Source: Sisyra terminalis
Lineage: Eukaryota; Arthropoda; Insecta; Neuroptera; Sisyridae
NCBI GenBank assembly: GCA_958496175.1
Contig: OY292278.1
Location: forward strand, 4,092,001 to 4,156,000
Direction of reading: 5' to 3'
DNA length: 64,000 nt
Part shown: piece after piece, positions 1-64,000 of the stretch
Layout of the letters: every line of letters starts with the position of its first letter
Numbering within the stretch: the stretch's first letter is position 1
The notes under the pieces: model-generated
Seen by the model: only the letters and a program-made list of their open reading frames with translations
Database searches by the model: none
What the model was told of the DNA's origin: nothing
Program-made: the position numbers and the translations under genes

Positions 1-1008
1 AATTTTTTTTAGTGATGCCAATCGAAAGTATAAGCCTTTATGTGCATGCTGTGCAAATTTTTCCCCAAACAAACCACGTTTAAGGGATGAAAACGACCAT
101 CAAAGTGCCAGAAGAAATCATTTTTCGACATGAAAAAACCGTGGACTAACCATCGTTCATTTTTCACGAAATCGACAATTTTCATAAACTTTTTTTAATG
201 ATGCCAATCGAAAGTATAAGCCTTTATGTGCATGCTGTGCAAATTTTTCCCCAAACAAACCACGTTTAAGGGATGAAAACGACCATCAAAGTGCCAGAAG
301 AAATCATTTTTCGTCATGAAAAAACCGTGGACTAACCATCGTTCATTTTTCACGAAATCGACAATTTTCATAAACTTTTTTTAATGATGCCAATCGAAAG
401 TATTAGCCTTTATGTGCATGCTGTGCAAATTTTTCCCCAAACAATCCACGTTTAAGGGATGAAAACGACCATCAAAGTGCCAGAAGAAATCATTTTTCGA
501 CATGAAAAAACCGTGGACTAACCATCGTTCATTTTTCACGAAATCGACAATTTTCATAAACTTTTTTTAATGATGCCAATCAAAAGTATAAGCCATTATG
601 TGCATGCTGTGCAAATTTTTCCCCAAACAAACCACGTTTAAGGGATGAAAACGACCATCAAAGTGCCAGAAGAAATCATTTTTCGACATGAAAAAACCGT
701 GGACTAACCATCGTTCATTTTTCACGAAATCGACAATTTTCATAAATTTTTTTTAGTGATGCCAATCGAAAGTATAAGCCTTTATGTGCATGCTGTGCAA
801 ATTTTTCCCCAAACAAACCACGTTTAAGGGATGAAAACGACCATCAAAATGCCAGAAGAAATCATTTTTCGTCATGAAAAAACCGTGGACTAACCATCGT
901 TCATTTTTCACGAAATCGAAAATTTTCATAAACTTTTTTTAATGATGCCAATCGAAAGTATAAGCCTTTATGTGCATGCTGTGCAAATTTTTTCCCAAAC
1001 AAACCACG
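1..1008 (+). repeat. Left-edge monomers before the first anchored HOR unit
   Basis: These are ordinary satellite monomers. From about 700 onward they match the region 5,022 bp downstream (for example A at monomer position 105 near 848, matched near 5870), so they are the end of a preceding higher-order unit. The first 600 or so bases do not match that offset: the T at monomer position 32 near 403 and the A24/A37 pair near 580-595 have no counterpart 5,022 bp on. The earlier unit was therefore rearranged. T at 445 (monomer position 73) appears only here in the window. Confidence 0.7.
187..372 (+). repeat. Example of the C-class monomer
   Basis: A second major monomer class differs from the reference at its left edge. 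It has C at position 3 and A at position 12, so the start reads AAC, seven T, AATG instead of AA, eight T, AGTG. The two changes are almost always found together. C-class starts usually follow a monomer with T at position 128 (TTCGTCATG), and T-class starts usually follow A at 128 (TTCGACATG). Exceptions occur in both directions: at about 127-191 an A128 monomer precedes a C-class start, and at about 2545-2610 a T128 monomer precedes a T-class start. The exceptions look like recombinants between two once distinct monomer lineages. Confidence 0.85.
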
Positions 1009-1860
1009 CTTAAGGGATGAAAACGACCATCAAAGTGCCAGAAGAAATCATTTTTCGTCATGAAAAAACCGTGGACTAACCATCGTTCATTTTTCACGAA
1101 ATCGACAATTTTCATAAACTTTTTTTAATGATGCCAATCGAAAGTATAAGCCTTTATGTGCATGCTGTGCAAATTTTTCCCCAAACAAACCACGTTTAAG
1201 GGATGAAAACGACCATCAAAGTGCCAGAAGAAATCATTTTTCGACATGAAAAAACCGTGGACTAACCATCGTTCATTTTTCACGAAATCGACAATTTTCA
1301 TAAATTTTTTTTAGTGATGCCAATCGAAAGTATAAGCCTTTATGTGCATGCTGTGCAAATTTTTCCCCAAACAAACCACGTTTAAGGGATGAAAACGACC
1401 ATCAAAGTGCCAGAAGAAATCATTTTTCGACATGAAAAAACCGTGGACTAACCATCGTTCATTTTTCACGAAATCGACAATTTTCATAAATTTTTTTTAG
1501 TGATGCCAATCGAAAGTATAAGCCTTTATGTGCATGCTGTGCAAATTTTTCCCCAAACAAACCACGTTTAAGGGATGAAAACGACCATCAAAGTGCCAGA
1601 AGAAATCATTTTTCGACATGAAAAAACCGTGGACTAACCATCGTTCATTTTTCACGAAATCGACAATTTTCATAAATTTTTTTTAGTGATGCCAATCGAA
1701 AGTATAAGCCTTTATGTGCATGCTGTGCAAATTTTTCCCCAAACAAACCACGTTTAAGGGATGAAAACGACCATCAAAGTGCCAGAAGAAATCATTTTTC
1801 GACATGAAAAAACCGTGGACTAACCATCGTTCATTTTTCACGAAATCGACAATTTTCATA

Positions 1861-2046
1861 AATTTTTTTTAGTGATGCCAATCGAAAGTATAAGCCTTTA
1901 TGTGCATGCTGTGCAAATTTTTCCCCAAACAAACCACGTTTAAGGGATGAAAACGACCATCAAAGTGCCAGAAGAAATCATTTTTCGACATGAAAAAACC
2001 GTGGACTAACCATCGTTCATTTTTCACGAAATCGACAATTTTCATA
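1861..2046 (+). repeat. Reference monomer (T class), 186 bp
   Basis: This copy is used for all monomer position numbers, starting at the AA before the T-run. Composition is A 65, T 55, C 37, G 29 (35.5% GC). Landmarks: an eight-T run at 3-10, GCATGC (SphI-type palindrome) at 44-49, AAATTTTT at 55-62, CCCC at 63-66, CGTTT at 77-81 facing AAACG at 91-95, T5 at 121-125 facing A6 at 133-138, and a second CATTTTTC at 158-165 that repeats the one at 119-126. The length is a plausible nucleosome plus linker, as in many satellites. Recurring variable positions: 3, 12, 24, 30, 32, 36, 37, 43, 49, 54, 63, 74, 75, 79, 105, 111, 128, 149, 176 and 179. Confidence 0.95.
1981..1997. other. Inverted repeat in each monomer (example copy)
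   Basis: Monomer positions 121-126 (TTTTTC) and 132-137 (GAAAAA) form a perfect 6-bp inverted repeat around a 5-base centre, GACAT or GTCAT. It occurs in essentially every monomer. The recurring A/T variant at position 128 lies in the centre, and the T form adds one more self-complementary pair (T128 with A130). A weaker pair, CGTTT at 77-81 and AAACG at 91-95, lies upstream. Short dyads are common in satellites and have been proposed as protein or structural sites. No function can be shown from the sequence. Confidence 0.5.
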
Positions 2047-5000
2047 AATTTTTTTTAGTGATGCCAATCGAAAGTATAAGCCTTTATGTGCATGCTGTGC
2101 AAATTTTTCCCCAAACAAACCACGTTTAAGGGATGAAAACGACCATCAAAGTGCCAGAAGAAATCATTTTTCGACATGAAAAAACCGTGGACTAACCATC
2201 GTTCATTTTTCACGAAATCGACAATTTTCATAAATTTTTTTTAGTGATGCCAATCGAAAGTATAAGCCTTTATGTGCATGCTGTGCAAATTTTTCCCCAA
2301 ACAAACCACGTTTAAGGGATGAAAACGACCATCAAAGTGCCAGAAGAAATCATTTTTCGTCATGAAAAAACCGTGGACTAACCATCGTTCATTTTTCACG
2401 AAATCGACAATTTTCATAAACTTTTTTTAATGATGCCAATCGAAAGTATTAGCCTTTATGTGCATGCTGTGCAAATTTTTCCCCAAACAAACCACGTTTA
2501 AGGGATGAAAACGACCATCAAAGTGCCAGAAGAAATCATTTTTCGTCATGAAAAAACCGTGGACTAACCATCGTTCATTTTTCACGAAATCGACAATTTT
2601 CATAAATTTTTTTTAGTGATGCCAATCGAAAGTATAAGCCTTTATGTGCATGCTGTGCAAATTTTTCCCCAAACAAACCACGTTTAAGGGATGAAAACGA
2701 CCATCAAAGTGCCAGAAGAAATCATTTTTCGACATGAAAAAACCGTGGACTAACCATCGTTCATTTTTCACGAAATCGACAATTTTCATAAATTTTTTTT
2801 AGTGATGCCAATCGAAAGTATAAGCCTTTATGTGCATGCTGTGCAAATTTTTCCCCAAACAAACCACGTTTAAGGGATGAAAACGACCATCAAAGTGCCA
2901 GAAGAAATCATTTTTCGTCATGAAAAAACCGTGGACTAACCATCGTTCATTTTTCACGAAATCGACAATTTTCATAAACTTTTTTTAATGATGCCAATCA
3001 AAAGTATAAGCCATTATGTGCATGCTGTGCAAATTTTTCCCCAAACAAACCACGTTTAAGGGATGAAAACGACCATCAAAGTGCCAGAAGAAATCATTTT
3101 TCGTCATGAAAAAACCGTGGACTAACCATCGTTCATTTTTCACGAAATCGACAATTTTCATAAACTTTTTTTAATGATGCCAATCGAAAGTATAAGCCTT
3201 TATGTGCATGCTGTGCAAATTTTTCCCCAAACAAACCACGTTTAAGGGATGAAAACGACCATCAAAATGCCAGAAGAAATCATTTTTCGTCATGAAAAAA
3301 CCGTGGACTAACCATCGTTCATTTTTCACGAAATCGACAATTTTCATAAACTTTTTTTAATGATGCCAATCGAAAGTATAAGCCTTTATGTGCATGCTGT
3401 GCAAATTTTTTCCCAAACAAACCACGTTTAAGGGATGAAAACGACCATCAAAATGCCAGAAGAAATCATTTTTCGTCATGAAAAAACCGTGGACTATCCA
3501 TCGTTCATTTTTCACGAAATCGACAATTTTCATAAACTTTTTTTAATGATGCCAATCGAAAGTATAAGCCTTTATGTGCATGCTGTGCAAATTTTTACCC
3601 AAACAAACCACGTTTAAGGGATGAAAACGACCATCAAAGTGCCAGAAGAAATCATTTTTCGACATGAAAAAACCGTGGACTAACCATCGTTCATTTTTCA
3701 CGAAATCGACAATTTTCATAAATTTTTTTTAGTGATGCCAATCGAAAGTATAAGCCTTTATGTGCATGCTGTGCAAATTTTTCCCCAAACAAACCACGTT
3801 TAAGGGATGAAAACGACCATCAAAGTGCCAGAAGAAATCATTTTTCGACATGAAAAAACCGTGGACTAACCATCGTTCATTTTTCACGAAATCGACAATT
3901 TTCATAAACTTTTTTTAATGATGCCAATCAAAAGTATAAGCCATTATGTGCATGCTGTGCAAATTTTTCCCCAAACAAACCACGTTTAAGGGATGAAAAC
4001 GACCATCAAAGTGCCAGAAGAAATCATTTTTCGACATGAAAAAACCGTGGACTAACCATCATTCATTTTTCACGAAATCGACAATTTTCATAAATTTTTT
4101 TTAGTGATGCCAATCGAAAGTATAAGCCTTTATGTGCATGCTGTGCAAATTTTTCCCCAAACAAACGACGTTTAAGGGATGAAAACGACCATCAAAGTGC
4201 CAGAAGAAATCATTTTTCGACATGAAAAAACCGTGGACTAACCATCGTTCATTTTTCACGAAATCGACAATTTTCATAAATTTTTTTTAGTGATGCCAAT
4301 CGAAAGTATAAGCCTTTATGTGCATGCTGTGCAAATTTTTTCCCAAACAAACCACGTTTAAGGGATGAAAACGACCATCAAAGTGCCAGAAGAAATCATT
4401 TTTCGTCATGAAAAAACCGTGGACTAACCATCGTTCATTTTTCACGAAATCGACAATTTTCATAAACTTTTTTTAATGATGCCAATCAAAAGTATAAGCC
4501 ATTATGTGCATGCTGTGCAAATTTTTCCCCAAACAAACCACGTTTAAGGGATGAAAACGACCATCAAAGTGCCAGAAGAAATCATTTTTCGTCATGAAAA
4601 AACCGTGGACTAACCATCGTTCATTTTTCACGAAATCGACAAGTTTCATAAACTTTTTTTAATGATGCCAATCGAAAGTATAAGCCTTTATGTGCATGCT
4701 GTGCAAATTTTTCCCCAAACAAACCACGTTTAAGGGATGAAAACGACCATCAAAATGCCAGAAGAAATCATTTTTCGACATGAAAAAACCGTGGACTAAC
4801 CATCGTTCATTTTTCACGAAATCGACAATTTTCATAAACTTTTTTTAATGATGCCAATCGAAAGTATAAGCCTTTATGTGCATGCTGTGCAAATTTTTTC
4901 CCAAACAAACCACGTTTAAGGGATGAAAACGACCATCAAAGTGCCAGAAGAAATCATTTTTCGACATGAAAAAACCGTGGACTAACCATCGTTCATTTTT

Positions 5001-6030
5001 CACGAAATCGACAATTTTCATAAATTTTTTTTAATGATGCCAATCGAAAGTATAAGCCTTTATGTGCATGCTGTGCAAATTTTTTCCCAAACAAACCACG
5101 CTTAAGGGATGAAAACGACCATCAAAGTGCCAGAAGAAATCATTTTTCGTCATGAAAAAACCGTGGACTAACCATCGTTCATTTTTCACGAAATCGACAA
5201 TTTTCATAAACTTTTTTTAATGATGCCAATCGAAAGTATAAGCCTTTATGTGCATGCTGTGCAAATTTTTCCCCAAACAAACCACGTTTAAGGGATGAAA
5301 ACGACCATCAAAGTGCCAGAAGAAATCATTTTTCGACATGAAAAAACCGTGGACTAACCATCGTTCATTTTTCACGAAATCGACAATTTTCATAAATTTT
5401 TTTTAGTGATGCCAATCGAAAGTATAAGCCTTTATGTGCATGCTGTGCAAATTTTTCCCCAAACAAACCACGTTTAAGGGATGAAAACGACCATCAAAGT
5501 GCCAGAAGAAATCATTTTTCGACATGAAAAAACCGTGGACTAACCATCGTTCATTTTTCACGAAATCGACAATTTTCATAAATTTTTTTTAGTGATGCCA
5601 ATCGAAAGTATAAGCCTTTATGTGCATGCTGTGCAAATTTTTCCCCAAACAAACCACGTTTAAGGGATGAAAACGACCATCAAAGTGCCAGAAGAAATCA
5701 TTTTTCGACATGAAAAAACCGTGGACTAACCATCGTTCATTTTTCACGAAATCGACAATTTTCATAAATTTTTTTTAGTGATGCCAATCGAAAGTATAAG
5801 CCTTTATGTGCATGCTGTGCAAATTTTTCCCCAAACAAACCACGTTTAAGGGATGAAAACGACCATCAAAATGCCAGAAGAAATCATTTTTCGTCATGAA
5901 AAAACCGTGGACTAACCATCGTTCATTTTTCACGAAATCGAAAATTTTCATAAACTTTTTTTAATGATGCCAATCGAAAGTATAAGCCTTTATGTGCATG
6001 CTGTGCAAATTTTTTCCCAAACAAACCACG

Positions 6031-9000
6031 CTTAAGGGATGAAAACGACCATCAAAGTGCCAGAAGAAATCATTTTTCGTCATGAAAAAACCGTGGACTA
6101 ACCATCGTTCATTTTTCACGAAATCGACAATTTTCATAAACTTTTTTTAATGATGCCAATCGAAAGTATAAGCCTTTATGTGCATGCTGTGCAAATTTTT
6201 CCCCAAACAAACCACGTTTAAGGGATGAAAACGACCATCAAAGTGCCAGAAGAAATCATTTTTCGACATGAAAAAACCGTGGACTAACCATCGTTCATTT
6301 TTCACGAAATCGACAATTTTCATAAATTTTTTTTAGTGATGCCAATCGAAAGTATAAGCCTTTATGTGCATGCTGTGCAAATTTTTCCCCAAACAAACCA
6401 CGTTTAAGGGATGAAAACGACCATCAAAGTGCCAGAAGAAATCATTTTTCGACATGAAAAAACCGTGGACTAACCATCGTTCATTTTTCACGAAATCGAC
6501 AATTTTCATAAATTTTTTTTAGTGATGCCAATCGAAAGTATAAGCCTTTATGTGCATGCTGTGCAAATTTTTCCCCAAACAAACCACGTTTAAGGGATGA
6601 AAACGACCATCAAAGTGCCAGAAGAAATCATTTTTCGACATGAAAAAACCGTGGACTAACCATCGTTCATTTTTCACGAAATCGACAATTTTCATAAATT
6701 TTTTTTAGTGATGCCAATCGAAAGTATAAGCCTTTATGTGCATGCTGTGCAAATTTTTCCCCAAACAAACCACGTTTAAGGGATGAAAACGACCATCAAA
6801 GTGCCAGAAGAAATCATTTTTCGACATGAAAAAACCGTGGACTAACCATCGTTCATTTTTCACGAAATCGACAATTTTCATAAACTTTTTTTAATGATGC
6901 CAATCGAAAGTATAAGCCTTTATGTGCATGCTGTGCAAATTTTTCCCCAAACAAACCACGTTTAAGGGATGAAAACGACCATCAAAGTGCCAGAAGAAAT
7001 CATTTTTCGACATGAAAAAACCGTGGACTAACCATCGTTCATTTTTCACGAAATCGACAATTTTCATAAATTTTTTTTAGTGATGCCAATCGAAAGTATA
7101 AGCCTTTATGTGCATGCTGTGCAAATTTTTCCCCAAACAAACCACGTTTAAGGGATGAAAACGACCATCAAAGTGCCAGAAGAAATCATTTTTCGACATG
7201 AAAAAACCGTGGACTAACCATCGTTCATTTTTCACGAAATCGACAATTTTCATAAATTTTTTTTAGTGATGCCAATCGAAAGTATAAGCCTTTATGTGCA
7301 TGCTGTGCAAATTTTTCCCCAAACAAACCACGTTTAAGGGATGAAAACGACCATCAAAGTGCCAGAAGAAATCATTTTTCGACATGAAAAAACCGTGGAC
7401 TAACCATCGTTCATTTTTCACGAAATCGACAATTTTCATAAATTTTTTTTAGTGATGCCAATCGAAAGTATAAGCCTTTATGTGCATGCTGTGCAAATTT
7501 TTCCCCAAACAAACCACGTTTAAGGGATGAAAACGACCATCAAAGTGCCAGAAGAAATCATTTTTCGTCATGAAAAAACCGTGGACTAACCATCGTTCAT
7601 TTTTCACGAAATCGACAATTTTCATAAACTTTTTTTAATGATGCCAATCGAAAGTATTAGCCTTTATGTGCATGCTGTGCAAATTTTTCCCCAAACAAAC
7701 CACGTTTAAGGGATGAAAACGACCATCAAAGTGCCAGAAGAAATCATTTTTCGTCATGAAAAAACCGTGGACTAACCATCGTTCATTTTTCACGAAATCG
7801 ACAATTTTCATAAATTTTTTTTAGTGATGCCAATCGAAAGTATAAGCCTTTATGTGCATGCTGTGCAAATTTTTCCCCAAACAAACCACGTTTAAGGGAT
7901 GAAAACGACCATCAAAGTGCCAGAAGAAATCATTTTTCGACATGAAAAAACCGTGGACTAACCATCGTTCATTTTTCACGAAATCGACAATTTTCATAAA
8001 TTTTTTTTAGTGATGCCAATCGAAAGTATAAGCCTTTATGTGCATGCTGTGCAAATTTTTCCCCAAACAAACCACGTTTAAGGGATGAAAACGACCATCA
8101 AAGTGCCAGAAGAAATCATTTTTCGTCATGAAAAAACCGTGGACTAACCATCGTTCATTTTTCACGAAATCGACAATTTTCATAAACTTTTTTTAATGAT
8201 GCCAATCAAAAGTATAAGCCATTATGTGCATGCTGTGCAAATTTTTCCCCAAACAAACCACGTTTAAGGGATGAAAACGACCATCAAAGTGCCAGAAGAA
8301 ATCATTTTTCGTCATGAAAAAACCGTGGACTAACCATCGTTCATTTTTCACGAAATCGACAATTTTCATAAACTTTTTTTAATGATGCCAATCGAAAGTA
8401 TAAGCCTTTATGTGCATGCTGTGCAAATTTTTCCCCAAACAAACCACGTTTAAGGGATGAAAACGACCATCAAAATGCCAGAAGAAATCATTTTTCGTCA
8501 TGAAAAAACCGTGGACTAACCATCGTTCATTTTTCACGAAATCGACAATTTTCATAAACTTTTTTTAATGATGCCAATCGAAAGTATAAGCCTTTATGTG
8601 CATGCTGTGCAAATTTTTTCCCAAACAAACCACGTTTAAGGGATGAAAACGACCATCAAAATGCCAGAAGAAATCATTTTTCGTCATGAAAAAACCGTGG
8701 ACTATCCATCGTTCATTTTTCACGAAATCGACAATTTTCATAAACTTTTTTTAATGATGCCAATCGAAAGTATAAGCCTTTATGTGCATGCTGTGCAAAT
8801 TTTTCCCCAAACAAACCACGTTTAAGGGATGAAAACGACCATCAAAGTGCCAGAAGAAATCATTTTTCGACATGAAAAAACCGTGGACTAACCATCGTTC
8901 ATTTTTCACGAAATCGACAATTTTCATAAATTTTTTTTAGTGATGCCAATCGAAAGTATAAGCCTTTATGTGCATGCTGTGCAAATTTTTCCCCAAACAA

Positions 9001-11424
9001 ACCACGTTTAAGGGATGAAAACGACCATCAAAGTGCCAGAAGAAATCATTTTTCGACATGAAAAAACCGTGGACTAACCATCGTTCATTTTTCACGAAAT
9101 CGACAATTTTCATAAATTTTTTTTAGTGATGCCAATCGAAAGTATAAGCCTTTATGTGCATGCTGTGCAAATTTTTCCCCAAACAAACCACGTTTAAGGG
9201 ATGAAAACGACCATCAAAGTGCCAGAAGAAATCATTTTTCGACATGAAAAAACCGTGGACTAACCATCGTTCATTTTTCACGAAATCGACAATTTTCATA
9301 AACTTTTTTTAATGATGCCAATCAAAAGTATAAGCCATTATGTGCATGCTGTGCAAATTTTTCCCCAAACAAACCACGTTTAAGGGATGAAAACGACCAT
9401 CAAAGTGCCAGAAGAAATCATTTTTCGACATGAAAAAACCGTGGACTAACCATCGTTCATTTTTCACGAAATCGACAATTTTCATAAATTTTTTTTAGTG
9501 ATGCCAATCGAAAGTATAAGCCTTTATGTGCATGCTGTGCAAATTTTTCCCCAAACAAACGACGTTTAAGGGATGAAAACGACCATCAAAGTGCCAGAAG
9601 AAATCATTTTTCGACATGAAAAAACCGTGGACTAACCATCGTTCATTTTTCACGAAATCGACAATTTTCATAAATTTTTTTTAGTGATGCCAATCGAAAG
9701 TATAAGCCTTTATGTGCATGCTGTGCAAATTTTTTCCCAAACAAACCACGTTTAAGGGATGAAAACGACCATCAAAGTGCCAGAAGAAATCATTTTTCGT
9801 CATGAAAAAACCGTGGACTAACCATCGTTCATTTTTCACGAAATCGACAATTTTCATAAACTTTTTTTAATGATGCCAATCAAAAGTATAAGCCATTATG
9901 TGCATGCTGTGCAAATTTTTCCCCAAACAAACCACGTTTAAGGGATGAAAACGACCATCAAAGTGCCAGAAGAAATCATTTTTCGTCATGAAAAAACCGT
10001 GGACTAACCATCGTTCATTTTTCACGAAAGCGACAAGTTTCATAAACTTTTTTTAATGATGCCAATCGAAAGTATAAGCCTTTATGTGCATGCTGTGCAA
10101 ATTTTTCCCCAAACAAACCACGTTTAAGGGATGAAAACGACCATCAAAATGCCAGAAGAAATCATTTTTCGTCATGAAAAAACCGTGGACTAACCATCGT
10201 TCATTTTTCACGAAATCGACAATTTTCATAAACTTTTTTTAATGATGCCAATCGAAAGTATAAGCCTTTATGTGCATGCTGTGCAAATTTTTTCCCAAAC
10301 AAACCACGTTTAAGGGATGAAAACGACCATCAAAGTGCCAGAAGAAATCATTTTTCGACATGAAAAAACCGTGGACTAACCATCGTTCATTTTTCACGAA
10401 ATCGACAATTTTCATAAATTTTTTTTAGTGATGCCAATCGAAAGTTTAAGCCTTTATGTGCATGCTGTGCAAATTTTTTCCCAAACAAACCACGTTTAAG
10501 GGATGAAAACGACCATCAAAGTGCCAGAAGAAATCATTTTTCGACATGAAAAAACCGTGGACTAACCATCGTTCATTTTTCACGAAATCGAAAATTTTCA
10601 TAAATTTTTTTTAGTGATGCCAATCGAAAGTATAAGCCTTTATGTGCATGCTGTGCAAATTTTTCCCCAAACAAACCACGTTTAAGGGATGAAAACGACC
10701 ATCAAAGTGCCAGAAGAAATCATTTTTCGTCATGAAAAAACCGTGGACTAACCATCGTTCATTTTTCACGAAATCGACAATTTTCATAAACTTTTTTTAA
10801 TGATGCCAATCGAAAGTATAAGCCTTTATGTGCATGCTGTGCAAATTTTTCCCCAAACAAACCACGTTTAAGGGATGAAAACGACCATCAAAGTGCCAGA
10901 AGAAATCATTTTTCGTCATGAAAAAACCGTGGACTAACCATCGTTCATTTTTCACGAAATCGACAATTTTCATAAATTTTTTTTAGTGATGCCAATCGAA
11001 AGTATAAGCCTTTATGTGCATGCTGTGCAAATTTTTCCCCAAACAAACCACGTTTAAGGGATGAAAACGACCATCAAAGTGCCAGAAGAAATCATTTTTC
11101 GACATGAAAAAACCGTGGACTAACCATCGTTCATTTTTCACGAAATCGACAATTTTCATAAATTTTTTTTAGTGATGCCAATCGAAAGTATAAGCCTTTA
11201 TGTGCATGCTGTGCAAATTTTTCCCCAAACAAACCACGTTTAAGGGATGAAAACGACCATCAAAATGCCAGAAGAAATCATTTTTCGTCATGAAAAAACC
11301 GTGGACTAACCATCGTTCATTTTTCACGAAATCGAAAATTTTCATAAACTTTTTTTAATGATGCCAATCGAAAGTATAAGCCTTTATGTGCATGCTGTGC
11401 AAATTTTTTCCCAAACAAACCACG
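6031..11424 (+). repeat. Higher-order repeat unit 2 (29-mer, 5,394 bp)
   Basis: This unit is anchored as unit 1, with the C79 marker at 6031 and 11425; the length is exactly 29 x 186. The marker order matches unit 1: T32 at about 7657 (5,208 bp after 2449), T149 in the monomer at 8643-8825, G75 at 9561 and G179 at 10037. The interval from the T149 frame start to G75 is 918 bp here but 732 bp in units 1 and 3, so one monomer was gained locally near 9.0-9.3 kb. G at 10030 (CACGAAAG) is unique to this copy. Confidence 0.8.
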
Positions 11425-14400
11425 CTTAAGGGATGAAAACGACCATCAAAGTGCCAGAAGAAATCATTTTTCGTCATGAAAAAACCGTGGACTAACCATC
11501 GTTCATTTTTCACGAAATCGACAATTTTCATAAACTTTTTTTAATGATGCCAATCGAAAGTATAAGCCTTTATGTGCATGCTGTGCAAATTTTTCCCCAA
11601 ACAAACCACGTTTAAGGGATGAAAACGACCATCAAAGTGCCAGAAGAAATCATTTTTCGACATGAAAAAACCGTGGACTAACCATCGTTCATTTTTCACG
11701 AAATCGACAATTTTCATAAATTTTTTTTAGTGATGCCAATCGAAAGTATAAGCCTTTATGTGCATGCTGTGCAAATTTTTCCCCAAACAAACCACGTTTA
11801 AGGGATGAAAACGACCATCAAAGTGCCAGAAGAAATCATTTTTCGACATGAAAAAACCGTGGACTAACCATCGTTCATTTTTCACGAAATCGACAATTTT
11901 CATAAATTTTTTTTAGTGATGCCAATCGAAAGTATAAGCCTTTATGTGCATGCTGTGCAAATTTTTCCCCAAACAAACCACGTTTAAGGGATGAAAACGA
12001 CCATCAAAGTGCCAGAAGAAATCATTTTTCGACATGAAAAAACCGTGGACTAACCATCGTTCATTTTTCACGAAATCGACAATTTTCATAAATTTTTTTT
12101 AGTGATGCCAATCGAAAGTATAAGCCTTTATGTGCATGCTGTGCAAATTTTTCCCCAAACAAACCACGTTTAAGGGATGAAAACGACCATCAAAGTGCCA
12201 GAAGAAATCATTTTTCGACATGAAAAAACCGTGGACTAACCATCGTTCATTTTTCACGAAATCGACAATTTTCATAAACTTTTTTTAATGATGCCAATCG
12301 AAAGTATAAGCCTTTATGTGCATGCTGTGCAAATTTTTCCCCAAACAAACCACGTTTAAGGGATGAAAACGACCATCAAAGTGCCAGAAGAAATCATTTT
12401 TCGACATGAAAAAACCGTGGACTAACCATCGTTCATTTTTCACGAAATCGACAATTTTCATAAATTTTTTTTAGTGATGCCAATCGAAAGTATAAGCCTT
12501 TATGTGCATGCTGTGCAAATTTTTCCCCAAACAAACCACGTTTAAGGGATGAAAACGACCATCAAAGTGCCAGAAGAAATCATTTTTCGACATGAAAAAA
12601 CCGTGGACTAACCATCGTTCATTTTTCACGAAATCGACAATTTTCATAAATTTTTTTTAGTGATGCCAATCGAAAGTATAAGCCTTTATGTGCATGCTGT
12701 GCAAATTTTTCCCCAAACAAACCACGTTTAAGGGATGAAAACGACCATCAAAGTGCCAGAAGAAATCATTTTTCGACATGAAAAAACCGTGGACTAACCA
12801 TCGTTCATTTTTCACGAAATCGACAATTTTCATAAATTTTTTTTAGTGATGCCAATCGAAAGTATAAGCCTTTATGTGCATGCTGTGCAAATTTTTCCCC
12901 AAACAAACCACGTTTAAGGGATGAAAACGACCATCAAAGTGCCAGAAGAAATCATTTTTCGTCATGAAAAAACCGTGGACTAACCATCGTTCATTTTTCA
13001 CGAAATCGACAATTTTCATAAACTTTTTTTAATGATGCCAATCGAAAGTATTAGCCTTTATGTGCATGCTGTGCAAATTTTTCCCCAAACAAACCACGTT
13101 TAAGGGATGAAAACGACCATCAAAGTGCCAGAAGAAATCATTTTTCGTCATGAAAAAACCGTGGACTAACCATCGTTCATTTTTCACGAAATCGACAATT
13201 TTCATAAATTTTTTTTAGTGATGCCAATCGAAAGTATAAGCCTTTATGTGCATGCTGTGCAAATTTTTCCCCAAACAAACCACGTTTAAGGGATGAAAAC
13301 GACCATCAAAGTGCCAGAAGAAATCATTTTTCGACATGAAAAAACCGTGGACTAACCATCGTTCATTTTTCACGAAATCGACAATTTTCATAAATTTTTT
13401 TTAGTGATGCCAATCGAAAGTATAAGCCTTTATGTGCATGCTGTGCAAATTTTTCCCCAAACAAACCACGTTTAAGGGATGAAAACGACCATCAAAGTGC
13501 CAGAAGAAATCATTTTTCGTCATGAAAAAACCGTGGACTAACCATCGTTCATTTTTCACGAAATCGACAATTTTCATAAACTTTTTTTAATGATGCCAAT
13601 CAAAAGTATAAGCCATTATGTGCATGCTGTGCAAATTTTTCCCCAAACAAACCACGTTTAAGGGATGAAAACGACCATCAAAGTGCCAGAAGAAATCATT
13701 TTTCGTCATGAAAAAACCGTGGACTAACCATCGTTCATTTTTCACGAAATCGACAATTTTCATAAACTTTTTTTAATGATGCCAATCGAAAGTATAAGCC
13801 TTTATGTGCATGCTGTGCAAATTTTTCCCCAAACAAACCACGTTTAAGGGATGAAAACGACCATCAAAATGCCAGAAGAAATCATTTTTCGTCATGAAAA
13901 AACCGTGGACTAACCATCGTTCATTTTTCACGAAATCGACAATTTTCATAAACTTTTTTTAATGATGCCAATCGAAAGTATAAGCCTTTATGTGCATGCT
14001 GTGCAAATTTTTTCCCAAACAAACCACGTTTAAGGGATGAAAACGACCATCAAAATGCCAGAAGAAATCATTTTTCGTCATGAAAAAACCGTGGACTATC
14101 CATCGTTCATTTTTCACGAAATCGACAATTTTCATAAACTTTTTTTAATGATGCCAATCGAAAGTATAAGCCTTTATGTGCATGCTGTGCAAATTTTTCC
14201 CCAAACAAACCACGTTTAAGGGATGAAAACGACCATCAAAGTGCCAGAAGAAATCATTTTTCGACATGAAAAAACCGTGGACTAACCATCGTTCATTTTT
14301 CACGAAATCGACAATTTTCATAAATTTTTTTTAGTGATGCCAATCGAAAGTATAAGCCTTTATGTGCATGCTGTGCAAATTTTTCCCCAAACAAACCACG

Positions 14401-16632
14401 TTTAAGGGATGAAAACGACCATCAAAGTGCCAGAAGAAATCATTTTTCGACATGAAAAAACCGTGGACTAACCATCGTTCATTTTTCACGAAATCGACAA
14501 TTTTCATAAACTTTTTTTAATGATGCCAATCAAAAGTATAAGCCATTATGTGCATGCTGTGCAAATTTTTCCCCAAACAAACCACGTTTAAGGGATGAAA
14601 ACGACCATCAAAGTGCCAGAAGAAATCATTTTTCGACATGAAAAAACCGTGGACTAACCATCGTTCATTTTTCACGAAATCGACAATTTTCATAAATTTT
14701 TTTTAGTGATGCCAATCGAAAGTATAAGCCTTTATGTGCATGCTGTGCAAATTTTTCCCCAAACAAACGACGTTTAAGGGATGAAAACGACCATCAAAGT
14801 GCCAGAAGAAATCATTTTTCGACATGAAAAAACCGTGGACTAACCATCGTTCATTTTTCACGAAATCGACAATTTTCATAAATTTTTTTTAGTGATGCCA
14901 ATCGAAAGTATAAGCCTTTATGTGCATGCTGTGCAAATTTTTTCCCAAACAAACCACGTTTAAGGGATGAAAACGACCATCAAAGTGCCAGAAGAAATCA
15001 TTTTTCGTCATGAAAAAACCGTGGACTAACCATCGTTCATTTTTCACGAAATCGACAATTTTCATAAACTTTTTTTAATGATGCCAATCAAAAGTATAAG
15101 CCATTATGTGCATGCTGTGCAAATTTTTCCCCAAACAAACCACGTTTAAGGGATGAAAACGACCATCAAAGTGCCAGAAGAAATCATTTTTCGTCATGAA
15201 AAAACCGTGGACTAACCATCGTTCATTTTTCACGAAATCGACAAGTTTCATAAACTTTTTTTAATGATGCCAATCGAAAGTATAAGCCTTTATGTGCATG
15301 CTGTGCAAATTTTTCCCCAAACAAACCACGTTTAAGGGATGAAAACGACCATCAAAATGCCAGAAGAAATCATTTTTCGTCATGAAAAAACCGTGGACTA
15401 ACCATCGTTCATTTTTCACGAAATCGACAATTTTCATAAACTTTTTTTAATGATGCCAATCGAAAGTATAAGCCTTTATGTGCATGCTGTGCAAATTTTT
15501 TCCCAAACAAACCACGTTTAAGGGATGAAAACGACCATCAAAGTGCCAGAAGAAATCATTTTTCGACATGAAAAAACCGTGGACTAACCATCGTTCATTT
15601 TTCACGAAATCGACAATTTTCATAAATTTTTTTTAGTGATGCCAATCGAAAGTTTAAGCCTTTATGTGCATGCTGTGCAAATTTTTTCCCAAACAAACCA
15701 CGTTTAAGGGATGAAAACGACCATCAAAGTGCCAGAAGAAATCATTTTTCGACATGAAAAAACCGTGGACTAACCATCGTTCATTTTTCACGAAATCGAA
15801 AATTTTCATAAATTTTTTTTAGTGATGCCAATCGAAAGTATAAGCCTTTATGTGCATGCTGTGCAAATTTTTCCCCAAACAAACCACGTTTAAGGGATGA
15901 AAACGACCATCAAAGTGCCAGAAGAAATCATTTTTCGTCATGAAAAAACCGTGGACTAACCATCGTTCATTTTTCACGAAATCGACAATTTTCATAAACT
16001 TTTTTTAATGATGCCAATCGAAAGTATAAGCCTTTATGTGCATGCTGTGCAAATTTTTCCCCAAACAAACCACGTTTAAGGGATGAAAACGACCATCAAA
16101 GTGCCAGAAGAAATCATTTTTCGTCATGAAAAAACCGTGGACTAACCATCGTTCATTTTTCACGAAATCGACAATTTTCATAAATTTTTTTTAGTGATGC
16201 CAATCGAAAGTATAAGCCTTTATGTGCATGCTGTGCAAATTTTTCCCCAAACAAACCACGTTAAAGGGATGAAAACGACCATCAAAGTGCCAGAAGAAAT
16301 CATTTTTCGACATGAAAAAACCGTGGACTAACCATCGTTCATTTTTCACGAAATCGACAATTTTCATAAATTTTTTTTAGTGATGCCAATCGAAAGTATA
16401 AGCCTTTATGTGCATGCTGTGCAAATTTTTCCCCAAACAAACCACGTTTAAGGGATGAAAACGACCATCAAAATGCCAGAAGAAATCATTTTTCGTCATG
16501 AAAAAACCGTGGACTAACCATCGTTCATTTTTCACGAAATCGAAAATTTTCATAAACTTTTTTTAATGATGCCAATCGAAAGTATAAGCCTTTATGTGCA
16601 TGCTGTGCAAATTTTTTCCCAAACAAACCACG
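11425..16632 (+). repeat. Higher-order repeat unit 3 (28-mer, 5,208 bp)
   Basis: This unit is anchored on C79 at 11425 and 16633; the length is exactly 28 x 186. The markers repeat again: T32 at about 13051, T149 in the monomer at 14037-14219, G75 at 14769 and G179 at 15245. The last two lie 5,208 bp after their unit 2 counterparts. Just past 16.8 kb the match to unit 2 breaks down: A105 appears near 16834 where the 5,208-bp offset predicts G. From there the array enters the larger super-unit, so this is the last full copy of the 5.2-kb unit in the window. Confidence 0.8.
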
Positions 16633-16928
16633 CTTAAGGGATGAAAACGACCATCAAAGTGCCAGAAGAAATCATTTTTCGTCATGAAAAAACCGTGGAC
16701 TAACCATCGTTCATTTTTCACGAAATCGACAATTTTCATAAACTTTTTTTAATGATGCCAATCGAAAGTATAAGCCTTTATGTGCATGCTGTGCAAATTT
16801 TTCCCCAAACAAACCACGTTTAAGGGATGAAAACGACCATCAAAATGCCAGAAGAAATCATTTTTCGTCATGAAAAAACCGTGGACTAACCATCGTTCAT
16901 TTTTCACGAAATCGACAATTTTCATAAA

Positions 16929-16940
16929 CTTTTTTTTAGT
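16929..16940 (+). repeat. Hybrid 187-bp junction, copy 1
   Basis: The monomer start reads AAC, eight T, AGTG. The C at position 3 is C-class, but the T-run length and AGTG are T-class, so the tract is one base longer than in either parent class. The same form occurs only at 42042 and 63621. It serves as the boundary marker of the super-units. Confidence 0.85.
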
Positions 16941-19719
16941 GATGCCAATCGAAAGTATAAGCCTTTATGTGCATGCTGTGCAAATTTTTCCCCAAACAAA
17001 CCACGTTTAAGGGATGAAAACGACCATCAAAATGCCAGAAGAAATCATTTTTCGTCATGAAAAAACCGTGGACTAACCATCGTTCATTTTTCACGAAATC
17101 GACAATTTTCATAAACTTTTTTTAATGATGCCAATCGAAAGTATAAGCCTTTATGTGCATGCTGTGCAAATTTTTTCCCAAACAAACCACGTTTAAGGGA
17201 TGAAAACGACCATCAAAGTGCCAGAAGAAATCATTTTTCGACATGAAAAAACCGTGGACTAACCATCGTTCATTTTTCACGAAATCGACAATTTTCATAA
17301 ATTTTTTTTAGTGATGCCAATCGAAAGTATAAGCCTTTATGTGCATGCTGTGCAAATTTTTCCCCAAACAAACCACGTTTAAGGGATGAAAACGACCATC
17401 AAAGTGCCAGAAGAAATCATTTTTCGACATGAAAAAACCGTGGACTAACCATCGTTCATTTTTCACGAAATCGACAATTATCATAAATTTTTTTTAGTGA
17501 TGCCAATCGAAAGTATAAGCCTTTATGTGCATGCTGTGCAAATTTTTCCCCAAACAAACCACGTTTAAGGGATGAAAACGACCATCAAAGTGCCAGAAGA
17601 AATCATTTTTCGACATGAAAAAACCGTGGACTAACCATCGTTCATTTTTCACGAAATCGACAATTTTCATAAATTTTTTTTAGTGATGCCAATCGAAAGT
17701 ATAAGCCTTTATGTGCATGCTGTGCAAATTTTTCCCCAAACAAACCACGTTTAAGGGATGAAAACGACCATCAAAGTGCCAGAAGAAATCATTTTTCGAC
17801 ATGAAAAAACCGTGGACTAACCATCGTTCATTTTTCACGAAATCGACAATTTTCATAAATTTTTTTTAGTGATGCCAATCGAAAGTATAAGCCTTTATGT
17901 GCATGCTGTGAAAATTTTTCCCCAAACAAACCACGTTTAAGGGATGAAAACGACCATCAAAGTGCCAGAAGAAATCATTTTTCGACATGAAAAAACCGTG
18001 GACTAACCATCGTTCATTTTTCACGAAATCGACAATTTTCATAAATTTTTTTTAGTGATGCCAATCGAAAGTATAAGCCTTTATGTGCATGCTGTGCAAA
18101 TTTTTCCCCAAACAAACCACGTTTAAGGGATGAAAACGACCATCAAAGTGCCAGAAGAAATCATTTTTCGTCATGAAAAAACCGTGGACTAACCATCGTT
18201 CATTTTTCACGAAATCGACAATTTTCATAAACTTTTTTTAATGATGCCAATCAAAAGTTTAAGCCATTATGTGCATGCTGTGCAAATTTTTCCCCAAACA
18301 AACCACGTTTAAGGGATGAAAACGACCATCAAAGTGCCAGAAGAAATCATTTTTCGTCATGAAAAAACCGTGGACTAACCATCGTTCATTTTTCACGAAA
18401 TCGACAATTTTCATAAACTTTTTTTAATGATGCCAATCGAAAGTATAAGCCTTTATGTGCATGCTGTGCAAATTTTTCCCCAAACAAACCACGTTTAAGG
18501 GATGAAAACGACCATCAAAATGCCAGAAGAAATCATTTTTCGTCATGAAAAAACCGTGGACTAACCATCGTTCATTTTTCACGAAATCGACAATTTTCAT
18601 AAACTTTTTTTAGTGATGCCAATCGAAAGTATAAGCCTTTATGTGCATGCTGTGCAAATTTTTACCCAAACAAACCACGTTTAAGGGATGAAAACGACCA
18701 TCAAAGTGCCAGAAGAAATCATTTTTCGACATGAAAAAACCGTGGACTAACCATCGTTCATTTTTCACGAAATCGACAATTTTCATAAATTTTTTTTAGT
18801 GATGCCAATCGAAAGTTTAAGCCTTTATGTGCATGCTGTGCAAATTTTTTCCCAAACAAACCACGTTTAAGGGATGAAAACGACCATCAAAGTGCCAGAA
18901 GAAATCATTTTTCGTCATGAAAAAACCGTGGACTAACCATCGTTCATTTTTCACGAAATCGACAATTTTCATAAATTTTTTTTAGTGATGCCAATCGAAA
19001 GTATAAGCCTTTATGTGCATGCTGTGCAAATTTTTCCCCAAACAAACCACGTTTAAGGGATGAAAACGACCATCAAAGTGCCAGAAGAAATCATTTTTCG
19101 TCATGAAAAAACCGTGGACTAACCATCGTTCATTTTTCACGAAATCGACAATTTTCATAAACTTTTTTTAATGATGCCAATCGAAAGTATAAGCCTTTAT
19201 GTGCATGCTGTGCAAATTTTTCCCCAAACAAACCACGTTTAAGGGATGAAAACGACCATCAAAGTGCCAGAAGAAATCATTTTTCGACATGAAAAAACCG
19301 TGGACTAACCATCGTTCATTTTTCACGAAATCGACAATTTTCATAAATTTTTTTTAGTGATGCCAATCGAAAGTATAAGCCTTTATGTGCATGCTGTGCA
19401 AATTTTTCCCCAAACAAACCACGTTTAAGGGATGAAAACGACCATCAAAGTGCCAGAAGAAATCATTTTTCGACATGAAAAAACCGTGGACTAACCATCG
19501 TTCATTTTTCACGAAATCGACAATTTTCATAAATTTTTTTTAGTGATGCCAATCGAAAGTATAAGCCTTTATGTGCATGCTGTGCAAATTTTTCCCCAAA
19601 CAAACCACGTTTAAGGGATGAAAACGACCATCAAAGTGCCAGAAGAAATCATTTTTCGACATGAAAAAACCGTGGACTAACCATCGTTCATTTTTCACGA
19701 AATCGACAATTTTCATAAA

Positions 19720-19729
19720 TTTTTTTAGT
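19720..19729 (+). repeat. 185-bp monomer with a shortened T-run
   Basis: Only seven T precede AGTG instead of eight. This is the only deletion variant I found. The single-base loss shifts frame and accidentally creates overlapping open frames on both strands here (up to 82 codons), which I do not regard as genes. The S2 counterpart lacks the deletion, because the S1-S2 offset changes by 1 bp across it. Confidence 0.85.
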
Positions 19730-21206
19730 GATGCCAATCGAAAGTATAAGCCTTTATGTGCATGCTGTGAAAATTTTTCCCCAAACAAACCACGTTTAAG
19801 GGATGAAAACGACCATCAAAGTGCCAGAAGAAATCATTTTTCGACATGAAAAAACCGTGGACTAACCATCGTTCATTTTTCACGAAATCGACAATTTTCA
19901 TAAATTTTTTTTAGTGATGCCAATCGAAAGTATAAGCCTTTATGTGCATGCTGTGCAAATTTTTCCCCAAACAAACCACGTTTAAGGGATGAAAACGACC
20001 ATCAAAGTGCCAGAAGAAATCATTTTTCGTCATGAAAAAACCGTGGACTAACCATCGTTCATTTTTCACGAAATCGACAATTTTCATAAACTTTTTTTAA
20101 TGATGCCAATCAAAAGTATAAGCCATTATGTGCATGCTGTGCAAATTTTTCCCCAAACAAACCACGTTTAAGGGATGAAAACGACCATCAAAGTGCCAGA
20201 AGAAATCATTTTTCGTCATGAAAAAACCGTGGACTAACCATCGTTCATTTTTCACGAAATCGACAATTTTCATAAACTTTTTTTAATGATGCCAATCGAA
20301 AGTATAAGCCTTTATGTGCATGTTGTGCAAATTTTTCCCCAAACAAACCACGTTTAAGGGATGAAAACGACCATCAAAATGCCAGAAGAAATCATTTTTC
20401 GACATGAAAAAACCGTGGACTAACCATCGTTCATTTTTCACGAAATCGACAATTTTCATAAATTTTTTTTAGTGATGCCAATCGAAAGTATAAGCCTTTA
20501 TGTGCATGCTGTGCAAATTTTTACCCAAACAAACCACGTTTAAGGGATGAAAACGACCATCAAAGTGCCAGAAGAAATCATTTTTCGACATGAAAAAACC
20601 GTGGACTAACCATCGTTCATTTTTCACGAAATCGACAATTTTCATAAATTTTTTTTAGTGATGCCAATCGAAAGTTTAAGCCTTTATGTGCATGCTGTGC
20701 AAATTTTTTCCCAAACAAACCACGTTTAAGGGATGAAAACGACCATCAAAGTGCCAGAAGAAATCATTTTTCGACATGAAAAAACCGTGGACTAACCATC
20801 GTTCATTTTTCACGAAATCGAAAATTTTCATAAATTTTTTTTAGTGATGCCAATCGAAAGTATAAGCCTTTATGTGCATGCTGTGCAAATTTTTCCCCAA
20901 ACAAACCACGTTTAAGGGATGAAAACGACCATCAAAGTGCCAGAAGAAATCATTTTTCGTCATGAAAAAACCGTGGACTAACCATCGTTCATTTTTCACG
21001 AAATCGACAATTTTCATAAACTTTTTTTAATGATGCCAATCGAAAGTATAAGCCTTTATGTGCATGCTGTGCAAATTTTTCCCCAAACAAACCACGTTTA
21101 AGGGATGAAAACGACCATCAAAGTGCCAGAAGAAATCATTTTTCGTCATGAAAAAACCGTGGACTAACCATCGTTCATTTTTCACGAAATCGACAATTTT
21201 CATAAA

Positions 21207-21220
21207 TTTCTTTAATGTGA
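21207..21220 (+). repeat. Unique scrambled T-run, 187-bp monomer
   Basis: In place of the usual eight T and AGTG the sequence reads TTTC TTTAATGTG before ATGCC, one base longer than normal. No other monomer in the window has this form, and S2 has a normal tract at the matching site near 47.44 kb. It looks like an imperfect junction or repair scar rather than simple slippage, although several point changes plus one insertion would give the same text. Confidence 0.75.
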
Positions 21221-21655
21221 TGCCAATCGAAAGTATAAGCCTTTATGTGCATGCTGTGCAAATTTTTCCCCAAACAAACCACGTTTAAGGGATGAAAACG
21301 ACCATCAAAGTGCCAGAAGAAATCATTTTTCGACATGAAAAAACCGTGGACTAACCATCGTTCATTTTTCACGAAATCGACAATTTTCATAAATTTTTTT
21401 TAGTGATGCCAATCGAAAGTATAAGCCTTTATGTGCATGCTGTGCAAATTTTTCCCCAAACAAACCACGTTTAAGGGATGAAAACGACCATCAAAATGCC
21501 AGAAGAAATCATTTTTCGTCATGAAAAAACCGTGGACTAACCATCGTTCATTTTTCACGAAATCGACAATTTTCATAAACTTTTTTTAATGATGCCAATC
21601 GAAAGTATAAGCCTTTATGTGCATGCTGTGCAAATTTTTTCCCAAACAAACCACG

Positions 21656-23143
21656 CTTAAGGGATGAAAACGACCATCAAAGTGCCAAAAGAAATCATTT
21701 TTCGTCATGAAAAAACCGTGGACTAACCATCGTTCATTTTTCACGAAATCGACAATTTTCATAAACTTTTTTTAATGATGCCAATCGAAAGTATAAGCCT
21801 TTATGTGCATGCTGTGCAAATTTTTCCCCAAACAAACCACGTTTAAGGGATGAAAACGACCATCAAAGTGCCAGAAGAAATCATTTTTCGACATGAAAAA
21901 ACCGTGGACTAACCATCGTTCATTTTTCACGAAATCGACAATTTTCATAAATTTTTTTTAGTGATGCCAATCGAAAGTATAAGCCTTTATGTGCATGCTG
22001 TGCAAATTTTTCCCCAAACAAACCACGTTTAAGGGATGAAAACGACCATCAAAGTGCCAGAAGAAATCATTTTTCGACATGAAAAAACCGTGGACTAACC
22101 ATCGTTCATTTTTCACGAAATCGACAATTTTCATAAATTTTTTTTAGTGATGCCAATCGAAAGTTTAAGCCTTTATGTGCATGCTGTGCAAATTTTTTCC
22201 CAAACAAACCACGTTTAAGGGATGAAAACGACCATCAAAGTGCCAGAAGAAATCATTTTTCGACATGAAAAAACCGTGGACTAACCATCGTTCATTTTTC
22301 ACGAAATCGAAAATTTTCATAAATTTTTTTTAGTGATGCCAATCGAAAGTATAAGCCTTTATGTGCATGCTGTGCAAATTTTTCCCCAAACAAACCACGT
22401 TTAAGGGATGAAAACGACCATCAAAGTGCCAGAAGAAATCATTTTTCGTCATGAAAAAACCGTGGACTAACCATCGTTCATTTTTCACGAAATCGACAAT
22501 TTTCATAAACTTTTTTTAATGATGCCAATCGAAAGTATAAGCCTTTATGTGCATGCTGTGCAAATTTTTCCCCAAACAAACCACGTTTAAGGGATGAAAA
22601 CGACCATCAAAGTGCCAGAAGAAATCATTTTTCGTCATGAAAAAACCGTGGACTAACCATCGTTCATTTTTCACGAAATCGACAATTTTCATAAATTTTT
22701 TTTAGTGATGCCAATCGAAAGTATAAGCCTTTATGTGCATGCTGTGCAAATTTTTCCCCAAACAAACCACGTTTAAGGGATGAAAACGACCATCAAAGTG
22801 CCAGAAGAAATCATTTTTCGACATGAAAAAACCGTGGACTAACCATCGTTCATTTTTCACGAAATCGACAATTTTCATAAATTTTTTTTAGTGATGCCAA
22901 TCGAAAGTATAAGCCTTTATGTGCATGCTGTGCAAATTTTTCCCCAAACAAACCACGTTTAAGGGATGAAAACGACCATCAAAATGCCAGAAGAAATCAT
23001 TTTTCGTCATGAAAAAACCGTGGACTAACCATCGTTCATTTTTCACGAAATCGACAATTTTCATAAACTTTTTTTAATGATGCCAATCGAAAGTATAAGC
23101 CTTTATGTGCATGCTGTGCAAATTTTTTCCCAAACAAACCACG
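21656..23143 (+). repeat. 8-monomer block duplication in S1 (1,488 bp)
   Basis: This block is anchored on C79 at 21656 and 23144, exactly 8 x 186 bp apart. Both anchors are followed in the same monomer by A at position 111 (GTGCCAAAAG), a rare linked pair. Monomers with T at position 30 also recur at this spacing (about 20675 and 22163). S2 carries the same duplication. Confidence 0.75.
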
Positions 23144-25747
23144 CTTAAGGGATGAAAACGACCATCAAAGTGCCAAAAGAAATCATTTTTCGTCATGAAA
23201 AAACCGTGGACTAACCATCGTTCATTTTTCACGAAATCGACAATTTTCATAAACTTTTTTTAATGATGCCAATCGAAAGTATAAGCCTTTATGTGCATGC
23301 TGTGCAAATTTTTCCCCAAACAAACCACGTTTAAGGGATGAAAACGACCATCAAAGTGCCAGAAGAAATCATTTTTCGACATGAAAAAACCGTGGACTAA
23401 CCATCGTTCATTTTTCACGAAATCGACAATTTTCATAAATTTTTTTTAGTGATGCCAATCGAAAGTATAAGCCTTTATGTGCATGCTGTGCAAATTTTTC
23501 CCCAAACAAACCACGTTTAAGGGATGAAAACGACCATCAAAGTGCCAGAAGAAATCATTTTTCGTCATGAAAAAACCGTGGACTAACCATCGTTCATTTT
23601 TCACGAAATCGACAATTTTCATAAACTTTTTTTAATGATGCCAATCGAAAGTATAAGCCTTTATGTGCATGCTGTGCAAATTTTTCCCCAAACAAACCAC
23701 GTTTAAGGGATGAAAACGACCATCAAAGTGCCAGAAGAAATCATTTTTCGACATGAAAAAACCGTGGACTAACCATCGTTCATTTTTCACGAAATCGACA
23801 ATTTTCATAAATTTTTTTTAGTGATGCCAATCGAAAGTATAAGCCTTTATGTGCATGCTGTGAAAATTTTTCCCCAAACAAACCACGTTTAAGGGATGAA
23901 AACGACCATCAAAGTGCCAGAAGAAATCATTTTTCGACATGAAAAAACCGTGGACTAACCATCGTTCATTTTTCACGAAATCGACAATTTTCATAAATTT
24001 TTTTTAGTGATGCCAATCGAAAGTATAAGCCTTTATGTGCATGCTGTGCAAATTTTTCCCCAAACAAACCACGTTTAAGGGATGAAAACGACCATCAAAG
24101 TGCCAGAAGAAATCATTTTTCGTCATGAAAAAACCGTGGACTAACCATCGTTCATTTTTCACGAAATCGACAATTTTCATAAACTTTTTTTAATGATGCC
24201 AATCAAAAGTATAAGCCATTATGTGCATGCTGTGCAAATTTTTCCCCAAACAAACCACGTTTAAGGGATGAAAACGACCATCAAAGTGCCAGAAGAAATC
24301 ATTTTTCGTCATGAAAAAACCGTGGACTAACCATCGTTCATTTTTCACGAAATCGACAATTTTCATAAACTTTTTTTAATGATGCCAATCGAAAGTATAA
24401 GCCTTTATGTGCATGCTGTGCAAATTTTTCCCCAAACAAACCACGTTTAAGGGATGAAAACGACCATCAAAGTGCCAGAAGAAATCATTTTTCGACATGA
24501 AAAAACCGTGGACTAACCATCGTTCATTTTTCACGAAATCGACAATTTTCATAAATTTTTTTTAGTGATGCCAATCGAAAGTATAAGCCTTTATGTGCAT
24601 GCTGTGCAAATTTTTCCCCAAACAAACCACGTTTAAGGGATGAAAACGACCATCAAAGTGCCAGAAGAAATCATTTTTCGACATGAAAAAACCGTGGACT
24701 AACCATCGTTCATTTTTCACGAAATCGACAATTTTCATAAATTTTTTTTAGTGATGCCAATCGAAAGTTTAAGCCTTTATGTGCATGCTGTGCAAATTTT
24801 TTCCCAAACAAACCACGTTTAAGGGATGAAAACGACCATCAAAGTGCCAGAAGAAATCATTTTTCGACATGAAAAAACCGTGGACTAACCATCGTTCATT
24901 TTTCACGAAATCGAAAATTTTCATAAATTTTTTTTAGTGATGCCAATCGAAAGTATAAGCCTTTATGTGCATGCTGTGCAAATTTTTCCCCAAACAAACC
25001 ACGTTTAAGGGATGAAAACGACCATCAAAGTGCCAGAAGAAATCATTTTTCGTCATGAAAAAACCGTGGACTAACCATCGTTCATTTTTCACGAAATCGA
25101 CAATTTTCATAAACTTTTTTTAATGATGCCAATCGAAAGTATAAGCCTTTATGTGCATGCTGTGCAAATTTTTCCCCAAACAAACCACGTTTAAGGGATG
25201 AAAACGACCATCAAAGTGCCAGAAGAAATCATTTTTCGTCATGAAAAAACCGTGGACTAACCATCGTTCATTTTTCACGAAATCGACAATTTTCATAAAT
25301 TTTTTTTAGTGATGCCAATCGAAAGTATAAGCCTTTATGTGCATGCTGTGCAAATTTTTCCCCAAACAAACCACGTTTAAGGGATGAAAACGACCATCAA
25401 AGTGCCAGAAGAAATCATTTTTCGACATGAAAAAACCGTGGACTAACCATCGTTCATTTTTCACGAAATCGACAATTTTCATAAATTTTTTTTAGTGATG
25501 CCAATCGAAAGTATAAGCCTTTATGTGCATGCTGTGCAAATTTTTCCCCAAACAAACCACGTTTAAGGGATGAAAACGACCATCAAAATGCCAGAAGAAA
25601 TCATTTTTCGTCATGAAAAAACCGTGGACTAACCATCGTTCATTTTTCACGAAATCGACAATTTTCATAAACTTTTTTTAATGATGCCAATCGAAAGTAT
25701 AAGCCTTTATGTGCATGCTGTGCAAATTTTTTCCCAAACAAACCACG
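23144..25747 (+). repeat. 14-monomer block in S1 (2,604 bp)
   Basis: This block is anchored on the linked C79/A111 pair at 23144 and 25748, exactly 14 x 186 bp apart. The T30 monomers at about 22163 and 24768 show the same 14-monomer spacing. S2 has the 8-monomer duplication but not this one, and the loss of 14 monomers equals the change in S1-S2 offset from 26,230 to 23,625 (2,604 bp plus the 1-bp insertion near 21210). Confidence 0.75.
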
Positions 25748-28700
25748 CTTAAGGGATGAAAACGACCATCAAAGTGCCAAAAGAAATCATTTTTCGTCAT
25801 GAAAAAACCGTGGACTAACCATCGTTCATTTTTCACGAAATCGACAATTTTCATAAACTTTTTTTAATGATGCCAATCGAAAGTATAAGCCTTTATGTGC
25901 ATGCTGTGCAAATTTTTCCCCAAACAAACCACGTTTAAGGGATGAAAACGACCATCAAAGTGCCAGAAGAAATCATTTTTCGACATGAAAAAACCGTGGA
26001 CTAACCATCGTTCATTTTTCACGAAATCGACAATTTTCATAAATTTTTTTTAGTGATGCCAATCGAAAGTATAAGCCTTTATGTGCATGCTGTGCAAATT
26101 TTTCCCCAAACAAACCACGTTTAAGGGATGAAAACGACCATCAAAGTGCCAGAAGAAATCATTTTTCGTCATGAAAAAACCGTGGACTAACCATCGTTCA
26201 TTTTTCACGAAATCGACAATTTTCATAAACTTTTTTTAATGATGCCAATCGAAAGTATAAGCCTTTATGTGCATGCTGTGCAAATTTTTCCCCAAACAAA
26301 CCACGTTTAAGGGATGAAAACGACCATCAAAGTGCCAGAAGAAATCATTTTTCGACATGAAAAAACCGTGGACTAACCATCGTTCATTTTTCACGAAATC
26401 GACAATTTTCATAAATTTTTTTTAGTGATGCCAATCGAAAGTATAAGCCTTTATGTGCATGCTGTGAAAATTTTTCCCCAAACAAACCACGTTTAAGGGA
26501 TGAAAACGACCATCAAAGTGCCAGAAGAAATCATTTTTCGACATGAAAAAACCGTGGACTAACCATCGTTCATTTTTCACGAAATCGACAATTTTCATAA
26601 ATTTTTTTTAGTGATGCCAATCGAAAGTATAAGCCTTTATGTGCATGCTGTGCAAATTTTTCCCCAAACAAACCACGTTTAAGGGATGAAAACGACCATC
26701 AAAGTGCCAGAAGAAATCATTTTTCGTCATGAAAAAACCGTGGACTAACCATCGTTCATTTTTCACGAAATCGACAATTTTCATAAACTTTTTTTAATGA
26801 TGCCAATCAAAAGTATAAGCCATTATGTGCATGCTGTGCAAATTTTTCCCCAAACAAACCACGTTTAAGGGATGAAAACGACCATCAAAGTGCCAGAAGA
26901 AATCATTTTTCGTCATGAAAAAACCGTGGACTAACCATCGTTCATTTTTCACGAAATCGACAATTTTCATAAACTTTTTTTAATGATGCCAATCGAAAGT
27001 ATAAGCCTTTATGTGCATGCTGTGCAAATTTTTCCCCAAACAAACCACGTTTAAGGGATGAAAACGACCATCAAAGTGCCAGAAGAAATCATTTTTCGTC
27101 ATGAAAAAACCGTGGACTAACCATCGTTCATTTTTCACGAAATCGACAATTTTCATAAACTTTTTTTAATGATGCCAATCAAAAGTATAAGCCATTATGT
27201 GCATGCTGTGCAAATTTTTCCACAAACAAACCACGTTTAAGGGATGAAAACGACCATCAAAGTGCCAGAAGAAATCATTTTTCGTCATGAAAAAACCGTG
27301 GACTAACCATCGTTCATTTTTCACGAAATCGACAATTTTCATAAACTTTTTTTAATGATGCCAATCGAAAGTATAAGCCTTTATGTGCATGCTGTGCAAA
27401 TTTTTCCCCAAACAAACCACGTTTAAGGGATGAAAACGACCATCAAAGTGCCAGAAGAAATCATTTTTCGTCATGAAAAAACCGTGGACTAACCATCGTT
27501 CATTTTTCACGAAATCGACAATTTTCATAAACTTTTTTTAATGATGCCAATCAAAAGTATAAGCCATTATGTGCATGCTGTGCAAATTTTTCCCCAAACA
27601 AACCACGTTTAAGGGATGAAAACGACCATCAAAGTGCCAGAAGAAATCATTTTTCGTCATGAAAAAACCGTGGACTAACCATCGTTCATTTTTCACGAAA
27701 TCGACAATTTTCATAAACTTTTTTTAATGATGCCAATCGAAAGTATAAGCCTTTATGTGCATGCTGTGCAAATTTTTCCCCAAACAAACCACGTTTAAGG
27801 GATGAAAACGACCATCAAAGTGCCAGAAGAAATCATTTTTCGACATGAAAAAACCGTGGACTAACCATCGTTCATTTTTCACGAAATCGACAATTTTCAT
27901 AAATTTTTTTTAGTGATGCCAATCGAAAGTATAAGCCTTTATGTGCATGCTGTGCAAATTTTTCCCCAAACAAACCACGTTTAAGGGATGAAAACGACCA
28001 TCAAAGTGCCAGAAGAAATCATTTTTCGTCATGAAAAAACCGTGGACTAACCATCGTTCATTTTTCACGAAATCGACAATTTTCATAAACTTTTTTTAAT
28101 GATGCCAATCGAAAGTATAAGCCTTTATGTGCATGCTGTGCAAATTTTTCCCCAAACAAACCACGTTTAAGGGATGAAAACGACCATCAAAGTGCCAGAA
28201 GAAATCATTTTTCGTCATGAAAAAACCGTGGACTAACCATCGTTCATTTTTCACGAAATCGACAATTTTCATAAATTTTTTTTAGTGATGCCAATCGAAA
28301 GTATAAGCCTTTATGTGCATGCTGTGCAAATTTTTCCCCAAACAAACCACGTTTAAGGGATGAAAACGACCATCAAAGTGCCAGAAGAAATCATTTTTCG
28401 ACATGAAAAAACCGTGGACTAACCATCGTTCATTTTTCACGAAATCGACAATTTTCATAAATTTTTTTTAGTGATGCCAATCGAAAGTATAAGCCTTTAT
28501 GTGCATGCTGTGCAAATTTTTCCCCAAACAAACCACGTTTTAGGGATGAAAACGACCATCAAAGTGCCAGAAGAAATCATTTTTCGACATGAAAAAACCG
28601 TGGACTAACCATCGTTCATTTTTCACGAAATCGACAATTTTCATAAATTTTTTTTAGTGATGCCAATCGAAAGTATAAGCCTTTATGTGCATGCTGTGCA

Positions 28701-31065
28701 AATTTTTCCCCAAACAAACCACGTTTAAGGGATGAAAACGACCATCAAAGTGCCAGAAGAAATCATTTTTCGTCATGAAAAAACCGTGGACTAACCATCG
28801 TTCATTTTTCACGAAATCGACAATTTTCATAAACTTTTTTTAATGATGCCAATCAAAAGTATAAGCCATTATGTGCATGCTGTGCAAATTTTTCCCCAAA
28901 CAAACCACGTTTAAGGGATGAAAACGACCATCAAAGTGCCAGAAGAAATCATTTTTCGTCATGAAAAAACCGTGGACTAACCATCGTTCATTTTTCACGA
29001 AATCGACAATTTTCATAAACTTTTTTTAATGATGCCAATCGAAAGTATAAGCCTTTATGTGCATGCTGTGCAAATTTTTCCCCAAACAAACCACGTTTAA
29101 GGGATGAAAACGACCATCAAAATGCCAGAAGAAATCATTTTTCGTCATGAAAAAACCGTGGACTAACCATCGTTCATTTTTCACGAAATCGACAATTTTC
29201 ATAAATTTTTTTTAGTGATGCCAATCGAAAGTTTAAGCCTTTATGTGCATGCTGTGCAAATTTTTTCCCAAACAAACCACGTTTAAGGGATGAAAACGAC
29301 CATCAAAGTGCCAGAAGAAATCATTTTTCGACATGAAAAAACCGTGGACTAACCATCGTTCATTTTTCACGAAATCGAAAATTTTCATAAATTTTTTTTA
29401 GTGATGCCAATCGAAAGTATAAGCCTTTATGTGCATGCTGTGCAAATTTTTCCCCAAACAAACCACGTTTAAGGGATGAAAACGACCATCAAAGTGCCAG
29501 AAGAAATCATTTTTCGTCATGAAAAAACCGTGGACTAACCATCGTTCATTTTTCACGAAATCGACAATTTTCATAAACTTTTTTTAATGATGCCAATCGA
29601 AAGTGTAAGCCTTTATGTGCATGCTGTGCAAATTTTTCCCCAAACAAACCACGTTTAAGGGATGAAAACGACCATCAAAGTGCCAGAAGAAATCATTTTT
29701 CGTCATGAAAAAACCGTGGACTAACCATCGTTCATTTTTCACGAAATCGACAATTTTCATAAATTTTTTTTAGTGATGCCAATCGAAAGTATAAGCCTTT
29801 ATGTGCATGCTGTGCAAATTTTTCCCCAAACAAACCACGTTTAAGGGATGAAAACGACCATCAAAGTGCCAGAAGAAATCATTTTTCGTCATGAAAAAAC
29901 CGTGGACTAACCATCGTTCATTTTTCACGAAATCGACAATTTTCATAAACTTTTTTTAATGATGCCAATCAAAAGTATAAGCCATTATGTGCATGCTGTG
30001 CAAATTTTTCCCCAAACAAACCACGTTTAAGGGATGAAAACGACCATCAAAGTGCCAGAAGAAATCATTTTTCGTCATGAAAAAACCGTGGACTAACCAT
30101 CGTTCATTTTTCACGAAATCGACAATTTTCATAAACTTTTTTTAATGATGCCAATCGAAAGTATAAGCCTTTATGTGCATGCTGTGCAAATTTTTCCCCA
30201 AACAAACCACGTTTAAGGGATGAAAACGACCATCAAAATGCCAGAAGAAATCATTTTTCGTCATGAAAAAACCGTGGACTAACCATCGTTCATTTTTCAC
30301 GAAATCGACAATTTTCATAAACTTTTTTTAATGATGCCAATCGAAAGTATAAGCCTTTATGTGCATGCTGTGCAAATTTTTTCCCAAACAAACCACGTTT
30401 AAGGGATGAAAACGACCATCAAAGTGCCAGAAGAAATCATTTTTCGTCATGAAAAAACCGTGGACTAACCATCGTTCATTTTTCACGAAATCGACAATTT
30501 TCATAAACTTTTTTTAATGATGCCAATCGAAAGTATAAGCCTTTATGTGCATGCTGTGCAAATTTTTCCCCAAACAAACCACGTTTAAGGGATGAAAACG
30601 ACCATCAAAATGCCAGAAGAAATCATTTTTCGACATGAAAAAACCGTGGACTAACCATCGTTCATTTTTCACGAAATCGACAATTTTCATAAATTTTTTT
30701 TAGTGATGCCAATCGAAAGTATAAGCCTTTATGTGCATGCTGTGCAAATTTTTCCCCAAACAAACCACGTTTAAGGGATGAAAACGACCATCAAAGTGCC
30801 AGAAGAAATCATTTTTCGACATGAAAAAACCGTGGACTAACCATCGTTCATTTTTCACGAAATCGACAATTTTCATAAATTTTTTTTAGTGATGCCAATC
30901 GAAAGTTTAAGCCTTTATGTGCATGCTGTGCAAATTTTTTCCCAAACAAACCACGTTTAAGGGATGAAAACGACCATCAAAGTGCCAGAAGAAATCATTT
31001 TTCGACATGAAAAAACCGTGGACTAACCATCGTTCATTTTTCACGAAATCGAAAATTTTCATAAA

Positions 31066-31077
31066 TTTTTTTTAAGT
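31066..31077 (+). repeat. 187-bp monomer with an extra A after the T-run, copy 1
   Basis: Eight T are followed by AAGTG instead of AGTG. Identical forms occur at 34787, 54691 and 55808. This one and 34787 delimit the 20-monomer block in S1. Confidence 0.85.
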
Positions 31078-34000
31078 GATGCCAATCGAAAGTATAAGCC
31101 TTTATGTGCATGCTGTGCAAATTTTTCCCCAAACAAACCACGTTTAAGGGATGAAAACGACCATCAAAGTGCCAGAAGAAATCATTTTTCGTCATGAAAA
31201 AACCGTGGACTAACCATCGTTCATTTTTCACGAAATCGACAATTTTCATAAATTTTTTTTAGTGATGCCAATCGAAAGTATAAGCCTTTATGTGCATGCT
31301 GTGCAAATTTTTCCCCAAACAAACCACGTTTAAGGGATGAAAACGACCATCAAAGTGCCAGAAGAAATCATTTTTCGTCATGAAAAAACCGTGGACTAAC
31401 CATCGTTCATTTTTCACGAAATCGACAATTTTCATAAACTTTTTTTAATGATGCCAATCGAAAGTATAAGCCTTTATGTGCATGCTGTGCAAATTTTTTC
31501 CCAAACAAACCACGTTTAAGGGATGAAAACGACCATCAAAGTGCCAGAAGAAATCATTTTTCGTCATGAAAAAACCGTGGACTAACCATCGTTCATTTTT
31601 CACGAAATCGACAATTTTCATAAACTTTTTTTAATGATGCCAATCGAAAGTATAAGCCTTTATGTGCATGCTGTGCAAATTTTTCCCCAAACAAACCACG
31701 TTTAAGGGATGAAAACGACCATCAAAGTGCCAGAAGAAATCATTTTTCGACATGAAAAAACCGTGGACTAACCATCGTTCATTTTTCACGAAATCGACAA
31801 TTTTCATAAACTTTTTTTAATGATGCCAATCGAAAGTATAAGCCTTTATGTGCATGCTGTGCAAATTTTTCCCCAAACAAACCACGTTTAAGGGATGAAA
31901 ACGACCATCAAAATGCCAGAAGAAATCATTTTTCGTCATGAAAAAACCGTGGACTAACCATCGTTCATTTTTCACGAAATCGACAATTTTCATAAACTTT
32001 TTTTAATGATGCCAATCGAAAGTATAAGCCTTTATGTGCATGCTGTGCAAATTTTTTCCCAAACAAACCACGTTTAAGGGATGAAAACGACCATCAAAGT
32101 GCCAGAAGAAATCATTTTTCGTCATGAAAAAACCGTGGACTAACCATCGTTCATTTTTCACGAAATCGACAATTTTCATAAACTTTTTTTAATGATGCCA
32201 ATCGAAAGTATAAGCCTTTATGTGCATGCTGTGCAAATTTTTCCCCAAACAAACCACGTTTAAGGGATGAAAACGACCATCAAAGTGCCAGAAGAAATCA
32301 TTTTTCGACATGAAAAAACCGTGGACTAACCATCGTTCATTTTTCACGAAATCGACAATTTTCATAAATTTTTTTTAGTGATGCCAATCGAAAGTATAAG
32401 CCTTTATGTGCATGCTGTGCAAATTTTTCCCCAAACAAACCACGTTTAAGGGATGAAAACGACCATCAAAGTGCCAGAAGAAATCATTTTTCGACATGAA
32501 AAAACCGTGGACTAACCATCGTTCATTTTTCACGAAATCGACAATTTTCATAAATTTTTTTTAGTGATGCCAATCGAAAGTATAAGCCTTTATGTGCATG
32601 CTGTGCAAATTTTTCCCCAAACAAACCACGTTTAAGGGATGAAAACGACCATCAAAGTGCCAGAAGAAATCATTTTTCGACATGAAAAAACCGTGGACTA
32701 ACCATCGTTCATTTTTCACGAAATCGACAATTTTCATAAATTTTTTTTAGTGATGCCAATCGAAAGTTTAAGCCTTTATGTGCATGCTGTGCAAATTTTT
32801 TCCCAAACAAACCACGTTTAAGGGATGAAAACGACCATCAAAGTGCCAGAAGAAATCATTTTTCGACATGAAAAAACCGTGGACTAACCATCGTTCATTT
32901 TTCACGAAATCGAAAATTTTCATAAATTTTTTTTAGTGATGCCAATCGAAAGTATAAGCCTTTATGTGCATGCTGTGCAAATTTTTCCCCAAACAAATCA
33001 CGTTTAAGGGATGAAAACGACCATCAAAGTGCCAGAAGAAATCATTTTTCGTCATGAAAAAACCGTGGACTAACCATCGTTCATTTTTCACGAAATCGAC
33101 AATTTTCATAAATTTTTTTTAGTGATGCCAATCGAAAGTATAAGCCTTTATGTGCATGCTGTGCAAATTTTTCCCCAAACAAACCACGTTTAAGGGATGA
33201 AAACGACCATCAAAGTGCCAGAAGAAATCATTTTTCGACATGAAAAAACCGTGGACTAACCATCGTTCATTTTTCACGAAATCGACAATTTTCATAAATT
33301 TTTTTTAGTGATGCCAATCGAAAGTATAAGCCTTTATGTGCATGCTGTGCAAATTTTTCCCCAAACAAACCACGTTTAAGGGATGAAAACGACCATCAAA
33401 GTGCCAGAAGAAATCATTTTTCGACATGAAAAAACCGTGGACTAACCATCGTTCATTTTTCACGAAATCGACAATTTTCATAAATTTTTTTTAGTGATGC
33501 CAATCGAAAGTATAAGCCTTTATGTGCATGCTGTGCAAATTTTTCCCCAAACAAACCACGTTTAAGGGATGAAAACGACCATCAAAGTGCCAGAAGAAAT
33601 CATTTTTCGACATGAAAAAACCGTGGACTAACCATCGTTCATTTTTCACGAAATCGACAATTTTCATAAATTTTTTTTAGTGATGCCAATCGAAAGTATA
33701 AGCCTTTATGTGCATGCTGTGCAAATTTTTCCCCAAACAAACCACGTTTAAGGGATGAAAACGACCATCAAAGTGCCAGAAGAAATCATTTTTCGACATG
33801 AAAAAACCGTGGACTAACCATCGTTCATTTTTCACGAAATCGACAATTTTCATAAATTTTTTTTAGTGATGCCAATCGAAAGTATAAGCATTTATGTGCA
33901 TGCTGTGCAAATTTTTCCCCAAACAAACCACGTTTAAGGGATGAAAACGACCATCAAAGTGCCAGAAGAAATCATTTTTCGTCATGAAAAAACCGTGGAC

Positions 34001-34798
34001 TAACCATCGTTCATTTTTCACGAAATCGACAATTTTCATAAATTTTTTTTAGTGATGCCAATCGAAAGTATAAGCCTTTATGTGCATGCTGTGCAAATTT
34101 TTCCCCAAACAAACCACGTTTAAGGGATGAAAACGACCATCAAAGTGCCAGAAGAAATCATTTTTCGTCATGAAAAAACCGTGGACTAACCATCGTTCAT
34201 TTTTCACGAAATCGACAATTTTCATAAATTTTTTTTAGTGATGCCAATCGAAAGTATAAGCCTTTATGTGCATGCTGTGCAAATTTTTCCCCAAACAAAC
34301 CACGTTTAAGGGATGAAAACGACCATCAAAGTGCCAGAAGAAATCATTTTTCGTCATGAAAAAACCGTGGACTAACCATCGTTCATTTTTCACGAAATCG
34401 ACAATTTTCATAAATTTTTTTTAGTGATGCCAATCGAAAGTATAAGCCTTTATGTGCATGCTGTGCAAATTTTTCCCCAAACAAACCACGTTTAAGGGAT
34501 GAAAACGACCATCAAAGTGCCAGAAGAAATCATTTTTCGACATGAAAAAACCGTGGACTAACCATCGTTCATTTTTCACGAAATCGACAATTTTCATAAA
34601 TTTTTTTTAGTGATGCCAATCGAAAGTTTAAGCCTTTATGTGCATGCTGTGCAAATTTTTTCCCAAACAAACCACGTTTAAGGGATGAAAACGACCATCA
34701 AAGTGCCAGAAGAAATCATTTTTCGACATGAAAAAACCGTGGACTAACCATCGTTCATTTTTCACGAAATCGAAAATTTTCATAAATTTTTTTTAAGT
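31078..34798 (+). repeat. 20-monomer tandem block, copy 1 (3,721 bp)
   Basis: The block runs between two identical 187-bp monomers with an extra A (TTAAGTG), GATGCC starting at 31078 and 34799. Other markers are shared at the same 3,721-bp distance: T74 (AAATCACG) at 32998 and 36719, and A36 (AAGCATTTA) at 33890 and 37611. The homology begins somewhat to the left, near 30.7 kb, since T30 at 30907 also matches 34628. T30 monomers fall at 30907, 32768, 34628 and 36489, suggesting an older 10-monomer spacing. Neighbouring markers alternate, however, so the present unit is the 20-mer. Confidence 0.75.
34787..34798 (+). repeat. 187-bp monomer with an extra A after the T-run, copy 2
   Basis: Same form as at 31066, 3,721 bp downstream. 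The inserted A carries the minus-strand frame past a stop codon and gives a 71-codon open frame (34755-34970), with the same protein text as the one at the first copy. This is a side effect of the indel. Confidence 0.85.
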
Positions 34799-37700
34799 GA
34801 TGCCAATCGAAAGTATAAGCCTTTATGTGCATGCTGTGCAAATTTTTCCCCAAACAAACCACGTTTAAGGGATGAAAACGACCATCAAAGTGCCAGAAGA
34901 AATCATTTTTCGTCATGAAAAAACCGTGGACTAACCATCGTTCATTTTTCACGAAATCGACAATTTTCATAAATTTTTTTTAGTGATGCCAATCGAAAGT
35001 ATAAGCCTTTATGTGCATGCTGTGCAAATTTTTCCCCAAACAAACCACGTTTAAGGGATGAAAACGACCATCAAAGTGCCAGAAGAAATCATTTTTCGTC
35101 ATGAAAAAACCGTGGACTAACCATCGTTCATTTTTCACGAAATCGACAATTTTCATAAACTTTTTTTAATGATGCCAATCGAAAGTATAAGCCTTTATGT
35201 GCATGCTGTGCAAATTTTTTCCCAAACAAACCACGTTTAAGGGATGAAAACGACCATCAAAGTGCCAGAAGAAATCATTTTTCGTCATGAAAAAACCGTG
35301 GACTAACCATCGTTCATTTTTCACGAAATCGACAATTTTCATAAACTTTTTTTAATGATGCCAATCGAAAGTATAAGCCTTTATGTGCATGCTGTGCAAA
35401 TTTTTCCCCAAACAAACCACGTTTAAGGGATGAAAACGACCATCAAAGTGCCAGAAGAAATCATTTTTCGACATGAAAAAACCGTGGACTAACCATCGTT
35501 CATTTTTCACGAAATCGACAATTTTCATAAACTTTTTTTAATGATGCCAATCGAAAGTATAAGCCTTTATGTGCATGCTGTGCAAATTTTTCCCCAAACA
35601 AACCACGTTTAAGGGATGAAAACGACCATCAAAATGCCAGAAGAAATCATTTTTCGTCATGAAAAAACCGTGGACTAACCATCGTTCATTTTTCACGAAA
35701 TCGACAATTTTCATAAACTTTTTTTAATGATGCCAATCGAAAGTATAAGCCTTTATGTGCATGCTGTGCAAATTTTTTCCCAAACAAACCACGTTTAAGG
35801 GATGAAAACGACCATCAAAGTGCCAGAAGAAATCATTTTTCGTCATGAAAAAACCGTGGACTAACCATCGTTCATTTTTCACGAAATCGACAATTTTCAT
35901 AAACTTTTTTTAATGATGCCAATCGAAAGTATAAGCCTTTATGTGCATGCTGTGCAAATTTTTCCCCAAACAAACCACGTTTAAGGGATGAAAACGACCA
36001 TCAAAGTGCCAGAAGAAATCATTTTTCGACATGAAAAAACCGTGGACTAACCATCGTTCATTTTTCACGAAATCGACAATTTTCATAAATTTTTTTTAGT
36101 GATGCCAATCGAAAGTATAAGCCTTTATGTGCATGCTGTGCAAATTTTTCCCCAAACAAACCACGTTTAAGGGATGAAAACGACCATCAAAGTGCCAGAA
36201 GAAATCATTTTTCGACATGAAAAAACCGTGGACTAACCATCGTTCATTTTTCACGAAATCGACAATTTTCATAAATTTTTTTTAGTGATGCCAATCGAAA
36301 GTATAAGCCTTTATGTGCATGCTGTGCAAATTTTTCCCCAAACAAACCACGTTTAAGGGATGAAAACGACCATCAAAGTGCCAGAAGAAATCATTTTTCG
36401 ACATGAAAAAACCGTGGACTAACCATCGTTCATTTTTCACGAAATCGACAATTTTCATAAATTTTTTTTAGTGATGCCAATCGAAAGTTTAAGCCTTTAT
36501 GTGCATGCTGTGCAAATTTTTTCCCAAACAAACCACGTTTAAGGGATGAAAACGACCATCAAAGTGCCAGAAGAAATCATTTTTCGACATGAAAAAACCG
36601 TGGACTAACCATCGTTCATTTTTCACGAAATCGAAAATTTTCATAAATTTTTTTTAGTGATGCCAATCGAAAGTATAAGCCTTTATGTGCATGCTGTGCA
36701 AATTTTTCCCCAAACAAATCACGTTTAAGGGATGAAAACGACCATCAAAGTGCCAGAAGAAATCATTTTTCGTCATGAAAAAACCGTGGACTAACCATCG
36801 TTCATTTTTCACGAAATCGACAATTTTCATAAATTTTTTTTAGTGATGCCAATCGAAAGTATAAGCCTTTATGTGCATGCTGTGCAAATTTTTCCCCAAA
36901 CAAACCACGTTTAAGGGATGAAAACGACCATCAAAGTGCCAGAAGAAATCATTTTTCGACATGAAAAAACCGTGGACTAACCATCGTTCATTTTTCACGA
37001 AATCGACAATTTTCATAAATTTTTTTTAGTGATGCCAATCGAAAGTATAAGCCTTTATGTGCATGCTGTGCAAATTTTTCCCCAAACAAACCACGTTTAA
37101 GGGATGAAAACGACCATCAAAGTGCCAGAAGAAATCATTTTTCGACATGAAAAAACCGTGGACTAACCATCGTTCATTTTTCACGAAATCGACAATTTTC
37201 ATAAATTTTTTTTAGTGATGCCAATCGAAAGTATAAGCCTTTATGTGCATGCTGTGCAAATTTTTCCCCAAACAAACCACGTTTAAGGGATGAAAACGAC
37301 CATCAAAGTGCCAGAAGAAATCATTTTTCGACATGAAAAAACCGTGGACTAACCATCGTTCATTTTTCACGAAATCGACAATTTTCATAAATTTTTTTTA
37401 GTGATGCCAATCGAAAGTATAAGCCTTTATGTGCATGCTGTGCAAATTTTTCCCCAAACAAACCACGTTTAAGGGATGAAAACGACCATCAAAGTGCCAG
37501 AAGAAATCATTTTTCGACATGAAAAAACCGTGGACTAACCATCGTTCATTTTTCACGAAATCGACAATTTTCATAAATTTTTTTTAGTGATGCCAATCGA
37601 AAGTATAAGCATTTATGTGCATGCTGTGCAAATTTTTCCCCAAACAAACCACGTTTAAGGGATGAAAACGACCATCAAAGTGCCAGAAGAAATCATTTTT

Positions 37701-38150
37701 CGTCATGAAAAAACCGTGGACTAACCATCGTTCATTTTTCACGAAATCGACAATTTTCATAAATTTTTTTTAGTGATGCCAATCGAAAGTATAAGCCTTT
37801 ATGTGCATGCTGTGCAAATTTTTCCCCAAACAAACCACGTTTAAGGGATGAAAACGACCATCAAAGTGCCAGAAGAAATCATTTTTCGTCATGAAAAAAC
37901 CGTGGACTAACCATCGTTCATTTTTCACGAAATCGACAATTTTCATAAATTTTTTTTAGTGATGCCAATCGAAAGTATAAGCCTTTATGTGCATGCTGTG
38001 CAAATTTTTCCCCAAACAAACCACGTTTAAGGGATGAAAACGACCATCAAAGTGCCAGAAGAAATCATTTTTCGTCATGAAAAAACCGTGGACTAACCAT
38101 CGTTCATTTTTCACGAAATCGACAATTTTCATAAATTTTTTTTAGTGATG
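34799..38150 (+). repeat. 20-monomer tandem block, copy 2
   Basis: This is the second copy of the 3,721-bp block, with its markers at 36719 (T74) and 37611 (A36). The match to copy 1 fades near 38.15 kb, where A36 appears near 38168 but not 3,721 bp upstream, and A43 (ATGAGCATG) at 38361 has no counterpart in copy 1. The right edge is therefore approximate. In S2 the corresponding part begins at 55820. Confidence 0.7.
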
Positions 38151-38360
38151 CCAATCGAAAGTATAAGCATTTATGTGCATGCTGTGCAAATTTTTCCCCA
38201 AACAAACCACGTTTAAGGGATGAAAACGACCATCAAAGTGCCAGAAGAAATCATTTTTCGACATGAAAAAACCGTGGACTAACCATCGTTCATTTTTCAC
38301 GAAATCGACAATTTTCATAAATTTTTTTTAGTGATGCCAATCGAAAGTATAAGCCTTTAT

Positions 38361-39476
38361 GAGCATGCTGTGCAAATTTTTTCCCAAACAAACCACGTTT
38401 AAGGGATGAAAACGACCATCAAAGTGCCAGAAGAAATCATTTTTCGACATGAAAAAACCGTGGACTAACCATCGTTCATTTTTCACGAAATCGACAATTT
38501 TCATAAATTTTTTTTAGTGATGCCAATCGAAAGTATAAGCCTTTATGTGCATGCTGTGCAAATTTTTCCCCAAACAAACCACGTTTAAGGGATGAAAACG
38601 ACCATCAAAGTGCCAGAAGAAATCATTTTTCGACATGAAAAAACCGTGGACTAACCATCGTTCATTTTTCACGAAATCGACAATTTTCATAAATTTTTTT
38701 TAGTGATGATAATCGAAAGTATAAGCCTTTATGTGCATGCTGTGCAAATTTTTCCCCAAACAAACCACGTTTAAGGGATGAAAACGACCATCAAAGTGCC
38801 AGAAGAAATCATTTTTCGACATGAAAAAACCGTGGACTAACCATCGTTCATTTTTCACGAAATCGACAATTTTCATAAATTTTTTTTAGTGATGCCAATC
38901 GAAAGTATAAGCCTTTATGTGCATGCTGTGCAAATTTTTCCCCAAACAAACCACGTTTAAGGGATGAAAACGACCATCAAAGTGCCAGAAGAAATCATTT
39001 TTCGTCATGAAAAAACCGTGGACTAACCATCGTTCATTTTTCACGAAATCGACAATTTTCATAAATTTTTTTTAGTGATGCCAATCGAAAGTATAAGCAT
39101 TTATGTGCATGCTGTGCAAATTTTTCCCCAAACAAACCACGTTTAAGGGATGAAAACGACCATCAAAGTGCCAGAAGAAATCATTTTTCGACATGAAAAA
39201 ACCGTGGACTAACCATCGTTCATTTTTCACGAAATCGACAATTTTCATAAATTTTTTTTAGTGATGCCAATCGAAAGTATAAGCATTTATGTGCATGCTG
39301 TGCAAATTTTTCCCCAAACAAACCACGTTTAAGGGATGAAAACGACCATCAAAGTGCCAGAAGAAATCATTTTTCGACATGAAAAAACCGTGGACTAACC
39401 ATCGTTCATTTTTCACGAAATCGACAATTTTCATAAATTTTTTTTAGTGATGCCAATCGAAAGTATAAGCCTTTAT
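38361..39476 (+). repeat. 6-monomer spacing of the A43 marker, S1
   Basis: A at monomer position 43 (TTTATGAGCATG) occurs at 38361 and 39477, 1,116 bp or 6 monomers apart. The same pair, with the same spacing, is found in S2 at about 59568 and 60684, and S2 adds a third copy 558 bp (3 monomers) later at 61242. The variant occurs nowhere else in the window. The double change giving GATGATAATC at 38705 and 59912 lies between the first two copies in each super-unit. Confidence 0.7.
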
Positions 39477-39699
39477 GAGCATGCTGTGCAAATTTTTTCC
39501 CAAACAAACCACGTTTAAGGGATGAAAACGACCATCAAAGTGCCAGAAGAAATCATTTTTCGACATGAAAAAACCGTGGACTAACCATCGTTCATTTTTC
39601 ACGAAATCGACAATTTTCATAAATTTTTTTTAGTGATGCCAATCGAAAGTATAAGCCTTTATGTGCATGCTGTGCAAATTTTTCCCCAAACAAACCACG

Positions 39700-42053
39700 T
39701 TTAAGGGATGAAAACGACCATCAAAGTGCCAGAAGAAATCATTTTTCGACATGAAAAAACCGTGGACTAACCATCGTTCATTTTTCACGAAATCGACAAT
39801 TTTCATAAATTTTTTTTAGTGATGCCAATCGAAAGTATAAGCCTTTATGTGCATGCTGTGCAAATTTTTCCCCAAACAAACGACGTTTAAGGGATGAAAA
39901 CGACCATCAAAGTGCCAGAAGAAATCATTTTTCGACATGAAAAAACCGTGGACTAACCATCGTTCATTTTTCACGAAATCGACAATTTTCATAAATTTTT
40001 TTTAGTGATGCCAATCGAAAGTATAAGCCTTTATGTGCATGCTGTGCAAATTTTTTCCCAAACAAACCACGTTTAAGGGATGAAAACGACCATCAAAGTG
40101 CCAGAAGAAATCATTTTTCGTCATGAAAAAACCGTGGACTAACCATCGTTCATTTTTCACGAAATCGACAATTTTCATAAACTTTTTTTAATGATGCCAA
40201 TCAAAAGTATAAGCCATTATGTGCATGCTGTGCAAATTTTTCCCCAAACAAACCACGTTTAAGGGATGAAAACGACCATCAAAGTGCCAGAAGAAATCAT
40301 TTTTCGTCATGAAAAAACCGTGGACTAACCATCGTTCATTTTTCACGAAATCGACAAGTTTCATAAACTTTTTTTAATGATGCCAATCGAAAGTATAAGC
40401 CTTTATGTGCATGCTGTGCAAATTTTTCCCCAAACAAACCACGTTTAAGGGATGAAAACGACCATCAAAATGCCAGAAGAAATCATTTTTCGTCATGAAA
40501 AAACCGTGGACTAACCATCGTTCATTTTTCACGAAATCGACAATTTTCATAAACTTTTTTTAATGATGCCAATCGAAAGTATAAGCCTTTATGTGCATGC
40601 TGTGCAAATTTTTTCCCAAACAAACCACGTTTAAGGGATGAAAACGACCATCAAAGTGCCAGAAGAAATCATTTTTCGACATGAAAAAACCGTGGACTAA
40701 CCATCGTTCATTTTTCACGAAATCGACAATTTTCATAAATTTTTTTTAGTGATGCCAATCGAAAGTATAAGCCTTTATGTGCATGCTGTGCAAATTTTTT
40801 CCCAAACAAACCACGTTTAAGGGATGAAAACGACCATCAAAGTGCCAGAAGAAATCATTTTTCGACATGAAAAAACCGTGGACTAACCATCGTTCATTTT
40901 TCACGAAATCGAAAATTTTCATAAATTTTTTTTAGTGATGCCAATCGAAAGTATAAGCCTTTATGTGCATGCTGTGCAAATTTTTCCCCAAACAAACCAC
41001 GTTTAAGGGATGAAAACGACCATCAAAGTGCCAGAAGAAATCATTTTTCGTCATGAAAAAACCGTGGACTAACCATCGTTCATTTTTCACGAAATCGACA
41101 ATTTTCATAAACTTTTTTTAATGATGCCAATCGAAAGTATAAGCCTTTATGTGCATGCTGTGCAAATTTTTCCCCAAACAAACCACGTTTAAGGGATGAA
41201 AACGACCATCAAAGTGCCAGAAGAAATCATTTTTCGTCATGAAAAAACCGTGGACTAACCATCGTTCATTTTTCACGAAATCGACAATTTTCATAAATTT
41301 TTTTTAGTGATGCCAATCGAAAGTATAAGCCTTTATGTGCATGCTGTGCAAATTTTTCCCCAAACAAACCACGTTAAAGGGATGAAAACGACCATCAAAG
41401 TGCCAGAAGAAATCATTTTTCGACATGAAAAAACCGTGGACTAACCATCGTTCATTTTTCACGAAATCGACAATTTTCATAAATTTTTTTTAGTGATGCC
41501 AATCGAAAGTATAAGCCTTTATGTGCATGCTGTGCAAATTTTTCCCCAAACAAACCACGTTTAAGGGATGAAAACGACCATCAAAATGCCAGAAGAAATC
41601 ATTTTTCGTCATGAAAAAACCGTGGACTAACCATCGTTCATTTTTCACGAAATCGAAAATTTTCATAAACTTTTTTTAATGATGCCAATCGAAAGTATAA
41701 GCCTTTATGTGCATGCTGTGAAAATTTTTTCCCAAACAAACCACGCTTAAGGGATGAAAACGACCATCAAAGTGCCAGAAGAAATCATTTTTCGTCATGA
41801 AAAAACCGTGGACTAACCATCGTTCATTTTTCACGAAATCGACAATTTTCATAAACTTTTTTTAATGATGCCAATCGAAAGTATAAGCCTTTATGTGCAT
41901 GCTGTGCAAATTTTTCCCCAAACAAACCACGTTTAAGGGATGAAAACGACCATCAAAATGCCAGAAGAAATCATTTTTCGTCATGAAAAAACCGTGGACT
42001 AACCATCGTTCATTTTTCACGAAATCGACAATTTTCATAAACTTTTTTTTAGT
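39700..42053 (+). repeat. Segment of the 5.2-kb HOR reused inside S1
   Basis: This stretch matches 14.6-16.94 kb of HOR unit 3 at a constant offset of 25,113 bp. Shared markers are G75 (14769 and 39882), G179 (15245 and 40358) and the hybrid 187-bp junction (16941 and 42054). Farther left the match fails, because the T149 monomer of 14037-14219 has no T at the predicted position near 39210. The left edge is approximate. One difference inside the block: the monomer starting near 40740 has A at position 30 where units 2 and 3 and the S2 copy have T, which looks like a local conversion event. Confidence 0.75.
42042..42053 (+). repeat. Hybrid 187-bp junction, copy 2
   Basis: AAC, eight T, AGTG, exactly as at 16929 and 25,113 bp downstream of it. 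It ends super-unit S1. Confidence 0.85.
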
Positions 42054-45000
42054 GATGCCAATCGAAAGTATAAGCCTTTATGTGCATGCTGTGCAAATTT
42101 TTCCCCAAACAAACCACGTTTAAGGGATGAAAACGACCATCAAAATGCCAGAAGAAATCATTTTTCGTCATGAAAAAACCGTGGACTAACCATCGTTCAT
42201 TTTTCACGAAATCGACAATTTTCATAAACTTTTTTTAATGATGCCAATCGAAAGTATAAGCCTTTATGTGCATGCTGTGCAAATTTTTTCCCAAACAAAC
42301 CACGCTTAAGGGATGAAAACGACCATCAAAGTGCCAGAAGAAATCATTTTTCGTCATGAAAAAACCGTGGACTAACCATCGTTCATTTTTCACGAAATCG
42401 ACAATTTTCATAAACTTTTTTTAATGATGCCAATCGAAAGTATAAGCCTTTATGTGCATGCTGTGCAAATTTTTCCCCAAACAAACCACGTTTAAGGGAT
42501 GAAAACGACCATCAAAGTGCCAGAAGAAATCATTTTTCGACATGAAAAAACCGTGGACTAACCATCGTTCATTTTTCACGAAATCGACAATTTTCATAAA
42601 TTTTTTTTAGTGATGCCAATCGAAAGTATAAGCCTTTATGTGCATGCTGTGCAAATTTTTCCCCAAACAAACCACGTTTAAGGGATGAAAACGACCATCA
42701 AAGTGCCAGAAGAAATCATTTTTCGACATGAAAAAACCGTGGACTAACCATCGTTCATTTTTCACGAAATCGACAATTTTCATAAATTTTTTTTAGTGAT
42801 GCCAATCGAAAGTATAAGCCTTTATGTGCATGCTGTGCAAATTTTTCCCCAAACAAACCACGTTTAAGGGATGAAAACGACCATCAAAGTGCCAGAAGAA
42901 ATCATTTTTCGACATGAAAAAACCGTGGACTAACCATCGTTCATTTTTCACGAAATCGACAATTTTCATAAATTTTTTTTAGTGATGCCAATCGAAAGTA
43001 TAAGCCTTTATGTGCATGCTGTGCAAATTTTTCCCCAAACAAACCACGTTTAAGGGATGAAAACGACCATCAAAGTGCCAGAAGAAATCATTTTTCGACA
43101 TGAAAAAACCGTGGACTAACCATCGTTCATTTTTCACGAAATCGACAATTTTCATAAATTTTTTTTATTGATGCCAATCGAAAGTATAAGCCTTTATGTG
43201 CATGCTGTGAAAATTTTTCCCCAAACAAACCACGTTTAAGGGATGAAAACGACCATCAAAGTGCCAGAAGAAATCATTTTTCGACATGAAAAAACCGTGG
43301 ACTAACCATCGTTCATTTTTCACGAAATCGACAATTTTCATAAATTTTTTTTAGTGATGCCAATCGAAAGTATAAGCCTTTATGTGCATGCTGTGCAAAT
43401 TTTTCCCCAAACAAACCACGTTTAAGGGATGAAAACGACCATCAAAGTGCCAGAAGAAATCATTTTTCGTCATGAAAAAACCGTGGACTAACCATCGTTC
43501 ATTTTTCACGAAATCGACAATTTTCATAAACTTTTTTTAATGATGCCAATCAAAAGTTTAAGCCATTATGTGCATGCTGTGCAAATTTTTCCCCAAACAA
43601 ACCACGTTTAAGGGATGAAAACGACCATCAAAGTGCCAGAAGAAATCATTTTTCGTCATGAAAAAACCGTGGACTAACCATCGTTCATTTTTCACGAAAT
43701 CGACAATTTTCATAAACTTTTTTTAATGATGCCAATCGAAAGTATAAGCCTTTATGTGCATGCTGTGCAAATTTTTCCCCAAACAAACCACGTTTAAGGG
43801 ATGAAAACGACCATCAAAATGCCAGAAGAAATCATTTTTCGTCATGAAAAAACCGTGGACTAACCATCGTTCATTTTTCACGAAATCGACAATTTTCATA
43901 AACTTTTTTTAATGATGCCAATCGAAAGTATAAGCCTTTATGTGCATGCTGTGCAAATTTTTTCCCAAACAAACCACGTTTAAGGGATGAAAACGACCAT
44001 CAAAGTGCCAGAAGAAATCATTTTTCGACATGAAAAAACCGTGGACTAACCATCGTTCATTTTTCACGAAATCGACAATTTTCATAAATTTTTTTTAGTG
44101 ATGCCAATCGAAAGTATAAGCCTTTATGTGCATGCTGTGCAAATTTTTACCCAAACAAACCACGTTTAAGGGATGAAAACGACCATCAAAGTGCCAGAAG
44201 AAATCATTTTTCGACATGAAAAAACCGTGGACTAACCATCGTTCATTTTTCACGAAATCGACAATTTTCATAAATTTTTTTTAGTGATGCCAATCGAAAG
44301 TTTAAGCCTTTATGTGCATGCTGTGCAAATTTTTTCCCAAACAAACCACGTTTAAGGGATGAAAACGACCATCAAAGTGCCAGAAGAAATCATTTTTCGA
44401 CATGAAAAAACCGTGGACTAACCATCGTTCATTTTTCACGAAATCGAAAATTTTCATAAATTTTTTTTAGTGATGCCAATCGAAAGTATAAGCCTTTATG
44501 TGCATGCTGTGCAAATTTTTCCCCAAACAAACCACGTTTAAGGGATGAAAACGACCATCAAAGTGCCAGAAGAAATCATTTTTCGTCATGAAAAAACCGT
44601 GGACTAACCATCGTTCATTTTTCACGAAATCGACAATTTTCATAAACTTTTTTTAATGATGCCAATCGAAAGTATAAGCCTTTATGTGCATGCTGTGCAA
44701 ATTTTTCCCCAAACAAACCACGTTTAAGGGATGAAAACGACCATCAAAGTGCCAGAAGAAATCATTTTTCGTCATGAAAAAACCGTGGACTAACCATCGT
44801 TCATTTTTCACGAAATCGACAATTTTCATAAATTTTTTTTAGTGATGCCAATCGAAAGTATAAGCCTTTATGTGCATGCTGTGCAAATTTTTCCCCAAAC
44901 AAACCACGTTTAAGGGATGAAAACGACCATCAAAGTGCCAGAAGAAATCATTTTTCGACATGAAAAAACCGTGGACTAACCATCGTTCATTTTTCACGAA

Positions 45001-47884
45001 ATCGACAATTTTCATAAATTTTTTTTAGTGATGCCAATCGAAAGTATAAGCCTTTATGTGCATGCTGTGCAAATTTTTCCCCAAACAAACCACGTTTAAG
45101 GGATGAAAACGACCATCAAAATGCCAGAAGAAATCATTTTTCGTCATGAAAAAACCGTGGACTAACCATCGTTCATTTTTCACGAAATCGACAATTTTCA
45201 TAAACTTTTTTTAATGATGCCAATCGAAAGTATAAGCCTTTATGTGCATGCTGTGCAAATTTTTTCCCAAACAAACCACGCTTAAGGGATGAAAACGACC
45301 ATCAAAGTGCCAGAAGAAATCATTTTTCGTCATGAAAAAACCGTGGACTAACCATCGTTCATTTTTCACGAAATCGACAATTTTCATAAACTTTTTTTAA
45401 TGATGCCAATCGAAAGTATAAGCCTTTATGTGCATGCTGTGCAAATTTTTCCCCAAACAAACCACGTTTAAGGGATGAAAACGACCATCAAAGTGCCAGA
45501 AGAAATCATTTTTCGACATGAAAAAACCGTGGACTAACCATCGTTCATTTTTCACGAAATCGACAATTTTCATAAATTTTTTTTAGTGATGCCAATCGAA
45601 AGTATAAGCCTTTATGTGCATGCTGTGCAAATTTTTCCCCAAACAAACCACGTTTAAGGGATGAAAACGACCATCAAAGTGCCAGAAGAAATCATTTTTC
45701 GACATGAAAAAACCGTGGACTAACCATCGTTCATTTTTCACGAAATCGACAATTTTCATAAATTTTTTTTAGTGATGCCAATCGAAAGTATAAGCCTTTA
45801 TGTGCATGCTGTGCAAATTTTTCCCCAAACAAACCACGTTTAAGGGATGAAAACGACCATCAAAGTGCCAGAAGAAATCATTTTTCGACATGAAAAAACC
45901 GTGGACTAACCATCGTTCATTTTTCACGAAATCGACAATTTTCATAAATTTTTTTTAGTGATGCCAATCGAAAGTATAAGCCTTTATGTGCATGCTGTGA
46001 AAATTTTTCCCCAAACAAACCACGTTTAAGGGATGAAAACGACCATCAAAGTGCCAGAAGAAATCATTTTTCGACATGAAAAAACCGTGGACTAACCATC
46101 GTTCATTTTTCACGAAATCGACAATTTTCATAAATTTTTTTTAGTGATGCCAATCGAAAGTATAAGCCTTTATGTGCATGCTGTGCAAATTTTTCCCCAA
46201 ACAAACCACGTTTAAGGGATGAAAACGACCATCAAAGTGCCAGAAGAAATCATTTTTCGTCATGAAAAAACCGTGGACTAACCATCGTTCATTTTTCACG
46301 AAATCGACAATTTTCATAAACTTTTTTTAATGATGCCAATCAAAAGTATAAGCCATTATGTGCATGCTGTGCAAATTTTTCCCCAAACAAACCACGTTTA
46401 AGGGATGAAAACGACCATCAAAGTGCCAGAAGAAATCATTTTTCGTCATGAAAAAACCGTGGACTAACCATCGTTCATTTTTCACGAAATCGACAATTTT
46501 CATAAACTTTTTTTAATGATGCCAATCGAAAGTATAAGCCTTTATGTGCATGTTGTGCAAATTTTTCCCCAAACAAACCACGTTTAAGGGATGAAAACGA
46601 CCATCAAAATGCCAGAAGAAATCATTTTTCGACATGAAAAAACCGTGGACTAACCATCGTTCATTTTTCACGAAATCGACAATTTTCATAAATTTTTTTT
46701 AGTGATGCCAATCGAAAGTATAAGCCTTTATGTGCATGCTGTGCAAATTTTTACCCAAACAAACCACGTTTAAGGGATGAAAACGACCATCAAAGTGCCA
46801 GAAGAAATCATTTTTCGACATGAAAAAACCGTGGACTAACCATCGTTCATTTTTCACGAAATCGACAATTTTCATAAATTTTTTTTAGTGATGCCAATCG
46901 AAAGTTTAAGCCTTTATGTGCATGCTGTGCAAATTTTTTCCCAAACAAACCACGTTTAAGGGATGAAAACGACCATCAAAGTGCCAGAAGAAATCATTTT
47001 TCGACATGAAAAAACCGTGGACTAACCATCGTTCATTTTTCACGAAATCGAAAATTTTCATAAATTTTTTTTAGTGATGCCAATCGAAAGTATAAGCCTT
47101 TATGTGCATGCTGTGCAAATTTTTCCCCAAACAAACCACGTTTAAGGGATGAAAACGACCATCAAAGTGCCAGAAGAAATCATTTTTCGTCATGAAAAAA
47201 CCGTGGACTAACCATCGTTCATTTTTCACGAAATCGACAATTTTCATAAACTTTTTTTAATGATGCCAATCGAAAGTATAAGCCTTTATGTGCATGCTGT
47301 GCAAATTTTTCCCCAAACAAACCACGTTTAAGGGATGAAAACGACCATCAAAGTGCCAGAAGAAATCATTTTTCGTCATGAAAAAACCGTGGACTAACCA
47401 TCGTTCATTTTTCACGAAATCGACAATTTTCATAAATTTTTTTTAGTGATGCCAATCGAAAGTATAAGCCTTTATGTGCATGCTGTGCAAATTTTTCCCC
47501 AAACAAACCACGTTTAAGGGATGAAAACGACCATCAAAGTGCCAGAAGAAATCATTTTTCGACATGAAAAAACCGTGGACTAACCATCGTTCATTTTTCA
47601 CGAAATCGACAATTTTCATAAATTTTTTTTAGTGATGCCAATCGAAAGTATAAGCCTTTATGTGCATGCTGTGCAAATTTTTCCCCAAACAAACCACGTT
47701 TAAGGGATGAAAACGACCATCAAAATGCCAGAAGAAATCATTTTTCGTCATGAAAAAACCGTGGACTAACCATCGTTCATTTTTCACGAAATCGACAATT
47801 TTCATAAACTTTTTTTAATGATGCCAATCGAAAGTATAAGCCTTTATGTGCATGCTGTGCAAATTTTTTCCCAAACAAACCACG

Positions 47885-49372
47885 CTTAAGGGATGAAAAC
47901 GACCATCAAAGTGCCAAAAGAAATCATTTTTCGTCATGAAAAAACCGTGGACTAACCATCGTTCATTTTTCACGAAATCGACAATTTTCATAAACTTTTT
48001 TTAATGATGCCAATCGAAAGTATAAGCCTTTATGTGCATGCTGTGCAAATTTTTCCCCAAACAAACCACGTTTAAGGGATGAAAACGACCATCAAAGTGC
48101 CAGAAGAAATCATTTTTCGACATGAAAAAACCGTGGACTAACCATCGTTCATTTTTCACGAAATCGACAATTTTCATAAATTTTTTTTAGTGATGCCAAT
48201 CGAAAGTATAAGCCTTTATGTGCATGCTGTGCAAATTTTTCCCCAAACAAACCACGTTTAAGGGATGAAAACGACCATCAAAGTGCCAGAAGAAATCATT
48301 TTTCGACATGAAAAAACCGTGGACTAACCATCGTTCATTTTTCACGAAATCGACAATTTTCATAAATTTTTTTTAGTGATGCCAATCGAAAGTTTAAGCC
48401 TTTATGTGCATGCTGTGCAAATTTTTTCCCAAACAAACCACGTTTAAGGGATGAAAACGACCATCAAAGTGCCAGAAGAAATCATTTTTCGACATGAAAA
48501 AACCGTGGACTAACCATCGTTCATTTTTCACGAAATCGAAAATTTTCATAAATTTTTTTTAGTGATGCCAATCGAAAGTATAAGCCTTTATGTGCATGCT
48601 GTGCAAATTTTTCCCCAAACAAACCACGTTTAAGGGATGAAAACGACCATCAAAGTGCCAGAAGAAATCATTTTTCGTCATGAAAAAACCGTGGACTAAC
48701 CATCGTTCATTTTTCACGAAATCGACAATTTTCATAAACTTTTTTTAATGATGCCAATCGAAAGTATAAGCCTTTATGTGCATGCTGTGCAAATTTTTCC
48801 CCAAACAAACCACGTTTAAGGGATGAAAACGACCATCAAAGTGCCAGAAGAAATCATTTTTCGTCATGAAAAAACCGTGGACTAACCATCGTTCATTTTT
48901 CACGAAATCGACAATTTTCATAAATTTTTTTTAGTGATGCCAATCGAAAGTATAAGCCTTTATGTGCATGCTGTGCAAATTTTTCCCCAAACAAACCACG
49001 TTTAAGGGATGAAAACGACCATCAAAGTGCCAGAAGAAATCATTTTTCGACATGAAAAAACCGTGGACTAACCATCGTTCATTTTTCACGAAATCGACAA
49101 TTTTCATAAATTTTTTTTAGTGATGCCAATCGAAAGTATAAGCCTTTATGTGCATGCTGTGCAAATTTTTCCCCAAACAAACCACGTTTAAGGGATGAAA
49201 ACGACCATCAAAATGCCAGAAGAAATCATTTTTCGTCATGAAAAAACCGTGGACTAACCATCGTTCATTTTTCACGAAATCGACAATTTTCATAAACTTT
49301 TTTTAATGATGCCAATCGAAAGTATAAGCCTTTATGTGCATGCTGTGCAAATTTTTTCCCAAACAAACCACG
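47885..49372 (+). repeat. 8-monomer block duplication in S2 (1,488 bp)
   Basis: This is the S2 counterpart of the block at 21656-23143: C79 with linked A111 occurs at 47885 and 49373, 1,488 bp apart. T30 monomers near 46905 and 48393 share the spacing. Because S1 and S2 both have the 8-monomer duplication, it predates the duplication of the super-unit. Confidence 0.75.
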
Positions 49373-52300
49373 CTTAAGGGATGAAAACGACCATCAAAGT
49401 GCCAAAAGAAATCATTTTTCGTCATGAAAAAACCGTGGACTAACCATCGTTCATTTTTCACGAAATCGACAATTTTCATAAACTTTTTTTAATGATGCCA
49501 ATCGAAAGTATAAGCCTTTATGTGCATGCTGTGCAAATTTTTCCCCAAACAAACCACGTTTAAGGGATGAAAACGACCATCAAAGTGCCAGAAGAAATCA
49601 TTTTTCGACATGAAAAAACCGTGGACTAACCATCGTTCATTTTTCACGAAATCGACAATTTTCATAAATTTTTTTTAGTGATGCCAATCGAAAGTATAAG
49701 CCTTTATGTGCATGCTGTGCAAATTTTTCCCCAAACAAACCACGTTTAAGGGATGAAAACGACCATCAAAGTGCCAGAAGAAATCATTTTTCGTCATGAA
49801 AAAACCGTGGACTAACCATCGTTCATTTTTCACGAAATCGACAATTTTCATAAACTTTTTTTAATGATGCCAATCGAAAGTATAAGCCTTTATGTGCATG
49901 CTGTGCAAATTTTTCCCCAAACAAACCACGTTTAAGGGATGAAAACGACCATCAAAGTGCCAGAAGAAATCATTTTTCGACATGAAAAAACCGTGGACTA
50001 ACCATCGTTCATTTTTCACGAAATCGACAATTTTCATAAATTTTTTTTAGTGATGCCAATCGAAAGTATAAGCCTTTATGTGCATGCTGTGAAAATTTTT
50101 CCCCAAACAAACCACGTTTAAGGGATGAAAACGACCATCAAAGTGCCAGAAGAAATCATTTTTCGACATGAAAAAACCGTGGACTAACCATCGTTCATTT
50201 TTCACGAAATCGACAATTTTCATAAATTTTTTTTAGTGATGCCAATCGAAAGTATAAGCCTTTATGTGCATGCTGTGCAAATTTTTCCCCAAACAAACCA
50301 CGTTTAAGGGATGAAAACGACCATCAAAGTGCCAGAAGAAATCATTTTTCGTCATGAAAAAACCGTGGACTAACCATCGTTCATTTTTCACGAAATCGAC
50401 AATTTTCATAAACTTTTTTTAATGATGCCAATCAAAAGTATAAGCCATTATGTGCATGCTGTGCAAATTTTTCCCCAAACAAACCACGTTTAAGGGATGA
50501 AAACGACCATCAAAGTGCCAGAAGAAATCATTTTTCGTCATGAAAAAACCGTGGACTAACCATCGTTCATTTTTCACGAAATCGACAATTTTCATAAACT
50601 TTTTTTAATGATGCCAATCGAAAGTATAAGCCTTTATGTGCATGCTGTGCAAATTTTTCCCCAAACAAACCACGTTTAAGGGATGAAAACGACCATCAAA
50701 GTGCCAGAAGAAATCATTTTTCGTCATGAAAAAACCGTGGACTAACCATCGTTCATTTTTCACGAAATCGACAATTTTCATAAACTTTTTTTAATGATGC
50801 CAATCAAAAGTATAAGCCATTATGTGCATGCTGTGCAAATTTTTCCACAAACAAACCACGTTTAAGGGATGAAAACGACCATCAAAGTGCCAGAAGAAAT
50901 CATTTTTCGTCATGAAAAAACCGTGGACTAACCATCGTTCATTTTTCACGAAATCGACAATTTTCATAAACTTTTTTTAATGATGCCAATCGAAAGTATA
51001 AGCCTTTATGTGCATGCTGTGCAAATTTTTCCCCAAACAAACCACGTTTAAGGGATGAAAACGACCATCAAAGTGCCAGAAGAAATCATTTTTCGTCATG
51101 AAAAAACCGTGGACTAACCATCGTTCATTTTTCACGAAATCGACAATTTTCATAAACTTTTTTTAATGATGCCAATCAAAAGTATAAGCCATTATGTGCA
51201 TGCTGTGCAAATTTTTCCCCAAACAAACCACGTTTAAGGGATGAAAACGACCATCAAAGTGCCAGAAGAAATCATTTTTCGTCATGAAAAAACCGTGGAC
51301 TAACCATCGTTCATTTTTCACGAAATCGACAATTTTCATAAACTTTTTTTAATGATGCCAATCGAAAGTATAAGCCTTTATGTGCATGCTGTGCAAATTT
51401 TTCCCCAAACAAACCACGTTTAAGGGATGAAAACGACCATCAAAGTGCCAGAAGAAATCATTTTTCGACATGAAAAAACCGTGGACTAACCATCGTTCAT
51501 TTTTCACGAAATCGACAATTTTCATAAATTTTTTTTAGTGATGCCAATCGAAAGTATAAGCCTTTATGTGCATGCTGTGCAAATTTTTCCCCAAACAAAC
51601 CACGTTTAAGGGATGAAAACGACCATCAAAGTGCCAGAAGAAATCATTTTTCGTCATGAAAAAACCGTGGACTAACCATCGTTCATTTTTCACGAAATCG
51701 ACAATTTTCATAAACTTTTTTTAATGATGCCAATCGAAAGTATAAGCCTTTATGTGCATGCTGTGCAAATTTTTCCCCAAACAAACCACGTTTAAGGGAT
51801 GAAAACGACCATCAAAGTGCCAGAAGAAATCATTTTTCGTCATGAAAAAACCGTGGACTAACCATCGTTCATTTTTCACGAAATCGACAATTTTCATAAA
51901 TTTTTTTTAGTGATGCCAATCGAAAGTATAAGCCTTTATGTGCATGCTGTGCAAATTTTTCCCCAAACAAACCACGTTTAAGGGATGAAAACGACCATCA
52001 AAGTGCCAGAAGAAATCATTTTTCGACATGAAAAAACCGTGGACTAACCATCGTTCATTTTTCACGAAATCGACAATTTTCATAAATTTTTTTTAGTGAT
52101 GCCAATCGAAAGTATAAGCCTTTATGTGCATGCTGTGCAAATTTTTCCCCAAACAAACCACGTTTTAGGGATGAAAACGACCATCAAAGTGCCAGAAGAA
52201 ATCATTTTTCGACATGAAAAAACCGTGGACTAACCATCGTTCATTTTTCACGAAATCGACAATTTTCATAAATTTTTTTTAGTGATGCCAATCGAAAGTA

Positions 52301-54690
52301 TAAGCCTTTATGTGCATGCTGTGCAAATTTTTCCCCAAACAAACCACGTTTAAGGGATGAAAACGACCATCAAAGTGCCAGAAGAAATCATTTTTCGTCA
52401 TGAAAAAACCGTGGACTAACCATCGTTCATTTTTCACGAAATCGACAATTTTCATAAACTTTTTTTAATGATGCCAATCAAAAGTATAAGCCATTATGTG
52501 CATGCTGTGCAAATTTTTCCCCAAACAAACCACGTTTAAGGGATGAAAACGACCATCAAAGTGCCAGAAGAAATCATTTTTCGTCATGAAAAAACCGTGG
52601 ACTAACCATCGTTCATTTTTCACGAAATCGACAATTTTCATAAACTTTTTTTAATGATGCCAATCGAAAGTATAAGCCTTTATGTGCATGCTGTGCAAAT
52701 TTTTCCCCAAACAAACCACGTTTAAGGGATGAAAACGACCATCAAAATGCCAGAAGAAATCATTTTTCGTCATGAAAAAACCGTGGACTAACCATCGTTC
52801 ATTTTTCACGAAATCGACAATTTTCATAAATTTTTTTTAGTGATGCCAATCGAAAGTTTAAGCCTTTATGTGCATGCTGTGCAAATTTTTTCCCAAACAA
52901 ACCACGTTTAAGGGATGAAAACGACCATCAAAGTGCCAGAAGAAATCATTTTTCGACATGAAAAAACCGTGGACTAACCATCGTTCATTTTTCACGAAAT
53001 CGAAAATTTTCATAAATTTTTTTTAGTGATGCCAATCGAAAGTATAAGCCTTTATGTGCATGCTGTGCAAATTTTTCCCCAAACAAACCACGTTTAAGGG
53101 ATGAAAACGACCATCAAAGTGCCAGAAGAAATCATTTTTCGTCATGAAAAAACCGTGGACTAACCATCGTTCATTTTTCACGAAATCGACAATTTTCATA
53201 AACTTTTTTTAATGATGCCAATCGAAAGTATAAGCCTTTATGTGCATGCTGTGCAAATTTTTCCCCAAACAAACCACGTTTAAGGGATGAAAACGACCAT
53301 CAAAGTGCCAGAAGAAATCATTTTTCGTCATGAAAAAACCGTGGACTAACCATCGTAAATTTTTCACGAAATCGACAATTTTCATAAATTTTTTTTAGTG
53401 ATGCCAATCGAAAGTATAAGCCTTTATGTGCATGCTGTGCAAATTTTTCCCCAAACAAACCACGTTTAAGGGATGAAAACGACCATCAAAGTGCCAGAAG
53501 AAATCATTTTTCGTCATGAAAAAACCATGGACTAACCATCGTTCATTTTTCACGAAATCGACAATTTTCATAAACTTTTTTTAATGATGCCAATCAAAAG
53601 TATAAGCCATTATGTGCATGCTGTGCAAATTTTTCCCCAAACAAACCACGTTTAAGGGATGAAAACGACCATCAAAGTGCCAGAAGAAATCATTTTTCGT
53701 CATGAAAAAACCGTGGACTAACCATCGTTCATTTTTCACGAAATCGACAATTTTCATAAACTTTTTTTAATGATGCCAATCGAAAGTATAAGCCTTTATG
53801 TGCATGCTGTGCAAATTTTTCCCCAAACAAACCACGTTTAAGGGATGAAAACGACCATCAAAATGCCAGAAGAAATCATTTTTCGTCATGAAAAAACCGT
53901 GGACTAACCATCGTTCATTTTTCACGAAATCGACAATTTTCATAAACTTTTTTTAATGATGCCAATCGAAAGTATAAGCCTTTATGTGCATGCTGTGCAA
54001 ATTTTTTCCCAAACAAACCACGTTTAAGGGATGAAAACGACCATCAAAGTGCCAGAAGAAATCATTTTTCGTCATGAAAAAACCGTGGACTAACCATCGT
54101 TCATTTTTCACGAAATCGACAATTTTCATAAACTTTTTTTAATGATGCCAATCGAAAGTATAAGCCTTTATGTGCATGCTGTGCAAATTTTTCCCCAAAC
54201 AAACCACGTTTAAGGGATGAAAACGACCATCAAAATGCCAGAAGAAATCATTTTTCGACATGAAAAAACCGTGGACTAACCATCGTTCATTTTTCACGAA
54301 ATCGACAATTTTCATAAATTTTTTTTAGTGATGCCAATCGAAAGTATAAGCCTTTATGTGCATGCTGTGCAAATTTTTCCCCAAACAAACCACGTTTAAG
54401 GGATGAAAACGACCATCAAAGTGCCAGAAGAAATCATTTTTCGACATGAAAAAACCGTGGACTAACCATCGTTCATTTTTCACGAAATCGACAATTTTCA
54501 TAAATTTTTTTTAGTGATGCCAATCGAAAGTTTAAGCCTTTATGTGCATGCTGTGCAAATTTTTTCCCAAACAAACCACGTTTAAGGGATGAAAACGACC
54601 ATCAAAGTGCCAGAAGAAATCATTTTTCGACATGAAAAAACCGTGGACTAACCATCGTTCATTTTTCACGAAATCGAAAATTTTCATAAA

Positions 54691-54702
54691 TTTTTTTTAA
54701 GT
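54691..54702 (+). repeat. 187-bp monomer with an extra A after the T-run, copy 3
   Basis: Same form as at 31066, at the S1-S2 offset of 23,625 bp, so it was inherited with the super-unit rather than arising again. Confidence 0.85.
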
Positions 54703-55819
54703 GATGCCAATCGAAAGTATAAGCCTTTATGTGCATGCTGTGCAAATTTTTCCCCAAACAAACCACGTTTAAGGGATGAAAACGACCATCAAAGTGCCAG
54801 AAGAAATCATTTTTCGTCATGAAAAAACCGTGGACTAACCATCGTTCATTTTTCACGAAATCGACAATTTTCATAAATTTTTTTTAGTGATGCCAATCGA
54901 AAGTATAAGCCTTTATGTGCATGCTGTGCAAATTTTTCCCCAAACAAACCACGTTTAAGGGATGAAAACGACCATCAAAGTGCCAGAAGAAATCATTTTT
55001 CGTCATGAAAAAACCGTGGACTAACCATCGTTCATTTTTCACGAAATCGACAATTTTCATAAACTTTTTTTAATGATGCCAATCAAAAGTATAAGCCATT
55101 ATGTGCATGCTGTGCAAATTTTTCCCCAAACAAACCACGTTTAAGGGATGAAAACGACCATCAAAGTGCCAGAAGAAATCATTTTTCGTCATGAAAAAAC
55201 CGTGGACTAACCATCGTTCATTTTTCACGAAATCGACAATTTTCATAAACTTTTTTTAATGATGCCAATCGAAAGTATAAGCCTTTATGTGCATGCTGTG
55301 CAAATTTTTTCCCAAACAAACCACGTTTAAGGGATGAAAACGACCATCAAAGTGCCAGAAGAAATCATTTTTCGTCATGAAAAAACCGTGGACTAACCAT
55401 CGTTCATTTTTCACGAAATCGACAATTTTCATAAACTTTTTTTAATGATGCCAATCGAAAGTATAAGCCTTTATGTGCATGCTGTGCAAATTTTTCCCCA
55501 AACAAACCACGTTTAAGGGATGAAAACGACCATCAAAGTGCCAGAAGAAATCATTTTTCGACATGAAAAAACCGTGGACTAACCATCGTTCATTTTTCAC
55601 GAAATCGACAATTTTCATAAACTTTTTTTAATGATGCCAATCGAAAGTATAAGCCTTTATGTGCATGCTGTGCAAATTTTTCCCCAAACAAACCACGTTT
55701 AAGGGATGAAAACGACCATCAAAATGCCAGAAGAAATCATTTTTCGTCATGAAAAAACCGTGGACTAACCATCGTTCATTTTTCACGAAATCGAAAATTT
55801 TCATAAATTTTTTTTAAGT
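54703..55819 (+). repeat. Contracted counterpart of the 20-monomer block (6 monomers + 1 bp)
   Basis: In S2 the two TTAAGTG insertion monomers are only 1,117 bp apart (GATGCC at 54703 and 55820), against 3,721 bp in S1. The left one matches S1 at the prevailing offset of 23,625. The right one fits S1 34799 at 21,021, and the offset becomes 21,207 by 57926. About 14 monomers are missing and one (the A24/A37 type) is added. This fits unequal exchange within the block. Confidence 0.7.
55808..55819 (+). repeat. 187-bp monomer with an extra A after the T-run, copy 4
   Basis: Same form, 1,117 bp after copy 3. It is preceded by A105 near 55724, unlike the monomer before copy 2, which has G105 and T30. 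The join to its left is therefore different from S1, as expected if a deletion breakpoint lies just upstream. Confidence 0.8.
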
Positions 55820-58800
55820 GATGCCAATCGAAAGTATAAGCCTTTATGTGCATGCTGTGCAAATTTTTCCCCAAACAAACCACGTTTAAGGGATGAAAAC
55901 GACCATCAAAGTGCCAGAAGAAATCATTTTTCGTCATGAAAAAACCGTGGACTAACCATCGTTCATTTTTCACGAAATCGACAATTTTCATAAATTTTTT
56001 TTAGTGATGCCAATCGAAAGTATAAGCCTTTATGTGCATGCTGTGCAAATTTTTCCCCAAACAAACCACGTTTAAGGGATGAAAACGACCATCAAAGTGC
56101 CAGAAGAAATCATTTTTCGTCATGAAAAAACCGTGGACTAACCATCGTTCATTTTTCACGAAATCGACAATTTTCATAAACTTTTTTTAATGATGCCAAT
56201 CAAAAGTATAAGCCATTATGTGCATGCTGTGCAAATTTTTCCCCAAACAAACCACGTTTAAGGGATGAAAACGACCATCAAAGTGCCAGAAGAAATCATT
56301 TTTCGTCATGAAAAAACCGTGGACTAACCATCGTTCATTTTTCACGAAATCGACAATTTTCATAAACTTTTTTTAATGATGCCAATCGAAAGTATAAGCC
56401 TTTATGTGCATGCTGTGCAAATTTTTTCCCAAACAAACCACGTTTAAGGGATGAAAACGACCATCAAAGTGCCAGAAGAAATCATTTTTCGTCATGAAAA
56501 AACCGTGGACTAACCATCGTTCATTTTTCACGAAATCGACAATTTTCATAAACTTTTTTTAATGATGCCAATCGAAAGTATAAGCCTTTATGTGCATGCT
56601 GTGCAAATTTTTCCCCAAACAAACCACGTTTAAGGGATGAAAACGACCATCAAAGTGCCAGAAGAAATCATTTTTCGACATGAAAAAACCGTGGACTAAC
56701 CATCGTTCATTTTTCACGAAATCGACAATTTTCATAAACTTTTTTTAATGATGCCAATCGAAAGTATAAGCCTTTATGTGCATGCTGTGCAAATTTTTCC
56801 CCAAACAAACCACGTTTAAGGGATGAAAACGACCATCAAAATGCCAGAAGAAATCATTTTTCGTCATGAAAAAACCGTGGACTAACCATCGTTCATTTTT
56901 CACGAAATCGACAATTTTCATAAACTTTTTTTAATGATGCCAATCGAAAGTATAAGCCTTTATGTGCATGCTGTGCAAATTTTTTCCCAAACAAACCACG
57001 TTTAAGGGATGAAAACGACCATCAAAGTGCCAGAAGAAATCATTTTTCGTCATGAAAAAACCGTGGACTAACCATCGTTCATTTTTCACGAAATCGACAA
57101 TTTTCATAAACTTTTTTTAATGATGCCAATCGAAAGTATAAGCCTTTATGTGCATGCTGTGCAAATTTTTCCCCAAACAAACCACGTTTAAGGGATGAAA
57201 ACGACCATCAAAGTGCCAGAAGAAATCATTTTTCGACATGAAAAAACCGTGGACTAACCATCGTTCATTTTTCACGAAATCGACAATTTTCATAAATTTT
57301 TTTTAGTGATGCCAATCGAAAGTATAAGCCTTTATGTGCATGCTGTGCAAATTTTTCCCCAAACAAACCACGTTTAAGGGATGAAAACGACCATCAAAGT
57401 GCCAGAAGAAATCATTTTTCGACATGAAAAAACCGTGGACTAACCATCGTTCATTTTTCACGAAATCGACAATTTTCATAAATTTTTTTTAGTGATGCCA
57501 ATCGAAAGTATAAGCCTTTATGTGCATGCTGTGCAAATTTTTCCCCAAACAAACCACGTTTAAGGGATGAAAACGACCATCAAAGTGCCAGAAGAAATCA
57601 TTTTTCGACATGAAAAAACCGTGGACTAACCATCGTTCATTTTTCACGAAATCGACAATTTTCATAAATTTTTTTTAGTGATGCCAATCGAAAGTTTAAG
57701 CCTTTATGTGCATGCTGTGCAAATTTTTTCCCAAACAAACCACGTTTAAGGGATGAAAACGACCATCAAAGTGCCAGAAGAAATCATTTTTCGACATGAA
57801 AAAACCGTGGACTAACCATCGTTCATTTTTCACGAAATCGAAAATTTTCATAAATTTTTTTTAGTGATGCCAATCGAAAGTATAAGCCTTTATGTGCATG
57901 CTGTGCAAATTTTTCCCCAAACAAATCACGTTTAAGGGATGAAAACGACCATCAAAGTGCCAGAAGAAATCATTTTTCGTCATGAAAAAACCGTGGACTA
58001 ACCATCGTTCATTTTTCACGAAATCGACAATTTTCATAAATTTTTTTTAGTGATGCCAATCGAAAGTATAAGCCTTTATGTGCATGCTGTGCAAATTTTT
58101 CCCCAAACAAACCACGTTTAAGGGATGAAAACGACCATCAAAGTGCCAGAAGAAATCATTTTTCGACATGAAAAAACCGTGGACTAACCATCGTTCATTT
58201 TTCACGAAATCGACAATTTTCATAAATTTTTTTTAGTGATGCCAATCGAAAGTATAAGCCTTTATGTGCATGCTGTGCAAATTTTTCCCCAAACAAACCA
58301 CGTTTAAGGGATGAAAACGACCATCAAAGTGCCAGAAGAAATCATTTTTCGACATGAAAAAACCGTGGACTAACCATCGTTCATTTTTCACGAAATCGAC
58401 AATTTTCATAAATTTTTTTTAGTGATGCCCATCGAAAGTATAAGCCTTTATGTGCATGCTGTGCAAATTTTTCCCCAAACAAACCACGTTTAAGGGATGA
58501 AAACGACCATCAAAGTGCCAGAAGAAATCATTTTTCGACATGAAAAAACCGTGGACTAACCATCGTTCATTTTTCACGAAATCGACAATTTTCATAAATT
58601 TTTTTTAGTGATGCCAATCGAAAGTATAAGCCTTTATGTGCATGCTGTGCAAATTTTTCCCCAAACAAACCACGTTTAAGGGATGAAAACGACCATCAAA
58701 GTGCCAGAAGAAATCATTTTTCGACATGAAAAAACCGTGGACTAACCATCGTTCATTTTTCACGAAATCGACAATTTTCATAAATTTTTTTTAGTGATGC

Positions 58801-61299
58801 CAATCGAAAGTATAAGCATTTATGTGCATGCTGTGCAAATTTTTCCCCAAACAAACCACGTTTAAGGGATGAAAACGACCATCAAAGTGCCAGAAGAAAT
58901 CATTTTTCGTCATGAAAAAACCGTGGACTAACCATCGTTCATTTTTCACGAAATCGACAATTTTCATAAATTTTTTTTAGTGATGCCAATCGAAAGTATA
59001 AGCCTTTATGTGCATGCTGTGCAAATTTTTCCCCAAACAAACCACGTTTAAGGGATGAAAACGACCATCAAAGTGCCAGAAGAAATCATTTTTCGTCATG
59101 AAAAAACCGTGGACTAACCATCGTTCATTTTTCACGAAATCGACAATTTTCATAAATTTTTTTTAGTGATGCCAATCGAAAGTATAAGCCTTTATGTGCA
59201 TGCTGTGCAAATTTTTCCCCAAACAAACCACGTTTAAGGGATGAAAACGACCATCAAAGTGCCAGAAGAAATCATTTTTCGTCATGAAAAAACCGTGGAC
59301 TAACCATCGTTCATTTTTCACGAAATCGACAATTTTCATAAATTTTTTTTAGTGATGCCAATCGAAAGTATAAGCATTTATGTGCATGCTGTGCAAATTT
59401 TTCCCCAAACAAACCACGTTTAAGGGATGAAAACGACCATCAAAGTGCCAGAAGAAATCATTTTTCGACATGAAAAAACCGTGGACTAACCATCGTTCAT
59501 TTTTCACGAAATCGACAATTTTCATAAATTTTTTTTAGTGATGCCAATCGAAAGTATAAGCCTTTATGAGCATGCTGTGCAAATTTTTTCCCAAACAAAC
59601 CACGTTTAAGGGATGAAAACGACCATCAAAGTGCCAGAAGAAATCATTTTTCGACATGAAAAAACCGTGGACTAACCATCGTTCATTTTTCACGAAATCG
59701 ACAATTTTCATAAATTTTTTTTAGTGATGCCAATCGAAAGTATAAGCCTTTATGTGCATGCTGTGCAAATTTTTCCCCAAACAAACCACGTTTAAGGGAT
59801 GAAAACGACCATCAAAGTGCCAGAAGAAATCATTTTTCGACATGAAAAAACCGTGGACTAACCATCGTTCATTTTTCACGAAATCGACAATTTTCATAAA
59901 TTTTTTTTAGTGATGATAATCGAAAGTATAAGCCTTTATGTGCATGCTGTGCAAATTTTTCCCCAAACAAACCACGTTTAAGGGATGAAAACGACCATCA
60001 AAGTGCCAGAAGAAATCATTTTTCGACATGAAAAAACCGTGGACTAACCATCGTTCATTTTTCACGAAATCGACAATTTTCATAAATTTTTTTTAGTGAT
60101 GCCAATCGAAAGTATAAGCCTTTATGTGCATGCTGTGCAAATTTTTCCCCAAACAAACCACGTTTAAGGGATGAAAACGACCATCAAAGTGCCAGAAGAA
60201 ATCATTTTTCGTCATGAAAAAACCGTGGACTAACCATCGTTCATTTTTCACGAAATCGACAATTTTCATAAATTTTTTTTAGTGATGCCAATCGAAAGTA
60301 TAAGCATTTATGTGCATGCTGTGCAAATTTTTCCCCAAACAAACCACGTTTAAGGGATGAAAACGACCATCAAAGTGCCAGAAGAAATCATTTTTCGACA
60401 TGAAAAAACCGTGGACTAACCATCGTTCATTTTTCACGAAATCGACAATTTTCATAAATTTTTTTTAGTGATGCCAATCGAAAGTATAAGCATTTATGTG
60501 CATGCTGTGCAAATTTTTCCCCAAACAAACCACGTTTAAGGGATGAAAACGACCATCAAAGTGCCAGAAGAAATCATTTTTCGACATGAAAAAACCGTGG
60601 ACTAACCATCGTTCATTTTTCACGAAATCGACAATTTTCATAAATTTTTTTTAGTGATGCCAATCGAAAGTATAAGCCTTTATGAGCATGCTGTGCAAAT
60701 TTTTTCCCAAACAAACCACGTTTAAGGGATGAAAACGACCATCAAAGTGCCAGAAGAAATCATTTTTCGACATGAAAAAACCGTGGACTAACCATCGTTC
60801 ATTTTTCACGAAATCGACAATTTTCATAAATTTTTTTTAGTGATGCCAATCGAAAGTATAAGCCTTTATGTGCATGCTGTGCAAATTTTTCCCCAAACAA
60901 ACCACGTTTAAGGGATGAAAACGACCATCAAAGTGCCAGAAGAAATCATTTTTCGACATGAAAAAACCGTGGACTAACCATCGTTCATTTTTCACGAAAT
61001 CGACAATTTTCATAAATTTTTTTTAGTGATGCCAATCGAAAGTATAAGCATTTATGTGCATGCTGTGCAAATTTTTCCCCAAACAAACCACGTTTAAGGG
61101 ATGAAAACGACCATCAAAGTGCCAGAAGAAATCATTTTTCGACATGAAAAAACCGTGGACTAACCATCGTTCATTTTTCACGAAATCGACAATTTTCATA
61201 AATTTTTTTTAGTGATGCCAATCGAAAGTATAAGCCTTTATGAGCATGCTGTGCAAATTTTTTCCCAAACAAACCACGTTTAAGGGATGAAAACGACCA

Positions 61300-63632
61300 T
61301 CAAAGTGCCAGAAGAAATCATTTTTCGACATGAAAAAACCGTGGACTAACCATCGTTCATTTTTCACGAAATCGACAATTTTCATAAATTTTTTTTAGTG
61401 ATGCCAATCGAAAGTATAAGCCTTTATGTGCATGCTGTGCAAATTTTTCCCCAAACAAACGACGTTTAAGGGATGAAAACGACCATCAAAGTGCCAGAAG
61501 AAATCATTTTTCGACATGAAAAAACCGTGGACTAACCATCGTTCATTTTTCACGAAATCGACAATTTTCATAAATTTTTTTTAGTGATGCCAATCGAAAG
61601 TATAAGCCTTTATGTGCATGCTGTGCAAATTTTTTCCCAAACAAACCACGTTTAAGGGATGAAAACGACCATCAAAGTGCCAGAAGAAATCATTTTTCGT
61701 CATGAAAAAACCGTGGACTAACCATCGTTCATTTTTCACGAAATCGACAATTTTCATAAACTTTTTTTAATGATGCCAATCAAAAGTATAAGCCATTATG
61801 TGCATGCTGTGCAAATTTTTCCCCAAACAAACCACGTTTAAGGGATGAAAACGACCATCAAAGTGCCAGAAGAAATCATTTTTCGTCATGAAAAAACCGT
61901 GGACTAACCATCGTTCATTTTTCACGAAATCGACAAGTTTCATAAACTTTTTTTAATGATGCCAATCGAAAGTATAAGCCTTTATGTGCATGCTGTGCAA
62001 ATTTTTCCCCAAACAAACCACGTTTAAGGGATGAAAACGACCATCAAAATGCCAGAAGAAATCATTTTTCGTCATGAAAAAACCGTGGACTAACCATCGT
62101 TCATTTTTCACGAAATCGACAATTTTCATAAACTTTTTTTAATGATGCCAATCGAAAGTATAAGCCTTTATGTGCATGCTGTGCAAATTTTTTCCCAAAC
62201 AAACCACGTTTAAGGGATGAAAACGACCATCAAAGTGCCAGAAGAAATCATTTTTCGACATGAAAAAACCGTGGACTAACCATCGTTCATTTTTCACGAA
62301 ATCGACAATTTTCATAAATTTTTTTTAGTGATGCCAATCGAAAGTTTAAGCCTTTATGTGCATGCTGTGCAAATTTTTTCCCAAACAAACCACGTTTAAG
62401 GGATGAAAACGACCATCAAAGTGCCAGAAGAAATCATTTTTCGACATGAAAAAACCGTGGACTAACCATCGTTCATTTTTCACGAAATCGAAAATTTTCA
62501 TAAATTTTTTTTAGTGATGCCAATCGAAAGTATAAGCCTTTATGTGCATGCTGTGCAAATTTTTCCCCAAACAAACCACGTTTAAGGGATGAAAACGACC
62601 ATCAAAGTGCCAGAAGAAATCATTTTTCGTCATGAAAAAACCGTGGACTAACCATCGTTCATTTTTCACGAAATCGACAATTTTCATAAACTTTTTTTAA
62701 TGATGCCAATCGAAAGTATAAGCCTTTATGTGCATGCTGTGCAAATTTTTCCCCAAACAAACCACGTTTAAGGGATGAAAACGACCATCAAAGTGCCAGA
62801 AGAAATCATTTTTCGTCATGAAAAAACCGTGGACTAACCATCGTTCATTTTTCACGAAATCGACAATTTTCATAAATTTTTTTTAGTGATGCCAATCGAA
62901 AGTATAAGCCTTTATGTGCATGCTGTGCAAATTTTTCCCCAAACAAACCACGTTAAAGGGATGAAAACGACCATCAAAGTGCCAGAAGAAATCATTTTTC
63001 GACATGAAAAAACCGTGGACTAACCATCGTTCATTTTTCACGAAATCGACAATTTTCATAAATTTTTTTTAGTGATGCCAATCGAAAGTATAAGCCTTTA
63101 TGTGCATGCTGTGCAAATTTTTCCCCAAACAAACCACGTTTAAGGGATGAAAACGACCATCAAAATGCCAGAAGAAATCATTTTTCGTCATGAAAAAACC
63201 GTGGACTAACCATCGTTCATTTTTCACGAAATCGAAAATTTTCATAAACTTTTTTTAATGATGCCAATCGAAAGTATAAGCCTTTATGTGCATGCTGTGC
63301 AAATTTTTTCCCAAACAAACCACGCTTAAGGGATGAAAACGACCATCAAAGTGCCAGAAGAAATCATTTTTCGTCATGAAAAAACCGTGGACTAACCATC
63401 GTTCATTTTTCACGAAATCGACAATTTTCATAAACTTTTTTTAATGATGCCAATCGAAAGTATAAGCCTTTATGTGCATGCTGTGCAAATTTTTCCCCAA
63501 ACAAACCACGTTTAAGGGATGAAAACGACCATCAAAATGCCAGAAGAAATCATTTTTCGTCATGAAAAAACCGTGGACTAACCATCGTTCATTTTTCACG
63601 AAATCGACAATTTTCATAAACTTTTTTTTAGT
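61300..63632 (+). repeat. Segment of the 5.2-kb HOR reused inside S2
   Basis: This is the same tail block as at 39.7-42.05 kb, offset by 21,579 bp: G75 at 61461, G179 at 61937, and the hybrid junction ending at 63633. It retains T at monomer position 30 near 62346, as HOR units 2 and 3 do. Its presence at the end of both super-units shows that the big unit was assembled from S-type monomers joined to a fixed piece of the smaller HOR. The left edge is approximate. Confidence 0.75.
63621..63632 (+). repeat. Hybrid 187-bp junction, copy 3
   Basis: AAC, eight T, AGTG as at 16929 and 42042, 21,579 bp after the second. It ends super-unit S2. Confidence 0.85.
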
Positions 63633-64000
63633 GATGCCAATCGAAAGTATAAGCCTTTATGTGCATGCTGTGCAAATTTTTCCCCAAACAAACCACGTTT
63701 AAGGGATGAAAACGACCATCAAAATGCCAGAAGAAATCATTTTTCGTCATGAAAAAACCGTGGACTAACCATCGTTCATTTTTCACGAAATCGACAATTT
63801 TCATAAACTTTTTTTAATGATGCCAATCGAAAGTATAAGCCTTTATGTGCATGCTGTGCAAATTTTTTCCCAAACAAACCACGCTTAAGGGATGAAAACG
63901 ACCATCAAAGTGCCAGAAGAAATCATTTTTCGTCATGAAAAAACCGTGGACTAACCATCGTTCATTTTTCACGAAATCGACAATTTTCATAAACTTTTTT
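63633..64000 (+). repeat. Start of super-unit S3 (partial)
   Basis: After the third hybrid junction the sequence repeats the start of S2 at a constant offset of 21,579 bp, including the C79 marker (63884 versus 42305). The window ends 9 bp into the 345th monomer, within the T-run, so the array clearly continues to the right. Confidence 0.75.

Follow-up and report, generated by a model that had tools for sequence, protein, structure and literature searches.

Two collinear units of more than 100 monomers in a 186-bp satellite array point to a large tandem duplication

The 64,000 bases of DNA analysed here (the window) are occupied by a 186-bp satellite array, in which a unit exceeding 20 kb occurs as two collinear and nearly identical copies, followed by the beginning of a third. 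This arrangement probably arose by the tandem copying of a block of 21.6-25.1 kb (116-135 monomers) through out-of-register homologous recombination, in an array turning over block-wise. The array and its sections are as follows.

1..64000, + strand: uninterrupted head-to-tail 186-bp satellite array without any insertion or inverted monomer seen
74..14581, + strand: left block, a different array neighbourhood with a 28-29-monomer repeat (from monomer strings)
14582..39694, + strand: large unit, copy 1, 135 monomers (from alignment to copy 2; shared tract from 14572)
39695..61273, + strand: large unit, copy 2, 116 monomers (from alignment and marker order)
61274..64000, + strand: beginning of a third copy, ended by the window edge (from exact matches to copies 1 and 2)

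As a long head-to-tail array with a monomer in the range of about 150-200 bp, the window has the characteristics of satellite DNA. The entire 64 kb hold 343 complete monomers belonging to 52 distinct types. Monomer anchors, for which up to 3 mismatches were allowed, were detected 344 times and exclusively on the + strand (344/344). The 343 spacings between them are 186 bp (334 cases), 187 bp (eight) or 185 bp (one), and the monomer phase is maintained across the whole window. Adjacent monomers differ by 2.83 bases on average compared to 3.09 (also given as 3.1) for random pairs. Neighbouring monomers are therefore hardly more alike than random ones, which suggests a block-wise turnover. The array is probably located in centromeric or pericentromeric heterochromatin of a eukaryote. 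The CENP-B box is found in some lineages only; the consensus monomer, the only sequence searched, has no good match to it, the best one covering 6 of 9 fixed positions. A coding potential of the satellite was rejected, since all six frames of the consensus monomer contain at least one stop per monomer. A protein search with the longest open frame of the consensus, 61 residues on the reverse strand, yielded no candidate.

Nine monomer types are confined to the left block. There, the marker type T occurs at 2306, 7514 and 12908 (spacing 5208 and 5394 bp) and a run of 18 consecutive monomers is found in identical form at 5654 and 11048. The large units, in turn, share 18 monomer types absent to their left, and 10 of these, including type V, occur once per unit and in the same order. 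The first occurrences of shared types are offset between the units by 25113, 25299, 26230/26229, 23625, 23811, 24928 and 21207 bp. These values change in steps of whole monomers, with a deviation of one base wherever a monomer of 185 or 187 bp lies in between. Type M (offset 28089) recurs several times within each unit, and its first occurrences do not correspond to one another. Types n, o, p, q and r are specific to copy 1, and s, t, u, v, w, x, y and z to copy 2.

Depending on the gap penalty, 90-106 monomers of copy 1 could be aligned to copy 2 with 99.91-99.95% identity, the ranges spanning five gap settings. By setting, the copies differ by 10-17 bases and by 6-10 block indels, not counting a closing gap of two monomers that is implied by the unit lengths. 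The initial alignment settings over-gapped the units (69 monomers aligned, 65 identical) and were replaced. The third copy is recognizable from two exact matches: the start of copy 1 (14572-17191) recurs at 61264-63883, and the last 700 bp of the window (63301-64000) are those of 41722-42421 in copy 2.

The rare monomer type V (AAC-T8-AGTG) was identified by monomer typing at three sites:

16814..17000, + strand: V, first occurrence, 187-bp hybrid, internal marker
41927..42113, + strand: V, second occurrence, 187-bp hybrid
63506..63692, + strand: V, third occurrence, 187-bp hybrid

Inside it lies AACTTTTTTTTAGTG, which is present exactly three times in the window (16927, 42040 and 63619). V carries G32A, A55T and one extra base at the T run and is free of G125A and C176T, so that its left half resembles type D and its right half types A/C. 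The V-to-V spacings amount to 25,113 bp (135 monomers) and 21,579 bp (116 monomers). The original prediction of two large copies of 25.1 and 21.6 kb, with identical 187-bp hybrid monomers at three positions, agrees well with these spacings and with the collinearity of the copies. Its count of at least eleven further markers in shared order is a fair one, too, and the predicted shift of offsets by whole monomers holds to within one base. The 187-bp hybrid was, however, taken for a junction bounding the large unit. Exact identity between the first and the third occurrence continues to the left of V for 2,242 bp, down to 14572, and the shared unit consequently begins about 2.3 kb to the left of the start assumed before. 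V marks the interior of the unit and not its edge.

Smaller duplications were found inside the units:

21689..27098, + strand: 14 monomers (2,604 bp) duplicated perfectly in tandem, confined to copy 1, single in copy 2
30634..38168, + strand: 20 monomers (3,721 bp) duplicated perfectly in tandem, confined to copy 1
54576..56809, + strand: near-duplication of six monomers (WCERBI / yCERBI) spaced 1,117 bp apart, confined to copy 2

In the 14-monomer duplication, 2,806 bp match exactly at a distance of 2,604 bp, and in the 20-monomer duplication 3,814 bp do so at a distance of 3,721 bp. Together, the two make up much of the length difference between the units. At the junction of the 20-monomer duplication, the monomer at 34300-34485 equals the hybrid predicted from both flanks, with the exchange between monomer positions 55 and 148. 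This lends modest support to an origin by out-of-register exchange, since 4.0% of 20,000 random triples also fit. The junction monomers of the 14-monomer duplication equal the flanking ones and are uninformative in this test. Block repeats comprise 14 and 20 monomers inside unit 1, six inside unit 2 and 28-29 in the left block. The regular middle level of blocks of 8-20 monomers suggested earlier is not supported in that form, as no single intermediate period was seen.

Turnover of the array probably involves blocks of whole monomers that are duplicated in tandem or deleted, their size ranging from a few monomers to more than 100, and a block of about 116-135 monomers would have been doubled in tandem in one large step. 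Out-of-register homologous recombination, i.e. unequal sister exchange or break-induced replication, would be the route. Since then, the copies would have acquired about ten to seventeen base changes and undergone several duplications and losses of smaller blocks. We infer that the duplication was a single and recent recombination event. Both the preserved monomer phase and the whole-monomer steps of the offsets are predicted by homologous out-of-register exchange, and the perfect 14- and 20-monomer duplications in copy 1 exemplify this type of event on a smaller scale. This appears to be ordinary behaviour of satellite DNA, caught at an unusually large step. Unequal or out-of-register exchange and break-induced replication are described for satellites in PMC8997354 and PMC11034957. 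The models presented there predict in-register tandem duplications of blocks and a nested structure, as seen here, but they are general, with break-induced replication tested in human cells, and have no specific tie to this array. According to PMC11062924, simple unequal crossover does not account for the spread of new HORs in human, which counts against the proposed route.

The monomer types are few (52) and similar to each other, and likeness of the units by chance or convergence among such monomers has to be considered. This is refuted by shuffle controls and is extremely improbable: the local alignment of the two monomer strings scores 269, with no more than 18.5 reached when copy 2 was shuffled 100 times, and the whole-window collinearity score is 309 compared to at most 19.1 in 100 shuffles. 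These order-sensitive scores were used in place of a marker-count metric that is blind to order and was dropped as undiscriminating (22 in the real data; mean 14.6 and maximum 21 in 200 shuffles). We also consider it unlikely that the tandem arrangement is an assembly artefact, in which two haplotypes of a heterozygous locus, or two graph paths, were joined at the near-identical ALEQDFGBCUKHVD stretch (2.6 kb). Two alleles would show 99.91-99.95% identity with whole-monomer indels as well, and the 2.6-kb stretch at 14572-17191 and 61264-63883 is exactly identical. A plain repeat of one path, however, predicts identical copies and not the 10-17 bases and 6-10 block indels found to differ. Furthermore, the stretch is present three times, so the haplotype model needs it twice on each haplotype, and reads far longer than 2.6 kb would span the suspect joints.

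Alternatively, the 116-135-monomer unit (21-25 kb) might be the working amplification unit of a true second-level super-HOR, iterated many times beyond the window. The third copy starting at 61274 continues after V just as copy 2 does, and the tandem series is therefore at least 2.1 units long. Nevertheless, such a super-HOR is rather doubtful: the window contains two full copies only, the left flank up to 14.5 kb lies outside the large unit, and the period is irregular because the copies differ by 19 monomers. Within the window, iteration amounts to two full copies, alike over their aligned parts, and a third begun; a constant canonical length is lacking (135 vs 116 monomers), and A, B, C and D recur many times per unit instead of once, as would be the case in a Willard-type HOR. 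On the basis of two copies and a stub, a regular super-HOR level cannot be regarded as established. From the super-repeat hierarchy of the original prediction the unit of more than 20 kb is retained, in two copies with a third begun. The second HOR level is not supported as stated, since it implies a regularly iterated unit, and one large duplication among several sizes takes its place. This one large tandem duplication is possibly the start of a series. If a super-HOR did exist, amplification would act on blocks about twice as large, in monomers, as the orangutan Y 58-mer.

Neutral duplication-deletion simulations were run without back mutation, with equal duplication and deletion and a fixed array size, and windows of similar diversity to the real one were used for comparison. 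The observed collinearity was reached or exceeded in 47 of 148 windows at log-uniform steps up to 300 monomers and in 27 of 124 at steps up to 150. It was found in 0/143 windows when steps were limited to 50 monomers, and geometric steps produced it in 0/140 (mean 10) and 1/117 (mean 20). Under this model, the large-unit pattern would often be reproduced neutrally with steps up to 150-300 monomers and almost never with shorter ones. These simulations bear on the question whether long-tract processes, e.g. break-induced replication, shape satellite arrays. The window can be read as a record of satellite growth, in which one duplication exceeding 20 kb is accompanied by two or more perfect duplications of smaller size, each of them keeping the monomer register. 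As a type of structure, a large in-register duplication is expected under existing models.

Three 17-base fragments of the array and their reverse complements were not found in the literature searched, and a literature search on super-repeat, super-HOR or nested higher-order structures retrieved no paper. No exact match to a 25-base probe was obtained in viral and genome contig collections, and none to 373 bases of the array in a plasmid collection; this says little about eukaryotes, as the collections are mostly prokaryotic or viral. A sparid satellite is known as the EcoRI centromeric satellite; this candidate was rejected, the EcoRI site GAATTC occurring 0 times in the 64,000 bases. Among the matches listed for "186 bp" were repeats of Vicia grandiflora and Sparus aurata and a nucleosome spacing, and none of them came with a sequence by which the array could be recognized. 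A further search for a described satellite of this length listed papers on mitochondrial genomes. The Sparus aurata satellite (PMC12008808) and VicTR-B of Vicia grandiflora (PMC2543021), there with a five-monomer HOR, share the repeat length of 186 bp and were compared by length. VicTR-B was rejected, as the consensus is devoid of an internal repeat of about 38 bp (identity at lags 37-39 of 0.263, 0.296 and 0.280; lag mean 0.268).

Among plant centromeric satellites, tandem monomers of similar length also form the 178-bp repeat of Arabidopsis (PMC12321929) and the 156-bp and 148-bp arrays of Populus (PMC12046899), although their lengths differ from 186 bp and the comparison is by length and description. 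HORs of the Arabidopsis repeat are described as consisting mostly of 2 or 3 monomers. The 156-bp arrays of Populus have most of their monomers on one strand, with a similarity that declines with distance. The orangutan Y 58-mer "superHOR" and other alpha-satellite HORs (PMC12428378) resemble the present array in their nucleosome-like monomer length and large multi-monomer units. The 58-mer also exhibits monomer types repeated inside the unit, row-wise indel variants and sub-percent divergence (0.25%). It has a canonical length and many iterations (PMC12428378 gives 310 copies in its main text and 67 in its abstract), in contrast to the two full unequal copies and a stub described here. Counted in monomers, the large units exceed this 58-mer, an alpha-satellite 59-mer (size from the title of the paper) and the human Y 34-mer (PMC8997354), the alpha-satellite HORs named in the literature consulted; the prediction had been a unit larger than typical satellite HORs.

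The entire window is a single satellite array without interruption (344 anchors on the plus strand, none on the minus strand) with an A+T content of 64.8%. Spacings between anchors are 186 bp in 334 of 343 cases, 187 bp in eight and 185 bp in one. Among the 343 complete monomers we distinguished 52 sequence types, given letter codes; 19 types are single-copy, and the consensus, type A, is the most frequent with 86 copies. Common variation is found at 11 sites (6, 32, 55, 103, 116, 125, 137, 143, 149, 150 and 176). Of the 55 possible site pairs, 25 display all four combinations, which gives the monomers the look of mosaics made from each other. Sites 137 and 150 co-vary completely in the 343 monomers and sites 116 and 125 nearly so (4 exceptions), while site 55, split 172:171, shows all four combinations with each of 116, 125, 137 and 150. 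In the nine monomers departing from 186 bp every length change lies in or beside the T8 run (monomer positions 115-125), which makes this run the monomer's hot spot for changes in length.

Monomers of other than 186 bp (start, description)
16814, plus strand, type V, 187 bp, change at the T run
19605, change at the T run
21092, change at the T run
30951, change at the T run
34672, change at the T run
41927, plus strand, type V, 187 bp, change at the T run
54576, change at the T run
55693, change at the T run
63506, plus strand, type V, 187 bp, change at the T run

Within this array a large unit follows in tandem:

Large units
14582-39694, copy 1
39695-61273, copy 2
61274 onward, third copy, truncated at 2.7 kb by the end of the window

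The original prediction had bounded these units by three hybrid 187-bp junctions. The motif AAC-T8-AGTG indeed occurs exactly three times in the window, always within type V, and "hybrid" is apt: in its left half V shares G32A, A55T and the C preceding the T run with type D, its right half is that of types A/C, and a single base is added at the T run. V-to-V units comprise 135 and 116 monomers. V is, however, internal to the unit and not its boundary, as exact identity between the first and third V continues for another 2,242 bp on the left side, as far as 14572, where the sequence switches from the left block (74-14581) to the large unit. Because of this identity, and because the unit-only markers J and O stand directly left of the later starts, we placed the unit edges at 14582, 39695 and 61274. 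Types h, P, T, i, j, k, l, Y and m occur only in the left block within the window. Over its 2,620 bp, the stretch 61264-63883 is a perfect match to the start of copy 1. The last 700 bp of the window are identical to copy 2, including an H-like monomer (T6C) found behind V-D there, which copy 1 lacks at this place.

The left block has a 28-29-monomer repeat of its own (5.2-5.4 kb) in about three irregular copies. The last of these (ALEQDFGBC-KH) passes directly into the large unit, which thus begins with a piece of the smaller repeat.

Copies 1 and 2 share 18 types that are absent from the left 14.5 kb. Ten once-per-unit types (U, V, Z, a, b, c, d, e, f and g) have the same order in both, in agreement with the predicted collinearity. 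Under five gap settings, alignment of the monomer strings paired 90-106 monomers, identical in 82-94 cases, with 10-17 base differences (99.91-99.95% identity of aligned parts) and, depending on the setting, 6-10 block indels. The collinearity score was 269, compared to at most 18.5 in 100 shuffles. Marker offsets change by whole monomers in the main, as predicted, except for one-base departures. At a rate which we take to be 7e-9 per site per generation, a plant-like value that may not hold for this genome, the divergence of 0.05-0.09% would correspond to some 40,000-60,000 generations, an order of magnitude only, as conversion would change the figure.

Could these copies be products of assembly? 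Identical copies would point to an assembler that repeated one path, but copies 1 and 2 are not identical. Alternatively, two haplotypes may have been stacked in tandem, which would look much like the observed pattern; the 2.6-kb stretch, however, is present three times, and each haplotype would still need two.

The marker offset between the copies falls twice, by 2,604 bp (14 monomers) and by 3,721 bp (20 monomers), each time at a perfect tandem duplication in copy 1 (21689..27098, exact match of 2,806 bp at a distance of 2,604 bp; 30634..38168, 3,814 bp at 3,721 bp). Their perfect identity favours a recent gain of both in copy 1 rather than a loss in copy 2. Copy 2 contains a six-monomer near-duplication and a few monomers without counterpart in copy 1. 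The middle level of 8-20-monomer blocks assumed originally thus dissolves into separate duplications without a regular layer.

Unequal exchange in register would be expected to produce a hybrid monomer where the duplicates join. For the 20-monomer duplication, the monomer found there is of type C and corresponds exactly to a hybrid of the right-flank (S) and left-flank (f) monomers, exchanged at a point within positions 55-148 (background 4.0% of 20,000 random triples); at the 14-monomer duplication the test was uninformative. Adjacent monomers differ by a mean of 2.83 bases compared to 3.09 for random pairs, which suggests turnover by blocks. We simulated neutral arrays by tandem duplication, deletion and mutation (200 windows per setting, kept if containing 40-64 distinct types) and compared whole-window collinearity at lags of at least 80 monomers, observed as 309 (at most 19.1 in 100 shuffles). 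This value was reached in 47/148 windows with log-uniform steps up to 300 monomers and in 27/124 with steps up to 150, but in 0/143 with steps up to 50, and with geometric steps in 0/140 (mean 10) and 1/117 (mean 20). This neutral model thus requires steps well in excess of 50 monomers, but no special second-level mechanism. Unequal sister exchange and break-induced replication, as treated in PMC8997354 and PMC11034957, both predict such large steps, and this sequence does not tell them apart. In a study of human arrays it is argued that simple unequal crossover is not enough there (PMC11062924).

Large higher-order repeats (HORs) described elsewhere include two in orangutan, the 58-mer of the Y (PMC12428378) and the 59-mer of chromosome 13, and one on the human Y, a 34-mer (PMC8997354); Arabidopsis HORs are given as mostly 2 or 3 monomers (PMC12321929). 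The block found here is longer in monomers than the 58-mer, 59-mer and 34-mer, in line with the predicted size beyond typical HORs, but only two copies of unequal length and a stub are visible, and it is therefore not classed as a super-HOR. We read it as a new example of block duplication within satellite DNA. Sea bream has a named satellite of 186 bp (PMC12008808), as does Vicia grandiflora, there with a 38-bp internal repeat (PMC2543021). This internal repeat is absent here. The EcoRI site typical of the sea bream satellite is absent from the window, too.

In the consensus, AA/TT steps show a phasing period of 10.95 bp (186/17), i.e. exactly 17 periods per monomer, so that the phase carries on from monomer to monomer. 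None of 300 dinucleotide-preserving shuffles matched the phasing strength at 9.5-11.5 bp. Such phasing would be as expected for nucleosome-positioning or curved satellite DNA, and the monomer may owe its length to a fit with the helical repeat.
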